Source of the DNA: Domibacillus indicus
GTDB taxonomy: Bacteria; Bacillota; Bacilli; Bacillales; Domibacillaceae
NCBI RefSeq assembly: GCF_023715895.1
Contig: NZ_JAMBOO010000003.1
Coordinates: 1-64,000, forward strand
Length of the DNA: 64,000 nucleotides
Direction of reading: 5' to 3'
Part shown: one piece after another, positions 1 to 64,000 of the stretch
How positions within the stretch are numbered: the first letter of the stretch is position 1
Layout: every line of letters starts with the position of its first letter
Program-made: the position numbers and the translations under genes
Notes under the pieces: generated by a model
Database searches by the model: none
Told to the model about the DNA's origin: nothing
Seen by the model: only the letters and a program-made list of their open reading frames with translations

Positions 1-49
1 TTTGTTTTTTAAACTCGGGCGTGAATGTGCGGCGTTCTCGCTTTGTCAT
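1..49 (-). CDS. IS3-family transposase OrfA, N-terminal fragment at window edge
   Basis: Only the first 16 codons are inside the window, reading MTKRERRTFTPEFKKQ. This is the characteristic opening of IS3-family OrfA proteins, whose N-terminal helix-turn-helix binds the element ends. A GAGGAG ribosome binding site lies about 8 bases upstream of the ATG. OrfA is normally followed by OrfB, made by programmed frameshifting, but that region is outside the window. Family assignment rests on this short motif and the adjoining terminal repeat. Confidence 0.7.
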   Translation of the reverse strand, partial: MTKRERRTFTPEFKKQ

Positions 50-107
50 AATTGGAGCTCCTCATCTATTTTAGGTCAAGTGTACGTGACCTTAATTTTT
101 CTGTCCA
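1..107 (-). mobile_element. End of an IS3-family insertion sequence (partial)
   Basis: Read on the minus strand, the sequence begins with a terminal TGGACAG at about 107, runs through a lead of about 58 bases and enters a transposase start codon at 49. The terminal bases followed by AAAAATTAAGG, the short lead and the OrfA-like start are typical of an IS3-family left end. The rest of the element lies outside the window, so completeness and target duplication cannot be judged. The exact outer boundary is inferred. Confidence 0.7.
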
Positions 108-201
108 GATAAGTGTAGCCGCTCCAGCATTCAATTTGAGAGTTTCCTATACTCAAAAAGTAAAGAAGATCATAACTAAATTGTTAGGAGGAGAGATCGC
201 T

Positions 202-471
202 GTGAAGTTGTCATTCAACAACCATACAAAAGAAATTGGTTTTACCAATGATGCTCTTGAAGTTGCCACTAACAAATTATTTGTACTAGCAGCACAAAAA
301 ACTATTCCAATGTGGAAAGTATATGATGTAGAACATATTGAAAATATTGAAAACAGTTATAAGCGTTATGATATAGCGCTTTATAATACAGAAGATATGT
401 CTGGTGATCCTGTATTTAAAACGGCAATAGAAGTTTATGAAAATACAATTGAAATAGACTTGGGAGAGTAA
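202..471 (+). CDS. Hypothetical protein, 89 aa
   Basis: I do not recognise this protein. The start is placed at GTG 202 because TTAGGAGGAG lies 8-12 bases upstream. The open frame continues upstream to 52, but there it runs through non-coding-looking sequence beside the IS3 end. The product is acidic, with no signal peptide or membrane segment, and has a mixed alpha/beta appearance (segments such as EVATNKLFVLAAQK and DIALYNTEDM). It stands alone between an insertion sequence and a broken DoxX gene, so its context gives no hint of function. Confidence 0.55.
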   Translation: MKLSFNNHTKEIGFTNDALEVATNKLFVLAAQKTIPMWKVYDVEHIENIENSYKRYDIALYNTEDMSGDPVFKTAIEVYENTIEIDLGE

Positions 472-613
472 TAATTAAAAATAATCGCTTTTTTACTACA
501 AGCAGTAAAACTGTAATGAGATCATAACTAATAGAAGAAACTCTATACTTACACCGCGCCTCAGTTGGGCATAATAATAAATATATAATAACAACAGAAG
601 GGAGACGTTTCTA

Positions 614-889
614 TTGGCAGACTTAAGCTTATTGCTTATTCGGCTTATGATTGGATCTGTCTTTATCTTTTATGGAACACAGAAATTATTTGGATGGTTT
701 GGGGGCTATGGAATAAAAGGAACTGGGGGGTGGTTTGAATCGACCGGAATCCTTTTCATTCTTGGCTTCTTCTTACCGCTTGGTGCAGCACTTATTACGA
801 TCATTATCATTGGCTCTATCGTAAAGGCACATGGCCAAAAAAGCTTTTAGAATACAGAAGGAGGTTATAATTATAATTTTACGGATATC
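614..889 (+). pseudogene. DoxX family membrane protein, truncated by an in-frame stop
   Basis: The TTG start at 614 follows GAAGGGAG and opens a DoxX-like protein: [20 protein letters not shown], a [13 protein letters not shown] loop and a second hydrophobic segment. DoxX proteins are usually about 120-130 aa with four membrane segments. Here TAG at 848-850 stops translation at 78 aa. In the same frame the next codons read NTEGGYNYNF, which is the conserved continuation of the family (usually after FF or FW). A tryptophan or phenylalanine codon therefore probably mutated to TAG, and the sequence decays further on. The fourth helix is not recognisable. Confidence 0.7.
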
Positions 890-1018
890 CCTATATCCAG
901 CGAGCATTCGCTCTTCCTCTTAAACGAAAGGAAGAACTTGATCCATTTATATCAGCGAGAAAGATATTCAAGTTGGTATGCAATTAATTAATAATATGAC
1001 CTTATCGTTATTAACAAA
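890..1018. other. Intergenic remnant between doxX pseudogene and terminator
   Basis: No gene is supported here. One plus-strand frame from about 900 reads RAFALPLKRKEELDPFIS, which looks protein-like but has no start or ribosome binding site. It could be a decayed 3' part of the DoxX gene or of another gene. Nothing else is visible. Confidence 0.3.
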
Positions 1019-1059
1019 CAAGGCTGTAGTTGATTTCTGGGAAATCAACTACAGCCTTG
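1019..1059. terminator. Strong hairpin terminator, probably bidirectional
   Basis: A 19-bp perfect stem (CAAGGCTGTAGTTGATTTC and its complement) with a 3-base loop is followed by TTTTG on the plus side and by T-rich sequence on the minus side. It lies 113 bases beyond the stop of the minus-strand tartrate dehydratase operon, which it most likely terminates. Confidence 0.8.
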
Positions 1060-1171
1060 TTTTGTTAGACAGTCGTGCTTAATATTAATAAATCAGTTAT
1101 GAGATGATATTTATTATCATAAACCAACCAATTGTTGAATAACATCCGATTAGTTTTCGGTACATTATTTT

Positions 1172-1975
1172 CTATTTTACATAGTTACAAAGCTTGCCGA
1201 TTTGCTCTACTTCAACAACTACAACATCTCCCGGCTTCATTGGGCAACTGCCAGAAGGTGAACCAGTAGCCAAAACATCACCCGGCTCTAGTGTCATAAC
1301 TTGTGAAATCCAACTGATAAGGAAAGGAATTGAAAGTGACATTTGATTAGTATTACCCTCTTGTACTACCTTGCCATTTAATGTTGTAATGATTCGTAAA
1401 TTAGTTGGATCTATACCTCTTACAATATACGGACCCAACGGGCCAAAGGTATCAAAACCTTTTCCACGCGTAAATTGGGGATCGGTTTTTGTAAGATCTC
1501 TTGCAGTTACATCATTAAATATCGTACAGCCAAAAACATAATCCAATGCCTCTTCTTCTTTTATATTTTTACCGCGCTTTCCAATAACGAGGGCCACTTC
1601 CCCTTCCATTTCCACCTGTTTGGTTAAGTCACTCGAGGGAAGAATAATTTCCCCTTGATCTGGAAGGATGGAAGAGGCAGGTTTTAAAAACAAAAATGGT
1701 TCTTTAAGATTGGCTGTCCCGCCAGTTTCTTTCGCGTGTTCAACATATGTCCAGCCAAAATTAACGACTTTTGAGGGTACTACCGGCTCCAAAATCTTCA
1801 AATCACTGTATTTAACTTTTGACCCATCATACTTTAATTCATTGTTTACAATTTCATTGAAATTACTAGATAGTTGTAAAATGTCTCCATCTTCAACAAT
1901 GCCGTAATGTACTTTTCCGTTATGCTGCTGGTAGCGAACTATCGTTTGTGTTTTTTGTAGTACCTGCATGGCCAC
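1172..1975 (-). CDS. Fumarylacetoacetate hydrolase (FAH) family protein, possible oxaloacetate tautomerase/decarboxylase
   Basis: The 267-aa protein has the FAH fold core: the metal-binding EMEGEVALVIGK segment, then DVTARDLTK, FDTFGPLGPYIV and a GDVLATGSPSG end motif. These are the landmarks of acylpyruvate hydrolases and isomerases. The GTG start at 1975 follows GGAG; an ATG six bases downstream is an alternative. It is the last gene of the ttdA-ttdB operon, 14 bases after ttdB. Tartrate dehydratase makes oxaloacetate, initially as the enol, and the FAH family includes oxaloacetate decarboxylases and keto-enol tautomerases (FAHD type). A role in handling that product is an attractive inference, not shown by the sequence. 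Confidence 0.85.
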   Translation of the reverse strand: MAMQVLQKTQTIVRYQQHNGKVHYGIVEDGDILQLSSNFNEIVNNELKYDGSKVKYSDLKILEPVVPSKVVNFGWTYVEHAKETGGTANLKEPFLFLKPASSILPDQGEIILPSSDLTKQVEMEGEVALVIGKRGKNIKEEEALDYVFGCTIFNDVTARDLTKTDPQFTRGKGFDTFGPLGPYIVRGIDPTNLRIITTLNGKVVQEGNTNQMSLSIPFLISWISQVMTLEPGDVLATGSPSGSCPMKPGDVVVVEVEQIGKLCNYVK

Positions 1976-1989
1976 ACCAACTCCATAAC

Positions 1990-2601
1990 TTATTTGATGA
2001 ATCTTACCTGCTGACTGATTAACTCATATTGTTCTTCCTTCTTTTTATTGAACTCCACCTTATTTTCTTCGAAGACGTTATTTCCTTCTGTATCAATGGA
2101 AACAATAAGAGGACCGAACTCCTTCACTTCACATACCCAAAGAGATTCAGGCATTCCAAGATCTTTCCAGTGTACTTCTTTGATTTGTTCAACACTTGTT
2201 GCAGCATAAACAGCATTTCCTGCTGGAAAGACGAGATGCAAGGCTTTATGAGTTTTGCATCCTTCTTCGGTGTTCTTCCCCATTCCACCTTTTCCAACAA
2301 TGAGTTTCACACCTGTTTCTTCGATAAATTCCTTTTCAAACTTTTCCATTCTCATACTGGTTGTCGGACCGATAGAAACAATCTCATACTCTTCATTGCC
2401 GAGGTCTCTAACAATGGGACCCGCGTGGAAAATAGCTTTACCCTTAAGGTCTACAGGCAATGGGATTTTTTCTTCAATAAGCCTTCTGTGGGCAACATCC
2501 CTGCAAGTAACCAGTGTACCAGTTAGGTAGATAATATCCCCAATTCGTATATCCTTAAGATCTTCATCTTTTATAGGTGTTGTTAATACCTTCTTGCTCA
2601 T
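1990..2601 (-). CDS. ttdB: L(+)-tartrate dehydratase beta subunit
   Basis: The 203-aa protein matches the small subunit of the two-subunit class I hydro-lyases. It opens with [20 protein letters not shown], followed by [15 protein letters not shown], the [10 protein letters not shown] segment and [14 protein letters not shown]. Length and wording are much closer to E. coli TtdB (201 aa) than to the shorter fumarase beta subunits. It pairs with TtdA to dehydrate L-tartrate to oxaloacetate. Its ATG overlaps the ttdA stop codon by 4 bases (ATGA), indicating translational coupling. The distinction from a class I fumarase is based on family resemblance only. Confidence 0.88.
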
Positions 2602-3509
2602 AGTGTTACCCCCTCGTGAGTATTAATTTCATAATTCAAATTACTGTCAAATGTAATTTTTCCTCGTCTATGGGACCAGCATCCTGTGTTAACGGCAACT
2701 CCAATAGTAGAAGGATGTCTAGCTGTATTGACAACATTTACACCCATAACAGATTTAGATCCCTTAAGTCCCTGAGGTCCAAGGCCAATAGCGTTAATTC
2801 CATCTTCAAGAAGCTGTTCCATCTTAGCAGCATTTTCATTTTCATTACGACTTCCTACAGGTCTCATAAGAGCTTTTTTAGAGTTCATAGCGGCTGTTTC
2901 TACAGAGGTACCAACGCCTACACCCACAAGAAGTGGAGGACAGGCGTTAATTCCATAACTAGTCATCCGATCGAGTACAAACTTTACCACACCTTCATAA
3001 CCTTCACCCGGCATTAGAACGGTTGCGACTCCAGGAAGGGTACAGCCCCCACCTGCCATATAAGTATAGATTTCCACTTTATCACTGTTTTCTTCAATCT
3101 CCCAGAAGATACTTGGTGAACCGTCACCGACATTCTTTCCTGTATTGTATTCATCAAATGTTTCTACAGAATTATGCCGCAATGGTGTTTCTTGAGTTGA
3201 CTTATACACACTATTCTTGAGAATACTATCTAACTGCCCAATCAGAGGGAAATTCTCTCCGCACTTAACAAAAAACTGGAGAACACCTGTATCCTGGCAT
3301 GAAGGTCTCTTTAATTCATAAGCAAGTTTCTGATTCTCAAACATTGTTTTGTAAATGATCTTAGCAAGGCGGTTATCTTCCTCTTCACTTAATTCTCTTA
3401 ATTTATTTTCTACATCATCAGGAAGTTTGTAGCTGACAAGCGAAATAAATTTCGACATCAAATCAGTCATCTTTTCTTTTTGCTGTACCTTATCCATAGT
3501 AACGCTCAT
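2598..3509 (-). CDS. ttdA: L(+)-tartrate dehydratase alpha subunit (4Fe-4S)
   Basis: At 303 aa this is exactly the length of E. coli TtdA and follows it throughout. The 4Fe-4S ligands are visible: Cys71 in SCQDTG, a cysteine in [12 protein letters not shown] and one in [10 protein letters not shown]. The substrate-site motifs [11 protein letters not shown] and [13 protein letters not shown] are also intact. It is the catalytic subunit that converts L(+)-tartrate to oxaloacetate and water in the cytoplasm. AGGAGAG precedes the ATG. A perfect cre box lies 232 bases upstream, so carbon catabolite control by CcpA is likely. A relict of a DASS transporter (the TtdT family) lies directly upstream. 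Confidence 0.9.
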
Positions 3510-3530
3510 AATAACTCTCCTTTTTTGTCT

Positions 3531-3671
3531 TTAATTTTTTTGTGTAGAAAGGGAAGAAAATTGCCAACTGCCCAAAGCTCCAATAGCAGAATCTGCTATT
3601 AACGCCCCGGTTCCAGCTATATGGATTGCCTTAGCTAACGTGAGTGAACCTACAAATAACAGAATCGTGTT
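3531..3671 (-). pseudogene. Remnant of a DASS/SLC13-type dicarboxylate transporter
   Basis: The minus strand has one open stretch that begins after an in-frame stop at 3672-3674. It reads NTILLFVGSLTLAKAIHIAG, continues with TGALIADSAIGALGS and ends at TAA 3531. The phrase LLFxGxLxLAKAIxxxG is a signature of divalent anion:sodium symporters. E. coli tartrate:succinate antiporter TtdT belongs to that family and is encoded with ttdA and ttdB. Only about 46 codons survive, with no start and no ribosome binding site. I interpret it as the stump of the tartrate transporter gene of this operon. Confidence 0.6.
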
Positions 3672-3740
3672 TTAGTTTTTCTAATCTTCTAGCATCCATC
3701 ATGCATCCATTTTCTAAGTAATACTCACAATTTTAAAATC

Positions 3741-3754
3741 AGAAAACGTTTTCA
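3741..3754 (-). promoter_or_regulatory. Perfect CcpA cre box upstream of ttdA
   Basis: The minus strand reads TGAAAACGTTTTCT, which fits the cre consensus TGAAARCGYTTNCW at every position and is almost a perfect palindrome. It lies 232-245 bases upstream of the ttdA start, in a non-coding stretch, and predicts repression of tartrate use during growth on preferred sugars. Confidence 0.75.
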
Positions 3755-4111
3755 GAAGAAAATTTACTGCCTGATGCTTGAGCTAACTGAGCCAGTACAT
3801 GTACCATACTTTTACATTCCTTCATCAGGGATAACAACTAGAATGCAAAACACGTTTTTCACTTATCGATAGACCTCCTATCACTATCCACATCTCTTTC
3901 ATGTGAATCAGCTTAATATGAATATCTTATGAGCTAATTATTAAATAATGAATACATTAAAGTCAATAACTTTAATTCACTTTAATAAAAATTAATTTTT
4001 GAATAACCTATTCACCTGCCTATAACTATTGTTTTAACTATGTTTAACATGTAGAACCTATAATTTTTATAATTATTACATTTTAAAAAATGAAATATTC
4101 TAAAAACTATG
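3755..4111. other. AT-rich intergenic stretch
   Basis: No gene is supported. One minus-strand frame around 3740-3840 reads LLSLMKECKSMVHVLAQL and may be another coding relict, but I recognise no family. The rest is very AT-rich and full of stops. Confidence 0.4.
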
Positions 4112-4139
4112 TTGACGTTAGCGTATACATTAATATACA
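4112..4139 (+). promoter_or_regulatory. Candidate sigma-A promoter toward the citrate transporter
   Basis: TTGACG at 4112-4117 is followed by 16 bases and TATACA at 4134-4139. The distance to the transporter start is about 370 bases, so a long leader would result. The leader contains a cre-like site. Confidence 0.4.
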
Positions 4140-4403
4140 ATTCGATCAGTGAAATTCTATTGGTTTATTTCCTTGGACCATTTGATTTAGAAATAAAGGG
4201 GTGATATTATTGGATGCGCTTCCAAAAGATTAAGTTTTCATTTATGGTCATTCTTAAGCTGGATAACCTGAATATTAGAGAAAAGGCCTTATCAGGCAAA
4301 ACAGGGGTGCAGGTGAAAAGAAATCATTTAAGCAGCACTGCACTGCCCGTTTATTCTCCTGTATGACACGATTTTTTCGTATGATCATAAGGGATGGACA
4401 TTT

Positions 4404-4418
4404 TTGTATGCGCTGTCA
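4404..4418 (+). promoter_or_regulatory. Candidate cre box upstream of citrate transporter
   Basis: TTGTATGCGCTGTCA matches the degenerate cre consensus WTGNAANCGNWNNCW except at one position. It lies 88-102 bases before the start codon. Catabolite repression of citM-type genes through CcpA is established in B. subtilis, which makes this site plausible. Confidence 0.45.
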
Positions 4419-4505
4419 TTTCTTTTTTGCAGACTATTGTTTCTATATAAAGCAGCAGCTTAAGGCAGATCATTTAGTTTTATCATTTTTCAGGAGGTGG
4501 TTTGT

Positions 4506-5870
4506 ATGTTAACAGTCTTAGCATTATTAATGATCACTGTGTTCATTGTACTTCTCTCAAAAAATAAATTAACTGTATTCGGGGCACTAACCATTGTTCC
4601 ATTTGCTTTTGGGGCCATTGCTACCTTTGCAACGGGCGCTTCCTTTTGGGATCTCTTTGAATGGATTAAAGAAGGTATTTTATTTAGTGTAGATGAAGAA
4701 ACAGGAGAAGTTTCTACCGGGGTTATTTCACCCGCTATTGTGATCTTATTTGCGGTGCTGTATTTCGGTGTCATGCTTAATGTCGGTTTGTTTGACCCTT
4801 TATGCGAGTTCTTTATTAAAAAAGCAAAAGGGGACCCATTGAAAGTGACAATGGCAACCGTTTTAACGGCGACAGTCGTCACGATGAATGGTGATACGAC
4901 TACCACGATTATTATTTGTGTTGCTGCTTTCCTTCACCTTTATAAACAAATGAATATTAAGCTGGTTTATTTAGCTGTCATTATTGTAACCCCTATTGGC
5001 ATTTTTAATCAGCTGCCATGGGGAGGCCCAACCATTGCTGCAGCCACAGCCATGGACGTAAGTATCAGTGAATTGTTTGCAGACTTATTGCCAGGAATGC
5101 TGGTTGCTGAAGTATTCGCCATTTTTATGGCTTATTTTATCGGTATAAAAGAAAGAAAACGCTTAAACTTTGATCCAAAGACTGCTAAAGACATTTCTCC
5201 AGAGCAAATGGAAAGCATGTTAAACGCTATCCGCCTGAAAGACCCTGAATTAAAGCGGCCTAAACTATATGCGTTTAATTTGATTTTAACGCTCGTTATT
5301 TTAGTGATGCTTGTGATGGATGTTGCACATGGCGGTGTTTTATTTGGTATAGGTGCCGCTATGGCCCTTACGGTAAACTATAAATCTGCAAAGCTTATTA
5401 ATGAACGGCTTGATGACTTGGCGGCAGATTCTTTAGCACCCGCTTTGGCCACATTGGCCGCCGGGGTTTTCTCTGGCGTTTTAACAGGCAGCGGGATGTC
5501 CACTGCTTTGGCAGCATCTATTACCGCTATCATCCCAGAATCATTAGGCTCAAATATGGCACCGATCTACGCGTTAATTGCAGCACCTGCCATTACATTT
5601 TTACCGCAGGATGCTTTCTACTTTGGGATTGCGGGCGTTATGGCAGATGTTATGGGGCAGTACGGAATTTCCGCCGGTGAAGCAGCCGTAGCTTCCATGG
5701 TGGGGCAGGCATTCCGTCTCATTTCACCCGTTATTCCAGCTTTATATATGTTAGTTGCTTCTACAGAGACAAACTTTATAAACTTTCAAAAAACATATAT
5801 ATTGTATGCCTGGCCAATTGTATTTATATACCTGGGCGTTTATGTATTAACCGGGGCATTGCCGGTGTAG
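4506..5870 (+). CDS. CitMHS-family metal-citrate/proton symporter
   Basis: The 454-aa protein is a polytopic membrane transporter of about 12 helices. It contains the CitMHS signature MNGDTTTTIIICVAAFLHLY, the loop PWGGPTIAAATAMDVS and a C-terminal FLPQDAFYFGIAGV segment. The family imports citrate complexed with divalent metals together with protons; B. subtilis CitM uses Mg-citrate and CitH uses Ca-citrate. The ATG at 4506 is chosen because AGGAGG ends 8 bases upstream; the GTG at 4497 lies within that site. No CitST-type two-component system is in the window. Its position beside the tartrate operon suggests a hydroxy-acid utilisation area, but the exact substrate cannot be read from the sequence. 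Confidence 0.88.
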   Translation: MLTVLALLMITVFIVLLSKNKLTVFGALTIVPFAFGAIATFATGASFWDLFEWIKEGILFSVDEETGEVSTGVISPAIVILFAVLYFGVMLNVGLFDPLCEFFIKKAKGDPLKVTMATVLTATVVTMNGDTTTTIIICVAAFLHLYKQMNIKLVYLAVIIVTPIGIFNQLPWGGPTIAAATAMDVSISELFADLLPGMLVAEVFAIFMAYFIGIKERKRLNFDPKTAKDISPEQMESMLNAIRLKDPELKRPKLYAFNLILTLVILVMLVMDVAHGGVLFGIGAAMALTVNYKSAKLINERLDDLAADSLAPALATLAAGVFSGVLTGSGMSTALAASITAIIPESLGSNMAPIYALIAAPAITFLPQDAFYFGIAGVMADVMGQYGISAGEAAVASMVGQAFRLISPVIPALYMLVASTETNFINFQKTYILYAWPIVFIYLGVYVLTGALPV

Positions 5871-5934
5871 AAAAAAGTCCTGTTTAGCATTTTTTGTACT
5901 TTGCCTATTGGATAAAACTGATATCATTAAGTAA

Positions 5935-6099
5935 ATGAAAGGGATCTATATACATCGGTTAACACCTGACTACTCCGTTGAAATGGGCAAGCGTAGCACA
6001 AAGCCTGTTTATACGGTGCTTAATCTGCCAGCAACTTATTCTCTAACCTATCAAGCGATGGATCTGCTTTGTCAGCAGGTTCCATTGGTCAATTACTAA
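5935..6099 (+). repeat. Repeat family R1, copy 1 (54-codon open frame)
   Basis: This stretch encodes MKGIYIHRLTPDYSVEMGKR followed by STKPVYTVLNLPATYSLTYQ and ends QQVPLVNY. It is clearly related, in DNA and protein, to 6344-6490 (copy 2) and to 33596-33755 (copy 3). There is no good ribosome binding site before the ATG. Copies 1 and 3 share the ending QQVPxxN, which copy 2 lacks. It could be a truncated member of a small gene family or a non-coding repeat with relict coding content. I do not recognise the protein. Confidence 0.55.
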
Positions 6100-6100
6100 C

Positions 6101-6164
6101 AAAAGAGTACCTGTGCAAAAGTATACTTTAGCCTAGGTACTCTTTTGAATATGTATACTTTTGC
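6101..6164. repeat. Two interleaved perfect 12-bp inverted repeats
   Basis: Arm A AAAAGAGTACCT (6101-6112) pairs with 6135-6146, and arm B GCAAAAGTATAC (6115-6126) pairs with 6153-6164. The order is A-B-A'-B', so the two stems exclude each other in simple folding or could form a pseudoknot. It begins 2 bases after the stop of R1 copy 1. It is too ordered to be chance, but there is no terminator-like T run of convincing length. Confidence 0.6.
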
Positions 6165-6334
6165 AAATATACACCTATTGGAATTAGCTTGTTTTCCTGA
6201 ACCTAATATAACAGGAAGCACTCCCACTGTTTAGGATAGAAGCAATGTATTTCTCCTTTCAAAAATTAAAGATGAAAAAAATTCCTTTGTGCAAGAGAAA
6301 GATTTAAAAGAATAACGAGTAGAAGAACGATACT
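6165..6334. other. Intergenic stretch between R1 copies
   Basis: No gene, clear promoter or terminator is seen. The sequence is AT-rich with stops in all frames. Confidence 0.4.
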
Positions 6335-6628
6335 TTGAGCCACATGGAAGGAATCTACCCACACAGGTTAACACCGGACTATTCTATTGAAATGGGCAAG
6401 CGCAGCACAAAGCCTGGGTATGCGGTGCTTAATCTGCCGGCCGTCTATTCCCTCACCTATCAAGTAATGGATTTGCTTTATCAGCATGTAGAGATAGATA
6501 ATGTTGAAATGATCGGAGACCGTCTGGTGCTTCATATGAAAAATACAATCCTTCGCCGAGTTTCAGAAGAATTGGGTGCCAGCTTGCACAAGGCTGCATT
6601 CAGTACAGTCGAGAGCATAAAGCAGTGA
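6335..6628 (+). CDS. Hypothetical protein, R1 family copy 2, 97 aa
   Basis: I do not recognise this protein. It reads MEGIYPHRLTPDYSIEMGKR, then STKPGYAVLNLPAVYSLTYQ, and continues into a charged helical C-terminus with DNVEMIGDRLVLHM and SEELGASLHKAAF. It is the longest of three related copies; copies 1 and 3 lose similarity after DLLYQ. The TTG at 6335 has only a weak upstream purine stretch, and the ATG at 6344 is an alternative start, so it may itself be a fragment of a larger gene. No signal peptide or membrane segment is seen. Confidence 0.45.
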   Translation: MSHMEGIYPHRLTPDYSIEMGKRSTKPGYAVLNLPAVYSLTYQVMDLLYQHVEIDNVEMIGDRLVLHMKNTILRRVSEELGASLHKAAFSTVESIKQ

Positions 6629-6912
6629 GTACTGAATCGGAAGAAAAGGAAGTAATATGCAGGAAGTCGCCAGGGATATAATTGAGGAAGTTTAGAACCA
6701 TGACAAAAACTGCTCTTTAAATACATAGTTATCGTTCATTTTATAGAAATATTTTGAATTTAACACATAGTGCATTTATTTATAATTTCTTTTTTTGAAA
6801 TCCATTAAATTAACGGTTAGTTTAAAACTCAAAAAATATAAAAATAGCCGCGGTAAATAAACCGCGACTGCAGGCTGTTGACAAAGTCGACAGCTATTAG
6901 AAAATAAAATAA
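6629..6912. other. AT-rich intergenic stretch with small hairpins
   Basis: No gene is supported. Two short dyads are visible: CGCGGT with ACCGCG near 6850-6869, and a CTGTTGAC/GTCGACAG pair near 6875-6893. Their role is unknown. Confidence 0.35.
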
Positions 6913-6941
6913 CCGTTAAGCTAGAATAGTTAGCTTAACGG
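6913..6941 (-). terminator. Terminator of the partial srl duplicate
   Basis: CCGTTAAGCTA and its perfect complement form an 11-bp stem with a 7-base loop. On the minus strand it is followed by TTATTTTATTTTC. It lies 18 bases after the stop of the EIIA gene at 6959. Confidence 0.75.
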
Positions 6942-6958
6942 CCTGGTTGATGGTTAAA

Positions 6959-7348
6959 TTATTTTTTACTGATCGATAATTTTGTGGATACGTTGATGTT
7001 AGGCATCGCTTTTTCCTCTACACACATTGTTCCCGGCAGGTCCGCATGATTCGCTCCATTAAATGCGAGTGTGCAGTGGCCAAGCTCGCTCACTGTCTCA
7101 TTTACTTTTCCGCCGACAAACGTGATTTCATAAGACTGGTCGTCAAATGAAAGAATGTCACCGGCTTCAATAGTGCCTTCTAATGAAACCACCGTATGGC
7201 TCACGGCGATGTCCCGCAAATCCTTTGGCGCGCTTTCATTAAAAAGAATGAGCATTTTTTCTTCTTCAAACATCTCTACATCTGCACCAAGCTCTGTAAC
7301 TGTTGACTGATAGATTGTTTTCAGTTGTAAACTCTCTTGAATACTCAT
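6959..7348 (-). CDS. srlB: PTS glucitol/sorbitol-type EIIA component (third copy)
   Basis: The 129-aa protein is an EIIA of the glucitol family (GutB/SrlB). It has the conserved core with the phosphorylatable histidine in AVSHTVV and the C-terminal motif GHCTLAFNGANHADLPGT. It would accept phosphate from HPr and pass it to an EIIB domain. It is strongly similar to the EIIA at 10568-10966, including the ribosome binding site TAGGAGGTAGAAT and the flanking DNA. Its own EIIBC gene upstream is only a C-terminal stump, so it has no partner in cis. It may serve the neighbouring PTS sets or be decaying. Confidence 0.85.
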   Translation of the reverse strand: MSIQESLQLKTIYQSTVTELGADVEMFEEEKMLILFNESAPKDLRDIAVSHTVVSLEGTIEAGDILSFDDQSYEITFVGGKVNETVSELGHCTLAFNGANHADLPGTMCVEEKAMPNINVSTKLSISKK

Positions 7349-7363
7349 AATTCTACCTCCTAT

Positions 7364-7551
7364 TTATTCATACATACCGAAGCTTTCAAAATAAGCAATC
7401 ACAACGGCAAGCGGTCCTGTGATTAAGCGTGACATTAAAACAGCCGGCACCCCAACTTCTATCGTTTCCGGTTTTGCTTCCCCAAGTGTTAAGCCAACTG
7501 GCACAAAGTCTGCGCCTGCCTGCGGGTTAATCGCAAACAAGGCCAGAAGCC
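7364..7551 (-). pseudogene. Truncated C-terminal fragment of a glucitol PTS EIIBC gene
   Basis: On the minus strand this encodes only the last 62 or so residues of an SrlE protein: [20 protein letters not shown], then [17 protein letters not shown] and an end FGMYE. It matches the 3' end of srlE at 10982-12019 almost base for base. The match stops at about 7551, where unrelated AT-rich sequence begins. Together with the EIIA gene at 6959 it represents a partial duplication of the srlE-srlB junction, or the surviving end of a deleted operon. Confidence 0.85.
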
Positions 7552-7753
7552 TTCATTTCTTTTTCTCTCTATATCCAAAAAGCTTTCCGTTTTTCCTCCT
7601 TGTTTCATAACGTTCCGTAGATTTTGATTTAATACATTTTCTTTTGCATCTTCAATAATAATTCCTCTTAATTATAATTGTAACGGTATAATTAATCAAT
7701 AAACGCACAAAAAAATTATATACTAACAAAAGTATAATTTCGTTTTATTTTAT
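7552..7753. other. Breakpoint region with a possible coding relict
   Basis: A minus-strand frame at about 7553-7660 reads IEDAKENVLNQNLRNVMKQG and then GKTESFLDIERKRNEG. It looks protein-like and runs in frame toward the srlE stump, but has no clear start and no family I know. It may be the 5' remains of a gene fused to the stump by deletion. The remainder is AT-rich spacer. Confidence 0.35.
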
Positions 7754-9013
7754 TCATCTTTTCTCTACTTTTTCAGGCTTTCTAAGCAAAACAATGTCCT
7801 CATTCTGGAGCCTGCTAGCCGTTATAGGAATTGACCTCCTGTAACTCGGAATATTTCTTTTAAGAATACCAATAGGCTCAAAACCAAGCTTTTCTCCAAC
7901 TTCCAACAACATCTTACCCGTTTTATATTCTTTTTTCTTATAAATACCGTTTCCAACTACTAGAGCAGCATAACGTCCTGGCATGAGTGCCTGGTACATG
8001 TTTTTTAACACTATCCCCATTTCACTCACATAGCTTTCAAATCCTATTTTTTCACTTTGATATCGAAGATGAGAACCAATTTCAATATTTCTGAGATCTT
8101 GTGGATTGCTTCCCAGCCAGAATATTCTGAAACGGTGATAAAGGTGGTAGTCATACGCATTAGGATAAGGAGGTGAAGTAACAATGAGTTCGACCGATGA
8201 CGGTTCTATTAACCAACTACCCCAGTCCATTGCATTTGCATAGCGAAATTCCGCCTTTGAACCTTCTAATAAATAATTAAATTTCAAAATTTTATCTAAT
8301 ATATTTTTTAATGATGTGTAATATCTTTTCAAGGTACAGCCAGGTTTAATTTTTTTTGCTTTGCTGACATAGCGTGTTTCTGACTCTTGATTGCTTACCC
8401 GCATGACTACCTTCATGAAAGCAGTTAAAGCTAAATTTTTAGCATTTTCCCCGAGAAGAATTTCAATTAAGTGTCTGAGTAATGCCAATTCACCGATGAC
8501 AATTGAGGAAAACCATTTTTGAATATTGGGTATATTCGGAACATAGTGCTTATAATATTCTAACAAAGTATGACTATGAAGGTTTTTTTGATCAATTTGC
8601 TTTATATTGAATTGAATAGCCGTGTTTAGATTTTTTAGACTATACAATTCTTCATCAGAAAGAGCGGTTGTCTTTGCTTTTCCAATCACTTTTGAAATGG
8701 GATTTGCATCTAAAGATATAGCGGTGCGGCCTAATCTAATAGCTTCTAATGCAGTAGTGCCACTTCCTCCAAATGGATCTAAAATAACCTCCCCTTCTTG
8801 GGAAAGCTGACCAATTAATAATGAAGGCAACTGAGGTATAAACTTAGCGGGATAAGGATGAAAATCATGTGTGAAATATGATGTTTTTATATCTGCAAAA
8901 TCCCAATCAAGCTGCTGCAGCTTTCTAAATAATAGTTTTGAGTCTAAAAAAGCATCCTTATATTTTACTTCCTCTTTACTTTGAAGTTCTTTTTGTTTTG
9001 TTTTAATATTCAT
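7754..9013 (-). CDS. Solitary site-specific DNA methyltransferase
   Basis: The 419-aa protein carries an S-adenosylmethionine binding motif I, LDPFGGSGTTALEA (from about residue 79), and a catalytic motif IV, TSPPYPNAYDYH (from about residue 279). TSPPY indicates an amino-methyltransferase, N4-cytosine or N6-adenine. Motif I precedes motif IV with about 190 residues between them, which differs from the usual beta-class order. The ATG at 9013 is chosen because AGGAGG lies 7 bases upstream. No restriction endonuclease or specificity subunit is adjacent. AT-rich composition and position beside a truncated PTS gene suggest horizontal acquisition. Recognition site and role are unknown. Confidence 0.85.
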   Translation of the reverse strand: MNIKTKQKELQSKEEVKYKDAFLDSKLLFRKLQQLDWDFADIKTSYFTHDFHPYPAKFIPQLPSLLIGQLSQEGEVILDPFGGSGTTALEAIRLGRTAISLDANPISKVIGKAKTTALSDEELYSLKNLNTAIQFNIKQIDQKNLHSHTLLEYYKHYVPNIPNIQKWFSSIVIGELALLRHLIEILLGENAKNLALTAFMKVVMRVSNQESETRYVSKAKKIKPGCTLKRYYTSLKNILDKILKFNYLLEGSKAEFRYANAMDWGSWLIEPSSVELIVTSPPYPNAYDYHLYHRFRIFWLGSNPQDLRNIEIGSHLRYQSEKIGFESYVSEMGIVLKNMYQALMPGRYAALVVGNGIYKKKEYKTGKMLLEVGEKLGFEPIGILKRNIPSYRRSIPITASRLQNEDIVLLRKPEKVEKR

Positions 9014-9231
9014 AACCATTCCTCCTGCATACATTAAATAATTAAACATCGAAATTCGAAGTTATTAAGTAGGGGGAAATTTTTTATGGAATTTAATTAG
9101 AAATTTTATTCCTTTCTACTGCATCTCATTATTTCTCTTGGATAAAGAAAGATTTTATTTTTGTGAAATGATATTCAAACTATAAAACTTTTATTATTCT
9201 CGGATTAGAAGCTCCATATAAAAGTGCAAAA
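9014..9231. other. Intergenic spacer upstream of the methyltransferase
   Basis: AT-rich spacer with no supported gene. It must contain the methyltransferase promoter, but I cannot fix -35 and -10 boxes with confidence. Confidence 0.35.
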
Positions 9232-9264
9232 GAAAAAGCGGCAATAGTTTTAAACCGCTTTTTC
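9232..9264 (-). terminator. Terminator of the srlAEB1 operon
   Basis: GAAAAAGCGG and CCGCTTTTTC form a perfect 10-bp stem with a 13-base loop. The minus-strand 3' side runs into TTTTTCTTTT. It lies 12 bases after the stop of the SAF-domain oxidoreductase gene. Confidence 0.8.
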
Positions 9265-9275
9265 TAAAGTATTTA

Positions 9276-10565
9276 TTACAAGCTAGTTGATTGAAGTGAT
9301 CTTAATTTCCAAATAACAGATTCTTTTTCTTGTTCGATATCGTTGTAAGTTAATATTTCACCTTTTTTGACTGCACGTTTTACAACCACATTTGAATCCA
9401 CAAGACCAATCGGGAAAGCATTTGCTGATTTTGCTTCTTGGTAGTCATAAAGAGTTCCATACACGGTAAATCCACCAATACCATCTAATCGGTCACCCGG
9501 CTGCAGATCTTTCTTTGCAGTAGCCACTGTTTCTGCCTGCAGGCCATGCCAAGGCGCGATCGTAGCTGACTGGTTCAAGTATGCCCGCGCAACGGAAAGC
9601 GGCGTTTCTAAGCTTGTTAAGTGGTAAGGACGGAACAAGATATAGTTTGGTCCTGGTCCCATTTTTAAGTATTGCATTTCGTGGTTTACTTCTTCTTTTT
9701 CAGAAGAAATGATGGCAAAAACACCTGGCGCTACACCATTTACATAGTCTACGATTTTTTTGTTTTTCAAAATACCGCCTTCTTCCTGCAGACGGAAGAT
9801 ATCCGGCAGTTCTTTTACCGTTCCTTCTGGGCCATGCATGCCTGGTTTATCTGGTAAAAACCCTGTCGCATTGGCGACCGCGTTCATTTCAACCATGGTT
9901 TTTGTCCCATCCTGGAACGAAGCGAGCATTTTCGGGCTTGAGCCTTTTTCTTTTGCTTCTGCCGCCGCAGAATCTGGGTTAGCCTCATAGTTTAATGGGT
10001 TATTTTTCCCTTTTCCTAGAGCCACAATATCAAAGCCAAGTGCATCGGCAAAGTCATACAGCTCCATAATGCAGCCTGGCTCATCACCAGCAGATCCTGT
10101 ATATACAACATTGCTTGCTTCTGCCATTTTGTGAAGAATAGGCCCAACTGTAATATCTGCTTCTACATTCAGCATAACAATATGCTTTTTGTTCATAATC
10201 GTTTTCCAGGCAATTTCAGCTCCGATGTTTGGAACGCCGGTTGCATCAACAATAACATCAATGCTTGGAAGGGTAATGACCATAGAAGCATCTGTCGTTG
10301 CTACAACATTGCCTTCCCTAAGTGCTCTCTCAGCTGTTTCGATTTCATTTGTAGTAACAATATGCTCTGGATGCACACCTGCTGTCATATAAGCATTTTG
10401 AATAATTTCGGCTTGTAAATCAGCCGTAGCAGCCACACGCATACCCTTCATATTCTCAATTTGCGAAATCATGCCGCGCCCCATTTGACCGCAGCCGATC
10501 AAGCCGACTTTAATTTCTTTTCCCTCTTTTTCAAGTTCAACGAGCTTTCGATTAAGTCCCAACAT
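9276..10565 (-). CDS. SAF-domain NAD(P)-dependent oxidoreductase, homoserine dehydrogenase-like
   Basis: The 429-aa protein has an N-terminal Rossmann domain (VGLIGCGQMGRGMISQ, residues about 20-35) of the homoserine dehydrogenase type. It continues with VDVIVDATGVPNIGAE-like and VMLNVEADITVGP segments. The C-terminus, with LQPGDRLDGIGGFTVYG and VVVKRAVKKGEILTYND, is a SAF domain like those of antifreeze and sialic acid proteins. The family is poorly characterised and recurs beside sugar-acid and polyol genes. It is the last gene of the srlA-srlE-srlB operon, 2 bases after srlB, so it probably acts on the imported polyol phosphate or a product of it. The reaction is unknown. Confidence 0.75.
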   Translation of the reverse strand: MLGLNRKLVELEKEGKEIKVGLIGCGQMGRGMISQIENMKGMRVAATADLQAEIIQNAYMTAGVHPEHIVTTNEIETAERALREGNVVATTDASMVITLPSIDVIVDATGVPNIGAEIAWKTIMNKKHIVMLNVEADITVGPILHKMAEASNVVYTGSAGDEPGCIMELYDFADALGFDIVALGKGKNNPLNYEANPDSAAAEAKEKGSSPKMLASFQDGTKTMVEMNAVANATGFLPDKPGMHGPEGTVKELPDIFRLQEEGGILKNKKIVDYVNGVAPGVFAIISSEKEEVNHEMQYLKMGPGPNYILFRPYHLTSLETPLSVARAYLNQSATIAPWHGLQAETVATAKKDLQPGDRLDGIGGFTVYGTLYDYQEAKSANAFPIGLVDSNVVVKRAVKKGEILTYNDIEQEKESVIWKLRSLQSTSL

Positions 10566-10567
10566 TT

Positions 10568-10966
10568 TTAATTCCCCTTTGCTTTTCTAATAGTGATGAT
10601 TGTTGATGGAGAGATTTGAGGCAGTTCCTTGTCCTCCACACAAAGTGTTCCAGGCAAATCTGCATGATCTGCACCATTGAATGCAATGGTGCAGTGACCG
10701 AGATCCCCAACCGTTTCGTTTACTTTATTGCCTACGAACGTCACTTTGTACGCCCGATCGCCAAAGGCAAGAATATCGCCCGCTTCAATGGTTCCTTCAA
10801 GCGGTGCAATGCTGTGCACAACCGCGATATCCAGCAAATCTTTTGGTGCACTTTCATTAAATAAAATCACCATTTTTTCTTCCAAAAAAATAGGGACTTC
10901 CGCTCCAATGCTTGTTACAGTTGATTGATAAATCGTTTCCATTTGTAAACTCTCTTGAATATTCAT
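10568..10966 (-). CDS. srlB: PTS glucitol/sorbitol-type EIIA component (set 1)
   Basis: The 132-aa protein is a glucitol-family EIIA. The probable phosphohistidine is in AVVHSIAPLEGT, and the family signature GHCTIAFNGADHADLPGT is intact. It transfers phosphate from HPr to the EIIB domain of SrlE. TAGGAGG lies 8-9 bases before the ATG. It sits between srlE (15 bases upstream) and the SAF-domain oxidoreductase (2 bases downstream), so all four genes should be co-transcribed. Two paralogues lie at 6959-7348 and 14337-14705. Confidence 0.9.
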   Translation of the reverse strand: MNIQESLQMETIYQSTVTSIGAEVPIFLEEKMVILFNESAPKDLLDIAVVHSIAPLEGTIEAGDILAFGDRAYKVTFVGNKVNETVGDLGHCTIAFNGADHADLPGTLCVEDKELPQISPSTIITIRKAKGN

Positions 10967-10981
10967 GATTCTACCTCCTAT

Positions 10982-12019
10982 TTATTCATACATACCGAAG
11001 CTTGCAAAATAAGCAATCACGACGGCAAGCGGCCCTGTAATTAAACGTGACATTAAAACAGCTGGCACCCCGACTTCTACGGTTTCCGGTTTTGCTTCCC
11101 CAAGGGTTAAGCCAACGGGCACAAAGTCTGCGCCTACCTGCGGGTTAATCGCAAACAGGGCAGGAAGGGCGAGGTTTGGCGGGATATTTCCCTTGCCGAT
11201 TTCCACCCCGACCAGTACACCAACGACCTGTGCGATAACGGCACCCGGCCCAAGCAGCGGGGACAGGATCGGCACCGCACAAATTACCGATAGAACGAGA
11301 AGCCCGAAGATATTGCCGGCAAGCGGCGACACAAAGTGGGCAATAAGATCACCGATACCGGTATACAGAATAATCCCAATCAATGTGCTGACAAGAGCCA
11401 TAAACGGAATGATGTTTTTCAGTACCTGTTCAATCGTTTCACGTGCTGCCTGATACAAAACCCCAATCACGCCGCCCATCGAACGGCCGAGCTTTTCAAT
11501 GATGCTCTGCTTGCGCGGTTCGCCTTTGCTGTCTTTCATCTGCGCGACTTTCTCGCGTGCTTCCGCTTTCAGCTGCTGTGCATTTTTCGGATGAGCCTCT
11601 GCTGTGACGGACGGTGCTGCTGTTCCATCTGCTGGCTGAATGTCCTGCTCCCTGACACCGGAGACAAAATTGTCTTCCTTAATAAACTTCATTAATGGCC
11701 CGGATGGCGATGTGGGCGTCAGGTTGATCGTCAGCACCCCCATCTTCGGATATACACCACAGCGTGCGGTGCCGCCACAGTCGATCAAAACGCAGGCCAT
11801 TTCGTCTTTTTCAATCGATGTTTTAAAGCCGTCCACTGCCTGAGCACCCGTTAGATCAGCAATGCGCTGGGCAACCGGGTGAATTCCCCCGCCTGTAACG
11901 GATACGACATACTTTTTCTGCTCATCGGGCTGGATGACGAGCGGCCCTCCCCAGCCGCTGCCGCCTTTGGTGATTTTGACAGCTTTGTATTCTGTATTTA
12001 CTGCTTGAGTTCCTGACAT
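10982..12019 (-). CDS. srlE: PTS glucitol/sorbitol-type EIIBC component (set 1)
   Basis: The 345-aa protein joins an EIIB domain (residues about 1-180) to an EIIC-type membrane half. The phosphorylated cysteine is Cys81 in [15 protein letters not shown], and the TGGGIHPVA motif is present. The membrane half has several helices and ends with the signature [20 protein letters not shown]. It receives phosphate from SrlB and, with SrlA, carries and phosphorylates a polyol. GAGAGGGGGAGC precedes the ATG. Its 3' quarter is duplicated at 7364-7551. The family covers glucitol, but also other hexitols and pentitols, so the substrate is open. Confidence 0.9.
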
Positions 12020-12040
12020 GTACTGCTCCCCCTCTCGTTG

Positions 12041-12574
12041 TTAGTCTGTTATGGAAATCCCCTGGCGTTTCATCATCGCAATGGTAATACGTTCTGTGAT
12101 AATCCCACGGATTAAAATGACAATCATCCCCACAATAAAGAGCCGGACCGCAAGTGGTCCTGTTGAAAGACCAAGCGTGGTAATGCCTTGGGCGATCCCC
12201 ATATACACGAAAAGCTCCGCTGCATTTGCATGTGGGAAAAGCCCTGTAATCGGGTGGAAGAGTGACACTGCTGAATCATAGAATGCCGGCTTCTGGCGTT
12301 CTGGCAGGAACTTCCCAAATGTGTAGGCCATCGGGTTTGTCAGGAAGAATATGGCCAAAAGCGGAAAGAGTGTGTAGCGTAAAATGATGTTTTTCGTTGT
12401 TTTACGGGCAAAGCGGTCAATCCGCTCCTCGCCAATAATCTTTATCAAAGCGTTTACAGCGAGAATCAAACAAATTAAAGTCGGAATGATACCAGTAAAC
12501 ATATCTATAAAGGTCTCTCCGCCTTTTTCAAACATACCAATAAAATCTTCTGCAAACCTTACTAAAAAATCCAT
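12041..12574 (-). CDS. srlA: PTS glucitol/sorbitol-type EIIC component (set 1)
   Basis: The 177-aa membrane protein is the EIIC2 subunit of the glucitol family. Four to five hydrophobic helices are visible, with the conserved NPMAYTFGKFLPE and SVSLFHPITGLFPHANAAELFVY-type region (read here as HPITGLFPHANAAELF). It forms the translocation channel together with the membrane half of SrlE. It is the first gene of the operon srlA-srlE-srlB-oxidoreductase. A sigma-A promoter and a SorC-type operator lie about 320-380 bases upstream. Confidence 0.9.
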   Translation of the reverse strand: MDFLVRFAEDFIGMFEKGGETFIDMFTGIIPTLICLILAVNALIKIIGEERIDRFARKTTKNIILRYTLFPLLAIFFLTNPMAYTFGKFLPERQKPAFYDSAVSLFHPITGLFPHANAAELFVYMGIAQGITTLGLSTGPLAVRLFIVGMIVILIRGIITERITIAMMKRQGISITD

Positions 12575-12779
12575 CCTTTAACCTCTCTTTCATTTAATCA
12601 AGCTTTTTATGTTTTATTAGAATATGTACGGCTAAAATATAGAAAAATACTAGAAGGTTTGATTTGAGCAATTAATTCAATATTTACTTAGCAAGAAAGA
12701 CAATCAAAAGCAGCACCTTCGTATAAATCGCTTACATTTTCATCACTATAAAATTGTTTTTTCTTATTCTTCCGCCCCC

Positions 12780-12905
12780 TTTTTACATTTGTTCAAATAT
12801 AGTCATTTGTTCACTGGCGTAAAATGAATGAAAAAACACGTATTTTCACTCAAATCAAGAAATAAATTAATGATTATCATCCTTTTTTCTTTTTACATTT
12901 GTTCA
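12780..12905. repeat. Direct repeat TTTTTACATTTGTTCA, two copies
   Basis: The identical 16-mer occurs at 12780-12795 and 12890-12905 upstream of srlA set 1. The second copy is part of the operator described next. A further ATTTGTTCA occurs at 12805-12813. They are probably accessory binding sites of the SorC-family regulator, allowing DNA looping over about 110 bases. Confidence 0.55.
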
Positions 12906-12954
12906 TATGTGTTACTTTTGTAATTATATTAATTGATTAAGGAGCAGATTGCAA
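12898..12954 (-). promoter_or_regulatory. Promoter and SorC-type operator of srlA set 1
   Basis: On the minus strand TTGCAA (12954-12949), 17 bases, and TAATAT (12931-12926) form a sigma-A promoter. It is followed directly by TTACAAAAGTAACACATATG and then AACAAA (12923-12898). The same block, TTACAAAnGTAACACnnnTGAACAAA, follows the -10 box of the acoA-like promoter at 32937. Placement over the start point suits a repressor or sugar-responsive SorC-family regulator. Confidence 0.65.
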
Positions 12955-13000
12955 TAAAAAAGTAAAAAATATCTTAATAGTCGGATAATCTAAAGAACAA

Positions 13001-13044
13001 AAAACCTCTCTTTAAACGGCTTTAGCCTTTTAAAAAGAGGTTTT
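13001..13044 (-). terminator. Hairpin terminator downstream of the SorC regulator gene
   Basis: AAAACCTCTCTTTAAACGGC and its near-complement form a long stem around a short loop, ending in TTTT on both strands. It lies between the regulator gene (stop at 13222) and the srlA promoter, separating the two transcription units. Confidence 0.6.
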
Positions 13045-13221
13045 CAATTTCCTTTTTATTTGTTTTTGTTCGAAAAAATATAGTATTGAACTCCTCCCAT
13101 TTACTTAAGGGGTAAAGTAAGGGTATTAAGGATGTTCCCATTAAAAATTATGAATTTACTCTTATCATTAAGATAGAATGTTCTTCTAACGGAGATGATG
13201 TAGCATCTTAATGAAAAATAA

Positions 13222-14166
13222 TTATCTTAGTAGTGCCAATGCTGTTTGTTCGTCTACAATTAAAGTGTGGAGATACTTGCCCTTTAAAGCTGCCTCCAGA
13301 CTTTCCGCTTTATAGGTACCTTCCACTACACAAATCACATGCGGAATCTCCCTTAATTGCTGTAATGATATTCCGATAATTCTTTCATTCAAATTTCCCT
13401 CAATTGGTGTTCCATCCTGATCAAAAAAACGCGATCCAATATCACCAACTGCTCCTGCTTTTCTTAACTTTTGTATATCTTCTTCCTTTAAGTAGCCAAT
13501 TTCTTTTAAAGTTGAGTTTTTATATGGGCTTCCCATCCCAATCAAGGCTACATCTACATTTTTTCCTTCTTCAAGAATAAGAGAGATATCTTCCGTAGCG
13601 GCAAGGCGCTCTTTTAATTCCACTGTTTCTAGAATTGCAGGAGCATATAAATATGAACAAGTTCCGTTCATTTTTTTAGCAAGTTCATAAGCAAGCTGAT
13701 TCGCATGAATTTCTACCTTTTTAATTCCCATGCCCCCAAAAAGCGGAACGATATTTATATTCTCTCTTCTTTCAAAAGGGTATTCCTTTACCACTTGCGC
13801 AAGGGTGTGTCCCCAAGATATACCGAACTTTTGAACCGAACGATCCAAAGTCTGTGAAAGATAATGAGCTGCCGCTTGTCCTATTGCTTTTCTTGTCATT
13901 TCTGATGTGAGTCCCAGTGTAGGAACAACTACAACTTCTCTTAAGCCAAAACGATTCTCTAGCTGTTTTTCGAGCTCCACCGTGTGTTGACTTTCATCTT
14001 TTATGTAAACTTCAACGACTCCTTCATCTTTTGCTCTTTGAAGCAATTTAGAGATGACAGGGCGTGAGATGCCTATTTTTTTTGCAATTTCTTGTTGCGT
14101 CCATCCATCTATATAATATAGATTTGCTATTTTAACAAGCTGACGCCGTTCTGCCCAGTTCAACAT
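13222..14166 (-). CDS. SorC-family sugar-binding transcriptional regulator (polyol island)
   Basis: The 314-aa protein has an N-terminal helix-turn-helix (GWTQQEIAKKIGISRPVISK, residues about 21-40). It is followed by a SorC/DeoR-type effector-binding domain: FGISWGHTLAQVV, INIVPLFGGMG and DVALIGMGSP. Such domains bind phosphorylated sugars. The ATG at 14166 is chosen because GAGG lies 8 bases upstream; the open frame extends 32 codons further without support. It is the last gene of the large minus-strand polyol block and is closely similar to the regulator at 27115-28092. It is the obvious candidate for the operators at 12898 and 23107. Confidence 0.85.
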   Translation of the reverse strand: MLNWAERRQLVKIANLYYIDGWTQQEIAKKIGISRPVISKLLQRAKDEGVVEVYIKDESQHTVELEKQLENRFGLREVVVVPTLGLTSEMTRKAIGQAAAHYLSQTLDRSVQKFGISWGHTLAQVVKEYPFERRENINIVPLFGGMGIKKVEIHANQLAYELAKKMNGTCSYLYAPAILETVELKERLAATEDISLILEEGKNVDVALIGMGSPYKNSTLKEIGYLKEEDIQKLRKAGAVGDIGSRFFDQDGTPIEGNLNERIIGISLQQLREIPHVICVVEGTYKAESLEAALKGKYLHTLIVDEQTALALLR

Positions 14167-14276
14167 ACCCATCGCCTCATTACTTTTCTTTTTATTATAA
14201 AACAATAACAAATAATTGCGAGCGTTTGCCGCATCGATTAAAGCCATTAAATAATTTATCACTTCTGTCTAAACAA

Positions 14277-14307
14277 AAAAGCATCTGATTTTAACGTCAG
14301 ATGCTTT
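14277..14307 (-). terminator. Terminator after srlB set 2
   Basis: AAAGCATCTGA and TCAGATGCTTT form a perfect 11-bp stem. The minus-strand 3' side continues TTTTTTG. It lies between srlB (stop at 14337) and the regulator gene, so the regulator depends on readthrough or its own promoter. Confidence 0.75.
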
Positions 14308-14336
14308 CGAAATGTCAAAATAGGGCATACCAAATC

Positions 14337-14705
14337 TTATTTATTGCGGCTAAATATAATGCTGGTCCCCGGTTTAATTACTGGCGCTGGTTTAACATCG
14401 ACACAAATGTGTCCGGGAAGATCTGATGAACTGGCTCCGTCAAACTTTAAAGTGGCATGGCCTAAATCTCTAATTGTTTCATTCGCTGTATCCCCTACAA
14501 GGTGAATCCTATAACGTTCGTCTCCGATTGTTAACCAATCACCAACTTTGATCCTATCTATTAATTCCGTCTTCTCATGAACAAAGCAAATATCTCTCAG
14601 CTCAGGCGGCGCACTATCATTAAAAATGACCATAGTATCTTCTTTCAAGAACTCTTCCGCCATTACCCCAATTTCAATGATTTTCGACTCATATAGTTTT
14701 TCCAT
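14337..14705 (-). CDS. srlB: PTS glucitol/sorbitol-type EIIA component (set 2)
   Basis: The 122-aa protein is a glucitol-family EIIA with the probable phosphohistidine in CFVHEKTELID and the signature GHATLKFDGASSSDLPGH. It is more divergent than the other two EIIA proteins, which resemble each other closely. Its EIIC and EIIBC partners (srlA2, srlE2) are at the far end of the same block, 6.7 kb upstream. ABC transporter and dehydrogenase genes lie between them. GGGAGGAT precedes the ATG by 8 bases. Confidence 0.88.
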   Translation of the reverse strand: MEKLYESKIIEIGVMAEEFLKEDTMVIFNDSAPPELRDICFVHEKTELIDRIKVGDWLTIGDERYRIHLVGDTANETIRDLGHATLKFDGASSSDLPGHICVDVKPAPVIKPGTSIIFSRNK

Positions 14706-14798
14706 CTGTTTTATCCTCCCATTATGTTATTCAAGTTCTTACTGCTTGGCGTTTCTTGTTTTAAGAGGGGGATCTAGTAAAAACAAAAGATGTGTTAG

Positions 14799-15842
14799 TT
14801 ATATCCATTCTGGCAATACTACGCTTTTTACCCCTGCTTTTTCTTTGCTTGCTATAAAGGCATTTTGCGTTTCATCGAGCTTAAATCGATGCGTAATAAA
14901 TCTAGAAAGATCAACAAATTTATTATCTATCCATCGTACAGCTTCTCTGTGATCTGATTTAGATGCGCCATGTACACCAGAGATTTTCAATTCTTTGTAA
15001 ATAATCTGGTTAGTGTCCAGCTCTGTTTTCTTTCCTTTCGGGAGCCCGGCAAAAAATAACACATGCCCTTTTTTCTTCACACAGCTTAATGCTTGATTTT
15101 GTGCCTCACCAGATGGGGCAGTAATGATAGAAAAATCAATTCCGTATCCATCTGTTTCTTCTAAAATTCGTTTTACCGGCTCTTCCGTTGTCGGGTCAAT
15201 ACAAACGTCCGCTCCCAAACTTTCCGCAAACTCTCTTCGTGCTTTTGAGCGCTGGACAACAATAATTTTCCCAACACCCATCCTGCGAAGCGCTGCTACA
15301 AACATACATCCGATGGCCCCGGCTCCAAAGATTGCAACCGTTTTCCCAGCCCTGATCGATAACTCCCTTAAACCACTCATAACACACGAAAAAGGTTCGG
15401 AGAGACTAGCTTCTTCAAAAGAAGTATTCTCACTAAATCGGCATATGGAACCGTTTTCAACCATCGTCCGGTTCAATAAAACGTATTCCGCAAAACCGCC
15501 ATCATACTGATAACCAATTGTCCATCCCTGTAAACAATGATGCCCTAAGCCTTCCTGGCAATACTTGCACAAGCCACAAGGCATATGAGCGCCCAGAGCC
15601 ACTCTATCTCCAATGTTAAAGTGATGAACAAGAGCTCCTTTATCAACAATCTCTCCAGCAATTTCATGGCCCATCACTCTGGGCAGGGAAACTCTAGCAT
15701 CCCCATTTTGATAAATACGAAGGTCAGATCCGCACACCCCAACGGATTTGACTTTTAGAAGTATGCTGTGATCATCCACTTGAGGAATGTCTTTTTCACA
15801 AACCTCCAATGTAGATAGAGCAGTAAGAGCTACAGCTTTCAT
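14799..15842 (-). CDS. Zinc-dependent polyol dehydrogenase (sorbitol dehydrogenase-like)
   Basis: The 347-aa protein is a medium-chain dehydrogenase. Catalytic zinc ligands are in GVCGSDLR and MGHEIAGE; the structural zinc cluster is CGLCKYCQEGLGHHC; the NAD(P)-binding motif is VAIFGAGAIGCMF. Members oxidise polyols such as sorbitol, L-iditol or threitol to ketoses. It lies 18 bases after the GlpD-like gene, in the same transcription unit. Because it normally acts on free polyols, it fits better with substrate brought in by the ABC transporter than with PTS-phosphorylated substrate. Exact specificity is unknown. Confidence 0.85.
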   Translation of the reverse strand: MKAVALTALSTLEVCEKDIPQVDDHSILLKVKSVGVCGSDLRIYQNGDARVSLPRVMGHEIAGEIVDKGALVHHFNIGDRVALGAHMPCGLCKYCQEGLGHHCLQGWTIGYQYDGGFAEYVLLNRTMVENGSICRFSENTSFEEASLSEPFSCVMSGLRELSIRAGKTVAIFGAGAIGCMFVAALRRMGVGKIIVVQRSKARREFAESLGADVCIDPTTEEPVKRILEETDGYGIDFSIITAPSGEAQNQALSCVKKKGHVLFFAGLPKGKKTELDTNQIIYKELKISGVHGASKSDHREAVRWIDNKFVDLSRFITHRFKLDETQNAFIASKEKAGVKSVVLPEWI

Positions 15843-15860
15843 CTTGGCACCTCCATTATT

Positions 15861-17540
15861 CTAATTAATTTCAATTCCTTCAAATTGCAGGGATTTATCG
15901 TACTCCTTGTCAAAGATCGTTTGTTCATTAAAGAGTTGCCCTTCATCCCAACCAAGTTTATTAGAAAACTGATCAATAACAAAACTGATTATTTCTTGAA
16001 TACTCTCTCTTTTGAACAGCAGATAGCCTGTACGTCGATCAAAAAAATCAGTAAGCCGCATAGCCATTTCCTGATCAATGGCATAGCAGGCTTCTGCTGC
16101 AGCTAAAATTTCTTTTATACCATTGTTCTTGTATTCTTCTGATGCGAGAAATTCTTTCACAATATCAATTAACAGCCACGTATTGGTCCCATACCGGTAA
16201 ACAAACTCGGCAGCAAAAGACGTTGGAATATTTAACAGCTGAAATTCATTTTCGATGTTATCTACTAATGCTTCTACCTCCTCATGTGATTTAAATTTTC
16301 CACCTGAGAGCTTTATAGCTTGGGTCATAGAAGAAACTTTTGCAAATTCTCCTTTATTCAACACGTACTCCACTACTCTTTCTGCCATCTTTCTATATCC
16401 TGTCAGCTTTCCGCCAGCAATTGTAATAAGTCCCGATTCTGATTCGAAAATTTCATCTTTCCGTGACATTTCAGCTGGCGGTTTTCCTTCTTCATAAATC
16501 AGCGGCCGAAGCCCAGCCCAGCAGGAAGTAATATCTTTTTGTTTAAGATTAACATCAGGAAACATCCCGTTTACACAATCTAATAAATAATCCACCTCAC
16601 TTTGCTCAACATGCACATTATCAAGATCTCCATGGTAGTCTGTCTCGGTTGAACCAATATACGTACAACCATCTCTTGGAACAACAGCAATCATTCGGCC
16701 CTCTACATCATAATAGATAGACTCATTAACAGGGAATTTATGAAAAGGTACAACAATATGAATTCCTTTAGTTAAATGAAGCCTTTTTCCTTTGATTTCT
16801 CCTTCTATCCTGCGCACAGTATCAACCCATGGTCCACCTGCATTTATAACGTATTTTGCATAAATCTCAAATGTACGTTGGGAAATAAGATCTTTCGCTA
16901 TAACTCCGATTACCTTCCCCTTATCATTCATAATAAAATCAGTCATTTGCGTATAATTACAAAGGCGAGCTCCGTGCTCAAAAGCGGTCTTCGCAACTTC
17001 CAATGTTAACCGGCTGTCATCTGTTCGGTATTCAATATACATACCTCCACCGCTTACCTGTTCCTTACTGAATAAAGGTTCTTGTTGAAACACTTCTTTT
17101 TTCGAAAGCATAACATGCCTTTCGTGCTTCTGAACTCCTGCCAGCTTGTCATATGTTGATAATCCCAGTTTTAATGTAACTTTATTGAAGCTCCCATTCT
17201 TTACAATAGGAAACAACATTTTAACAGGTATAACCAGATGCCTGGCATTTTTATGCACAATTGCACGCTCATTGCCAACCTCTCTCACAAGCCCCAAGTC
17301 ACCCGTTTTTAAATACTTAAGCCCTCCGTGTATTAACTTCCCAGACTTGCTGCTTGTTCCTGAGCCAAAATCACTTTTCTCAATTAGCCCAGCGTTAAAC
17401 CCTCTTGACGCAAAATCCAAAGCAATTCCAGTTCCAGTTATCCCACCTCCTACTATTAGAACATCAAGTTCACGATTAGCCATTTCTTCAAGCATTTCAT
17501 TTCTTTTTTGAGCGGAAAAGCTTTGTTTATTTTTCAGCAC
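15861..17540 (-). CDS. GlpD-family FAD-dependent polyol-phosphate dehydrogenase
   Basis: The 559-aa protein follows aerobic glycerol-3-phosphate dehydrogenase. It has the FAD-binding VLIVGGGITGTGIALD, then SSKSGKLIHGGLKYL, YIEYRTDDSRLTLE, TKGIHIVVPFH and IAGGKLTGYRKMAE. GlpD passes electrons to the quinone pool at the membrane. The GTG at 17540 is preferred because GGAGGG ends 6 bases upstream and it aligns with the B. subtilis GlpD N-terminus; an ATG at 17579 is possible. There is no glpF, glpK or glpP nearby. The setting in a polyol PTS/ABC block suggests a paralogue acting on another polyol phosphate, as EryB does in erythritol catabolism. That is inference. Confidence 0.8.
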   Translation of the reverse strand: MLKNKQSFSAQKRNEMLEEMANRELDVLIVGGGITGTGIALDFASRGFNAGLIEKSDFGSGTSSKSGKLIHGGLKYLKTGDLGLVREVGNERAIVHKNARHLVIPVKMLFPIVKNGSFNKVTLKLGLSTYDKLAGVQKHERHVMLSKKEVFQQEPLFSKEQVSGGGMYIEYRTDDSRLTLEVAKTAFEHGARLCNYTQMTDFIMNDKGKVIGVIAKDLISQRTFEIYAKYVINAGGPWVDTVRRIEGEIKGKRLHLTKGIHIVVPFHKFPVNESIYYDVEGRMIAVVPRDGCTYIGSTETDYHGDLDNVHVEQSEVDYLLDCVNGMFPDVNLKQKDITSCWAGLRPLIYEEGKPPAEMSRKDEIFESESGLITIAGGKLTGYRKMAERVVEYVLNKGEFAKVSSMTQAIKLSGGKFKSHEEVEALVDNIENEFQLLNIPTSFAAEFVYRYGTNTWLLIDIVKEFLASEEYKNNGIKEILAAAEACYAIDQEMAMRLTDFFDRRTGYLLFKRESIQEIISFVIDQFSNKLGWDEGQLFNEQTIFDKEYDKSLQFEGIEIN

Positions 17541-17613
17541 TGCCATCCCTCCAAAATAAATTTCATTACTCTGCTCCATTTTCAGCTGAAGACTCCTAAC
17601 TTACAGCCCTTTA

Positions 17614-18609
17614 TTATTCTCTTTTGACTCTCGCTCTGAATTGATCTAGCGTAATGGCAAGTAGGACAACTACGCCAACGATTACTCGCTCCCAGTAAGC
17701 TGAAATACTTAGCAAAACAATCGCATTTGCTAACACACCCATTAGTGCAGCACCAAAAATGGTTCCAATAATCTTACCTTGCCCACCCATTAAGGAAGTT
17801 CCACCAATAATGGCAGCTGTAATAGAAGCCATTAACCATCCTTCACCGATTTGAGGCTGGCCGGCACCTAATCGAAGCATCATTAACACGCCCGCTAATG
17901 CTGCAAATGTGCCAGAAAGGGCATAAACCATAATTTTCGTTCTATCAATGCGGATTCCTACAAGTGTTGCAGCTGATTCATTGCCGCCAATCGCGTAAAT
18001 ATGTCTGCCAATAGGAGTAGATGTCAAAACATAAATCAAAACAATGCCCAAACCAATCATAATAATACCTGGCACAGGAGCCGGTCCGACCATTCCTTGT
18101 CCCAAGAACAATACTTTTTGAGGAACCCCTGAAAGCGGCCATCCTTGAGTAATGACCATAATGAGTCCAAAGAAAATCTCACCCATAGCTAACGTCACAA
18201 TAAAAGGATTTAAATTTAATTTTGTTATTAATAGTCCATTGATTGATCCACAAAGCGCTCCAAATAGCAGGCTAAGAACTAAGCAGATGTAAGGGTCGAG
18301 CCCCGTATTTAGCATTAACCAAGCACTTATAATTCCAGAAAGCCCCGCTATCGCTCCAACCGATAGATCAATCCCCCTTGTTAAAAGAACTAAAGTCTGT
18401 CCCATTGCAATGATAGCTACAAATGAGAATTGTCTCACCAGTACACCCATATTATAAGAATCTGCAAAACTGGGTGCTACGAAGGTCAGCAGCAAACACA
18501 TGGCAATTAACACTCCAAATATTCCACTCTCAGTGGAGTTGAACATTTTCCCGAATTTTGCAGCAGGTTTTAATGTTGGAATCGCTTTGTTTTCCATCTC
18601 CATTTTCAT
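17614..18609 (-). CDS. RbsC-like sugar ABC transporter permease
   Basis: The 331-aa protein is a polytopic permease of the ribose/xylose/erythritol type. It shows the characteristic LTRGIDLSVGAIAGLSGI motif and the C-terminal GGTSLMGGQGKIIGT segment that contacts the ATPase. It forms the channel through which the substrate delivered by the binding protein at 20196 crosses the membrane. GGAGGAG precedes the ATG at 18609. The gene lies 15 bases after the ATPase gene. It is unusual for such a transporter to be embedded in a PTS operon. Confidence 0.88.
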   Translation of the reverse strand: MKMEMENKAIPTLKPAAKFGKMFNSTESGIFGVLIAMCLLLTFVAPSFADSYNMGVLVRQFSFVAIIAMGQTLVLLTRGIDLSVGAIAGLSGIISAWLMLNTGLDPYICLVLSLLFGALCGSINGLLITKLNLNPFIVTLAMGEIFFGLIMVITQGWPLSGVPQKVLFLGQGMVGPAPVPGIIMIGLGIVLIYVLTSTPIGRHIYAIGGNESAATLVGIRIDRTKIMVYALSGTFAALAGVLMMLRLGAGQPQIGEGWLMASITAAIIGGTSLMGGQGKIIGTIFGAALMGVLANAIVLLSISAYWERVIVGVVVLLAITLDQFRARVKRE

Positions 18610-18624
18610 ACTGACTCCTCCTTG

Positions 18625-20118
18625 TTAACTTAATGCACCTTTTAATAGCTCTTCTTGTGTTGTAGTTTCAGCATTGTAAAACCCTTTCGCTTCCCCCTGA
18701 TGCATAACCATAATTCGATCGGAGAGATTAATCACTTCTTCCAATTCAGATGAAATCATAATGACAGCTAAACCTTCATCCGCAAGCCTATGAATAAGGT
18801 CATGAATTTCTGCTTTTGCATTTATGTCTATCCCTCTCGTAGGCTCATCGAGAATTAATACTTTAATATCTTTTGCTAACCAGCGTGCCAAAATGACTTT
18901 TTGCTGATTTCCCCCGCTTAACAATCGAATATGTTTTTCTGGAGAAGATGTTTTTACTTTTAGCTCTTTTATATACTTCAAAGCTAAATCCTCTTCCCTT
19001 TTTCGGTTTATCCGTGTAAATCGAGTCATCGAAGGCAACAGCGGCATAGAAATGTTTTCTCTTATTGACGTAATAGGAAAGATGCCTGACTTTTTTCTTT
19101 CTTCGGGTACATACCCCATCCCCAGATTAATGGCTTTCTTTGGTGATTTTATTTTGACTTTAGACTCATACCAATAAATTTCACCCTGATCCGCTATTGT
19201 TTCCCCAAAAATCGCTCTTACTAATTCCGTTCTTCCAGAACCCACGAGTCCTGCTATGCCCAAAATTTCTCCCTCGTGAAGAGTAAAGCTAATATCTTGA
19301 AATTCCCCATGCCTCCCTAAATTATTGACTTGAAGGACACTTTTCTTATTCAATTGGTTTTTGCGAATTTTTCTTTGAACTTTAAATTCTCTCCCAACCA
19401 TTAAATTGATGATTTCATCCGTATTTGTACTCTTCATATCTATTGTGGTAATTAAATTACCGTCTCTCATTACTGAAACTCTGGAAGAATTTTGTTCAAT
19501 TTCTTCCATATGGTGAGAAATAAAAATAATGGATTTCCCTTCTTCTTTTAATTGAAATAGAATTTTAAACAGCTTTTGCGCTTCTTGAAAAGTAAGAGCA
19601 GCTGTCGGCTCATCCAAAATTAAAATATTAGCGCCGAAGGCCAATGCTCTGGCTATCTGCACAAATTGTTGATAAGCACTTCTTAGTGTGCCGACTTCTT
19701 CCTTAACATCTAACCGAACACCTATTTTTGCTAAAAACTCTTCGGCTTTTTTTTCTGTGGTTTTCCAGTCAATCCTTGGAAATCCTGTTTTAAGCTGCTC
19801 CATTCCAAGAAAAATATTTTCTGCTACCGATAAATTAGGTGCTAAATTTAACTCTTGAGGAACTATACCAATCCCTAAGGATAAGGCGGTCAATGGTGAA
19901 TCAATGGAGACTTTTTGTCCATTCATGAAAATTTCTCCACTGTCTGGCTGCAGCAATCCCATCATTGTACTAACCATTGTACTTTTCCCTGCTCCATTCT
20001 CTCCGACTAAAGCGTGGATCTCACCTGCTCTTAAATCGAAATTTACTTCATTAAGCGCTTTGACTCCTGGAAAACTTTTATTAATATTTTTCATAACTAA
20101 CACGGATTGATTATTCAT
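18625..20118 (-). CDS. RbsA-like sugar ABC transporter ATPase (two nucleotide-binding domains)
   Basis: The 497-aa protein has two tandem ATPase domains. The first has a Walker A GENGAGKSTMVSTMMG and a Walker B ILILDEPTAAL. The second has a degenerate P-loop GLVGSGRTELVRAIFG, the signature LLSGGNQQKVILARWL and ILDEPTRGIDINAK. This is the standard RbsA/XylG layout. The ATG at 20118 is chosen because AAGGGAGG is 7-8 bases upstream; six extra upstream codons are unsupported. It powers import through the permease encoded next. A stem-loop lies between it and the binding-protein gene. Confidence 0.88.
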   Translation of the reverse strand: MNNQSVLVMKNINKSFPGVKALNEVNFDLRAGEIHALVGENGAGKSTMVSTMMGLLQPDSGEIFMNGQKVSIDSPLTALSLGIGIVPQELNLAPNLSVAENIFLGMEQLKTGFPRIDWKTTEKKAEEFLAKIGVRLDVKEEVGTLRSAYQQFVQIARALAFGANILILDEPTAALTFQEAQKLFKILFQLKEEGKSIIFISHHMEEIEQNSSRVSVMRDGNLITTIDMKSTNTDEIINLMVGREFKVQRKIRKNQLNKKSVLQVNNLGRHGEFQDISFTLHEGEILGIAGLVGSGRTELVRAIFGETIADQGEIYWYESKVKIKSPKKAINLGMGYVPEERKKSGIFPITSIRENISMPLLPSMTRFTRINRKREEDLALKYIKELKVKTSSPEKHIRLLSGGNQQKVILARWLAKDIKVLILDEPTRGIDINAKAEIHDLIHRLADEGLAVIMISSELEEVINLSDRIMVMHQGEAKGFYNAETTTQEELLKGALS

Positions 20119-20150
20119 TCTCTTTCCTCCCTTCAAAATAAAGGTCTAGG

Positions 20151-20182
20151 AGACAACCAGCATATTTCTATCCAGGTTGTCT
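20151..20182 (-). other. Intercistronic stem-loop between binding protein and ATPase genes
   Basis: AGACAACC and GGTTGTCT form an 8-bp stem with a 16-base loop, 14 bases after the stop of the binding-protein gene. It has no long T run, so it is more likely a processing or partial-termination element. Such elements keep the binding protein in excess over ATPase and permease. Confidence 0.45.
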
Positions 20183-20195
20183 TTAACAAAAGCGT

Positions 20196-21233
20196 TTATT
20201 TTATCAATTTAAAATATTCTGCATATTCTTTTTGTTTTTCTTCGTACTTTCCTAAGTTTTCTTTTGTGACAACATACGATTCGATTTCATCAATTTCTGG
20301 AACCGATTCACCGTTTGCCAGTGCAACCATATGCTCTATCGCTTTATAGCCAATATCAGGAACATTTTGAACAACCGTTGCTGTTATTACACCTTCTTTT
20401 AAATATTTGATAGTTTCTGGGTCATCGTCCATTCCCATAATCAATACTTCTCCTGCTTTTCCAGCACTTTTCACAGCGCGTGCAGCACCAATTGGATTGG
20501 CCGCATTGTTCGCAAAAATTCCTTTTATATTTGGATGAGCCTGTAAAATGTTTTCTGTTAAAGAAGCGGCTTTTACTAAATCATCATTATCTGCTTGTTC
20601 TGCTACAATTTTAATATCTGGATATTTAGCCATTACTTTTTTAAAGCCTGCTACACGTTCCTTGTGGCTAGGGGCACCTAGTGAACCAAGAAGAATAGCC
20701 ACTTCTCCTTTATAATTCATTTGTTTTGCCATTAACTCAGCGAGCTCTTCTCCATCTTTATCATTGTGGTTGTTTCCAATATATAAGGCCCTTTTACTAT
20801 CCGCTGCATCAGCTTCAAATGTAATAATCTTTGTTCCGTTGTCAACGGCTTGATTGATAATAGGCGTTGTAGATGAAGGATCAAGCGCAGCTACCGCAAT
20901 AACATCCGGCTGCTTTGAGATAGCAGACTCTACTTTTTGACTGTGAACCACTATATCTGCAGTTGGCGGGGCATCCCATTCGAATTCAATATTAATTCCT
21001 TTTTTCTTATAATCTTCTACTGCCCCTAAAGCTCCTGCACGAACTGATTCATACCATGGGTGAATCAATTTTGGTACAAAAACAAACTTATAATTATCTT
21101 TAGGACCTTCTTGAGCCTGACCTGATTGTGAACCGGATGAAGATTCACCACTACACGCTGAGAGTAACAATAGAAGGATCACACTTGTCATGATTAATAA
21201 GCCAAACTTTTTTAGTCGTTTAAAAGATTTCAT
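20196..21233 (-). CDS. RbsB-like sugar ABC transporter substrate-binding lipoprotein
   Basis: The protein (about 345 aa) has a positively charged start, a hydrophobic core and a lipobox LLLLSACSGES, followed by a serine/glycine linker. It is therefore anchored outside the membrane by a lipidated cysteine. The mature part is a periplasmic-binding fold of the ribose type: FVPKLIHPWYESVRAGA, ALDPSSTTPIINQAVDNG and IFANNAANPIGAARAVK. The ATG at 21233 is preferred because GGAGG is 8 bases upstream; an ATG 6 bases earlier is possible. The ligand is unknown; the neighbours suggest a polyol or sugar. Confidence 0.88.
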   Translation of the reverse strand: MKSFKRLKKFGLLIMTSVILLLLLSACSGESSSGSQSGQAQEGPKDNYKFVFVPKLIHPWYESVRAGALGAVEDYKKKGINIEFEWDAPPTADIVVHSQKVESAISKQPDVIAVAALDPSSTTPIINQAVDNGTKIITFEADAADSKRALYIGNNHNDKDGEELAELMAKQMNYKGEVAILLGSLGAPSHKERVAGFKKVMAKYPDIKIVAEQADNDDLVKAASLTENILQAHPNIKGIFANNAANPIGAARAVKSAGKAGEVLIMGMDDDPETIKYLKEGVITATVVQNVPDIGYKAIEHMVALANGESVPEIDEIESYVVTKENLGKYEEKQKEYAEYFKLIK

Positions 21234-21256
21234 TTTCATTTCCTCCCCCTTTTCAA

Positions 21257-21270
21257 TAACAGCGCTTTCA
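21257..21270 (-). promoter_or_regulatory. Weak candidate cre box before the binding-protein gene
   Basis: The minus strand reads TGAAAGCGCTGTTA, agreeing with the cre consensus at 12 of 14 positions. It lies 24 bases upstream of the start codon, in the 160-base gap after srlE2, and could add catabolite control within the operon. Confidence 0.35.
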
Positions 21271-21400
21271 TTTTTGAATTATATGGAAATATTGATGTTC
21301 TGCTTGTTTATCACCTCCTTAACGCATCGATTTACTTTGAAAAAATGCTGATTCAGCCAAGACTATGTGATACCTAATAAGCTCAAGATTCGAATATTAT

Positions 21401-22444
21401 TTAAAAGCCAGCGAGCTTAGCTCCAAAATAAGCAACAAGCACACATACAATACTGGTAATTAACCGGCTGTATGCAACAGCTTTCAGTCCAGCACGCACG
21501 GTCTTTTCTTCACAATCACTCATGGATAACGCTGTTGGCAAAAAATCGCATCCAACTTGGACATTCGTTGCAAAAAGAGCAGGAAACAGCCAGATAAAAT
21601 CGATGTTTCCTTGTGCTATTTCGTAGCCCAGCAAAACGATAAGAACTTGACCAAGCGTTGCCCCTGCCCCTAAGTAATTCGAGAAGATAGGAATCGAAAA
21701 AACAACAGCCATAATCAAAAGGCCCGGCAATGTTCCCATGGAATAGTGCACAATGCCTGACAGAATTTTCTCTAAATTGAAGAAAGAAAAAGACCCGATA
21801 AGTACAGAAACACCCAACATCAATGGTAGAACATGTGTTAAAAAAGAATTTACCGCCTCTTTCCCTGCCTGATACAAAAACCCCATACTATAAGATAAAA
21901 GGTAAGCTGGAAACGTTAGAAGCTTCGTTAAACTTTTTTCCTTCCGCTCGCTTCCTTCACTTGAGATAGAGGAAAGTTTTTGTTCACTATGAATACTTAT
22001 AGGTTCGTTTTCTTTTTCATCATGGTCCATTGAAACCGATGCATCAGAAGGTTTAACGTCACCCACAGTTACACCAGAGACAAATACCTTTTCAGTAATA
22101 TGTTTAGCCAATGATCCTGAAGGTGAAGCTGGCTTAACATTTATAGTCAAAATGTTCTTCATAGGATAAACACCCATTCTGGCTGTTCCTCCACAATCCA
22201 GAACTACACATATCATTTCTTCTAACTCCACTTTTTCTTCAAATGCATTTACAACGGGACAATTGAGCAATTCAGCAATTTTTTTAGCAACTGGATGAAT
22301 ACCTCCTCCTGTTAAGGAAGCAACTTTATTTCTTTTTGAGGTACATCTTAGATAAAGGCCTTTGCCCCATCCACCAGATCCTCGTGACACAAATACTTCT
22401 GCTGCATTTTGGTCAATGCTTTTAATCATTTCTTCCGCTCCCAC
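21401..22444 (-). CDS. srlE: PTS glucitol/sorbitol-type EIIBC component (set 2)
   Basis: The 347-aa protein has an EIIB domain with [15 protein letters not shown] and the phosphorylatable Cys84 in VVLDCGGTARMGVYP. After a serine-rich linker comes a membrane half ending QVGCDFLPTALSMSDCEEKT. Several conserved positions differ from set 1: MGVYPM against CGVYPK, and LPTALSMSD against VPVGLTLGE. This suggests a different substrate rather than a recent duplicate. The GTG at 22444 follows GGGAGGGGAC with good spacing. It lies 15 bases after srlA2; its EIIA is encoded far downstream at 14337. Confidence 0.88.
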   Translation of the reverse strand: MGAEEMIKSIDQNAAEVFVSRGSGGWGKGLYLRCTSKRNKVASLTGGGIHPVAKKIAELLNCPVVNAFEEKVELEEMICVVLDCGGTARMGVYPMKNILTINVKPASPSGSLAKHITEKVFVSGVTVGDVKPSDASVSMDHDEKENEPISIHSEQKLSSISSEGSERKEKSLTKLLTFPAYLLSYSMGFLYQAGKEAVNSFLTHVLPLMLGVSVLIGSFSFFNLEKILSGIVHYSMGTLPGLLIMAVVFSIPIFSNYLGAGATLGQVLIVLLGYEIAQGNIDFIWLFPALFATNVQVGCDFLPTALSMSDCEEKTVRAGLKAVAYSRLITSIVCVLVAYFGAKLAGF

Positions 22445-22459
22445 AGTGTCCCCTCCCTT

Positions 22460-22984
22460 TTAACCAGCTGTTTTTTCCATATTTTTAAGGAATCGTTTTG
22501 TTAGGAATTCTGTTACTGTTGCTCTGATATATATGACTATCAGTCCTATCAAAAAATAAGCAATTCCGAATTCAAATAATGAAATATCAAGTTTAATAAC
22601 GGGATAAAGTGCTCCAATTAGGAAAAAAAGTTCTCCTGAGTTGCTGTAAGGAAAGAGTCCGGTAATAGGATGACAAAAGGAAACTGCTGCATCATAAAAA
22701 GCTGGCTTATCTTTTTCTTTTAATTGATTGCCTACTTCATAACAACTTGGATTTGTCATAGCAAATAAACTAATGAATGGAAGGAGAATATATCTAACTA
22801 AACTTATATGGCCCAATTTAGAAGCTAAATGAAATATCCACTGCTTTTTAACCAATTTTGAAAGGAAAGCATTTATGGTTAAAGCCACCAGTATGAATGG
22901 GCCAATGATGATTAAATACGATAAAAAAATATCAATAAACGTATAAACAGGCCCTAAATTATGTTTAACAAGATCCAAATTCAT
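22460..22984 (-). CDS. srlA: PTS glucitol/sorbitol-type EIIC component (set 2)
   Basis: The protein (174 aa from the ATG at 22984, which has GGAGG 8 bases upstream) is a glucitol EIIC subunit. It contains NPSCYEVGNQLKEKDKPAFY followed by HPITGLFPYSNSGELFFL, with several membrane helices. It begins a nine-gene minus-strand block: srlA2, srlE2, rbsB-, rbsA- and rbsC-like genes, glpD-like gene, dehydrogenase, srlB2 and, after a terminator, the SorC regulator. The promoter is at 23145-23173. Confidence 0.88.
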   Translation of the reverse strand: MNLDLVKHNLGPVYTFIDIFLSYLIIIGPFILVALTINAFLSKLVKKQWIFHLASKLGHISLVRYILLPFISLFAMTNPSCYEVGNQLKEKDKPAFYDAAVSFCHPITGLFPYSNSGELFFLIGALYPVIKLDISLFEFGIAYFLIGLIVIYIRATVTEFLTKRFLKNMEKTAG

Positions 22985-23106
22985 TTTCATCTCCTCCTTA
23001 TTTTTGTATTTAATTTACGATTTCAATTTTCATTTCTTTAGCAAGCCAATAACCACTCCTCCCATATTCAGTTATATGCCTTCTACACAAAAAACAAAAC
23101 GCTTCT

Positions 23107-23173
23107 TAAAACATTTGTAAACAATCTGAACAATTGTTTTAATGATTGTATAATAGACAGAATTATTAGTCAA
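23107..23173 (-). promoter_or_regulatory. Promoter and SorC-type operator of srlA set 2
   Basis: On the minus strand TTGACT (23173-23168), 17 bases, and TACAAT (23150-23145) form a sigma-A promoter. Directly downstream come AACAATTGTTCAGATTG and TTTACAAATGTTTTAAG. The element TTACAAATGT is shared exactly with the acoA-like operator at 32937, and TTGTTCAG is shared in reverse orientation. The operator therefore belongs to the same class but is arranged differently. It is about 130 bases upstream of the start codon. Confidence 0.6.
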
Positions 23174-23347
23174 TTATAAAAACAATTTATTTGTTGCGGA
23201 AATAAAGTCTAAAATCTTAATAAAAGAATATAATCCCTTCAGTAAATTTGAATTTATTCCCATAAACATTTTTCAATAATCAATAAAATTGTTCTGAAAA
23301 TATTGAAATTAAAAAATATAACAAACAGTTTCCATTTTGGTTAAATA
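23174..23347. other. AT-rich spacer between srlA2 promoter and ppdK terminator
   Basis: No gene is supported; the sequence is highly AT-rich with stops in every frame. Confidence 0.4.
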
Positions 23348-23390
23348 AAAAAGCTGACCTTTGCAATTTTGTCGCAAAGGTCAGCTTTTT
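23348..23390 (-). terminator. Terminator of the ppsR-ppdK operon
   Basis: A perfect 17-bp stem (AAAAAGCTGACCTTTGC with its complement) with a 9-base loop, 58 bases beyond the ppdK stop. The minus-strand side ends TTTTTTATTTAA. Confidence 0.85.
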
Positions 23391-23447
23391 AAGTGGATTT
23401 ATGAAAGTCAGATAATAAAGTTAAGTAGCTATATCTTTTTCAGTTTT

Positions 23448-26114
23448 TTATACAACTAGCTCGCTATTACGTTTCTCATGTTTAATTGCAGCTTGGGCTG
23501 CAGCGAGACGCGCAAGCGGAACCCGGTATGGCGAACAGCTTACATAATCCAAACCTTGCAGGTAACAAAATTCAATTGAACTTTTTTCTCCTCCATGTTC
23601 GCCGCAAATACCTGTTTTTAAAGCTGGTTTCGTTTTTCTTCCCAGCTCTACTCCCATTTTGACAAGCTGCCCCACACCTTCTTGATCTAGAACGGCAAAC
23701 GGATTTTCCGGCAGGATTTTTTCGTCTACATAGCTTTTTAAGAATTTACCTTCGGCGTCGTCACGGCTAAAGCCAAAAGTCGTCTGGGTTAAGTCATTTG
23801 TTCCAAAGGAGAAAAAGTCCGCCACTTCTGCAATTTGATCAGCTGTAAGAGCTGCGCGTGGAATTTCAATCATTGTGCCGATTGTAAAATCAATCTGAAT
23901 TCCTGTTTCCTGCTGTATTTGAGAAGCTGTAGCTATAACGGTCTGGCGCATCAGTTTAAGTTCATTCACATGGCCGACAAGAGGAATCATAATTTCTGGC
24001 TTCACCGCAGTTCCTTTTTTAACCAGTTCTGTTGCTGCGTAAAAAATGGCTTCTGCCTGCATTTGATAGATTTCAGGATGAATAATACCGAGACGGCAGC
24101 CGCGATGGCCCAGCATTGGATTTGATTCGTCTAATTGTTTCACTTTTTTCAATAAAAACTCTGTCTCTTTTAATTCTGGAGACTCTGGCTCTGTCAGCTG
24201 CAGCTTCGCTGCTTCTGCGATTAACTGCTCTTTATCTGGAAGAAACTCGTGTAATGGCGGATCTAGCAGCCGGATGGTAACCGGGAGCTCCTGCATGACT
24301 TCAAAAATCCCTTCAAAATCACTTTGCTGCATTGGCAATAGTTTTTCTAATGCATTTTTCCTTTCTTCCTCTGTTTGAGCAAGAATCATTTCTTGTACAA
24401 TAGGAACCCGCTTTGCATCCATAAACATATGCTCTGTGCGGCATAAGCCGATGCCGCCTGCACCAAATTCGAGTGCTTTTTGCGTATCTTCCGGATTATC
24501 CGCATTTGCCCGCACACCCAGCGTTCTTTCCTGGTCTGCCCAAGAAAGCAAAAGTTCAAACTCTTCTGAAAGTTCCGGATCGATCATTGGAATTTCTCCC
24601 TGTATCACTTCACCTGTTCCACCATCCATTGTAATAACATCGAGATGCTTAATAATAATATCCCCGATTTGAAACTGCTTTTTCTTAACATCGATTTTTA
24701 AAGACTCACATCCACAAATACAGGCTTTCCCCATTCCTCTGGCTACAACAGCCGCATGACTTGTCATGCCGCCCCGGCTCGTCACAACTCCTTCTGAAGC
24801 AATAATGCCATGGATGTCATCCGGTGTGGTTTCGGGACGAACGAGAATGACCTTTTCCCCTTGATTCTTTAACGTTTCCGCTTCATCAGGATCAAACACC
24901 ACTTTTCCGGTTGCAGCTCCCGGTGAGGCCGGCAGTCCCTGTGCAAGAACCGTTTTTTCATATTGATCATCGATTCTGCGATGAAGCAGCTGATTTAACT
25001 GTTCTGGTTCTACCCGCAGAATAGCTTCTCTTATATCAATAACACCTTCTTGGACCATCTCTACAGCAATTCGGATAGCTGCCTGTGCGGTACGTTTTCC
25101 ATTTCGAGTCTGAAGAATAAACAATTTTCCACGTTCCACTGTAAACTCAATATCCTGCATGTCTTTATAATGAGACTCAAGACGGCGGCACATGCCTGTA
25201 AACTCTTCAAAAACATCCGGCATATCATCTTTGAGCGTTTGAATTGGGTGAGGCGTGCGGATTCCGGCGACTACATCCTCTCCTTGAGCATTGATTAGAT
25301 ACTCCCCGTAGAGAAGCGGCTCCCCTGTAGATGGATTTCGGGTAAAAGCGACCCCGGTTCCAGAATCTTCTCCCATATTCCCAAAAACCATGCTTTGAAT
25401 ATTAACAGCTGTGCCATGATGGTCCGGGATTTTATTCAAACGGCGGTAAATAATCGCCCGCTGGTTATTCCAGGAATCAAATACAGCGTTTATGGCCAAG
25501 AAAAGCTGCTCCATAGGGTTCTGTGGAAAATCTTGTTTCGTATGCTTCTTGACAATTTTCTTGTAACCATCAATCACTTCTTTCCAATCTTCAGCGGTTA
25601 GTTCAGGATCGGAATGATAGCCTTTTTGTTCTCTTACCTCGTCTAGATACTGCTCGAAGTAAAAGACATCCACTTCTAAAACAACATTACAAAACATTTG
25701 AATAAAACGGCGGTATGAATCATAAGCAAAACGAGGATTATTTGTTAATTCTGCTATTGCTTCAACAGTCAGGTCATTCATGCCAAGATTCAGGACTGTG
25801 TCCATCATCCCTGGCATAGAAAATACAGAACCTGAGCGTACAGATACAAGCAGAGGGTTTAAATGATCTCCAAGTTTTTTACCGGTTCTTTCTTCAAGGC
25901 GGCGCAAGGAGGCAAGCACTTCATCTTTTACTTCATCCTGAATGGTTTTTCCCGCTTCATAATAAGCGTTGCAGGCTTGTGTAGAAATCGTAAACCCATA
26001 AGGAACTGGCAGACCAATATTCGTCATTTCGGCCAGATTGGCCCCTTTTCCGCCTAGAATTTCTTTCATTCCACTATGCCCTTCATCAAACATATACACC
26101 ATTCTTCTCATCAT
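23448..26114 (-). CDS. ppdK: Pyruvate, phosphate dikinase
   Basis: The 888-aa enzyme interconverts pyruvate, ATP and phosphate with phosphoenolpyruvate, AMP and pyrophosphate. The N-terminal nucleotide-binding region opens with GGKGANLAEMTNIGLPVPYG. The swivelling domain carries the catalytic histidine in GGMTSHAAVVARGMGKA (about residue 455). The C-terminal PEP domain contains GIGLCRTEHMF and ends CGEHGGEKSSIEFC. Length and order are complete. The ATG follows GAGAGGAG and overlaps the stop of the regulator gene by 4 bases. In bacteria living on acids, alcohols or acetoin this enzyme supplies PEP for gluconeogenesis, and also for PTS phosphate flow. Confidence 0.93.
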   Translation of the reverse strand: MMRRMVYMFDEGHSGMKEILGGKGANLAEMTNIGLPVPYGFTISTQACNAYYEAGKTIQDEVKDEVLASLRRLEERTGKKLGDHLNPLLVSVRSGSVFSMPGMMDTVLNLGMNDLTVEAIAELTNNPRFAYDSYRRFIQMFCNVVLEVDVFYFEQYLDEVREQKGYHSDPELTAEDWKEVIDGYKKIVKKHTKQDFPQNPMEQLFLAINAVFDSWNNQRAIIYRRLNKIPDHHGTAVNIQSMVFGNMGEDSGTGVAFTRNPSTGEPLLYGEYLINAQGEDVVAGIRTPHPIQTLKDDMPDVFEEFTGMCRRLESHYKDMQDIEFTVERGKLFILQTRNGKRTAQAAIRIAVEMVQEGVIDIREAILRVEPEQLNQLLHRRIDDQYEKTVLAQGLPASPGAATGKVVFDPDEAETLKNQGEKVILVRPETTPDDIHGIIASEGVVTSRGGMTSHAAVVARGMGKACICGCESLKIDVKKKQFQIGDIIIKHLDVITMDGGTGEVIQGEIPMIDPELSEEFELLLSWADQERTLGVRANADNPEDTQKALEFGAGGIGLCRTEHMFMDAKRVPIVQEMILAQTEEERKNALEKLLPMQQSDFEGIFEVMQELPVTIRLLDPPLHEFLPDKEQLIAEAAKLQLTEPESPELKETEFLLKKVKQLDESNPMLGHRGCRLGIIHPEIYQMQAEAIFYAATELVKKGTAVKPEIMIPLVGHVNELKLMRQTVIATASQIQQETGIQIDFTIGTMIEIPRAALTADQIAEVADFFSFGTNDLTQTTFGFSRDDAEGKFLKSYVDEKILPENPFAVLDQEGVGQLVKMGVELGRKTKPALKTGICGEHGGEKSSIEFCYLQGLDYVSCSPYRVPLARLAAAQAAIKHEKRNSELVV

Positions 26115-26929
26115 TGAAAACTCCTCTCCATATTTAGTATCTCAATCACATCGTTTGCCGTTTCCTCAATCGCTTTATTAGACACATTGATGATTGGGCA
26201 GCCAACCCGCTTCATAATTTTTTCAGCGTAGTCTAGTTCTTCTAGGATACGGTCGAACCGTGCATAACTGGAATCCTGCTGCAGGCCAAGCTTTTTTAAG
26301 CGTTCCTTACGAATCACATTTAAGCTGTCAGGAGTAATAACAAGGCCTACACACTTATTTTTTGGAATACTAAAAAGTTCAACGGGTGCAGTAACTTCGG
26401 GAACGAGAGGGATATTCGCCACTTTGTACCCTTTATACGCCAGATACATCGAAAGCGGTGTTTTAGATGTACGGGATACACCAATCAAGACAATATCCGC
26501 CTTTAAAATCCCTTCGACATCACGGGCATCATCGTATTTTACAGCGAACTCAATGGCTTCTACCTTCTGAAAATAGCGTTCGTCCAATTTTCTCATTAAA
26601 CCAGGTTCGTGAATGGGTGCCCTCTGAAACGTTGTTGCAAAGGCATTCATTAATGGATGAAGCAGATCCACCGCTAAAATATTCTCTTCTTCAGCCCGCT
26701 TATTTAAATAACTTCTCAGCGAGTCTATTACGATTGTGTAGGCAATAATGGAATTATTTTGTTTGGCTTCCTTAATGACGTTTTCTATATCAGAGACTTC
26801 ATCGACATAAGAATTTTGACGTATTTCAAGCTCTTCTCCGACAAATTGAGTAGCAACCGCCCTTACAACAAATTCAGCCGTTTCGCCAACAGAGTCCGAT
26901 AAAAGATAAACGGTTGCCTTTTTGCTCAT
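26111..26929 (-). CDS. Pyruvate, phosphate dikinase regulatory protein (kinase/pyrophosphorylase)
   Basis: The 272-aa protein is of the DUF299 family (YqfL in B. subtilis). It opens VYLLSDSVGETAEFVVRAVA and carries the P-loop-like GVSRTSKTPLSMYLAYKG at about residues 150-167, then NIPLVPEV. Family members use ADP to phosphorylate, and phosphate to dephosphorylate, a threonine next to the catalytic histidine of PPDK. The gene overlaps ppdK by 4 bases, which confirms the pairing. A good ribosome binding site (AGAGGTGA) precedes the ATG. Confidence 0.92.
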   Translation of the reverse strand: MSKKATVYLLSDSVGETAEFVVRAVATQFVGEELEIRQNSYVDEVSDIENVIKEAKQNNSIIAYTIVIDSLRSYLNKRAEEENILAVDLLHPLMNAFATTFQRAPIHEPGLMRKLDERYFQKVEAIEFAVKYDDARDVEGILKADIVLIGVSRTSKTPLSMYLAYKGYKVANIPLVPEVTAPVELFSIPKNKCVGLVITPDSLNVIRKERLKKLGLQQDSSYARFDRILEELDYAEKIMKRVGCPIINVSNKAIEETANDVIEILNMERSFQ

Positions 26930-27114
26930 ATGACTTCACCTCTGTGTTTATCCTTCTTGTTTAATGCATCTCTATCTATACATTTTAAGAGAGCAGTTTA
27001 ACTTGTTGCTTTTCAGTGGGCCTAACAAAAAAGATTCAACATTATAATTGTTTTTAATATTCTGACTTAATGAAATAGAGATCGTCTCCTCATTAAAGCA
27101 AGAGCATATTTGGC

Positions 27115-28092
27115 TTACTTGAAGCTTTTTTCACCTTGCTTTAACTTTGTTTCCTCTAAAACTTTTACGGCAGACGGCTCATCAATAACTAAGACATCAA
27201 TCAATCCTGCTTTTAGAACGCCTATAATACTATCTTTTTTAAAAGTACCTTCTGTTATGGCAATTACAAGAGGGATTCTTTTTAGTTGTTCTAAAGAAAG
27301 GCCTACTACTTTTTCATTTAATGGATGATTGACTGCTTTTCCGCTCTTATCAAAAAAACGAAATCCAATGTCACCAACCGCTCCAGCTTTACAAAGCTCA
27401 TTTAGATCATCGTTTTGTAAATATCCAACTTTCTGTAGTGTTGATTCATACAACGGATTTCCAATGCCAATAACGGCTACTTCTGTGCTTGCGCCTTCTT
27501 CCAATACAGAACGGATGTCGGAAAGTTGCAAAAATTTTTCTTTCATTTCAGCTGACTCCATAATAGCTGGTGCATAAAGGTAAGAACATATTCCCTGCAT
27601 CTTTTTTGACAGTTCGTAAGCAAGATGATTTGAATGGATCTCTATATGGTTGCGGCCAATTCCGCCTTCCAGAGGGACAATTTTTATATTTTCTCTTTTA
27701 TCCAAAGGGTACTGCTGCACCATTTGGGCTAGAGTTGTTCCCCAGGAGATCCCTAACCTGCTTATATTTCTCACTCGCCTTGAAACATAATTTGCACCCG
27801 CTAATGCTACCGCTGCTTTTATTGTTTCTGAATTAGTCGTGTTAACAGGGACTACTACCGCCTCTTTAATACCGTATTCTTCTTCAAGTTGCCGTTCCAG
27901 CTCTACTGTATGAACCGCTTCATCTCGAATGGAAACTTTAACAATTCCATATTCTTTTGCTCTGTGAAGAGTTCTTGCCACAATAGGCCGCGACATACCA
28001 ATTTTCTTAGAGATCTGCGCTTGAGTCCAGCCTCCCTGATAATAAAGCTCAGCCACCTTAACCATAAGGCGTTTCTCTTCTTTTTCAGTCAT
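27115..28092 (-). CDS. SorC-family transcriptional regulator at the end of the aco-type operon
   Basis: The 325-aa protein has a helix-turn-helix GWTQAQISKKIGMSRPIVAR (residues about 20-39). It is followed by a SorC effector domain with LGISWGTTLAQMV, IKIVPLEGGIG and EVAVIGIGNPLYES. It is clearly paralogous to the regulator at 13222-14166; the recognition helices differ only modestly (MSRPIVARTL against ISRPVISKLL). It starts 60 bases after lpdA and is probably co-transcribed. In Bacillus, aco operons are normally driven by the sigma-54 activator AcoR. No AcoR is present here, and a SorC-type regulator takes its place. Confidence 0.83.
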   Translation of the reverse strand: MTEKEEKRLMVKVAELYYQGGWTQAQISKKIGMSRPIVARTLHRAKEYGIVKVSIRDEAVHTVELERQLEEEYGIKEAVVVPVNTTNSETIKAAVALAGANYVSRRVRNISRLGISWGTTLAQMVQQYPLDKRENIKIVPLEGGIGRNHIEIHSNHLAYELSKKMQGICSYLYAPAIMESAEMKEKFLQLSDIRSVLEEGASTEVAVIGIGNPLYESTLQKVGYLQNDDLNELCKAGAVGDIGFRFFDKSGKAVNHPLNEKVVGLSLEQLKRIPLVIAITEGTFKKDSIIGVLKAGLIDVLVIDEPSAVKVLEETKLKQGEKSFK

Positions 28093-28152
28093 CTTGTCTG
28101 AGGTTGCCTCCCCTCTGGGAAAACAGGAGGCCCGTTTGCTGGCCCCTGTGTA

Positions 28153-29544
28153 TTAATTCTTTTGCTCTTTGCGCAACTTGTTGACAACATGAACTGCCGC
28201 TTCAAAAAATGTTTCCGAGATCGTTGGGTGCGGATGAATCATTTTGGCTGCTTCATCCACTGTGCCTTCTAAATACATAAAGGCAGAGGCCTCAGAGATC
28301 ATTTCCGTTACGTGCGGGCCGGCCATCACCACACCGATGATTTCACCGTACTTCGCTTCGTAAATGATCTTCGTAAATCCTTCCGGCTCGCCGGCTGCCA
28401 GCGCTTTGCCGCTTCCGGCAAAATCAAATTTTTCAACCCGTACGTCTATCCCCTGCGCTTTTGCTTCGTCTTCTGTTAAGCCAACCCCCGCAATTTCCGG
28501 CAGTGTATAAATACAGCGCGGCATCACTTTGTAGTCGATTACATCCGGTACGCCGGCTGCATTATTTGCCGCGACGACTCCTTCCGCGCTTGCCGCGTGG
28601 GCCAGCTGCCAGCCGCCGATTACATCGCCGACCGCGTAAACGTTGGGACTGCTCGTTTCCATTCGCTCGTTTACAGCGATAAACGGCCCGTTCATGTCCA
28701 GGTTCAGCTCACCGGATGCAGATACATTCGGCCGTCTTCCTGTGCTGACAAGCAGTGTATCAGCTTCCACCTCAAACTCTTTTTCTTTCGCATCCACACA
28801 GGTGACGATTTTAATCCCGTTTTCTTCCCGCACCGACTGCACTTTCGCTTTTGTTTGAACCGCGACGCCTTTTTTCTTCAGCGCTTTCGTTAACAGCTTG
28901 GCTGCTTCTGCATCCTCTGTCGGTACAATTCGATCCGCTGCTTCCACAATCGTGACCTTTGACTTGAGAGAAGCGAAGATGCAGGCAAATTCTACACCGA
29001 TCACCCCTCCGCCGATAATGACGACGGACTTTGGAATTTCCGGAATATCAAAAATCGTGTCACTCGTATCAAAGTGGACTGAGTCAAGGCCGGGAATTGG
29101 CGGCACAGCCGGCGTTGAACCAGTCGCAACAATAACTTTCTTCGCCAGCATCGTTTCTTCACCGGATTCCGTTTTGACCACGACAAGCCCGCCTTCTTTC
29201 ACCGTGCCGAAGCCGTTATAAACATCGATTTTGCCCTGTTTCAGCAAAAATGCAATGCCGCCGCGCAGCCGTTCAATCACGTCATTTTTCCGCTTTTTCA
29301 TTTTATCGAACGAAAGCGTCATTTCCCCGGTTTCAATACCCCAGTTCTTTGCTTTTTCGATCGATTCTATGATTTCTGCATGCTTGAGCAGCGTTTTAGA
29401 CGGAATGCAGCCGCGGTTTAAGCATGTGCCGCCTAAAAAATCTGGTTCTACTAATGCTGTCCTTTTGCCAAGCTCCGCTGCATGAAGCGCCGCGACATAC
29501 CCACCCGGTCCGCCTCCTACAACGACAATATCGTATGATGTCAT
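28153..29544 (-). CDS. Dihydrolipoyl dehydrogenase (E3)
   Basis: The 463-aa flavoenzyme reoxidises lipoamide on E2 and reduces NAD. It has the FAD motif VVVGGGPGGYVAALHAAELG, the redox-active disulfide GGTCLNRGCIPSKTLL, the NAD-binding VVIIGGGVIGVEFACIF and the interface motif HPHPTISETFFEAA with the catalytic histidine. It is the fourth gene of the E1alpha-E1beta-E2-E3 operon, 12 bases after E2. It is therefore a dedicated E3 (AcoL type) rather than the housekeeping pdhD, which cannot be assessed from this window. Confidence 0.9.
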   Translation of the reverse strand: MTSYDIVVVGGGPGGYVAALHAAELGKRTALVEPDFLGGTCLNRGCIPSKTLLKHAEIIESIEKAKNWGIETGEMTLSFDKMKKRKNDVIERLRGGIAFLLKQGKIDVYNGFGTVKEGGLVVVKTESGEETMLAKKVIVATGSTPAVPPIPGLDSVHFDTSDTIFDIPEIPKSVVIIGGGVIGVEFACIFASLKSKVTIVEAADRIVPTEDAEAAKLLTKALKKKGVAVQTKAKVQSVREENGIKIVTCVDAKEKEFEVEADTLLVSTGRRPNVSASGELNLDMNGPFIAVNERMETSSPNVYAVGDVIGGWQLAHAASAEGVVAANNAAGVPDVIDYKVMPRCIYTLPEIAGVGLTEDEAKAQGIDVRVEKFDFAGSGKALAAGEPEGFTKIIYEAKYGEIIGVVMAGPHVTEMISEASAFMYLEGTVDEAAKMIHPHPTISETFFEAAVHVVNKLRKEQKN

Positions 29545-29556
29545 CAGTTACACTCC

Positions 29557-30891
29557 TTATACAAGCAGCTCATATGGATTTTCTAAAATGTCTTTCAGCT
29601 CCGTTAAAAAGGCGGCTGCCGGTGCTCCATCAATCACACGGTGGTCAAATGACAAGCTGAGTGTCATCATCGGCCGGATTTCAAGCGCTCCGTTTACCGC
29701 AACTGGCTTGTCCTGCATCCGTCCTACGCCTAAGATGGCGCTTTCCGGCTGATTAATGACCGGCGTAAACATATCAACGGCATACATACCAACATTGCTG
29801 ATCGTAAACGTGGACCCTTTCATTTGATCAGGGAGCAGCTTATTTTCACGCGCCCGCTGGCTGATTTCTTTTGCATCCTGTGTCAGCTCCGCCAGCCCCT
29901 TAGCGAGCACATCTTTAATGACCGGCACCATTAAGCCGTCCGCCACCGCTACGGCAAGGCCAAGGTGAACGTGGCCGTGCTGGACGATTTCATCGCCTTC
30001 AAGCGATACGTTGATTTCTGGATGCCGTGCTAGAGCTGCGGCTGTTGCTTTCATTAAAATTTCTGTGTATGACAAGCGGAAGCCCGTCTGCTTTTCCACA
30101 ATCGGCAGAAGCGATGCACGCAGTTCTTTTACTTTTGTCATATCAATCTCGCTCGTCATCGTGACGTGAGGTGCTGTCTGCTTGCTCTGTACCATACGTT
30201 CAGCGATCACTTTACGCATACCCGACATTTTTTTGCGCGTCGATGTATCCGCAGCAGGCACTGTTGTGCGTTTGGCGGAAATCACATCCTGCTTCACGAC
30301 TTTGCCATTGGCGCCGCTTCCCTGCACAGTGGACAAATCGACACCTTCTCCTGCCGCAACCTTGCGGGCAAGCGGTGTTGCTTTCGCCTCAGCCGGACTG
30401 CCCTCTGTGTGAGCGGTTACGTCTTTTTTATGCACGCGTCCGTTCGGGCCGCTTCCCTGTACCTCACGAAGCTCGATTCCTTCTGTCCGGGCAAGATGCC
30501 GGGCAGCTGGGGTTGCCCGCGGTTTTTCACCATCCGCCAGTGTCTGCGCTGTTGATGCTTCGGCTGGCTGTGCAGCAGTCGATGCTTCAGCTGGGGCGTC
30601 TTCTTCTTGCTCCGAACCAGATACACCCGGTGCTTCTTGTGGCACAGCTTCTCCTTCGGTTCCAATGTAGCCGATTACATGATTGACCGGCACCTGGTCA
30701 TCTTCCCCGAAATATCGCTTTAATAAAATGCCTTCGTCATATGACTCTACTTCAATATTGATTTTGTCCGTCATAATTTCAAAAAGCGGCTCGCCAATGT
30801 CGACGCTGTCTCCCTCTTCCTTAAACCATTGAAGGAGGGTTCCCGTTTCCATTGTGCTGCTCAGCTTTGGCATAAAAATTTCTTTCGCCAT
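29557..30891 (-). CDS. E2 dihydrolipoamide acyltransferase with tandem E3/E1-binding domains
   Basis: The 444-aa E2 has one lipoyl domain (residues 1-80, lipoylated Lys43 in MTDKINIEVES) and an Ala/Pro/Glu-rich linker. It then has two peripheral subunit-binding domains in a row: about 126-158 with VQGSGPNGRVHKKDV and about 171-203 with VQGSGANGKVVKQDV. The catalytic domain runs from about 218, with the active histidine in SFDHRVIDGAPAAAF. Most E2 proteins have a single binding domain, so the duplication is notable. In an acetoin dehydrogenase complex it transfers the acetyl group to CoA. GGAGGGAG precedes the ATG. Confidence 0.88.
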   Translation of the reverse strand: MAKEIFMPKLSSTMETGTLLQWFKEEGDSVDIGEPLFEIMTDKINIEVESYDEGILLKRYFGEDDQVPVNHVIGYIGTEGEAVPQEAPGVSGSEQEEDAPAEASTAAQPAEASTAQTLADGEKPRATPAARHLARTEGIELREVQGSGPNGRVHKKDVTAHTEGSPAEAKATPLARKVAAGEGVDLSTVQGSGANGKVVKQDVISAKRTTVPAADTSTRKKMSGMRKVIAERMVQSKQTAPHVTMTSEIDMTKVKELRASLLPIVEKQTGFRLSYTEILMKATAAALARHPEINVSLEGDEIVQHGHVHLGLAVAVADGLMVPVIKDVLAKGLAELTQDAKEISQRARENKLLPDQMKGSTFTISNVGMYAVDMFTPVINQPESAILGVGRMQDKPVAVNGALEIRPMMTLSLSFDHRVIDGAPAAAFLTELKDILENPYELLV

Positions 30892-30906
30892 CGTTCTCCC
30901 TCCTTC

Positions 30907-31914
30907 TTACTTGTTTTTCACCGTTTCTTTTACAGCCGCAATAATATCCGGCACCTGCGGTGTTGCCGCTTTTTCAAGTGTCGGGTTGTACGGAATTGGC
31001 ACTGCCAATCCGCCCAGGCGCTTGATCGGCGCGTCTAGGTAGTCAAATGCTTCACTTTCCGCAATCATACTAGCAATTTCCCCGCCAATACCGCCACGCT
31101 TCACCGCTTCATGGGCCACAATAAGGCGTCCCGTTTTCTTGACAGACTCAATAATGGTTTCTTCATCGAGCGGCACAATCGTGCGCGGATCGATAACTTC
31201 AACACTGATGCCTTCTTTTTCGAGCTCTGCGGCTGCTTCAAGCGCTTTATGAACCATAATCGCTGTTGCGACAATCGTTACGTCTGTTCCTTCCCGCTTT
31301 ACGTCAGCTTTTCCGAGCGGAATAGAGTATTGTTCTTCCGGCACGTGACCAGATGTTCTGTATAGCAATTTATGTTCGTAGAAAACAACTGGGTTATCAT
31401 CATCCATCGCTGCTTTTAGAAGTCCTTTTACATCGTAAGCTGTAGAAGGCTGGACCACTTTCAATCCTGGAATGTGCGCCATCCACGCTTCTAAGCTTTG
31501 CGAGTGCTGGGCAGCCGCGCCTGTTCCAGACCCAGCCGGTGTGCGAAGCACCATTGGCACTTTTCCTTTACCGCCAAACATATAACGTGTTTTCGCGGCC
31601 TGGTTGACCATCTGGTCCATGGCAATTGTAATAAAGTCCGAGAATTGCAGTTCCAAAATCGGACGCATACCCGTCAAAGCCGCCCCAACCGCTGCACCGG
31701 AAATCGCCGCTTCTGAAATCGGTGTATTGCGCACACGCTCCGGACCAAACTCTTCAATCATGCCGCGCGTGACACCGAATGCACCGCCGTATACTCCTAT
31801 ATCTTCTCCAAGAATAAATACATCGCTGTTTTGGCGCATTTCCTGGCTCATCGCTTCTCGAACGGCTTCTAAATACGTAATCTCTCTTGTTTTTTCCGCT
31901 GTTGTCGTTGTCAT
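30907..31914 (-). CDS. Acetoin dehydrogenase-type E1 beta subunit
   Basis: The 335-aa protein is the beta chain of a thiamine diphosphate-dependent E1. It contains [20 protein letters not shown], the FADFI-equivalent [20 protein letters not shown] and a C-terminal transketolase fold with [16 protein letters not shown]. With the alpha chain it cleaves acetoin (or a 2-oxo acid) and reductively acylates the lipoyl group of E2. GGAGGGACG precedes the ATG. Gene order alpha-beta-E2-E3 equals acoABCL of B. subtilis. The sequence alone does not prove acetoin as substrate. Confidence 0.85.
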
Positions 31915-31933
31915 CTTTATCGTCCCTCCTATT

Positions 31934-32917
31934 TTACGCGTACACGTCTTCTTCTAAAGTATCAATCGATGGTTCTGGGCTCGCTTCCGCAAAACGTACC
32001 GCTTCTTCAATTTCCTGATTGGCTTCTTTCTGCAAGGTTTTCGCCTCTTCTTCGGTGAAGACACCCGCTTCGATCAGCGTTTCCTTAAAACGTTTAATAC
32101 CGTCTTTCGCTCTCCACTCATTTTCTTCCTCACGCGTACGGTATTTTTTCGCATCGCTTTTTGAGTGGCCTTTCCAGCGGTATGTTTTCATTTCAATCAA
32201 TGTCGGTCCGTTGCCCTCACGTGCATTTTGAACCGCCGCGTCTACCGTATTCATAATGTCAATCATGTCGCAGCCATCAACGATTTTACCTGGAATCCCG
32301 TAACCCGCCGCGCGGTCCGCAATGTTTTCTACACGTGTCATATCTTTGACAGGGCCGGACATGCCGTACTGATTGTTTTCACAAATAAACACAACTGGCA
32401 AATCCCAAATAGCCGCAAGGTTGACGGCTTCATGAAAGCTTCCTTCATTGGACGCCCCGTCTCCAAAGAAGCAGAGTACTACATAATCCTCATTTCTCAT
32501 TTTGGATGTTAAGGCTGCTCCAACTGCAAGTGGAATGCCGCCGCCTACGATCCCGTTCGCACCCAAGTTGCCTTTTTCTACGTCAGCAATATGCATCGAG
32601 CCGCCTTTCCCTTTACAGTAACCGGTTTCACGTCCAAAAAGCTCAGCCATCATTTTATTGACGTCGCCTTCTTTAGAAATACAGTGCCCATGGCCACGAT
32701 GAGTAGAAACAATTTTGTCTCTCGATTCAAGTACGGCGATCGATCCAGCCGCTGATGCTTCCTGTCCGACGCAAAGGTGCGTTGTCCCGTGAATAAGCCC
32801 CTTTGCAAAAAACTGGTCTACTTTTTCGTCAAAGTAGCGGATCAGCCACATTTCTTTATACAAATCTTTTAGTTTTTCATCCGTGATCGAAGTAGGCAGC
32901 TTTAGTTTTGTTACCAT
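31934..32917 (-). CDS. Acetoin dehydrogenase-type E1 alpha subunit (TPP-dependent)
   Basis: The 327-aa protein has the thiamine diphosphate motif [20 protein letters not shown] with ENNQYGMS, and the substrate-side segment [20 protein letters not shown]. The last is typical of AcoA and distinguishes it from branched-chain E1 alpha. It begins the operon; GGGAGGAT lies 7 bases before the ATG. The promoter (TTGACT, 17 bases, TAAGAT) and a SorC-type operator are 20-76 bases upstream of the start. The operator ends only 20 bases before the ATG. Regulation by the downstream SorC-family protein is therefore likely. Confidence 0.86.
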
Positions 32918-32936
32918 GATTAATCCTCCCTTTACT

Positions 32937-32993
32937 TTTGTTCAGTCGTGTTACATTTGTAAAAATCTTATACTGTATGTGTGATTAAGTCAA
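32937..32993 (-). promoter_or_regulatory. Promoter and SorC-type operator of the aco-type operon
   Basis: On the minus strand TTGACT (32993-32988), 17 bases, and TAAGAT (32970-32965) form a sigma-A promoter. TTACAAATGTAACACGACTG followed by AACAAA (32962-32937) comes directly after it. This agrees with the operator of srlA set 1 at all fixed positions of TTACAAAnGTAACACnnnTGAACAAA. No sigma-54 type -24/-12 promoter of the usual aco kind was seen. Confidence 0.68.
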
Positions 32994-33349
32994 GGTATTT
33001 AGATGATTTATCCTTATTTTTTATCTTTTTTATTACTTGTGTTCAAATAAAGAACAAAAGTCAGGATAGTTTTTAAATCTGAATTATTAATACTCTATTT
33101 TTGGGAAGAGCAAAACAATTATAAATAGAAATATTCTCTTCTTATCCAAAGGTTGTTTAGCTTAACAAGAGAACAAGTAGGGAATTTTCAGATATATTTC
33201 TGAAAAAGTAAACCAACTGCTCCTCAGAGAAGTGGATAAATTATCTATCAAGACGAACCTACTTTCCCTGTGTGAACCTGAAAAAACTGGCCAGTTGGTT
33301 TGGAAAACCAATGCAATTGGATTGAGCAGGACTGCCCAAACGTAAAAAA
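32994..33349. other. Intergenic region upstream of the aco-type operon
   Basis: No gene is supported. A plus-strand frame at about 33207-33344 is open for some 45 codons (KVNQLLLREVDKLSIKTNLL and on) but lacks a start, a ribosome binding site and any family resemblance. Confidence 0.35.
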
Positions 33350-33392
33350 GACAAAGTAGCTCTCAAACCAAAGATTTGAGAGCTACTTTGTC
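33350..33392 (-). terminator. Orphan terminator-like hairpin
   Basis: An 18-bp perfect stem (GACAAAGTAGCTCTCAAA with its complement) and a 7-base loop. The minus-strand side continues TTTTTTACG. No minus-strand gene lies directly upstream of it, so it probably outlived the gene it served. Confidence 0.6.
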
Positions 33393-33499
33393 TACAGTCT
33401 GTGATGCTTTTAATAGCATCTCACTTTGACTGCGAGTTATGATCCCGCTTTAATCTTGATTGTGCTACTCTTGACAGGAAGATGGTCTTCCCAGCGCTT

Positions 33500-33812
33500 T
33501 TCTTCTCCTTTCATTCCCGAAGCAAGACTTATGCGCAATGACTTAGGAGCCTGGTACTTTATTGTGCCGGGAACTGAGATGATACACTCAACTACATGGA
33601 AGGGATCTCTACACAGGTTAACACCTCACTATTCCATTGAAATGGGCAAGCGCAGCACGAAGCCTGGATATGCGGTGCTTAATCTGCCGGCAGTTTATTC
33701 CCTCACCTATCAAGTGTTGGATCTGCTTTATCAGCAGGTTCCAGTGGCCAACAAAGTCTGCGTGCTCGAATTCACACTTATTTGTGCTTGGAAAGGCAAT
33801 CTACACATATAA
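33500..33812 (+). repeat. Repeat family R1, copy 3 (degenerate)
   Basis: The core at about 33596-33755 encodes HRLTPHYSIEMGKRSTKPGY followed by AVLNLPAVYSLTYQVLDLLY, matching copies 1 and 2 near 5.9 and 6.3 kb. The region corresponding to the copy 2 start (ATGGAAGGGATCT) is out of frame with the rest, so the gene is broken. Upstream, residues such as RLMRNDLGAWYFIVPGTEMI may belong to the same ancestral gene. Copies 1 and 3 share the QQVPxxN boundary. Function is unknown. Confidence 0.5.
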
Positions 33813-33939
33813 TTATGCGGTCACTCCAGGAATGGAATGGCCCACTCACCTCCGCGTGATTTGATGTTGACTGTTATCCCTATAGCTATAGATTAATGAA
33901 AAATAACGCTCAAGTTATGCCTTGAGCGGAGCGAAAGGA

Positions 33940-34653
33940 ATGGCCATAATTATGAAATCAAGTAAGCTATTCAATTCTTTTACGAAAGCGGTTTCAGACA
34001 TTCAGGACGGCTCCACATTAATTGTCGGCGGCTTCGGATTATGCGGGATTCCCGAATGCTCCATTCAGGCTTTAAAAGAACAAGGCACAAAGAACTTAAC
34101 CGTTGTCAGCAACAATTGCGGTGTGGATGACTGGGGGCTGGGTCTTCTTTTGGCAAACAGGCAGATTAAAAAAATCGTTTCCTCTTATGTAGGTGAAAAT
34201 AAAATCTTTGAACAGCAGTATTTAAGCGGCGAACTGGAAGTAGAGCTGACACCACAGGGAACACTTGCAGAGCGGATAAGAGCAGGCGGAGCTGGCATTC
34301 CTGGATTTTATACAGCCACAGGCATTGGAACACCGGTCGCCGAAGGCAAAGAAACGAAGGAATTTGACGGGAAAACTTATCTGCTGGAACGGGGAATTGT
34401 CGGGGACTTTGCGCTTGTAAAAGCCTGGAAAGCAGATACGCTGGGCAACCTTGTTTATCGGAAAACATCCCGCAATTTCAACCCCCTGGCTGCGATGGCT
34501 GGGAAAATTACCATCGCTGAAGTGGAGGAAATTGTAGAGGCCGGTGAGCTGGATCCTGATGAAATTCATACACCAGGTATTTTTGTACAGCGCCTCCTCC
34601 TCGGCAACGGCTACGAAAAACGAATTGAGCGGCGGACAGTTGTCCACGCATAA
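33940..34653 (+). CDS. scoA: 3-oxoacid CoA-transferase subunit A
   Basis: The 237-aa protein is the A subunit of succinyl-CoA:3-ketoacid CoA-transferase. It opens with [20 protein letters not shown] and contains [13 protein letters not shown], the oxyanion-type loop [21 protein letters not shown] and [18 protein letters not shown]. The ATG at 33940 is preferred because GGAG is 8 bases upstream. With ScoB it moves CoA between succinate and acetoacetate, letting acetoacetate from leucine or ketone bodies enter metabolism. This suits the neighbouring HMG-CoA lyase operon, which makes acetoacetate. It starts an operon with scoB and a broken thiolase gene. Confidence 0.92.
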
Positions 34654-34676
34654 CTGGAGAAAAGGAGTGAATAGAA

Positions 34677-35330
34677 ATGAAAGATACACGTTCAACAATT
34701 GTGAAAAGAGCCGTACAAGAGATTAAAGATGGCATGAACGTCAACCTGGGCATTGGCATGCCGACCCTGATTGCCAACGAGATACCGGACAATATTAATG
34801 TGCTGCTGCAGTCAGAAAACGGATTGCTTGGCATTGGCCCCTACCCGCTTGCAGGCGAGGAAGACGCGGATTTGATCAATGCAGGAAAAGAAACGATTAC
34901 GACTGTTCCAGGCTCCTCCTTTTTTGACAGTGCTGAGTCCTTTGCCATGATCCGCGGAGGCCATATTGACCTTGCCATTCTCGGCGGAATGGAAGTGTCC
35001 CAAAATGGGGATCTGGCCAACTGGATGATTCCAGGCAAAATGGTAAAAGGAATGGGAGGTGCCATGGATCTTGTCAATGGCGCAAAACGGGTCGTTGTGA
35101 TCATGGAGCATATGAATAAACATGGTGAATCAAAAATCAAAAAAGAATGCTCCCTCCCCCTTACCGGCCAAAAAGTAGTACACCGCCTGATTACCGATCT
35201 TGCCGTTTTTGATTTTACACCCGAAGGCATGGTTCTTATGGAAACAGCCAGCGATATTACAGTAGAAGAAGTGAAAGAGAAAACAGAGGCTTCCTTTACC
35301 GTTTCCCCTTCTCTTTCGGAGGTGCAATAA
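34677..35330 (+). CDS. scoB: 3-oxoacid CoA-transferase subunit B
   Basis: The 217-aa B subunit carries the catalytic glutamate in [15 protein letters not shown] and the conserved [16 protein letters not shown]. The downstream [20 protein letters not shown] segment is typical. AGGAG lies before the ATG at 34677. It lies 23 bases after scoA and forms the heteromeric enzyme with it. The thiolase gene begins one base after its stop codon, so the three genes were clearly one operon. Confidence 0.92.
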
Positions 35331-35331
35331 G

Positions 35332-35872
35332 ATGACAAAAACAGTAATCATCGACGGTGCGCGGACACCTATAGGCAAATTCTACGGTCTGCTTTTGGCA
35401 AAGACGGAACGATTACTGCAGGAAATGTCCTTGGTGTTAACGACGGAGCCGCTGCACTCGTTTTAATGAGCGACACACGTGCTGAAAAAGAAGGCAAAAA
35501 GGTTCTGATTATGATCATTGCCCACGCGGAAATAGCGGTTGAAGCCGAAAAATCCCCACAGACCCCGGTCTTGTCATTAATGAAATACTAAAGAAAACAG
35601 GTAAATCTGTCGAAGATATTGACCTTTATGAAATCAATGAAGCCCTCGCTGCTGTAGCGCTTGCGAGCAATAAAATAGCTGAAGTGGATCCCGAAAAGGT
35701 AAACGTAAATGGCGGCGCCGTTGCATTCGGACATCCAAACGGTGCGAGCGGAGCCCGGATTATTTTGACACTAGCGTACGAACTGAAACATCGCGGCGGC
35801 GGGATTGGCATCGCAGCCATCTGTTCGGGAAGCGTCCAGGGTGATGCGATCATGGTTGAAATAGCTAGATAA
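35332..35872 (+). pseudogene. Acetyl-CoA acetyltransferase (thiolase), internally deleted and frameshifted
   Basis: The gene starts well, with MTKTVIIDGARTPIGKF at 35332. It then jumps to sequence that belongs about 220 residues later in thiolases (DGTITAGNVLGVNDGAAAL, in another frame), so the nucleophilic cysteine region is missing. A further frame change leads to [40 protein letters not shown] and CSGSVQGDA near the end. The last motif should be CGGGxG. A functional thiolase of about 390 aa would have completed acetoacetate breakdown after ScoAB. At least one large deletion and two frame changes make it dead. Confidence 0.88.
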
Positions 35873-35889
35873 ATTGGATACAACAACAA

Positions 35890-35913
35890 TGAAAGCAGCC
35901 GAACGGCTGCTTT
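35890..35913 (+). terminator. Hairpin after the thiolase pseudogene
   Basis: GAAAGCAGCCG and CGGCTGCTTTC form a compact stem 17 bases after the thiolase stop. The T run after it is short (TTTCTC), so efficiency is uncertain. Confidence 0.5.
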
Positions 35914-36051
35914 CTCACTAGATGTATTCTACTTTTAATCAGGTTTATTTTATATAATGAAGAAGAAACAAAACAACATTGATTTAACGCAAGTGAACGA
36001 AATTTAATAAATGTTATTTTAAAAATAATTTTTATATAAATAATACATAAG

Positions 36052-37596
36052 TCAAACCGGATACACCGGATGCTTTCGTTCAGAAAAGGTAACATACTTT
36101 GATGAATATGCCTCAAACCGAGTTACTAACTCTTCGCGTAACGAATTAGCCGGAACAACCCCATCGATAACCATTTCAGAGGCTAGTCTATAAATATCAA
36201 TATCCTGCTTATATTCCTCCCGTTTCTGTTCAATAAAAGAGGTCCGTTCATTTTCCGGTAACTCGGCAATTTTATTGGCATATACGGCATTTACCGCAGC
36301 CTCTGGTCCCATAACCGCAATTTGAGCTGTGGGCAGAGCAAGACAACAATCTGGTTCAAACGCAGGTCCGCACATGGCATAGAGTCCTGCTCCGTATGCT
36401 TTACGGACGATAACTGATATTTTAGGTACAGTCGCTTCTGACATAGCCGAAATCATTTTTGCACCATGGCGAATGATACCTGCACGTTCTACCTTGGTAC
36501 CGATCATAAAACCAGGTACATCAACGAGAAACAGAAGTGGAATATGAAATGCATCACAAAGGGTGATAAATTTAGCTGCCTTATCCGCTGTATCATGAAA
36601 TAGTACTCCGCCCTTAACTCGCGGCTGATTGGCTATGATACCGACCGGCTTTCCATCCATTCGGGCTAAACCTGTAATAAGTTCACTGGCAAAGAGCTTC
36701 TTGATCTCGAAAAATGACCCTTCGTCAATTACTCCATTGATAAGATCATACATGTTAAATGGAGTGTTCTGGTTGGATGGGATGAGCTCTTCTAACGTTT
36801 TCTCGAAATGCTTAGGCGCTAAAGCTTCCTGAACAGGCGGTTTTTCAGAAAAATTAGCAGGAAAATAAGAGAGATAATCTCGAGCCATCGCAATAGCTTC
36901 TTCTTCAGTATTAGCTAGCACATCTCCGCATCCTGAAACTGAACAATGCATGCGGGCACCGCCCATCTCTTCTAACGTGACTTTTTCTCCAATAACCATT
37001 TCTGCCATCCTCGGAGATCCAAGATACATGGAGGCATTTCCGTCCACCATGATAACAATGTCACAAAATGCAGGGATGTAAGCTCCACCTGCAGCTGACG
37101 GACCAAACAAGATGCAGATTTGTGGTATTTTACCTGAAAGTTTAACTTGATTATAAAAAATCCGGCCAGCTCCGCGGCGCCCAGGAAACATCTCTACTTG
37201 ATCCGTAATACGCGCCCCTGCAGAATCTACAAGATAGATGAGCGGTACATTCAATTTTTCAGCCGTTTCTTGAATCCTTATAATTTTTTCTACGGTCCGC
37301 GCTCCCCAAGAGCCCGCTTTTATAGTCGAATCATTAGCCATCACACAGACAATCTGTCCATTGATCTTCCCCATCGCTGTCACTACACCATCAGCAGGTA
37401 GATCTTTTGCTAAGCAGTTTGCAAATAAGGCATCCTCCACCCCCGGCCCCTGATCAAACAATAGCTTTAAGTGGTCACGAACAAACAGCTTGCCCCGTTC
37501 CTGATTTTTCTGATGGTATTTAAGTGCTCCACCTTTTTGAATCTGTTCCATTCTTTCCTGTAACGTTTGCTGCATCGGTTTCGCATCAGATGACAT
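36052..37596 (-). CDS. yngE: Acyl-CoA carboxylase carboxyltransferase subunit (methylcrotonoyl-CoA carboxylase type)
   Basis: The 514-aa protein is a biotin-dependent carboxyltransferase with the two crotonase-like halves. Markers are GSWGARTVEKIIRIQETAE, YLVDSAGARITDQVEMFPG, GPSAAGGAYIPAFCD and, in the second half, FLVDVPGFMIGTKVE and RKAYGAGLYAMCGPAFEPD. Context marks it as the methylcrotonoyl-CoA carboxylase beta subunit of leucine breakdown, matching B. subtilis yngE. It is the last gene of a minus-strand operon with enoyl-CoA hydratase, HMG-CoA lyase, biotin carrier, biotin carboxylase, the broken synthetase and the dehydrogenase. GAGGAGG precedes the ATG. Confidence 0.88.
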   Translation of the reverse strand: MSSDAKPMQQTLQERMEQIQKGGALKYHQKNQERGKLFVRDHLKLLFDQGPGVEDALFANCLAKDLPADGVVTAMGKINGQIVCVMANDSTIKAGSWGARTVEKIIRIQETAEKLNVPLIYLVDSAGARITDQVEMFPGRRGAGRIFYNQVKLSGKIPQICILFGPSAAGGAYIPAFCDIVIMVDGNASMYLGSPRMAEMVIGEKVTLEEMGGARMHCSVSGCGDVLANTEEEAIAMARDYLSYFPANFSEKPPVQEALAPKHFEKTLEELIPSNQNTPFNMYDLINGVIDEGSFFEIKKLFASELITGLARMDGKPVGIIANQPRVKGGVLFHDTADKAAKFITLCDAFHIPLLFLVDVPGFMIGTKVERAGIIRHGAKMISAMSEATVPKISVIVRKAYGAGLYAMCGPAFEPDCCLALPTAQIAVMGPEAAVNAVYANKIAELPENERTSFIEQKREEYKQDIDIYRLASEMVIDGVVPANSLREELVTRFEAYSSKYVTFSERKHPVYPV

Positions 37597-37626
37597 TGTT
37601 TTTCCTCCTCTTTTGAACTTTCCATA

Positions 37627-38409
37627 TTATTCTCCAATAAATACGGGAGGTCTTTTTTCCTTGAAAGCTTGTATGCCTTCTAACCGATCTTTTGTAGGAA
37701 TGGTTAATTCATAAGCATGTTGTTCAATGGAAAGCCCGGTACTCAAATCTACGTTCATTCCCTTATCTATGGAGAACTTCGCCTGAGCAATAGCAATGGG
37801 AGCATTCAAAACGATTTGATTGGCTATACTTAATGCTTTATCCAGAAGTGAGTCTGCCGGTGTTACATACTCGATTAACCCAATCTCCCGTGCTTCTCTG
37901 GCATCAACCCGTCTAGCAGTGAAAATGAGCTCTTTGGCTCGCCCTTTTCCAACCAATCGCGGCAATCGTTGTGTTCCGCCTGCACCCGGAATAATTCCAA
38001 GCGAGGTCTCTGTAAGGCCGAACTTTGCTGTTTCTGAAGCAATCCGGATGTCACAAGCCAGTGCCAATTCCATTCCTCCTCCCAAAGCGACTCCGTTCAG
38101 GACTGCGATGACTGGTTGTGGCAAAGCCTCTAACTCATTAATGCTTTCACGAATTAGAGAAACAGTTTTACGTACCTGACTTAGATCCATTCCGGCCCGT
38201 TCTTTTAAATCTGCTCCTGCGCAAAAGATCTTCTCCCCGGCTCCAGTGATTAGTACGCAGCGCACTGACGGATCAAATTTACATGCAGTAATTGCTTCTC
38301 GAAGTTCGCACAACATTTGTATCGATAATGCGTTAGCAGCTTCTGGACGGTTTAAAGTAATGAGGGTAATGCCATTTGCTACTGTTGAAACCACTACAGC
38401 TTTATCCAC
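37627..38409 (-). CDS. yngF: Enoyl-CoA hydratase/isomerase (methylglutaconyl-CoA hydratase candidate)
   Basis: The 260-aa crotonase-family protein has the oxyanion-hole segment CAGADLKERAGM, the second hole ALGGGMELALACDIRIA and the catalytic glutamate region FGLTETSLGIIPGAGGTQRL. Position between the carboxylase subunit and HMG-CoA lyase indicates hydration of 3-methylglutaconyl-CoA to HMG-CoA. The start is GTG at 38409, with GGAGGGAG at good distance. It corresponds to yngF of B. subtilis by synteny. Confidence 0.88.
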   Translation of the reverse strand: MDKAVVVSTVANGITLITLNRPEAANALSIQMLCELREAITACKFDPSVRCVLITGAGEKIFCAGADLKERAGMDLSQVRKTVSLIRESINELEALPQPVIAVLNGVALGGGMELALACDIRIASETAKFGLTETSLGIIPGAGGTQRLPRLVGKGRAKELIFTARRVDAREAREIGLIEYVTPADSLLDKALSIANQIVLNAPIAIAQAKFSIDKGMNVDLSTGLSIEQHAYELTIPTKDRLEGIQAFKEKRPPVFIGE

Positions 38410-38449
38410 TTCTTTCTCCCTCCTATACGAAGATTGATTAACCTGTGGC

Positions 38450-39352
38450 CTATTTATTTATGCCGCAGGCTTGCAGACTTCGGCTAGGTAAAGGCCTTCC
38501 TATCTTATCCTGAATAAAACGCGAGGCAGAGAGTAGTTTTTCCTGATCCACTCCTGTGTGAATCCCCATACCGTTCAGCATATAAAGAAAATCATCTGTA
38601 GATACATTGCCAGATGCCCCAGGTGCGTATGGACATCCTCCCAGTCCGCCAAGGGAGGCATCGAATGAGGTTATTCCCATATCTAACGATACTAGGATAT
38701 TAGCTAAAGCTGTACCACGAGTGTCATGGAAGTGTAGAGCAAATTTATCTGAAGGAAAACGCTTTAACAAGACCTCTAACACTTCTTGTACTTGCTTCGG
38801 ATTTGCTGTGCCGATGGTATCACCAAGTGACAACTCTCCAATTCCCATCTCAAACAACGTTTCTGAAACCTTAATGACCTTCTCTATATGAACGGTGCCC
38901 TCATAAGGGCATCCAAATACTGTGGAAATATATCCTCGAGTAGACTTTCCTACTGAGAGTGATTGTTGTACCACTTCTCTTAAAATAGGAAATGTATCCT
39001 CAATGGATTTGTTAATATTTTTTTGATTATGTGTTTCACTGGCTGACATAAATACAGCTGCCTCATCAATGTTGGATTCCAGCGCCCGTTCCAACCCTTT
39101 ACGATTCGGAACAAGAGCTGTATAAACGACACCCGGCATTCGCGTGATACCTTTTGCCACCTCCGCAGCATCAGACAGGGCAGGGATCCACTTTGGATTA
39201 ACAAAGGAAGTAATCTCAATATATTTCAATCCAGTGGAAGACAATTGATTGATCCAAGCAATTTTATCCTCCGTCGAAACAAAAACCTTCTCATTTTGTA
39301 ACCCATCCCGCGGCCCTACCTCTTTTATCGTTACACTTGCTGGCCAATTCAT
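38450..39352 (-). CDS. yngG: Hydroxymethylglutaryl-CoA lyase
   Basis: The 300-aa TIM-barrel enzyme cleaves HMG-CoA to acetyl-CoA and acetoacetate. Visible landmarks are KEVGPRDGLQNEK at the N-terminus, SLGDTIGTANPKQVQEVLE, the metal-binding FALHFHDTRGTALANI and the flexible loop cysteine in GGLGGCPYAPGASGNVST. All are intact. Its acetoacetate product is the substrate of ScoAB, encoded 4 kb away on the other strand. It lies 40 bases upstream of the hydratase gene. Confidence 0.93.
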   Translation of the reverse strand: MNWPASVTIKEVGPRDGLQNEKVFVSTEDKIAWINQLSSTGLKYIEITSFVNPKWIPALSDAAEVAKGITRMPGVVYTALVPNRKGLERALESNIDEAAVFMSASETHNQKNINKSIEDTFPILREVVQQSLSVGKSTRGYISTVFGCPYEGTVHIEKVIKVSETLFEMGIGELSLGDTIGTANPKQVQEVLEVLLKRFPSDKFALHFHDTRGTALANILVSLDMGITSFDASLGGLGGCPYAPGASGNVSTDDFLYMLNGMGIHTGVDQEKLLSASRFIQDKIGRPLPSRSLQACGINK

Positions 39353-39396
39353 CGCTATCCCTCACTTCATCCCACTCAAAATCTTTTTATGGAATT

Positions 39397-39609
39397 TTAT
39401 TCAAACTCAACTAGCACGTCTCCTTCATTAACAAAATCCCCTTCATTGACTTTTATTTCTTTGACAGTCCCATTAAATTCAGCTCCAATTGGAATCTCCA
39501 TCTTCATTGATTCTAAGATAACCACATCCTGCCCTTCTTCTACCTGATCCCCAGTTTTCACAAGAATCTTCCATACAGTCCCTGCCATGTTTGCTAACAA
39601 TTTACTCAC
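39397..39609 (-). CDS. yngHB: Biotin carboxyl carrier protein (biotin/lipoyl attachment domain)
   Basis: The 70-aa protein is a single biotinyl domain with the biotinylated lysine in ILESMKMEIPIGAEF. It carries carboxyl groups between the biotin carboxylase encoded upstream and the YngE carboxyltransferase. The GTG start follows GGGGGGAAT. Three separate genes for carboxylase, carrier and transferase, in this order, match B. subtilis yngH/yngHB/yngE. Confidence 0.9.
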   Translation of the reverse strand: MSKLLANMAGTVWKILVKTGDQVEEGQDVVILESMKMEIPIGAEFNGTVKEIKVNEGDFVNEGDVLVEFE

Positions 39610-39645
39610 GTTTATTCCCCCCTATTTGTCGCGGTTCATTGCGGT

Positions 39646-40992
39646 TTATTGGTTTCCTTGTAAATACTTCGCCACAAAGCTGGTTGTGGTATCTCCTGCA
39701 CGGAATGCCGGGTGCGCGGCAACTTTTTGTAACATTGAAATATTTGTTTTAATCCCCTCAACTTGATAATGGGCTAGCGCTTCCTGCAAACAGTCAATCG
39801 CCTCATCGCGATTCTTGCCTTTTACCACAAGCTTTGCAATCATCGGGTCATAAAAAGGCGTAACGACCGATTGACCATGTACAGCTAATTCATGCCGGAC
39901 CCCCGGACCTTCAGGTAAGGATAATTTCGTAATAGTTCCTGGAGATGGAAAAAACGTTTTAGGATCCTCTGCATAGATTCTTACCTCAATCGCATGTCCC
40001 TCACGTTTAACATCATCCTGTGCAAAACCTAGTGAATCTCCCGCTGCAATCCGAAGCTGCTCAGCAACCAAATCCAATCCAGTAATTTCTTCTGTGACCG
40101 GATGCTCTACTTGCAGACGGGTATTCATTTCAAGAAAGTAGAAGTTCTTATTTTCATCAACTAAAAACTCAATCGTCCCAGCATTCCGGTACTTGATTGA
40201 TTGGGCCGCTTTTACTGCTGCTTCTCCCATTTTGCTGCGAGTAACTTCATCTAGAAACGATGATGGTGCTTCCTCGACTACTTTCTGATTGCGGCGCTGT
40301 ATCGAACATTCACGTTCCCATAAGTAAACGGTATCCCCAAATCCATCAGCCAGGATTTGAATCTCAATATGCCTTGGATTTTCTATATATTTCTCTATAT
40401 ACATTGCACCATCACCAAAAAAATCTGTCGCTCGTTTTTGGTTTCCAGCAAATGCTTTGTGAAGCTCATCCGCATTACCAACAATTTGCATTCCAATACC
40501 GCCTCCACCGGCTGAGGCTTTAAGCATAACCGGGTACCCCATACGGTCGGCTACCCGCACCGCTTCTTCCGTATCTGCTAATGGATATGCTATTCCCGGA
40601 ACGATGGGGATGCCCGATTCTTCCATTACTTTCCTCGATTCAATTTTGCTGCCCATCCGAGAAATTACTTCAGAGGAAGGACCGATAAATACAAGCCCCT
40701 CTTCCTCACAACGGCGGGCAAATTTCGTATTTTCTGAGAGAAGACCATATCCGGGATGAATTGCCTCTGCTTTAGAAAATCGGGCAATTTCTAAAATTTT
40801 ATCGATGTTTAAATAGCTTTCTGCTATCCTTGATCCTCCAAGCAAGTAAGCCTCATCTGCCATTTTCACATGTGGTGCCTCCATATCGGCTTCCGAGTAA
40901 ACTCCAACCGTAGCAATACCTAACGACTTACATGTTCGCATAACCCGAGCTGCGATTTCTCCTCGATTAGCAATCAAAACCTTTTTAAACAT
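39646..40992 (-). CDS. yngH: Biotin carboxylase subunit of acyl-CoA carboxylase
   Basis: The 448-aa protein has the AccC fold. It opens VLIANRGEIAARVMRTCKSL, followed by IHPGYGLLSENTKFARRCEE, the glycine-rich ATP-grasp loop KASAGGGGIGMQIV, catalytic EMNTRLQVEHPVTEEITG and GHAIEVRIYAEDP. It carboxylates biotin on the small carrier encoded next, using ATP and bicarbonate. Its place in the leucine operon, rather than beside accB, argues against the fatty-acid AccC. GGGAGGC precedes the ATG. Confidence 0.9.
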   Translation of the reverse strand: MFKKVLIANRGEIAARVMRTCKSLGIATVGVYSEADMEAPHVKMADEAYLLGGSRIAESYLNIDKILEIARFSKAEAIHPGYGLLSENTKFARRCEEEGLVFIGPSSEVISRMGSKIESRKVMEESGIPIVPGIAYPLADTEEAVRVADRMGYPVMLKASAGGGGIGMQIVGNADELHKAFAGNQKRATDFFGDGAMYIEKYIENPRHIEIQILADGFGDTVYLWERECSIQRRNQKVVEEAPSSFLDEVTRSKMGEAAVKAAQSIKYRNAGTIEFLVDENKNFYFLEMNTRLQVEHPVTEEITGLDLVAEQLRIAAGDSLGFAQDDVKREGHAIEVRIYAEDPKTFFPSPGTITKLSLPEGPGVRHELAVHGQSVVTPFYDPMIAKLVVKGKNRDEAIDCLQEALAHYQVEGIKTNISMLQKVAAHPAFRAGDTTTSFVAKYLQGNQ

Positions 40993-41030
40993 ACTTTGCC
41001 TCCCTTTACTGTATGTCTCTAATTAACATT

Positions 41031-41425
41031 TCACGTTGCAAGTTCAGAATCCGATTTAATTACATGCTCGCTTTGCAAATTCTGAATCCGACCTGTATCC
41101 TCCCGAAGTTTAAACCTTTGAATTTTACCGGATGCAGTCATTGGGAACTTGGAACAAAACTCGATGTAACGTGGAATGTTGAAATGAGATAGTTTCACCT
41201 CGCAAAATCCCCGAATTTCTTCAGCCGTCGCGGTTGTATCGTCTTTCAACCGAATCCAAGCCATCACTTCTTCTCCGTATTTTTTGTCTGGAACTCCAAT
41301 AACCTGGACATCCGGCACCTTCGGATGAGTGTAAAGGAGTTCTTCAACCTCAAGTGGATAAATGTTTTCACCTCCGCGTATGATCATATCTTTTAAACGA
41401 CCCGTGATACTGGTATAAACAAAAG
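41031..41425 (-). pseudogene. yngI: Acyl-CoA synthetase (AMP-forming), only the C-terminal part remains
   Basis: On the minus strand the sequence enters abruptly at about 41425 with TGRLKDMIIRGGENIYPLEV and continues to the normal end, including the lysine motif PMTASGKIQRFKLRE. This is the mobile C-terminal domain of AMP-binding acyl-CoA ligases. The N-terminal 400 or so residues are missing, replaced by a TnpB remnant in the opposite orientation. In B. subtilis yngI occupies this position between yngH and yngJ. The fragment cannot activate acyl chains. Confidence 0.88.
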
Positions 41426-41429
41426 AAAA

Positions 41430-41775
41430 AAGCGGCCCGTATCCATGAGAAAATCGTCAATCAACGAAATGACTTTTTGCACAAGGTATCGACTTCGCTG
41501 GTGAACGAAAACCAAGTCATCTGCATCGAAAACCTTCGTGTTAAAACCATGCTGAAAAACAGCTGTTTAGCGAAAGTCATTTCCAAAATATCCTGGTCGG
41601 AGTTTCGACGGATGCTGGCATACAAATGTGACTGGCAGGGCAAACAGCTCGTTGTGATGGGCGCTAAATGACATAGGAAAACACACAGCTCAAGAATTCT
41701 TATCGTGAGATCAGAAGACTTAACGCTCATGGGATTTAGAATCCCATTGCTTTAGCTGTGGGAGTGTCAACTCAC
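41430..41775 (+). mobile_element. Remnant of an IS605/IS1341-type element (tnpB 3' part and right end)
   Basis: The plus strand encodes KAARIHEKIVNQRNDFLHKV, then VICIENLRVKTMLKN and SWSEFRRMLAYKCDW, the middle RuvC portion of a TnpB nuclease with its second catalytic glutamate. It stops early at VVMGAK and lacks the zinc finger and final aspartate. Beyond it, TGGGATTTAGAATCCCA (about 41729-41745) forms a hairpin like those at right ends of such elements. It sits inside the yngI gene. It differs in sequence from the intact TnpB at 43866, so the two arrived separately. Confidence 0.8.
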
Positions 41776-41825
41776 CCATTCAGGAGATCCGCCTCTTTAA
41801 TATTGATATTTAATAATGTTTTTTC

Positions 41826-42965
41826 TTAACAACCCACTTCACGTGCTATAACCATTCGTTGTATTTCAGAGGTTCCTTCCCCAATCTCTAAAAGTTTGGC
41901 GTCACGGAAGAACCGCTCAACTTGATACTCTTTCATATAGCCATATCCGCCATGGATCTGTACGGCTTGATCACAAACTCTCATGCATATTTCCGAAGCA
42001 TATAATTTAGCCATGGCAGCTTCCTTTTTAAATGATCTTCCTTGATCTTTCAACCACGCAGCTTTGTAAACCATGTTGCGTGCTAATTCAATATTCATAG
42101 CCATATCAGCAAGCTTAAATTGAATAGCTTGGAATGCGGATAAGCTCTTGCCAAATTGTTTTCTTTCTTTCGCATATTGAAGTGACTTTTCATAAGCTCC
42201 CTGAGCAATTCCAACAGCCATCGCCCCAATGCCAATTCTCCCGCCATCAAGAGTGGCCAAAAATTGTTTAAAACCATTTCCTTCTACACCAAGAATATTT
42301 CCTTTGGGAACGCTTACATTTTCTAAAACTAACTCTGTTGTATTTGAAGCGTGAAGACCCATCTTTTCATAATTGTTAATGATAGTAAAACCAGGTGTAT
42401 CAGTAGGCACAATAAACGCACTAATTCCACTCGTTCCCTTTGATCGATCCGTGACAGCAGTGATTGCGAGGTTTTTGGCATAGCTTGCATTGGTTATAAA
42501 ACATTTAGAACCAGAAATCATCCATTGATCCCCATCAAGCGTTGCAGTCGTTTGTGTGCCTCCTGCGTCAGAACCAGCATTTGGTTCAGTTAAGCCAAAA
42601 GCCCCCAGGTATTCCCCTGTACACAGTGGAGTTAAATATTGCTCCTTTTGCTCATGCGTACCAAATAAATGAATAGGTGCTCCCCCTAAAGAAATATGTG
42701 CAGAATAGGTAATACCTGTAGATCCACACACACGGCTTAACTCTTCTACAACAATGGCAAAGCTGATTGTATCTGCCTCAGCGCCCCCATATTGTTCAGG
42801 AAAAGGAAGACCCATCATACCCAGTTCCGCTAATTGCTCGAATATCTTCTTTGGAAATTTACCTGTACGGTCCCTCTCATCTGCTCCGGGAGCAACTTCA
42901 GCTTCTGCAAAATCACGAATCAACTTACGTATCATAGCTTGTTCTTTCGTTAAATCAAAATCCAT
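41826..42965 (-). CDS. yngJ: Acyl-CoA dehydrogenase (isovaleryl-CoA dehydrogenase role likely)
   Basis: The 379-aa flavoprotein has the family pattern FGLTEPNAGSDAGGTQTTAT, WMISGSKCFITNAS, the SCAD-like RKQFGKSLSAFQAIQFKLAD and the C-terminal QIHGGYGYMKEYQVERFFRD. Then comes GEGTSEIQRMVIAREV, which holds the usual catalytic glutamate. It oxidises an acyl-CoA to the enoyl-CoA and passes electrons to ETF. As first gene of the yng-type operon it most likely provides the isovaleryl-CoA step of leucine degradation, although a short-chain acyl-CoA substrate cannot be excluded. Confidence 0.88.
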   Translation of the reverse strand: MDFDLTKEQAMIRKLIRDFAEAEVAPGADERDRTGKFPKKIFEQLAELGMMGLPFPEQYGGAEADTISFAIVVEELSRVCGSTGITYSAHISLGGAPIHLFGTHEQKEQYLTPLCTGEYLGAFGLTEPNAGSDAGGTQTTATLDGDQWMISGSKCFITNASYAKNLAITAVTDRSKGTSGISAFIVPTDTPGFTIINNYEKMGLHASNTTELVLENVSVPKGNILGVEGNGFKQFLATLDGGRIGIGAMAVGIAQGAYEKSLQYAKERKQFGKSLSAFQAIQFKLADMAMNIELARNMVYKAAWLKDQGRSFKKEAAMAKLYASEICMRVCDQAVQIHGGYGYMKEYQVERFFRDAKLLEIGEGTSEIQRMVIAREVGC

Positions 42966-43389
42966 TTATCTTCAGCCCTTTCATTTTTCGCTTTTCTGAA
43001 ACATTTAAGTAATTATCCTGCATTAGTGAAATACTATTAATTTAATCGGATAACTTGGTTAATGAATGTTGTTATTCCAATTTATCCCATAAAACACTAA
43101 AATGAAGACGGTTTTTACATTCCAAAATGTTCCAATAACTGCATTATAATGAATTGGACAATACAGCACTATATTCATCCCTTTTAAAATTGGAAGAAAA
43201 AATTTGTGGAATCGCATCAAAATGAACATCACTTGTAAAACGAAAAGAGAATTAGTATGAGTGATGATAAGTAAGAATCGGCAATCGGTGTAAGAAAAAA
43301 AGGTAGAAGAACAGGGAGAGTAAAGGCCTTAGCGCCTAACCCCCACTAAACCAAAGATTTTGAAGGGGAATGCGGCGCTAATTTTTTGT
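42966..43389. other. Intergenic region upstream of yngJ and of the regulator pseudogene
   Basis: AT-rich. A plus-strand start-like stretch near 43154 reads LDNTALYSSLLKLEEKICGI and may be the decayed N-terminus of the pseudogene that follows. No convincing promoter could be fixed for yngJ. Confidence 0.35.
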
Positions 43390-43865
43390 TCAATTATGAT
43401 TAAAACGATTTCTGCCGTAGATGCTGCAGGTGGAGGGTTTTTACGACTATACAAAAAAATCAGAACTGTTTGATCGCTAAATCAGCTCAAGGCCTGTTTT
43501 ATCCTCAGATTTTTAGACAAATTAAACTAAAACCCGGTGAATCAATAACTGGTAAGACTTTTGCCATAATAAAATGCCTCACTTTTTCTGACAAAGGAGA
43601 AATAAAAAAAGCTCTGACAACTTTATTCACAAATAATTATGATTTATTAAGAAACTCTATTCCAAAAAATTTTCATTTTACACCTGTAATTTATTCTCCT
43701 ATTCTATCAGATTTTACTGAAAGAGTACCCCCCGCTTCAATTTCGTTAAGGGCGCAGCCCAGAAATAAGCGGTGGGGTGAATGTCAGTTTTGCGAAGCAA
43801 ACGTTTTTAGTTTCATCTTTCTTTTGGTATAATTTGTATTATATCTACTAAACGGGGTGTTTAGA

Positions 43866-44993
43866 ATGCTAGTGAACAAAGCCTATCGCTTTCGCCTATA
43901 TCCAAACAAAGAACAAGAAGTGTTGATTGCGAAAACCATCGGCTGCTCGCGTTTTGTGTTCAACCGCTTCCTTTCCTTATGGAACGAAGCCTATCAGACA
44001 ACAGGAAAAGGCTTATCGTACAGTGCCTGTTCTTCCCAACTTACACAGCTAAAGAAAGAATTAATTTGGTTAAAAGAAGTTGATTCACACTCCCTGCAGT
44101 CATCCTTGAAACATCTTGCGGACTCATTTAACCGTTTCCTCAAGAAGCAAAACGATGCTCCACGATTTAAGAGTAAGAAAAATAAGGTTCAGTCTTACAC
44201 GACAAATATTGAAAAAAAGAACCAGCTTCCAGAGGTGAGTATTGCAGGCAATCGCGTGAAACTGCCTAAGCTGGGCTGGGTTCGTTTTGCGAACAGCCGT
44301 GAAGTACAAGGCCGCATTTTAAACGCAACGGTACGGAAAAACCCCTCCGGCAAATACTTCGTTTCCTTGCTTGTTGAAACAGAGGTGAAAGACCTGCCCA
44401 AAACAGATTCCACTGTTGGTATTGATGTCGGCTTAAAAGACTTTGCCATTCTCTCGAATGGGAAAGTGTACAAAAATCCGACATTTTTTAGAGCGTTAGA
44501 AGAAAAGCTGGCCAAAGCACAACGCATTCTTTCCCGCCGCCAACGCCTAGCGATTCAGCAAAAAAAACCTTTATCAGAAGCGAAAAATGTGCAAAAGCAG
44601 CGTATCAAAGTGGCACGTATTCATGAACAGATTGTGAACGCACGGACTGATTATTTACAGAAAATCACGACCGAGATCATCAAAAACCACGATGTTATCG
44701 GGATTGAGGACCTGAAAGTGTCAAATATGCTGAAGAACCGTACATTATCTAAAGCAATCAGCGAAGTTTCCTGGTCGGAATTCCGCACGATACTGGAATA
44801 CAAAGCGAAATGGTACGGTAAGAAGGTGATCGCTGTTGATCCTCGTTACACTTCCCAAAAGTGCCATTCATGCGGACATACAGCGAAAGAAAACCGTCAA
44901 ACACAAGCGGCATTTATTTGTATCTCCTGTGGTCATTCTGAAAACGCGGACATCAATGCTTCCCGGAATATCCATGACTTAGCCATTGTTTAG
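43866..44993 (+). CDS. tnpB: TnpB RNA-guided nuclease (IS605/IS1341 family)
   Basis: The 375-aa protein opens MLVNKAYRFRLYPNKEQEVL, typical of TnpB. All three RuvC acidic residues are present: Asp in TVGIDVGLKDFAILSNG, Glu in VIGIEDLKVSNMLKN and Asp in HSENADINASRNIHD. The zinc finger CHSC...CISC is intact, so the nuclease is probably active. TnpB proteins are guided by a right-end omegaRNA and are the ancestors of Cas12. The ATG at 43866 is preferred because GGGGTG is 6 bases upstream. A promoter TTTTGGTATAAT-like region precedes it. No tnpA is adjacent. Confidence 0.93.
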   Translation: MLVNKAYRFRLYPNKEQEVLIAKTIGCSRFVFNRFLSLWNEAYQTTGKGLSYSACSSQLTQLKKELIWLKEVDSHSLQSSLKHLADSFNRFLKKQNDAPRFKSKKNKVQSYTTNIEKKNQLPEVSIAGNRVKLPKLGWVRFANSREVQGRILNATVRKNPSGKYFVSLLVETEVKDLPKTDSTVGIDVGLKDFAILSNGKVYKNPTFFRALEEKLAKAQRILSRRQRLAIQQKKPLSEAKNVQKQRIKVARIHEQIVNARTDYLQKITTEIIKNHDVIGIEDLKVSNMLKNRTLSKAISEVSWSEFRTILEYKAKWYGKKVIAVDPRYTSQKCHSCGHTAKENRQTQAAFICISCGHSENADINASRNIHDLAIV

Positions 44994-45150
44994 CTACACA
45001 ATTTGATTTTCCGCAGGAGACTTGCTGCAAAGTCGTTCGTACTGCCAACCGTCGGAGTGACGGGTGTAGCCTAATGAATTAGGGGCCGATAGGTTCCTGT
45101 ACTTAGGAATCCCCTATGTTCAACGAACGTAGTGAGTAACTAGGGGTAAT
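44860..45150 (+). ncRNA. Candidate omegaRNA (reRNA) of the TnpB element
   Basis: In this family the guide RNA comes from the 3' end of tnpB and the element's right end, and its guide is the flanking host sequence. Here the 3' end of the gene is followed by about 155 bases of structured sequence, including AACCGTCGGAGTGACGGGTG-like pairing near 45040-45065 and the stem TAGGGG/CCCCTA at 45077-45115. The host sequence starting near 45150 would supply the guide. Exact ends are inferred. Confidence 0.4.
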
Positions 45151-45493
45151 TCAATAAAAGATTACTTTATTGGAATTATTACTTCAGATTCTTTTCAATT
45201 ATCTTTACACTTTAAACAAGAAGATATCTGTCTTTTAGAGGCGATTTGTCATCAAGCTGCAGTAGCTTTAGAGAAGTCCAGTTTTTGCCGAGAAAAAGAG
45301 AAAACCATACGCAAGCTTTCCCATCCTATTACTATACACAGGAGTTTAGCAAATCTTGTTTTACAGGGGGGAAGGGCTCCATTCAATCATTACGTATATA
45401 CATCAAACAGTTGGTCAACACCCTCTGCTGTTTGATAAATTAGGTGAACTAATTGCTTCAGCTTATGATTCATCTTTCTCTAATGAGACTTAA

Positions 45494-45957
45494 TATTTCT
45501 TTAATAAAATGTCTATTTGAATTTAGAACATAAAATAAAGAACAAATAACTATAGAATTCTAGTGCATGTATGTATGAAATAAATTATGATTCTGTTAGC
45601 AGCGTCTCACTATGAATGCAGTCATCTTAAATAATGTCCTTGTTTTAGGTGGTGATAAAGCTTCGCCCGGCTCATCCCTATCATTTCCAATAATATTCAT
45701 AAATATTGATTGATGAGATATAAGTTTTGAGCAATGTTTTGAGACACAAAACTATAGAATTTTAACCAAAATGAGCTGTTTAAAAATTCGTCTTAAAAAA
45801 ATCGTTTTCGAGACGGATGAGAGACAAAAAACCAATCTTCACATTTGTTCAAGACCTCCATTTAATTAGAAGTACAAAAATCTTATTATCCAAGTATTCT
45901 ATGTAATCACTGTTTATTTTTAAAAAGAAGTTATTATATTACTTTGAATAAAGATAA
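45494..45957. other. Intergenic region
   Basis: AT-rich, no gene supported. A plus-strand frame near 45613 reads MNAVILNNVLVLGGDKASPG, but it lacks a ribosome binding site and soon ends; I regard it as chance. Confidence 0.4.
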
Positions 45958-46011
45958 ATAATCCCTCCTGTGTGACATGTTTTTTTCAACAGTCTACACA
46001 GAAGGGATAAT
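45958..46011 (-). terminator. Terminator of the DUF218 gene
   Basis: ATAATCCCTCCTGTGT and ACACAGAAGGGATAAT pair with one mismatch around a 22-base loop containing a T run. It lies 59 bases after the stop of the minus-strand gene at 46070. Confidence 0.6.
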
Positions 46012-46069
46012 ATCTTCTAAATTCCAGAAAACTTACTTCTAATAAGAATGTTTAGCAGGAACATTTGGT

Positions 46070-47218
46070 TTATCTTTGAAGCCCAGGATATTGCCAGATT
46101 CCAGAAGTTCTAAACAGGTCCCGATAGATAACAAGAATTTCATCTTTAGATACTTTGTGTGCTTCCTCTATGGATGGATAATCTAAATAAACAACGTTAG
46201 TAAAGTTTCTGTTGCTGTTTTCACCATTCATTTTATCGTAAAAATTGCTGGCTTCTTTAAATACAGTTAACGCTCTTCTCATGTGGCTTGCACTTGTAAC
46301 AAGCGTCACATCTTTTAATCCCTCTTTATCAAGCATGGCGGTTGAAAAAAGAGCATTTTCAACAGTATCTGTTGACTTGTTTTCGAGAATAATTCTATCT
46401 TTTTCAATTCCTTGAGAGATCAGCCAATTACTCATTGCATCAGCTTCTGTAATTCCTTGTTTAGGAACTCCACCAGTTACAATAATTTTTGAATTTGGAT
46501 ATTGTTTCGCAATGGAAAGTCCTGCTTTTAAACGCTCAATTAGAGTTTCCTTCATAGTTCCATCATCGGCAAGTGCATATCCAAGTATAACAATTGCATG
46601 ATCTTTTTGTGGTAAATCTGATGGAGCCGAAGTGTTTAATTTTCCATTTATAATAGTTTCTGTCGTTTTTAATTTTTGTAGATATTCATTTGCTTTTTTA
46701 GAATCTATCTGTTTTAAGTTTGAAATCGAGCTTTTATATGAAGAATTGTCACCATTCACTTTTGAGTAAACTCCGTGAAGCAGATTTGCATTGAAATGAT
46801 TTGGATCCAGATTTAATATCCTCTTATATGTTTGTAAAGCTTCTGGAGTTTTTTTCTGAATGATTTGTGTTGATGCAAGTGAAAGTTTCAAATCAAGATC
46901 ATAAGGATCTAGTTGTGTTGCTTCTTTAAATGCATTTTCAACCACATCATATTTTCCTTTTAGTGTAATTCCCTTAAATATCTCTTTTTCTGCTTGTTGA
47001 ATATCTCCACCATGCCAGTAATAATACATGGCGATATCTTTAAATTCATTGATTCTATCAGCTGTAGGTTCATCATTTCTTATAGAGTTTACACTAACAT
47101 TTTCCGAGGGCGCAGCATTTGTTAGCTCTGTCGTTGTTGTATACGCTGTTGCAACGGTTACAGTAGACAAAGTAACAGCTAGCGCTATACCCAGTTTCTT
47201 TTTTATTAAGTTTTTCAT
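46070..47218 (-). CDS. Secreted TPR plus DUF218 (YdcF/SanA-like) protein
   Basis: The 382-aa protein has a signal peptide (MKNLIKKKLGIALAVTLSTV, then small residues to about residue 35). A TPR-like middle follows, with EALQTYKRILNLDPNHFNAN. The C-terminal DUF218 domain shows AIVILGYALADDGTMKE, IIVTGGVPKQGITEADAM, ENKSTDTVENALFS and VTSASHMRRALTVF. DUF218 proteins are membrane or envelope proteins linked to vancomycin sensitivity and envelope integrity in enterobacteria; their activity is uncertain. Fusion to TPR repeats behind an export signal places it outside the membrane. AGGAGGAC precedes the ATG. It is transcribed alone. Confidence 0.85.
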   Translation of the reverse strand: MKNLIKKKLGIALAVTLSTVTVATAYTTTTELTNAAPSENVSVNSIRNDEPTADRINEFKDIAMYYYWHGGDIQQAEKEIFKGITLKGKYDVVENAFKEATQLDPYDLDLKLSLASTQIIQKKTPEALQTYKRILNLDPNHFNANLLHGVYSKVNGDNSSYKSSISNLKQIDSKKANEYLQKLKTTETIINGKLNTSAPSDLPQKDHAIVILGYALADDGTMKETLIERLKAGLSIAKQYPNSKIIVTGGVPKQGITEADAMSNWLISQGIEKDRIILENKSTDTVENALFSTAMLDKEGLKDVTLVTSASHMRRALTVFKEASNFYDKMNGENSNRNFTNVVYLDYPSIEEAHKVSKDEILVIYRDLFRTSGIWQYPGLQR

Positions 47219-47373
47219 GATGTCCTCCTTATTTCTGTATAACCCAATATTTTTTGAGATTATCAGAGTGTCTTAACTATTTGAAAATAACATTATTTTA
47301 TTTAACCAGTGTGAAGATAAGGTAAGGGTTTTGTAAAATTTTATGTTTAATGCATTGGAACAACGGCTGTACA

Positions 47374-47405
47374 AGAGAAAAGAACCCTCTGAGGGTCTTT
47401 TCTCT
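47374..47405 (+). terminator. Terminator-like hairpin without an obvious gene
   Basis: AGAGAAAAG-A-ACCCTC and its complement form a 15-bp stem with a single bulge, followed by TTATTTTATTTACTG. It would terminate plus-strand transcription, but no plus-strand gene precedes it; perhaps it stops antisense readthrough from the DUF218 gene region. Confidence 0.5.
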
Positions 47406-47435
47406 TTATTTTATTTACTGTTAGAACGCTCTGGT

Positions 47436-47514
47436 CAGCAGTTTCGGTCAACTGCTGCTTAATTTGAAGATAGTGTTGTTCATTTATACAGACGTACTGC
47501 TGATTAAATACCTA
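47436..47514 (+). repeat. Intergenic repeat R2, copy A
   Basis: About 79 bases, beginning CAGCAGTTTCGGTCAACTGC and containing CAGACGTACTGCTGATTAAA. Related copies occur at 47935-47965 (partial) and 48252-48330, each just upstream of a small plus-strand gene. The sequence contains the dyad CAGCAGT...ACTGCTG. Function unknown. Confidence 0.6.
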
Positions 47515-47623
47515 TATGTTAATTACTCAATATCCAATTAGCGTATAATTATTGACAAACTGTGGGATGACTTGGAAATATCTCAAATATTGTTATCCTA
47601 AATAAAAAGAGGTTATTAAAACT

Positions 47624-47923
47624 ATGGATAAACTAATGTTTTTTTTATACGCGTTTTTTATTCAATTTGTTTTTGAACTTTGTGCGATTATCAATCTAAA
47701 CCAAAATAACAATCGGTCGTTTAGTGAACTAAGCGGTGAAGAACTTACGAAATCTATTATCATTGGGGTTTTAGGGCTTACTGCGCTTATTTTGTTCAGT
47801 GATGCTTATAGTGTAAGGTTTAAAGACATTTCAAAAAGAGCAAGAATAACATTGTCTCTTTTTTCTTTATTTGTTTCAGTTATCGCAGCAGTCTTACTTG
47901 TTGGTGATTATTTGATAAATTAA
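47624..47923 (+). CDS. Small membrane protein, 99 aa, function unknown
   Basis: I do not recognise this protein. It has three hydrophobic stretches: LMFFLYAFFIQFVFELCAII, SIIIGVLGLTALILFSDAY and LFSLFVSVIAAVLLVGDYL. A basic segment KDISKRARI sits between the second and third. The ribosome binding site AGAGG is weak and somewhat distant. It is the first of three short plus-strand genes separated by the R2 repeat. Confidence 0.6.
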   Translation: MDKLMFFLYAFFIQFVFELCAIINLNQNNNRSFSELSGEELTKSIIIGVLGLTALILFSDAYSVRFKDISKRARITLSLFSLFVSVIAAVLLVGDYLIN

Positions 47924-47934
47924 AAGAATTTAAT

Positions 47935-47965
47935 AAACAGTTTCGGTCAAATACTGACTAAGTAG
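47935..47965 (+). repeat. Intergenic repeat R2, copy B (partial)
   Basis: AAACAGTTTCGGTCAAATAC followed by TGACTAAGTAG matches only the first third of copy A. It starts 12 bases after the stop of the gene at 47624. Confidence 0.5.
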
Positions 47966-48029
47966 ATAATGGGTCTGAAAATAAAGTTTGTATGTTTATA
48001 GAATGGAACAGAAGGAGTAAACAACGAGA

Positions 48030-48218
48030 ATGAATAGACGTTCTTTTAGCATTGTGCCTGTTCTAATACTGGTCGGTGTTATTTATCAATTTTTCTGGAT
48101 GCTTTACAGGGCAATTACTCGCTTTAATTGGGGAACTTTTGGTTCAGACTTAATTGCATTTCTCGTCACAGCTAGCTGTTTTTTTGTGATTTTAAGAATT
48201 AAGAAAGATAAACAGTAG
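48030..48218 (+). CDS. Small membrane protein, 62 aa, function unknown
   Basis: The protein has two predicted membrane helices (IVPVLILVGVIYQFFWMLY and LIAFLVTASCFFVILRI) and a basic tail KKDKQ. AAGGAG lies about 11 bases before the ATG. I recognise no family. It is in line with the neighbouring small genes but separated by repeats, so co-transcription is uncertain. Confidence 0.6.
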   Translation: MNRRSFSIVPVLILVGVIYQFFWMLYRAITRFNWGTFGSDLIAFLVTASCFFVILRIKKDKQ

Positions 48219-48251
48219 CTTTTGAAGAAATGCTCATCCTCATTTCTTACT

Positions 48252-48330
48252 CAACAATATTGGTCAACTGCCGCTTAAGCTAGAATTAGTTCTGCTTATC
48301 TGTGTGGACGTACTGTTAAGTAAGAACCTG
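48252..48330 (+). repeat. Intergenic repeat R2, copy C
   Basis: Starts CAACAATATTGGTCAACTGC and contains GTGGACGTACTGTTAAGTAA. It is colinear with copy A over its whole length but diverged. It lies 62 bases upstream of the DUF3916 gene. Confidence 0.6.
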
Positions 48331-48391
48331 CTTGTTTGTTTAGAAGCTCAAAGCACATAATTTTATTATTAGTTAATAAGGAGAAAAAACC

Positions 48392-48904
48392 ATGCGGGTA
48401 AAGAAAGTTCGCGGCATTAAGCGAAAAACGAAAAATATGATTAAACGAATTGAAGAGAGTACAATGGAATTCCCTTCAGAATTTTATAAAGGATACTGGC
48501 ATTTGCACTTGCCGGTGGCTCAAGATTTTATAGATTCCGATATGACTCCCTACAATGTTAAGCAGCTATGCATTCAAACTTTAATAGATAGGACAAAACA
48601 TCTTATTGAAGTAAAGCCGGACAGCAAAGAAAAGCTTCGGGTTGTGGCATGTATTGATTTTCCACATTTATGGGACTCACAAATCGTTGTTTTCAAAGGC
48701 GATAGTCACTTTAAGAATTTCTTTAATCGAAACGATGACGATCAAAGATGGACTCCACTGACAAAGGAAAGAAATATTGAAACCGAATGGGGATTATTTA
48801 TTTCAAACGGAATGGAGATAAAGGGTTTTAAAGAAGAAGTTATTGACGATGAAGATGAATACTATCATACAGGAGAAATTTGGTTTATAGGGGAATTGAC
48901 GTAA
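48392..48904 (+). CDS. DUF3916 domain protein
   Basis: The 170-aa soluble protein opens VRGIKRKTKNMIKRIEESTM and continues EFPSEFYKGYWHLHLPVAQD, which I associate with the DUF3916 family of Bacillaceae proteins. No catalytic motif or membrane segment is seen. The acidic C-terminus (EEVIDDEDEYYHTGEIWFIG) is typical of small proteins in immunity-like or accessory clusters, but no toxin gene is adjacent. AAGGAG precedes the ATG with suitable spacing. Function is unknown. Confidence 0.65.
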   Translation: MRVKKVRGIKRKTKNMIKRIEESTMEFPSEFYKGYWHLHLPVAQDFIDSDMTPYNVKQLCIQTLIDRTKHLIEVKPDSKEKLRVVACIDFPHLWDSQIVVFKGDSHFKNFFNRNDDDQRWTPLTKERNIETEWGLFISNGMEIKGFKEEVIDDEDEYYHTGEIWFIGELT

Positions 48905-49744
48905 TTAATAGGGGTATCTATCCCCTGACATGTTTGGCGTGGTTACTTAATGATTTGAAATGGCAAATACTGATGAAAATTGACATATCCCGAATATACC
49001 ATACGTCTTCATTAGTTATACGTAACCTGTCAGGTCAAGAGTTAATTGTGACAAAAGAAAGTATGTAGCTGGCTTCCTTTTAAGATTCAAAACAGAGTTG
49101 CTGTAATTACAGTAGTTCTTCTTCATTAATCAAAGAAAATAATCTCTTCAGATATTTGTTTTTCCCCTTTTGAAAGCCGAATTACCTGGATGTTTGGAAG
49201 CAAAATGTCTAAAAATGAATATGGAAGCGATACTGCACACGAAAAGAAGAGGCAAGGATTGATAATCTTTAGGAGGAAATATCCTTTTAAATTAATTTTT
49301 GTCCAGCCAATATAACACTCCAAAGTAGAATTGCATGATGAATTAGGCTTATTATTGACTATATCTCAAATTAATTTATATAATCCAAATTTTCAATTTA
49401 TTTAATACAGCTAAATCATGAGTCAATTTGTTTCTTATTCAAAAGAACAAACCATAGAGAAACCAAACAATTGTTAATCATTGAGTTGTTTTAACGTTAT
49501 TCCAAACTTTACTTTTTGGTATAATTTTAATAAGAAATTAAAATTTTATGTTCATTAAAAATAAACATAATCCCCCTGGTCACGAGCAATAAGTTGCGGG
49601 TTTGACCTTATAATTATGTCAAAAACCTCATAACTCCATTCTGTAAGACCCTCAATAAATATTATGTTAACTTCAAAATAAAAAAACAAAACAAGCCTTT
49701 TATATATTCCCCCTTTTTCCTTCCTTTCACTTCATATCCAGCTT
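48905..49744. other. Long AT-rich region without a supported gene
   Basis: A 65-codon minus-strand frame (49126-49323) ends LLPNIQVIRLSKGEKQISEE and could be the tail of a decayed gene, but has no ribosome binding site. The rest has stops in all frames and no clear structure. Confidence 0.4.
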
Positions 49745-50122
49745 TTACTTATCAAACAGTTTTCGTTCGATTTTGTCCTCGTATTGCTTAAACATGGCGG
49801 AGTTCGTTTTAATTCTTCTTTTAGACAGCAGCTGATTGTAACGAAGTCTTTTTTCATTCAGCTGCTCGTTTAACGACCGTGCCTGGTCTGGATCGTCACA
49901 ATTGCTTACTAATCGTTCGAGCTCGCGGATATCCTGGCGCAAATGAGCATCTTCCTGTGTAAAACCAGCATTTTTCAGCATTCTTGCAGCCATTCGCATT
50001 TCTCGCGGCAGTGATTCAAATTCATCCTTCGGCAGCGGTTTTCCAGCACCTGGCAGGCGATCAAATGCGCCTTCCTCCATTGCTTTCTTGATCCGTTCTT
50101 CAGCAATCCGGAATGAATCCAT
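49745..50122 (-). CDS. DUF1992 (DnaJ homologue subfamily C28 conserved) domain protein
   Basis: The 125-aa protein begins SFRIAEERIKKAMEEGAFD followed by LPGAGKPLPKDEF, which is the DUF1992 signature. The rest is helical and charged with RELERLVSNCDDPDQ. Despite the name, no J domain is present. The family is widespread in Bacillus and uncharacterised. GGAGGAATATAA precedes the ATG. It is transcribed alone toward the DUF3916 region. Confidence 0.8.
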   Translation of the reverse strand: MDSFRIAEERIKKAMEEGAFDRLPGAGKPLPKDEFESLPREMRMAARMLKNAGFTQEDAHLRQDIRELERLVSNCDDPDQARSLNEQLNEKRLRYNQLLSKRRIKTNSAMFKQYEDKIERKLFDK

Positions 50123-50486
50123 TTATATTCCTCCATTTTCAATTGAGTGATCTTTATTATAGCAGATCCGAAACAAAATACCGGAAATAAGCCCTTTTTC
50201 AACTTGGAAGTACTTTACATAACAGCGCTCTGTAAAACAGTTTTATAGACATATTTTCACGAAAGAATCTACTAAGAATTTTCATTTTGTACAAACAAAG
50301 GCGAAAACTGTTGAATTTTTTGTGACACTGTCGTGAAAATATTGTTTTTTGCGGCTAATAGGATTAGCATAGAGAGTGGTGAAAAGATCGTTACAACTAG
50401 GTTTATCTACTGAAAACAAGCAATTGTGAAGTTGTTAACATTCTTTACGCTTTGAACTACGGAACTACATAAGAAAGGGGTACAGC
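50123..50486. other. Intergenic region with divergent promoters, upstream of qoxA
   Basis: Non-coding. It should contain the qox promoter; repeated GTGAAAATATT and TTCACGAAAG stretches (about 50256-50342) are seen, but I cannot assign a regulator. Confidence 0.4.
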
Positions 50487-51416
50487 ATGAAAAAGAAATG
50501 GTTGTTATTATCAGCGATTTTCACTATTGCTACAGTGCTTGCAGGATGCGAAAATCCGCTAATGGTACTTGATCCAAAAGGGCCGAATGCCAAAACGCTA
50601 TCTGACACCATTATTATGTCAATCATCGTGATGTGCGGTATTTTATTTGTTGTTTACGTGTTGTATGCGTACATGCTTATCAAGTATCGGGCGTCCAGAA
50701 TGGGAGAGGATTACGAGCCTCCTCACGAACATGGGAGCACAAAACTAGAAATTATTTGGACGGTTATTCCGATCATAATTGTTGTGTTTTTGTCCGTTAT
50801 CACAGTTCAATCAACAAGTAAAGTAGAAAGCAAGCCGGTTGGCTATGAAAATGAAGAGCCGCTTGTTATCTATGCAGCATCGTCTAACTGGAAATGGCAT
50901 TTCAGCTATCCAGAGGAAGGCATTGAAACAGTTAACTATGTAAACCTTCCGGTAGATCGTCCAGTAGAGTTCCGTCTGTATTCATACGGACCAATCACGA
51001 GCTTCTGGATTCCACAGCTGGCTGGTCAGAAGTATGCGATGAGCGCCCACGTTACAAAGATTCATATGGCAGCAGATGTGCCGGGATCATACATGGGACG
51101 TAACTCAAACTTTAATGGTCAAGGTTATGCGCAAATGGAATTTGAAGCACAGGCCATGACACAAGCGGATTATGACGAATGGGTAAATGATGTCAAAACA
51201 ACAGCACCAAAGCTGACTGACGCTGATTACGATAAGCTGCTTGAAACAGATTTCGTAGGCCGTAAATCGTACTCATCTACTCACCTTGAGTTTAACCCGC
51301 CGCCAGAAGGCGAGCATCATGGAACACCTAATGAAGGAACACCTAACACAGAAGAAGATGGAGACAAAACAGCTCCTTCTTCAGAGCCACACACCCATCC
51401 GAATCATACTGAGTGA
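50487..51416 (+). CDS. qoxA: Cytochrome aa3 quinol oxidase subunit II
   Basis: The 309-aa subunit has a lipoprotein signal with lipobox VLAGCENPLMV and two membrane helices (TIIMSIIVMCGILFVVYVLY and IIWTVIPIIIVVFLSVITV). An extracytoplasmic cupredoxin-like domain follows. The CuA ligands of cytochrome c oxidases are absent, as expected for a quinol oxidase. The C-terminus is hydrophilic and His/Glu/Pro-rich. GAAAGGGG precedes the ATG. First gene of qoxABCD, the main terminal oxidase operon of Bacillus. Confidence 0.93.
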   Translation: MKKKWLLLSAIFTIATVLAGCENPLMVLDPKGPNAKTLSDTIIMSIIVMCGILFVVYVLYAYMLIKYRASRMGEDYEPPHEHGSTKLEIIWTVIPIIIVVFLSVITVQSTSKVESKPVGYENEEPLVIYAASSNWKWHFSYPEEGIETVNYVNLPVDRPVEFRLYSYGPITSFWIPQLAGQKYAMSAHVTKIHMAADVPGSYMGRNSNFNGQGYAQMEFEAQAMTQADYDEWVNDVKTTAPKLTDADYDKLLETDFVGRKSYSSTHLEFNPPPEGEHHGTPNEGTPNTEEDGDKTAPSSEPHTHPNHTE

Positions 51417-51446
51417 TGGACACAACAATGAAAGGAGACACTTAAC

Positions 51447-53393
51447 ATGGAGTCGCATGAGCAACAATTTCTCATTCTTAACGAACCCATGATCGTCGGA
51501 GCGATGATCAGTATTGTGGTCGGTGCGCTATCCCTTTTTATTGGGATAACCTACTTTAAAAAGTGGGGCTACTTATGGCGTGAATGGATCACAACGGTTG
51601 ACCATAAAAAAATCGGCGTTATGTACATCTTAGTCGCCCTTGTAATGCTATTCCGTGGAGGCGTTGACGCCCTCCTCATGCGCGGACAAACAGCGATGCC
51701 GGAAAACGGCCTGCTTGATGCGCAGCATTACAACGAAATCTTTACAACACACGGCGTTATCATGATCCTCTTTATGGCGATGCCATTTATCATTGGATTA
51801 ATGAACGTTGTCACACCACTTCAAATTGGTGCGCGTGACGTAGCATTCCCGCGCCTGAACTCCGTCAGCTTCTGGCTGTTCGCGGTTGGGACAGGCTTGT
51901 TTAACATTTCATTTATCATCGGGGGATCACCGGATGCCGGCTGGTCTGCTTACTTCCCGCTGGCGAGCTTGGAATTCAGCCCGACAGTCGGAAACAACTA
52001 TTACGCAATTTCCCTGCAAATCGCAGGTCTTGGTACATTGGCAACAGGGATTAACTTCCTTGTAACGATTTTGAAAATGCGTGCACCAGGCATGACATTA
52101 ATGAAAATGCCAATGTTTACTTGGTCTATCTTGATCACAAACGTTATCATCGTGTTCGCGTTCCCTGTTTTAACAGTAGCACTTGCATTGATGACAATGG
52201 ACCGTCAGTTTGGCACGAAGTTTTTCGCCATGCAGGACGGCGGAATGGACATGCTCTGGGCTAACCTTTTCTGGGTTTGGGGACATCCTGAAGTATATAT
52301 CGTTATCCTTCCTGCTTTCGGTATTTACAGCGAAATTATTTCAACGTTTGCACGTAAAAACTTGTATGGCTACAAATCAATGGTTATTAGTATGGTGGCG
52401 ATTTCCCTTCTTTCTTTCGTTGTTTGGGCGCACCACTTTTACACAATGGGCCACGGCGTTATGGTCAACAGCGTATTCTCCATCACAACGATGCTGATTG
52501 CCGTTCCAACCGGTGTGAAAATATTCAACTGGCTGCTTACCCTTCATAAAGGGAAAATTAGTTTTACGACACCAATGCTTTATTCGCTTGCATTTATTCC
52601 GATTTTCACAATCGGTGGTGTTACTGGGGTTATGCTTGCGATGGCAAGTGCCGATTACCAGTACCACAACACAATGTTCCTAGTAGCGCATTTCCACTAT
52701 GTATTGATTCCAGGTACGGTATTCGCCGTTATTGCCGGCTTCCATTTCTGGTTCCCGAAAGTCTTCGGTTTCCGTTTAAATGAAAAGCTTGGAAAACTTG
52801 CTTTCTGGTTTATTACAATCAGCTTTAACGTGGCGTTCTTCCCGCTGTTCATTCTTGGACTAAACGGTATGACTCGCCGTATGTACACATATTCTGAAAG
52901 CACTGGCTACGGCCCGCTTAACATGCTTTCATTCCTTGGTGCGGTTGGCTTGGGGATCGGCTTTATCATCCTCGTGTATAACTTGTACTGGAGTATCCGT
53001 TACAGCCCGCGCGATGAAACAGGCGATCCATGGGATGCCCGCTCTCTTGAATGGGCAACACACGGTCCTGTACCGTTCTATAACTTTGCACGCATTCCAC
53101 AAGTGAACGAGCTTGATGCATTCTGGTATGCGAAGAAACACAACAAACCGCTTTGGAGCGGCCCAATTGAAAAGATTCACATGCCAAACAACAGCGGCAT
53201 GCCATTCCTTATGAGTGGCGCGTTCTTTGGTGCTGGTTTCTGCCTCGTATTTAGCTGGTGGATCCCGACTATTATTTTCACAATCTTGATCTTTGTCTTT
53301 ATGGCCCTTCGTTCATTTGAACAAGATCACGGCTACTACGTTTCTGCCGAAGAAGTTGAACGGATAGAACGGGAACTTGGAGGTGAAAAATAA
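51447..53393 (+). CDS. qoxB: Cytochrome aa3 quinol oxidase subunit I
   Basis: The 648-aa catalytic subunit has at least 12-14 helices. It shows the low-spin haem histidine in FTTHGVIMILFMAMPF, the CuB/tyrosine motif WGHPEVYIVILPAFGIYSE, the CuB histidine pair VVWAHHFYTMG, and the haem ligands in FLVAHFHYVLIPGTVFA. It reduces oxygen at the haem-copper centre and pumps protons. AAAGGAGAC precedes the ATG, and the stop overlaps the qoxC start by one base. Confidence 0.95.
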   Translation: MESHEQQFLILNEPMIVGAMISIVVGALSLFIGITYFKKWGYLWREWITTVDHKKIGVMYILVALVMLFRGGVDALLMRGQTAMPENGLLDAQHYNEIFTTHGVIMILFMAMPFIIGLMNVVTPLQIGARDVAFPRLNSVSFWLFAVGTGLFNISFIIGGSPDAGWSAYFPLASLEFSPTVGNNYYAISLQIAGLGTLATGINFLVTILKMRAPGMTLMKMPMFTWSILITNVIIVFAFPVLTVALALMTMDRQFGTKFFAMQDGGMDMLWANLFWVWGHPEVYIVILPAFGIYSEIISTFARKNLYGYKSMVISMVAISLLSFVVWAHHFYTMGHGVMVNSVFSITTMLIAVPTGVKIFNWLLTLHKGKISFTTPMLYSLAFIPIFTIGGVTGVMLAMASADYQYHNTMFLVAHFHYVLIPGTVFAVIAGFHFWFPKVFGFRLNEKLGKLAFWFITISFNVAFFPLFILGLNGMTRRMYTYSESTGYGPLNMLSFLGAVGLGIGFIILVYNLYWSIRYSPRDETGDPWDARSLEWATHGPVPFYNFARIPQVNELDAFWYAKKHNKPLWSGPIEKIHMPNNSGMPFLMSGAFFGAGFCLVFSWWIPTIIFTILIFVFMALRSFEQDHGYYVSAEEVERIERELGGEK

Positions 53394-53989
53394 TGAAAAT
53401 TGATGAATCGCTGCCGCTTGAATATAGTACAGAAGAAAACCGGCTGAAGATTCTCGGCTTCTGGATTTTCCTTGGCGCCGAGATCGCCCTTTTCTCCACG
53501 CTGTTCGCGGTTTACTTTACGCTTCATAACGGCCACGGCGATGGACCGAGCGCAGAGGAACTGTTTAAAATTACACCGGTTATGATCGAAACGGTTTTGC
53601 TTTTAACAAGTAGTTTCACGATTGGTCTTGGTATCCATGCGATGCGTCTTGGCTTGAAAAAAGCGATGATGACTTTCTTTGTTATCACCCTTGTACTCGG
53701 CCTTGGATTCCTTGGTACAGAGATTTATGAGTTTATAGAATATATCCATGAAGGTGCCACGATTCAAACAAGCGCCTTTACATCAAGCTTGATGACACTG
53801 CTTGGCACGCATGGTGCGCACGTAACGTTCGGCTTTTTCTGGGGAACAGCGCTTCTTATTCAAGTAGCAAAACGCGGCTTGACACCGGAAACAGCGAACA
53901 AATCGTTTATCTTCTCGCTTTACTGGCACTTCCTAGACGTTGTCTGGATCTTTATCTTCAGCTTCGTTTATTTGAAAGGAATGATGTAA
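53393..53989 (+). CDS. qoxC: Cytochrome aa3 quinol oxidase subunit III
   Basis: The 198-aa membrane protein has five helices with the subunit III signatures LGFWIFLGAEIALFSTLFAV and GTHGAHVTFGFFWG, and the ending YWHFLDVVWIFIFSFVYL. It stabilises the oxidase and its proton uptake path. GGAGG lies before the ATG, whose A is the last base of the qoxB stop. Confidence 0.95.
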   Translation: MKIDESLPLEYSTEENRLKILGFWIFLGAEIALFSTLFAVYFTLHNGHGDGPSAEELFKITPVMIETVLLLTSSFTIGLGIHAMRLGLKKAMMTFFVITLVLGLGFLGTEIYEFIEYIHEGATIQTSAFTSSLMTLLGTHGAHVTFGFFWGTALLIQVAKRGLTPETANKSFIFSLYWHFLDVVWIFIFSFVYLKGMM

Positions 53990-53990
53990 G

Positions 53991-54281
53991 ATGATGAAGC
54001 AATTGTTCCCGAAGCAGCACGTGATGGGCTTTTTATTCTCAATGGTCCTCTCTATTGTTGCCTTGGCGGTTCTCGCTTTTGATATGTCCTACAAGATGGG
54101 AATGGCAATCCTGCTTGTTACCGCTATTGCGCAAGCCTTGGTTCAGCTTCTTCTCTTTATGCATATCGGGGAATCAGAAGACAAAAACACACTTTATACA
54201 AACATTATTTACGCTTTGTTTGTTGGTGTTGTAACGATCCTTGGAACATTGTTCACCATGATCTGGGGTTATATGTATTAA
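53991..54281 (+). CDS. qoxD: Cytochrome aa3 quinol oxidase subunit IV
   Basis: The 96-aa protein has three membrane helices: HVMGFLFSMVLSIVALAVL, MGMAILLVTAIAQALVQLLL and IIYALFVGVVTILGTLFTM. The conserved FMHIGESEDK loop lies between them. It is typical in length and is the last gene of the operon. A second ATG follows directly, so the start could be one codon later. A terminator follows 3 bases downstream. Confidence 0.93.
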   Translation: MMKQLFPKQHVMGFLFSMVLSIVALAVLAFDMSYKMGMAILLVTAIAQALVQLLLFMHIGESEDKNTLYTNIIYALFVGVVTILGTLFTMIWGYMY

Positions 54282-54284
54282 GAA

Positions 54285-54314
54285 AAAACCGGAGCGATTT
54301 GCTCCGGTTTTTTT
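54285..54314. terminator. Bidirectional terminator between qoxD and a convergent gene
   Basis: AAAACCGGAGC and GCTCCGGTTTT with a 5-base loop, T-rich on both strands. It ends the qox operon and the convergent small membrane protein gene. Confidence 0.9.
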
Positions 54315-54543
54315 ATATTTTCTCGTACCTTGAACTTACTTTCTCTATTAAAATGAATACCAGCCATATGCCAAAGATCCACATTGAACTCACAAGGATG
54401 GTTGCACCAACAATGGACATCATGTACCCTTCGTTGTAACCGCTTGCAAAAAGACTCACAAGAAAGATTAATCCGCCAATAACACAGCCCGCGCCTGAGA
54501 AATACTTGATAAACGAAAGTATTTTCACTTGCTCTTCTGTCAT
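54313..54543 (-). CDS. Small membrane protein, 76 aa, function unknown
   Basis: Two membrane helices are evident (FIKYFSGAGCVIGGLIFLVS and TILVSSMWIFGIWLVFILIE), with a short charged N-terminus MTEEQVK and a basic tail. AAGGAG lies about 9 bases before the ATG. It converges on the qox operon and overlaps the shared terminator. No family is recognised. Confidence 0.65.
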   Translation of the reverse strand: MTEEQVKILSFIKYFSGAGCVIGGLIFLVSLFASGYNEGYMMSIVGATILVSSMWIFGIWLVFILIEKVSSRYEKI

Positions 54544-54675
54544 TTTTTATCAGCTCCTTCTTACTATCTATTTTACGCAGGTTCACAAAATTGTCAAATA
54601 CTTTTCTTAAAATGTTCAAAATTATTTCAAAAATTGAACACAAAAAAACAGGAAGAGGCAAATCTTCCCGCCGGG

Positions 54676-55314
54676 TTATGATGTGTGAAGCCTTTTAAGC
54701 AAAGGTTTTTTCCAGCTCTCGGCCAGCTCTTCAAGATCAACAAGCTTTTTGATTTTTTCTTGTGAAGATTCTTTTTTCTTCATAATCTGGTTGGCTTCTT
54801 CAACGGTTATAGCAGCTGGATGAATGTGTATACGTTCCAGGCGGCTTTCCGCTCCTACCTTTCCTTCTGTTAAAACGCGAAAGTAAAAGCCTGTATAGCC
54901 TGTTTCGTCCACCCGGGAAACAAGCGTTGGTTCATTATAGCGTGCAGCCAGTTTAAAACACGGCTGCCGCGGCTGGCTGATTTGCACCACCGCTTCACCA
55001 AGCTGAAAAATGTCCCCAATATAGACGTCTGTTTCAAGCAGTCCGGCTGCTGTAATATTTTCACCAAACGCAGCTTGTGGAAGCGGCCTGCCCAATGTTT
55101 TCGCCCAGTATGTATAGTGCTCATGCGGGTATACACAAACTGCTTTGTCTTCCCCGCCGTGATGAACAAGATCTGCCTGGCCGTCTCCTTCAAATCCTGT
55201 TTTCGATAAAAAAATAGCCTGGTGTACAGGTGCTTTTTGAATGCCCGATTGAACAACCTTTTTTCCATACGGCAAATCAGCCGGTTTGCCGACGTTAACA
55301 GATAGGATTTTCAT
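54676..55314 (-). CDS. MOSC domain protein (YiiM-like)
   Basis: The 212-aa protein has the MOSC core: GFEGDGQADLVHHGGEDKAV at residues about 41-60, AAFGENITAAGLLETDVYIG, and the conserved cysteine in ISQPRQPCFKLA, which is thought to bind sulfur or molybdenum cofactor. A C-terminal helical extension follows. YiiM-type proteins reduce N-hydroxylated compounds with molybdenum cofactor. It lies 12 bases after the acetyltransferase gene and is probably co-transcribed. Its ATG follows GGAGGGAAAC. Confidence 0.85.
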   Translation of the reverse strand: MKILSVNVGKPADLPYGKKVVQSGIQKAPVHQAIFLSKTGFEGDGQADLVHHGGEDKAVCVYPHEHYTYWAKTLGRPLPQAAFGENITAAGLLETDVYIGDIFQLGEAVVQISQPRQPCFKLAARYNEPTLVSRVDETGYTGFYFRVLTEGKVGAESRLERIHIHPAAITVEEANQIMKKKESSQEKIKKLVDLEELAESWKKPLLKRLHTS

Positions 55315-55326
55315 ATGTTTCCCTCC

Positions 55327-55788
55327 TTAAAAATAATCAGGAATCGGCTCCTGCAGTATGCGCTCGTATAAAAACCGATCTGCCCGGACCATACATAAGC
55401 CATGGGCATGATGCTGATAAGCAGGAGGCAGCGCTTGAAAGCCAAGCTTTTCATAATAAGCTGTACCAATTTCGCTGTAAAGCATAAACGCAGAAGCTGG
55501 ATGCTTGTCCATGCATTGTGTAAGAAGAGCCCTGCCAAGACCCTGTCCCCTAAAACCTGGTTCAACGACAACAGAACCAATGCCGTACAAGTAAGGACGC
55601 AGCCGAAGCAGCATTAACGAGGCCATAATCTCCCTATTCGCGCCTTCTAATACATAACGGGTACCGTATGCTTCTTCTTTTTGATTGTCTTCTATGTACT
55701 CGGCGAGCGACCGTCCTTTGGGCCATTCCCGGTGCCCAAGCTCATAAAGTCTTTGCCGTTCCTCTGGCAGTGCTTCACGCAGCAGCAT
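55327..55788 (-). CDS. GNAT family N-acetyltransferase
   Basis: The 153-aa protein has the acetyl-CoA binding motif VVEPGFRGQGLGRALLTQCM and the following SAFMLYSEIGTAYYEKLGFQ. Both are characteristic of GNAT motif A and B. The ATG at 55788 is chosen because AAGGAGGAAAGAAG lies upstream; a longer frame to 55842 runs through a terminator and is not used. The substrate is unknown. It forms a two-gene unit with the MOSC protein. Confidence 0.85.
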   Translation of the reverse strand: MLLREALPEERQRLYELGHREWPKGRSLAEYIEDNQKEEAYGTRYVLEGANREIMASLMLLRLRPYLYGIGSVVVEPGFRGQGLGRALLTQCMDKHPASAFMLYSEIGTAYYEKLGFQALPPAYQHHAHGLCMVRADRFLYERILQEPIPDYF

Positions 55789-55819
55789 CTCTTCTTTCCT
55801 CCTTTCTTTTCCATCGTAC

Positions 55820-55854
55820 AAAAAAACCGTCCCAAAACGCAAGGACGGTTTTTT
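55820..55854 (-). terminator. Terminator of the spore coat gene
   Basis: AAAAAAACCGTCC and GGACGGTTTTTT with a 10-base loop; the minus-strand side ends in a run of T. It separates the coat gene from the acetyltransferase gene. Confidence 0.88.
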
Positions 55855-55859
55855 GTTCT

Positions 55860-56432
55860 TTAGACGCCTACAGGCTGCATCGCTGGCGAGTATGCCTGCT
55901 GAATAATTTTCATATCCGCTTCAGCCAGCTGCGGCACCTGGTAATAACCATGTTTATTTTGATAAATGGAAATTTCGTATGCCATTTCGATGCAGTTCGG
56001 AAGAGAATCCGCTAAAACGCGGCGGACAACCGGGTTTGTTGCTTCAAGAGCCGCCATTGTTTTAAAGGATGCCGCTGATTTCATAGCACCGAGCATAAAA
56101 GTTGAAATCACTTGATCATTAATTTCATTTTCTGACCCAATCGGAGCTGTTGGCTGTTTTGATTGAAGACCGTAGTCGAAGTTATTGTCCTGCTTCATTT
56201 TATAGCTTTGTGTTGGAATAGCAGGATCTTCTCCGGAACGGAAACAGTCAAGTGTTGTGTTGTATTCCTGCTCGATAAATGTGTACTGGCGGTTTAGGAT
56301 ATCAAGCAGTTCTGAATCCTTTACCATTGGGCGCAGCATCGTATATTTGTTTAGTGTGCTGACAGCCATAGAGAGTACTTCATGAACATCAAGCATTTCG
56401 TGTGCGCCATGGTTAAATCGCGGTGAAGTCAT
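55860..56432 (-). CDS. CotF-like spore coat protein
   Basis: The 190-aa protein has a ferritin-like helical repeat, with HGAHEMLDVHEVLSMAVSTL in the first half and MLGAMKSAASFKTMAALEAT in the second. The middle is Gln/Asn-rich, and the end resembles the family (EISIYQNKHGYYQVPQLAE). This is the coat protein F family of Bacillus endospores. The ATG at 56432 is chosen for AGGAGG about 8 bases upstream; a longer frame begins at 56498. A mother-cell sigma factor would be expected to drive it, but I cannot identify the promoter. Confidence 0.85.
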   Translation of the reverse strand: MTSPRFNHGAHEMLDVHEVLSMAVSTLNKYTMLRPMVKDSELLDILNRQYTFIEQEYNTTLDCFRSGEDPAIPTQSYKMKQDNNFDYGLQSKQPTAPIGSENEINDQVISTFMLGAMKSAASFKTMAALEATNPVVRRVLADSLPNCIEMAYEISIYQNKHGYYQVPQLAEADMKIIQQAYSPAMQPVGV

Positions 56433-56591
56433 CCAAATCGCCTCCTGAATAAAGTGTGATGCTCGAATAGTGTGTGGCATCCACCTCGATTTATTCAAAA
56501 ATGGGCATGGTTGATGTTGTCACTTCCGACCTGAACGTGTAAAAATGGTATATATTAAAATAAAAGATCCAAACTAAAGGAGTATGCCCTC

Positions 56592-56900
56592 ATGAATAAA
56601 AAAGATCTTGAAGAACACATTATAAACCAATACAAACAGGATGAGCATATGATGGTGCTTGTGTTTGCACAGTGGTGTGTAAACCATGACCTTGATCCGG
56701 CTGACTTATATAAGCGCGCGTATCCGGGCCAAAAGGAGAACGATGTGTTAAATCAGGCGATCGACTTAACCGTGCCAAAAGAAGAAGCTGGCCATATTTC
56801 TGATGAAACCCTTCTGAATGTCTTATCTCTTTACGGCAACGATGACCTTGCTTTTGTGGTAAGCGAGGAAATGAGAAAACGCACGAAAAAACCGGATTGA
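56592..56900 (+). CDS. Hypothetical protein, 102 aa
   Basis: The protein is acidic and soluble, with MMVLVFAQWCVNHDLDPADL and YKRAYPGQKENDVLNQAIDL. It looks like a conserved short Bacillaceae protein, but I cannot name the family. AAAGGAG lies before the ATG at good distance. It is a single plus-strand gene between convergent and divergent neighbours. Confidence 0.7.
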   Translation: MNKKDLEEHIINQYKQDEHMMVLVFAQWCVNHDLDPADLYKRAYPGQKENDVLNQAIDLTVPKEEAGHISDETLLNVLSLYGNDDLAFVVSEEMRKRTKKPD

Positions 56901-56915
56901 GTTACTCAATCCGGT
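56891..56915 (-). terminator. Terminator of the cation efflux gene
   Basis: ACCGGATTGAG and CTCAATCCGGT form a perfect 11-bp stem with a 3-base loop. The minus strand continues TTTTTTCG. Its left arm overlaps the last codons of the plus-strand gene at 56592. Confidence 0.85.
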
Positions 56916-56921
56916 CCTTAC

Positions 56922-57887
56922 TTATGTTAACCCTGACTCTGGGCGCCAGGTTGTCCGGTTATCATCTTCGATAATGCCGAGTGTCACATCACTGATTTCG
57001 CTTTCCTCTAAAAGCCGATTTTTTACGCGGAATTTAATGTCATCGGCCTCAGCAAGGGAAAGGCCTTTTCGAAGCTCTATCACCCCATCTACATGATAAG
57101 AGCGGCCTTCCTGTATAATACGCAGGTGGTGGATATCGACTGTATCTTCATCCTGTAAAATGGTATTGGCTGTTTTTTGTTCAATTTCAACCGGTGCCGC
57201 TACGCCAATTAAGCCAATCATATTATCATATCCAACACGAAACGCTACACCTACCATTAATAAACCAATCAAAATGGTAATCACGCCATCCACGGCCAAA
57301 ATGCCAAAAAACTGAGCAAGCGTAATGCCAATAATCGCTAAAATCGCCCCGGAAGTAGCGACAAGATCTTCATAAAAAACAAGCCGGGTTGCCGGCGACG
57401 CTTTACCCACGTTTTTAAATGCCTGTATGAAAACATTTCCTTTTTTCTCTACGCGTGCTTCCTCTAAAATTTCCTTCATGGCTTTAAACAAAATAAAGCC
57501 ATCGATGATAACCGCGGCTAAAAGAACCACCACATTGAGCCAGAAGTCCGTTGCCTGTTCAGGATGCTGAAGAAGCTTCCAGCCTTTTAAAATGGTCTCA
57601 TACGCCATAATCGAAACGACAATTACGGCAATCATACAAAAGATATTCACCAGCCGGCCAAATCCTGTTGGAAATCTTTTTGAAGGCCGCATTTCAGCCA
57701 GTGCGCTTCCGAAATAAACAAATCCTTGATTAATGGCGTCTGCCAGTGAATGCATAGCAGAAGCAAACATCGTTCCGCTTCCGCTGAAAGCAGCGGCAAT
57801 AAATTTCAAAACCGCTAACACCGTATTGCCCAGTGCTGCAATACCCGATGACGTGTTTCCTTTTCGCATTAAAGAACCAATTCCCAT
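56922..57887 (-). CDS. Cation diffusion facilitator family transporter
   Basis: The 321-aa protein has six membrane helices. The first metal site is suggested by FASAMHSLADAINQGFVYFG, and a C-terminal cytoplasmic domain carries DEDTVDIHHLRIIQEG. Such transporters export Zn, Mn, Co or Fe against protons. The ATG at 57887 follows AGGAGGC. It shows no metal-binding His-rich loop, and the substrate cannot be assigned. The next gene upstream on the other strand is a ZIP-like protein, possibly a functional counterpart. Confidence 0.87.
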   Translation of the reverse strand: MGIGSLMRKGNTSSGIAALGNTVLAVLKFIAAAFSGSGTMFASAMHSLADAINQGFVYFGSALAEMRPSKRFPTGFGRLVNIFCMIAVIVVSIMAYETILKGWKLLQHPEQATDFWLNVVVLLAAVIIDGFILFKAMKEILEEARVEKKGNVFIQAFKNVGKASPATRLVFYEDLVATSGAILAIIGITLAQFFGILAVDGVITILIGLLMVGVAFRVGYDNMIGLIGVAAPVEIEQKTANTILQDEDTVDIHHLRIIQEGRSYHVDGVIELRKGLSLAEADDIKFRVKNRLLEESEISDVTLGIIEDDNRTTWRPESGLT

Positions 57888-58234
57888 AAGCTGCCTCCTT
57901 TTTTCTATATCTATACCCGATAAAAAGGATACCTACTCTTGAAAGATAAACAGCACACTTCCATCCTTTCTTCTTTAGAGAAATGATTTTTACGGACATA
58001 TAATAGCCGGCCACCGGCGTTGCAAAATCGAAAATAAATTTCCTGCATTCTTTTTTCATTTCATATCCCCGCCATTCTCATGAGTCAACATCCGTATACG
58101 AGCTTTTGATGAAAAGGAAGGGCCATTCTGAAAGAACCAAGCCTCCATTCTTTTAAAAAGGACAGCGTTTGAGTGGAGTTCTTTAAGGTAATAGGGTAAG
58201 AAATAAAGAGCTTTGAGAAGAAAGAAGGGATAGG
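57888..58234. other. Divergent promoter region between CDF and ZIP-like genes
   Basis: Non-coding, about 350 bases. No operator or riboswitch is recognised; a Zur or MntR site could lie here but none is convincing by eye. Confidence 0.35.
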
Positions 58235-58969
58235 ATGTTTTTTTGGTGGAGTTTCGTTTTGGCCATTGGATTGGCCCTCCTTCACTTTTTTTCGAAAAAC
58301 ATGGCGTTTCTATCAGTGAAGCCGCGCAGCCGGTTTCTTTCTATTGCTGGCGGAATTGCCGTCGCGTATGTGTTTATTCATCTTCTTCCCGAATTACACC
58401 GCTACCAAAATGAAATCGAAGAAGAGGTGAAACAGGGCGTGCTCGGCTATATGGATAACCATATTCTGTTCGTTTCCCTGCTGGGCCTTGTCGTTTTTTA
58501 TGGATTGGAGCGCCTCGTGAAAGTGTCCAAACGGAAAGGAGCAGGCAGGGAAGCGAATAAAGCGTCTGCCGGTGTATTTTGGCTTCATATGGCTTCATTT
58601 TTTCTTTATAACATGGTGATTGGCTATCTTTTAATTCGTGAGGAGTATGACAGCACTTGGGGGATGTTCTTTTTCTTTTTAGCCATGGGTGTTCACTTCG
58701 TTATTAATGACCACAGCCTTCGTGAAGCCCATGAAGCTGTTTATGATCGATATGGAAGGCTGCTTTTAACAGCTGCTATCCTGATCGGATGGTGCATCGG
58801 CGCCGTAGCAGAGGTGAATGAATTAATCATTTCGCTCCTTGTTGCTTTTATTGCCGGAGGCGTGATTTTAAACGTAATGAAAGAAGAGCTGCCAGAGGAA
58901 AGAGAAAGCAGCTTCGGTGCTTTCAGCATGGGGATCGCAGCGTATACTGCGCTTTTACTGCTCATTTAA
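58235..58969 (+). CDS. ZIP-like integral membrane protein
   Basis: The 244-aa protein has about eight helices. The motif AGGIAVAYVFIHLLPELHRY in helix 2 resembles the metal-binding HLLPE segment of ZIP transporters, and FLAMGVHFVINDHSLREAH in the second half supplies more histidines. Family members of this length in Bacillaceae are annotated as ZIP-related or unknown. AAGGGATAGG precedes the ATG. Metal import is plausible but unproven. Confidence 0.65.
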   Translation: MFFWWSFVLAIGLALLHFFSKNMAFLSVKPRSRFLSIAGGIAVAYVFIHLLPELHRYQNEIEEEVKQGVLGYMDNHILFVSLLGLVVFYGLERLVKVSKRKGAGREANKASAGVFWLHMASFFLYNMVIGYLLIREEYDSTWGMFFFFLAMGVHFVINDHSLREAHEAVYDRYGRLLLTAAILIGWCIGAVAEVNELIISLLVAFIAGGVILNVMKEELPEERESSFGAFSMGIAAYTALLLLI

Positions 58970-59020
58970 GGAAGCAAAGCCGCCGGGTCATTTCTTTTGG
59001 ACGTGATCCAGGCGGACACA

Positions 59021-59046
59021 AAAAAGCCGGGAAAACCCGGCTTTTT
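59021..59046. terminator. Bidirectional terminator
   Basis: AAAAAGCCGGG and CCCGGCTTTTT with a 4-base loop, T-rich on both sides. It serves the ZIP-like gene and the convergent small gene at 59045. Confidence 0.88.
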
Positions 59047-59212
59047 ATTTTACGATATTTGCTTTTTCCAGCGTGTTCATCATACTTTGTATGTAGCTTG
59101 CCTGCTGCTTTCTTGCCTGTTCTTCCTTGCTGCTTGTACTAAAAGCAGCGTACATTGCGACCTCGTCATTCACAGCGTCCTTTAGTTCTTCCCACATTTT
59201 TTTGTAATCCAT
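59045..59212 (-). CDS. Small helical protein, 55 aa
   Basis: This short gene reads MDYKKMWEELKDAVNDEVAM, continues AAFSTSSKEEQARKQQASY and ends MMNTLEKANIVK. AAAGGTGG lies about 9 bases before the ATG, and a terminator overlaps its stop. The strongly charged, all-helical composition is that of a real small protein, though I do not know the family. It is too short for many automated gene callers. Confidence 0.6.
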   Translation of the reverse strand: MDYKKMWEELKDAVNDEVAMYAAFSTSSKEEQARKQQASYIQSMMNTLEKANIVK

Positions 59213-59351
59213 TTTCGAACCACCTTTTGTATGGTAATAAACTGTTAACTTATTTTATAACGGACCCCCTTATGCTCGCAATCCCTTTTTACTGTTTATG
59301 CCAGATTTCTTTCCTGTTTTTTTATAAAAATGCTCGTTAAAATAAGCTTTC

Positions 59352-59656
59352 TTAGCGGGTGTCAGCCGTTTCCCCAGGGGTGGATAATTGGGTGTATTTT
59401 ACGATTAGAGTTCGGGAAAATGGAAAGGTACATACAGAACCTATACCATCTGTCCAACCACTGGAAATAAAATCAATATCGTGTGTCGTGTAATGGTTTA
59501 GCGTATATAGTTCTACCGCCAGCCCGCTGACGACTACAGGCTTAATCCGAATGCACTCATATATTCCGTTACAAGGCCCGCAAATTCAAATATGCGCTCA
59601 CGGATCGGCAGCTGCTTTAAAGTCTCTAATTGGACGCGCAAGACATCAATAGGCAT
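59352..59656 (-). pseudogene. Nucleotidyltransferase-like gene, frameshifted and truncated
   Basis: From ATG 59656 the minus strand reads MPIDVLRVQLETLKQLPIRE and then RIFEFAGLVTEYMSAFG, before stopping at 59534. A one-base shift restores KPVVVSGLAVELYTLNHYTT followed by HDIDFISSGW. The last part is the GLAVE...DID core of MNT/DUF6036-type nucleotidyltransferases. After that the sequence no longer resembles the family and stops at 59352. The start overlaps the stop of the upstream small gene by 11 bases, so the two were an operon. Confidence 0.7.
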
Positions 59657-59879
59657 CCAAATAAATCTTCCCCACTTCTTTAATAACAAAAGTGCCTTCC
59701 TGCACAGCCTGTTGTTTTTTGGCCAAAACAAGAGCGGTAAGCGCCTCTGATTCCCCTTTAGAACGAACGCGGGATCGTTTAATAGAAGGACCGCTTTTTT
59801 GAGCTGTATACAGCTGTGCGTTCACCGAAGGGCATTTTTCATTGACAAACGACTCCAGTGCAGCAAACTGAATTTTCAT
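59646..59879 (-). CDS. Hypothetical protein, 77 aa, partner of a decayed nucleotidyltransferase
   Basis: The protein reads MKIQFAALESFVNEKCPSVN, then SIKRSRVRSKGESEALTALV and VIKEVGKIYLDAY. It is basic in the middle and could bind nucleic acid, but has no recognised domain. AGGAGG lies 6-8 bases before the ATG at 59879. Coupled translation into the nucleotidyltransferase pseudogene suggests an ancestral two-gene module, possibly toxin-antitoxin-like or regulatory. The partner's loss leaves its present role open. Confidence 0.55.
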   Translation of the reverse strand: MKIQFAALESFVNEKCPSVNAQLYTAQKSGPSIKRSRVRSKGESEALTALVLAKKQQAVQEGTFVIKEVGKIYLDAY

Positions 59880-59963
59880 GCAGCTCCTCCTTTGTTTACT
59901 TTTGGTATACCCGATTTTTCTGATTTGGTTATAAAAAAACAAGACCTATGACAGGTCTTGTTT

Positions 59964-60848
59964 TTAAGATACTCTTTTTTGTTCACTGCGGGCGATTTGC
60001 TTTTCTTTTCGAACCATATAAACCGTTAGTGGAACCCAAATAATAAGGAGCGCAATAAATACCGCCGATTGGGCTGAACCAGGGATATCCGTATATTTAA
60101 AAATGGCATTTAAATTTGTAAAAATCAGCATGCCGCTTACAATAACCGCTAACACACGTGTTGGCAGGCTTTTCACAATATAGGCAGCAATAGGCGCTGC
60201 GATAATACCGCCAAGCATAATCGCCCCTGCCCACAGCCAGTTGATTTTCTCAGGGCCAAGTGAAATCATGAATCCAATTGTGGCGGACATGGCAACAGCA
60301 AATTCACTGGCTGCTACTGTCCCAATAGCGATTCGGGGCTCCATGCCTTTTTGTGAAAGTAAAGCTGGTGTTGCAATAGGTCCCCAGCCTCCGCCTCCAC
60401 TGGCGTCAAAAAAACCGCCGATAAGGCCTAGAGGGATAAAAAAGCGATTTGTTGGCGCTTTTGGTGCTTGCTTTTGTGCATTCTTTAATAAAAGGAAACG
60501 GCCTAATATAAATAGCCCGAGACAAAGCAGGAACGTAGAAACGTAAAGACGTACATATTCTCCCGTCAAGTTGCTTAGAAAAGTTGCACCGGCAAACGCA
60601 CCAATAGAGCCAGGGATAATAAGTTTTTTCAGCATGGCTTTATCGACATTTCCAAATTTCCGGTGACTAATGCCCGATGCTGCCGTTGTCACGACCTCTG
60701 CCATGTGAACAGAAGCCGATGCAACCGCCGGAGCAATTCCCGCAGACAAAAGCAACGTTGTTGATGTCAGGCCGTAGCCCATTCCAAGGGCCCCGTCCAC
60801 AAGCTGGGCAGCAAGCCCGACGAGTGCAAAAATGATAAAACGTTCCAT
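59964..60848 (-). CDS. TauE/SafE-family sulfite/sulfur-compound transporter
   Basis: The 294-aa membrane protein has eight or so helices in two repeats, with LVDGALGMGYGLTSTTLLL near the N-terminus and IGGFFDASGGGGWGPIATP at the start of the second half. Both are signatures of the TauE/SafE family. It lies 17 bases after sirC at the end of the sulfate assimilation operon, so export of sulfite or handling of excess sulfur is likely. GGAGGAACGGT precedes the ATG. Confidence 0.88.
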   Translation of the reverse strand: MERFIIFALVGLAAQLVDGALGMGYGLTSTTLLLSAGIAPAVASASVHMAEVVTTAASGISHRKFGNVDKAMLKKLIIPGSIGAFAGATFLSNLTGEYVRLYVSTFLLCLGLFILGRFLLLKNAQKQAPKAPTNRFFIPLGLIGGFFDASGGGGWGPIATPALLSQKGMEPRIAIGTVAASEFAVAMSATIGFMISLGPEKINWLWAGAIMLGGIIAAPIAAYIVKSLPTRVLAVIVSGMLIFTNLNAIFKYTDIPGSAQSAVFIALLIIWVPLTVYMVRKEKQIARSEQKRVS

Positions 60849-60865
60849 ACCGTTCCTCCTGTAGT

Positions 60866-61486
60866 CTACAAGGCGGGATACTCCTCTTTAAGATCCGCCA
60901 TGTATTGTTTTCTTTTCTCTGGATATTCCAAATAATCATTCTCTACTGCCCTTTTCAGCCACTTTCGCCGTTCAGGGCGTTCAGGAATATGCCGTTTAAT
61001 ATACTGGCGGACCTCATACAAAAAATCTACATACGCTTCATAACGTTCGTCAAATTCTTCTTCCAGCTGATTACGGATTTGAGTGGAGAGAGATGGGCTT
61101 GCGCCGCTTGTAGACACACTGATCATAAGCTTTCCGCGCATCATGACAGCAGGAATCTGTGCATTGCCAAGATCATTATGCTCTGCATGGACAACGAGTT
61201 TTCCATGGCGGACAGCAAGCTCAGCCATTTTGGCATTTGCCTGCTTGTCGTCTGTGACAAGCATAATTAAAAACGCATCCTCAAGATCGCTCCACTCGAC
61301 TTTCTTACGATGAAGCACTACTTTTCCTTCATGAGCCAATTGTTCAATAGACGGGTGAAAATCGGGGCTGACAATGTGCGGCTGTATGCCGAACCGAAGT
61401 AAATTCTCGGTTTTGTGAAAAGCGATCGGACCGCCGCCCGCAATCACAACCTTTTGTCCGCTCAAGTCAATCATGATGGGAAACAT
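60866..61486 (-). CDS. sirC: Precorrin-2 dehydrogenase (siroheme synthesis)
   Basis: The 206-aa protein has the NAD-binding VVIAGGGPIAFHKTENLL, FLIMLVTDDKQANAKMA and the sirohaem-synthase segment ISVSTSGASPSLSTQIRNQL. It oxidises precorrin-2 to sirohydrochlorin. It corresponds to ylnF of B. subtilis. Its start overlaps the 3' end of sirB by 16 bases, showing tight coupling. Confidence 0.93.
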   Translation of the reverse strand: MFPIMIDLSGQKVVIAGGGPIAFHKTENLLRFGIQPHIVSPDFHPSIEQLAHEGKVVLHRKKVEWSDLEDAFLIMLVTDDKQANAKMAELAVRHGKLVVHAEHNDLGNAQIPAVMMRGKLMISVSTSGASPSLSTQIRNQLEEEFDERYEAYVDFLYEVRQYIKRHIPERPERRKWLKRAVENDYLEYPEKRKQYMADLKEEYPAL

Positions 61487-62220
61487 ACAGGCTCCGATTG
61501 GGCAGCTTCTGCTACACGCTGTGCTAAAATACGGCCAATAACCGGATCATACCCGAGATGGCGGCAAAGATGAATCTCGCTGGTTGAATTCAGCTTTTTA
61601 ACAGCTCGTTCCATCGTTTTCGTCAATATACCGGTAAAAAGCAGGTAAGGCACGATAAACAGCTGATGAGGCTGCTTGTCTACCGCCTGGCGAAGAGCGT
61701 CTTCAAAAGAAGGTTCACAAGCTGCCATATAACCAATAGTCACATCAGTTAACTTGGTTTTAGATTGAAAAAGATCGAGAATGTGGCCGAAGTCTTCCTT
61801 TGTTGCCGGATCACTGCTTCCCCGTCCTACAAGCAGAACCGACGCATTCGCTGAAATCGGCGCGGCTTCTTTCATCCGGTCGATTAACACATCGATAATT
61901 TGTTCCTGTACACCCAGCGGGCGTCCGTAACGAATCGCAACATCAGGGAAAAGCTTGGCTGCTTTTGCAAGCTCTTCTGGAATGTCTTCTTTTGCATGCC
62001 CTGCTGTCAGGAGGAGAAACGGAATCGCAGTGATATCCGTTGCTCCTCTTTCCACACAGGTACGAAGCCCTTCTTCAATAGAAGGGGCTGAAAGCTCAAG
62101 GTAGCAAATTTCCTGGATGGGCATGTCAACAAGCGGCATGGTTTCACGGATAAAATCCGCCGCCTGCTTGGCGCCTTCTTTTATGCGTGTTCCATGGCAA
62201 ATGTAAAGAACTGCTTTCAT
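61471..62220 (-). CDS. sirB: Sirohydrochlorin ferrochelatase
   Basis: The 249-aa protein belongs to the CbiX/SirB family: LYICHGTRIKEGAKQAADFI with the metal-site histidine, IPFLLLTAGHAKEDIPEEL, and in the second half VLLVGRGSSDPATKEDFGH. It inserts iron into sirohydrochlorin to complete sirohaem, the cofactor of sulfite reductase. It corresponds to ylnE. Its ATG overlaps the sumT stop by 4 bases. Confidence 0.93.
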   Translation of the reverse strand: MKAVLYICHGTRIKEGAKQAADFIRETMPLVDMPIQEICYLELSAPSIEEGLRTCVERGATDITAIPFLLLTAGHAKEDIPEELAKAAKLFPDVAIRYGRPLGVQEQIIDVLIDRMKEAAPISANASVLLVGRGSSDPATKEDFGHILDLFQSKTKLTDVTIGYMAACEPSFEDALRQAVDKQPHQLFIVPYLLFTGILTKTMERAVKKLNSTSEIHLCRHLGYDPVIGRILAQRVAEAAQSEPVCFPS

Positions 62221-62990
62221 CCTTTTGCGCCCCCCTGTACCTTTTCCGCATTTTCTTTAAACCATTGTAATTCCCCTCGCATTTTCACCACTTCACCAAT
62301 GACGATCATGCTTGGATTGGTAATCCCTTCTTCTTGTGCAACATCATAAATGTTTTCGAGTGTGCCTGTTACCGTCTGCTGCTTTTCCGTTGTTCCCCAA
62401 TGAATCAGAGCTGCCGGTGTTTCGGGCGATTTTCCATAGCGAATTAATTTTTCCTGAATGTAAGGAAGATTTTTGACACCCATATAAATGGCAATCGTGT
62501 CAATTCCTTTTGCAAGAGACGCCCATTTTGTTTCTTCATCTGCGCCTTCTTTGCGGTGGCCGGTTACGATGGCAAAAGATGCGCCGTAATCACGGTGAGT
62601 TACAGGAATACCGGCATACGCAGGCGCTGCGATACCAGATGTGATACCTGGAATCACTTCAAAGTCAACGCCGTTTTGTACAGCAAACGCCGCTTCCTCG
62701 CCGCCACGGCCAAATACGTATGGATCGCCGCCTTTTAGCCGGACAACCTGCTTGCCCTGCTTGGCATGCTCCACAAGAAGCTCGTTAATGTTTTCCTGCT
62801 GGACAAAATGACGATCTGGCAGCTTTCCGCAAAAAAGAAGCTCCGCTCCTTCTTTGGCATGGTCAAGAAGCTCCATGCTGATCAAGCGGTCGTATAAAAT
62901 CACATCTGCCTCCTGTATTGCCCGTAACCCTTTTACCGTAATTAAATCCGGATCCCCCGGACCTGCACCGACAAGCCATATTTTGCCCAT
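62217..62990 (-). CDS. sumT: Uroporphyrinogen-III C-methyltransferase
   Basis: The 257-aa enzyme methylates uroporphyrinogen III twice to precorrin-2. It shows VGAGPGDPDLITVKGLRAIQ, DVILYDRLIS, VVRLKGGDPYVFGRGGEEA and the IPGITSGIAAPAYAGIPVTH motif. The ATG at 62990 is chosen for GGAGGTGG about 6 bases upstream and gives the same length as B. subtilis YlnD. The upstream gene is cysC, 87 bases away. Confidence 0.94.
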   Translation of the reverse strand: MGKIWLVGAGPGDPDLITVKGLRAIQEADVILYDRLISMELLDHAKEGAELLFCGKLPDRHFVQQENINELLVEHAKQGKQVVRLKGGDPYVFGRGGEEAAFAVQNGVDFEVIPGITSGIAAPAYAGIPVTHRDYGASFAIVTGHRKEGADEETKWASLAKGIDTIAIYMGVKNLPYIQEKLIRYGKSPETPAALIHWGTTEKQQTVTGTLENIYDVAQEEGITNPSMIVIGEVVKMRGELQWFKENAEKVQGGAKG

Positions 62991-63077
62991 CGTGCCACCT
63001 CCGTTCATCATGCATTTCTCTCTATCTGCTGCTTTTTATCATAGCCTGAATGAAGAGCTCAGGCAAGGTGCTCTTTT

Positions 63078-63674
63078 TTACAGCCAGTTGTTTTTCTTTA
63101 AGTACTCAACAAGCTGCTCCACGCACTCTTCAACGGAATATTGATCCGTATTTAACACAAGCTCCGGTTTTTCCGGTGCTTCATACGGAGATGAAATGCC
63201 AGTAAACTCAGGAATCTCGCCTGCTCTTGCTTTTTTATACAAGCCTTTTGGATCGCGCTGTTCACATTTTTCAATCGGGCACTCAACGAATACTTCAATA
63301 AACTCGTCGTTTTCAAGCAGTGCGCGAACGGTATCACGATCTTCACGGAATGGAGAAATAAAAGCTGTGAATACAAGCTGGCCTGCATCTACAAACAGTT
63401 TAGATACTTCCCCAATACGGCGGATATTTTCTTTGCGTGCTTCATCTGAGAAACCAAGATCTTTATTTAAGCCGTGGCGCACATTGTCGCCGTCTAATAC
63501 ATACGTGCTTACGCCAAGATCAAACAAGCGGCGGGCCGCAGCATTTGCGACCGTTGACTTGCCGGAACCGGACAGCCCGGTAAACCATAATACCGCGCTG
63601 TGGTGTCCGCTTTTCTTGCGTCGTTCTTCTTTTGTTAGTGACTGTTCATGCCAGACGATATTGTTGTTCGTCAT
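63078..63674 (-). CDS. cysC: Adenylyl-sulfate kinase
   Basis: The 198-aa kinase has the P-loop [20 protein letters not shown], the substrate motif [20 protein letters not shown] and the lid region [18 protein letters not shown]. It phosphorylates APS to PAPS. It follows sat by 14 bases and leads into the sirohaem genes, as in the cysH operon of B. subtilis (cysH-cysP-sat-cysC-ylnDEF). Confidence 0.95.
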
Positions 63675-63688
63675 GTTTCTTCTCTCCC

Positions 63689-64000
63689 TTATGCGTTTGA
63701 TGTTTCTTTCATTCCACGGATTAGAACTTCTACCACTTCTTTACGGCTGAATTCTGCCGGTGGAATTTCTCCTGCACGAAGCATTTCACGCACTTTCGTA
63801 CCAGAAAGAATCACATGGTCTTCTTTTGAATGCGGGCATGTTTTGGAAGAAGCCATGTTTCCGCACTTTTTGCAGAAAAAGCTGTGTTCAAAGAACAGAA
63901 GCGTAATGCCGATTTCTTCTGCTGTGAAGTTTGAGAATATTTCTTGTGCTTCATACGTACCGTAGTAGTCACCAACACCTGCATGGTCACGGCCAACGAT
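63689..64000 (-). CDS. sat: Sulfate adenylyltransferase, C-terminal part (runs off window)
   Basis: The last 103 codons are inside the window. They contain [20 protein letters not shown], a cysteine cluster [18 protein letters not shown] and [20 protein letters not shown], all typical of bacterial Sat/PAPSS-type ATP sulfurylase. It makes APS from sulfate and ATP. The frame is open to the window edge, and its upstream genes are not visible. Confidence 0.94.

Follow-up and report, generated by a model that had tools for sequence, protein, structure and literature searches.

A conserved operator joins the operons of a glucitol-type PTS and of a TPP/lipoate complex in Domibacillus indicus: a probable regulon for 2-C-methylerythritol

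The srlA1 operon and the TPP/lipoate complex operon of Domibacillus indicus probably form a single regulon that serves growth on 2-C-methylerythritol (ME), a five-carbon alcohol of plants that is also airborne. The DNA analysed, called the window here, was a stretch of 64,000 nt (assembly GCF_023715895.1, NZ_JAMBOO010000003.1 positions 1-64,000) and its features are given in Table 1. An earlier note on this DNA had proposed that one operator joins the polyol PTS operon to the complex operon, and this was borne out by a second pair of such operons carrying the same operator in the genome and by conservation in other genera. The key to the link, which is a metabolic pathway, proved to be the gene of DXR type II (DXR-II, also DRL), a 429-aa protein encoded at the end of the srlA1 operon and absent from the earlier note. 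The operator and its conservation, the gene association, the family and residues of DXR-II and its non-isoprenoid role in seven genomes were computed here.

DXR interconverts 1-deoxyxylulose 5-phosphate (DXP) and methylerythritol 4-phosphate (MEP). From these features we infer the substrate, the direction of DXR-II and the reaction of the complex as follows. The srlA1-srlE1-srlB1 PTS would import ME and phosphorylate it to MEP, DXR-II would run opposite to biosynthesis from MEP to DXP with a yield of NADPH, and the complex (28153-32917) would cleave DXP to acetyl-CoA, NADH and glyceraldehyde 3-phosphate, which would be the DXP synthase reaction in reverse, made oxidative. Since DXP shares the CH3-CO-CHOH- unit with acetoin, this cleavage would resemble that by an acetoin dehydrogenase. 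The equilibrium of DXR favors MEP and the reverse direction thus needs a strong pull. PTS uptake of ME reportedly has a published precedent. As for the sign and ligand of regulation, a SorC-family repressor on the 32-bp operator would close both operons and would be released on binding a phosphorylated compound of the pathway, for example MEP or DXP.

No ME catabolism or pathway of this kind was found in the literature searched, in which few subscription journals were covered and broad topics were covered weakly. DXR-II has so far been treated as a scattered alternative biosynthetic enzyme whose sole pattern is overrepresentation in some pathogens (PMC13001223, PMC3847144). If the enzyme is catabolic and belongs to a conserved PTS/TPP-complex regulon, its distribution would have a testable pattern and a seemingly redundant DXR-II in some bacteria would be explained. 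If the reading is right, it adds the 2-methyltetrols as a substrate class and, as a reaction, the oxidative splitting of the acyloin DXP with release of acetyl-CoA. Bacteria would also be a sink for 2-methyltetrols, which are reported as markers of isoprene aerosol.

Table 1. Features of the window, with coordinates, strand and evidence
Feature	Coordinates	Strand	Evidence
DXR type II (DRL), predicted MEP/DXP reductoisomerase	9276..10565	-	phmmer 3upy/3upl E 1.6e-108; PF21135; key residues
srlB1, PTS glucitol-type IIA	10568..10966	-	PF03829 130 bits, cut-off 25
srlE1, PTS glucitol-type IIB/IIBC	10982..12019	-	NF049924 501 bits, cut-off 400; PF03612, PF07663
srlA1, PTS glucitol-type IIC	12041..12574	-	NF049923 244 bits, cut-off 150; PF03608
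Weaker operator-like element, possible second, srlA1 leader	12782..12813	-	13.5 bits; 1.1 bits with refined matrix
32-bp operator before srlA1	12892..12923	-	0 mismatches to 26-mer; 42.7 bits (refined matrix)
srlA1 promoter, -35 TTGCAA	12949..12954	-	17-bp spacer; -10 TAATAT at 12926-12931; sequence
SorC1, SorC-family regulator	13222..14262	-	PF04198; tree
PTS glucitol-type IIA, second (srlA2) operon	14337..14705	-	PF03829
Zn-dependent alcohol dehydrogenase	14799..15842	-	profile matches
GlpD-like flavoprotein	15861..17579	-	profile matches; homologues in relatives with operator
Ribose-type ABC transporter (binding protein, ATPase, permease)	17614..21239	-	profile matches
srlA2 and srlE2, divergent glucitol-type PTS subunits	21401..22990	-	under curated cut-offs
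Degenerate operator-like site, srlA2 promoter	23108..23139	.	3.6 bits, within background
Pyruvate, phosphate dikinase, possibly linked	23448..26114	-	TIGR01828 1403 bits, cut-off 843
PPDK/PEP-synthase regulatory kinase-phosphorylase, possibly linked	26111..26929	-	NF003742 321 bits, cut-off 225
SorC2, SorC-family regulator, last gene of complex operon	27115..28092	-	PF04198; tree
E3 dihydrolipoyl dehydrogenase	28153..29544	-	TIGR01350 538 bits, cut-off 409
E2 acyltransferase, lipoyl and E3-binding domains	29557..30891	-	domain matches
E1beta	30907..31914	-	profile/sequence comparison
E1alpha of TPP/lipoate complex, HSKSD-loop type	31934..32917	-	TIGR03182 394.2 bits, cut-off 393.85
32-bp operator before E1alpha gene	32931..32962	-	0 mismatches to 26-mer; 36.1 bits
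E1alpha promoter, -35 TTGACT	32988..32993	-	17-bp spacer; -10 TAAGAT at 32965-32970; sequence

Operator, promoters and regulators

The operator that had been described upstream of srlA1 and of the aco-like operon was recovered as TTACAAANGTAACACNNNTGAACAAA with 0 mismatches at both sites (12923-12898 and 32962-32937, minus strand), and the likeness reached a 32-bp near-palindrome. A genome-wide search for the motif returned four matches with up to 3 mismatches in the 5.08-Mb genome, and the reversed TTACAAANGTAACACNNNTGAACAAA pattern used as a control returned none. The matches were the two operons of the window and one further operon of each type on another contig. With a matrix built solely on these four own-genome sites, a score of 20 bits or above was reached in 28 of the 34 loci from other genera, against a mean of 0.0 loci over 10 shuffles. 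The genes in those genera lay in one cluster with the operator kept before E1alpha, gutM, srlB or DXR-II. In genome G139 the PTS and E1 operons were apart, yet a 44.3-bit operator was located upstream of E1alpha. A GlpD-like gene related to that of the srlA2 operon was preceded by the operator at 11 sites in relatives. A refined matrix was trained on the same loci that it later scored, so its counts indicate placement rather than significance.

The 17-bp spacing between the -35 and -10 hexamers held at all three promoters of the earlier note (TTGCAA/TAATAT, TTGACT/TAAGAT and TTGACT/TACAAT). Its placement of the operator directly after the -10 was confirmed for the srlA1 and E1alpha promoters, at a distance of 2 nt. 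A third copy in the srlA2 promoter was not confirmed; both TTACAAATGT and TTGTTCAG occur there with a 19-bp period, but the score with the refined matrix was within background. The weaker element in the srlA1 leader has a period of 18 compared with 19 in the operator. Both paralogous SorC-family regulators were identified as claimed, with the Sugar-bind domain PF04198 (262 and 245 bits) and an N-terminal HTH, but they are two of eight in the genome. Throughout the cluster-linked SorC clade the HTH is nearly the same (SRPxI/VSK core), which is suggestive of operator binding. A loose cre-like pattern occurred within 160 bp upstream of gutM in 28 of 31 loci as a raw pattern count, which includes locus L036 where the match has no real cre core.

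DXR type II, the PTS and the TPP/lipoate complex

The DXR-II protein matched PF21135 (DRL_cat, 233 bits, cut-off 27), PF03447 (NAD-binding) and PF08666 (SAF). K191, K193, T229 and R320 (Brucella numbering), which PMC3847144 links with DXR-II as residues of substrate and dimer, were conserved in 61/61 DXR-II proteins linked to the gut PTS or E1, and two of these, T229 and R320, are among those separating DXR-II from the DLO families in PMC3847144. Unlinked DRL proteins lacked T229 in 7 of 22 rows and retained all four residues in the other 15, so these residues are no marker of a catabolic form. At V351, another listed DXR-II site, the window protein has Q, so the listed sites are not all matched.

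Among the scanned genes of the srlA1 operon (srlA1, srlE1, srlB1 and DXR-II) a sorbitol-6-phosphate dehydrogenase (srlD/gutD) was not found. The srlB1 product scored 108 bits against TIGR00849, under that model's cut-off of 190. The scanned genes are followed by a methylase-like ORF and by another IIA.

The operon that had been called acetoin dehydrogenase-type does encode a TPP/lipoate E1/E2/E3 complex, but probably not an acetoin dehydrogenase, as 15 diagnostic positions differ between the cluster E1alpha and canonical AcoA. The E1alpha loop was HS[KR]SD in 49/49 cluster proteins, and HFEGD was present in 30/30 canonical AcoA and 0/49 cluster proteins; the canonical set was picked by similarity to the AcoA of this genome, in which alone the activator gene was checked. 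Because the genome also carries a canonical aco operon elsewhere, together with the gene of a sigma-54 activator, and because of these residue differences, acetoin catabolism was disfavored as the function of the complex.

Gene association and alternative explanations

In 26 of 36 loci of named relatives, the gut PTS and E1 both lay no more than 9 kb from DXR-II. In a Bacillota sample this held for 17 of 43 loci, which were 17 of the 24 gut-linked loci, and 19 of the 43 DRL loci had neither of the two in that range. Across 398 Bacillota genomes, 18 encoded an E1alpha scoring above 400 bits to that of the window and all 18 carried DRL_cat against a background of 39/398, with the cut chosen after the list was inspected and the query genome among the 18. 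Genome G353 had an HSKSD E1alpha and no DRL match. Four genomes (G339, G199, G296 and G174) had gut PTS and DXR-II with no E1alpha found at E 1e-30, so MEP or DXP would need another route there. A third island in the genome of D. indicus (contig C66) paired transketolase, transaldolase and RpiB with DXR-II and the same PTS. Its PTS subunits were 89-94% identical to srlA1/srlE1 and its DXR-II grouped with the E1-linked DXR-II of locus L127, and apiitol was dropped as its substrate on these grounds.

An unlikely reading has the PTS take up another polyol, the DXR-II homologue act as a simple dehydrogenase that supplies central metabolism with a ketose phosphate from the polyol phosphate, and the complex serve as an additional, inducible pyruvate dehydrogenase. 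Such a reading would fit the E1alpha score barely above the pyruvate dehydrogenase model TIGR03182, the HSKSD loop, which resembles the human PDH loop HSMSD more than the AcoA loop HFEGD, and the pentose phosphate enzymes of the third island. However, the loop K/R is missing in human PDH and in 27 of 30 other E1alpha, and with a pyruvate dehydrogenase the cluster would have no enzyme for the 1-deoxy product. The DXR-II residues were kept in every linked row, and eleven members of the family are reported to make MEP (PMC3847144). Use of the same logic for a different 2-C-branched polyol, such as another methyltetritol or apiitol, is quite unlikely. The stereochemistry of the substrate is not given by sequence analysis, and the GlpD-like and Zn-alcohol dehydrogenase genes, found with the operator or in the cluster in relatives, hint at more than one polyol. 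Apiitol would lead to xylulose 5-phosphate, however, making an acetyl-forming complex needless, and ME is in the available sources the sole branched polyol on record both for PTS uptake and for a phosphate that is a DXR-II product. A doubtful extension of the ME pathway to 2-methyltetrols in general has the GlpD-like flavoprotein and the Zn-alcohol dehydrogenase invert C3 of 2-methylthreitol 4-phosphate to give MEP. These would act as an oxidise-then-reduce pair on C3, whose neighbor carries the phosphate, as in glycerol 3-phosphate. Were this true, bacteria with the pathway would use both of the 2-methyltetrols that isoprene aerosol is known to contain, and isoprene emission would be tied to soil and leaf bacteria.

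A function of DXR-II in isoprenoid synthesis or ME salvage, with an incidental co-regulation of the complex, is very unlikely. The genome has its own DXR-I (540 bits) and IspG, making DXR-II unnecessary for synthesis, and the operator is common to the catabolic complex in many genera. Seven genomes with the full cluster had no DXR-I and no IspG, and HMG-CoA synthase exceeded the TIGR01835 cut-off in 7/7, so MEP is not the isoprenoid precursor there and DXR-II was rejected as an isoprenoid enzyme in these seven. Some gut/DXR-II genomes lacked DXR-I but had IspG, and there DXR-II may have synthesis as a second role. An IspD/IspF pair was downstream of DXR-II in five Salinicoccus loci (L033, L034, L035, L037 and L038), and the ORF order in the three loci laid out resembles the usual ispDF-gltX-cysS locus, so the adjacency looks like an accident of the insertion site. 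Locus L118, in one of the four genomes without a detected E1alpha, had ispD and ispF immediately after DXR-II, ahead of cysS, a usual place for ispDF. Such neighbors were considered weak proof that the PTS product is MEP. That the operator likeness is chance or a recent duplication without function has next to no probability. The four own-genome sites may partly stem from duplicated operons, but a chance motif was ruled out by the four genome-wide matches and by conservation in the 28 loci of other genera with none in shuffles, and the position after the -10 is fixed.

Comparison with known systems

The srlA1 operon resembles glucitol/sorbitol (srl/gut) PTS operons in its IIC, IIB and IIA components, which exceed NCBIfam or Pfam cut-offs, and in the gutM gene and SorC regulator present in many relatives of this cluster. 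It differs in having DXR type II where those operons have sorbitol-6-phosphate dehydrogenase, and in being co-regulated with a TPP/lipoate complex. The Brucella DXR type II (DRL; 3UPL/3UPY) is 43% identical to the window protein, with shared domains and the key residues retained. While the Brucella DRL is a known biosynthetic enzyme, the protein of the window is encoded in a predicted catabolic regulon of a genome with its own DXR-I. The acetoin dehydrogenase complex (acoABCL with AcoR) has the E1alpha/E1beta/E2/E3 layout and the proposed cleavage of CH3-CO-CHOH-R in common with the complex described here, but the canonical AcoA of this genome is 50-51% identical to the cluster E1alpha and a SorC regulator stands in place of the sigma-54 activator. 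The regulators share PF04198 and an N-terminal HTH with the CggR/DeoR/LsrR-type systems of the SorC family. CggR and DeoR have a long operator at the promoter, as is the case here, whereas the operator itself, TTACAAANGTAA-N7-GAACAAATGTAAA, differs from those systems and is new, as is the content of the regulon.

Operator sites before the PTS and complex operons

The regulatory link between the PTS operon and the operon for the TPP/lipoate complex is real and conserved. The earlier note had claimed that one SorC-type operator joins two polyol PTS operons (srlA1 and srlA2) and an aco-like operon. The 26-base motif was located by pattern search at both of the claimed sites, and the 17-bp promoter spacing was borne out at all three promoters named (srlA1, aco-like and srlA2). 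The operator copy at srlA2 kept its 19-bp period while scoring 3.6 bits with the relatives-refined matrix, which is within background. Rarity of the motif and conservation in relatives, two of the checks that the note had set, came out in its favor. The Domibacillus indicus genome (5,082,398 bases in 180 contigs) held four sites only at up to three mismatches, and the reversed pattern gave 0 matches. On contig C126 a site with one mismatch was located 15 bp upstream of a second E1alpha-E1beta-E2-E3-SorC operon and one with two mismatches 15 bp upstream of gutM in a second gutM-srlA-srlE-srlB-429-aa operon, so that the link between PTS and complex is present twice in one genome.

A matrix built solely from the four own-genome sites found sites of at least 20 bits in 28 of the 34 named loci outside Domibacillus (53 sites in total), against a mean of 0.0 in ten dinucleotide shuffles. 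The operator consensus, TTACAAANGTaA-N7-gAACAAATGTAAA, is a 32-bp imperfect palindrome. A refined matrix, trained on the same loci that it scanned so that its counts describe placement and not significance, gave 104 sites across 37 of 39 loci. All of the sites lie outside mapped genes, and two are without one within 400 bp. The gene downstream was E1alpha (34), gutM (28), srlB (13), a GlpD-like gene (11), SorC (11), DXR-II (4) or srlA (1). Genome G139 of the Bacillota sample has its complex operon 240 kb away from the gut/DXR-II operon, with a 44.3-bit operator 14 bp before E1alpha; this operon (L196) is flanked by genes similar to those between the C126 operons. The position of the operator right after the -10 suggests that it acts in repression. 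In the Bacillota families compared, the SorC proteins linked to the cluster, SorC1 and SorC2 included, formed one 58-row clade with closely similar HTH regions, which makes cross-talk between the two regulators plausible.

Coordinates of features in the window and in the loci compared
Feature	Sequence	Positions	Remarks
Further IIA gene	Window	6959-7348	Region 6959-9049
Partial-looking DNA methylase ORF	Window	7754-9049	Between DXR-II and the IIA gene
DXR-II gene	Window	9276-10565	End of srlA1 operon
Interval before srlA1	Window	12575-12891	No gutM match; the second copy (L006) has gutM between operator and srlA
Operator, srlA1	Window	12923-12898	Minus strand
SorC1	Window	13222-14262
Mixed operon	Window	13222-22990	Divergent glucitol PTS, ribose-type ABC transporter, GlpD-like flavoprotein, Zn-alcohol dehydrogenase
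Pyruvate phosphate dikinase (PPDK) and regulatory kinase-phosphorylase	Window	23448-26929	Directly after complex operon, same strand
SorC2	Window	27115-28092
Complex operon	Window	27115-32917	E1alpha-E1beta-E2-E3-SorC2
E1alpha	Window	31934-32917
Operator, aco-like	Window	32962-32937	Minus strand
Genes between the two C126 operons	L005; L006	16174-19383; 15-4591	Another SorC, MtlR-like regulator, galactitol-type PTS IIC, Zn-ADH, two SDR genes
Third island, own-genome contig C66	L091	4552-19048	Near-identical DXR-II genes, one at each end; SorC, gutM-srlA-srlE-srlB, DeoR-type regulator, transketolase, transaldolase, RpiB, PPDK regulator homologue, HAD phosphatase
DXR-II with ispD, ispF (both above cut-offs)	L118	8276-10975	ispD and ispF directly after DXR-II, gut PTS operon; genome without E1 complex
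PTS enzyme I gene, lipoyl-synthase-like radical SAM gene	L097; L092	2623-4350; 15742-16608	After the cluster in two Bacillota genomes
HSKSD-type E1alpha, E1beta, E2	L227 (G353)	6717-11458	Beside xylose-isomerase-like gene

The DXR type II gene and its genomic neighbors

DXR-II interconverts 1-deoxyxylulose 5-phosphate (DXP) and methylerythritol 4-phosphate (MEP). The final gene of the srlA1 operon, previously overlooked, encodes a protein similar to 3UPY/3UPL, structures of Brucella DXR type II (E 1.6e-108, 43% identity), and with DRL_cat, NAD-binding and SAF domains; contig C66 carries two further DXR-II-like genes. Passages of PMC3847144 split the wider family into DXR-II, DLO1 and DLO2, with 11 DXR-II members making MEP, and place Thr229 and Arg320 among the sites distinguishing DXR-II while Lys191 and Lys193 bind fosmidomycin. 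All four residues were retained in 61 of 61 DRL rows that have a glucitol PTS or E1 gene no more than 9 kb away and in 15 of the remaining 22, the other seven being without Thr229.

The named genomes scanned yielded 36 DXR-II loci, spread over genera that include Domibacillus, Lysinibacillus, Metabacillus, Priestia, Oceanobacillus, Ornithinibacillus, Virgibacillus, Lentibacillus, Marinococcus, Salibacterium, Salinicoccus and Candidatus Hakubella. Within 9 kb of DXR-II were a gut PTS in 32, an E1 gene in 28 and both in 26, and an E1 or E2 gene occurred anywhere in the locus in 33, with neither in the examined loci L008, L009 and L038. The Oceanobacillus group has SorC-gutM-srlA-srlE-srlB-DXR-II-E1alpha-E1beta-E2-E3 in one run. 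Homologues of the GlpD-like and Zn-alcohol dehydrogenase genes also adjoin the DXR-II cluster in this group, where the GlpD-like gene is preceded by operators.

Of 398 Bacillota genomes sampled evenly, 39 carried DRL_cat. A gut PTS was within 9 kb in 24 of 43 sampled DRL loci outside the own genome, 17 of these also having E1; among the seven gut-only loci, L094 and L098 are near contig ends and G139 has its complex elsewhere.

An isoprenoid role weighed

The own genome has DXR-I (540 bits, cut-off 316) and IspG, and DXR-II is therefore not needed for isoprenoids there. DXR-I was found in 34 of 57 DRL genomes tested and IspG in 37 of 44, in G041 as two partial pieces only. Neither was found in seven genomes (44 tested for IspG, 57 for DXR-I): Ornithinibacillus caprae (L013), Oceanobacillus limi (L014), O. 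chungangensis (L016), Virgibacillus subterraneus (L019), Lentibacillus halodurans (L024), V. salexigens (L042) and G244. All seven bear the gut/DXR-II/E1 cluster and a bacterial HMG-CoA synthase (518-564 bits, TIGR01835 cut-off 360), and PF01154 was above cut-off in none of seven other genomes tested. With DXR-I and IspG absent and HMG-CoA synthase present, MEP cannot be an isoprenoid precursor in those seven genomes, and DXR-II must have another job there.

A candidate route for methylerythritol and the known complexes

The conserved link most likely reflects a pathway for 2-C-methylerythritol (ME). The glucitol PTS would import ME and yield MEP, DXR-II run in reverse would convert MEP to DXP, and the complex would cleave DXP to acetyl-CoA and glyceraldehyde 3-phosphate; if so, PTS, DXR-II and complex form a closed route. 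One published paper, going by its title, reportedly offers a precedent for the PTS step on ME. The adjoining PPDK and its regulator could remake PEP, since the PTS would use up the sole PEP that glyceraldehyde 3-phosphate yields.

Several points count against the ME reading. The DXR equilibrium favors MEP, and gut PTS and E1 were both absent within 9 kb in 19 of the 43 sampled loci. Genomes G339, G199, G296 and G174, the rest of the gut-only group, have gut PTS and DXR-II with no E1alpha at E 1e-30. The window E1alpha barely exceeds the PDH model cut-off, and in G353, which gave no DRL match, an HSKSD-type E1alpha adjoins a xylose-isomerase-like gene; the related complex there perhaps serves another 1-deoxyketose.

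E1alpha proteins above 400 bits to that of the window were found in 18 of 398 genomes, all 18 carrying DRL_cat; the hypergeometric value for this overlap (9e-21) is uncorrected for kinship, and the 400-bit cut was picked after the list was seen. The canonical AcoA/AcoB comparison set for E1alpha and E1beta consisted of 30 loci picked by similarity to the own-genome AcoA, whose gene neighbors that of a sigma-54 activator. Cluster E1alpha and canonical AcoA differed at 15 positions at least 90% conserved within each set. One of these differences is a loop that reads HS[KR]SD in 49 of 49 cluster-type proteins. All 30 canonical AcoA have HFEGD there, and human PDH has HSMSD. The HS[KR]SD loop occurred in three of 30 other E1alpha proteins from 41 chosen genomes, all three from DXR-II genomes, and in 18 of 27 further loci, all except G353 from DXR-II genomes. 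Lys/Arg in place of the AcoA glutamate would suit a phosphorylated substrate. No ME catabolic pathway was found in the literature searched, among the matches listed. The parts belong to known families, and to our knowledge their combination and chemistry are apparently new.
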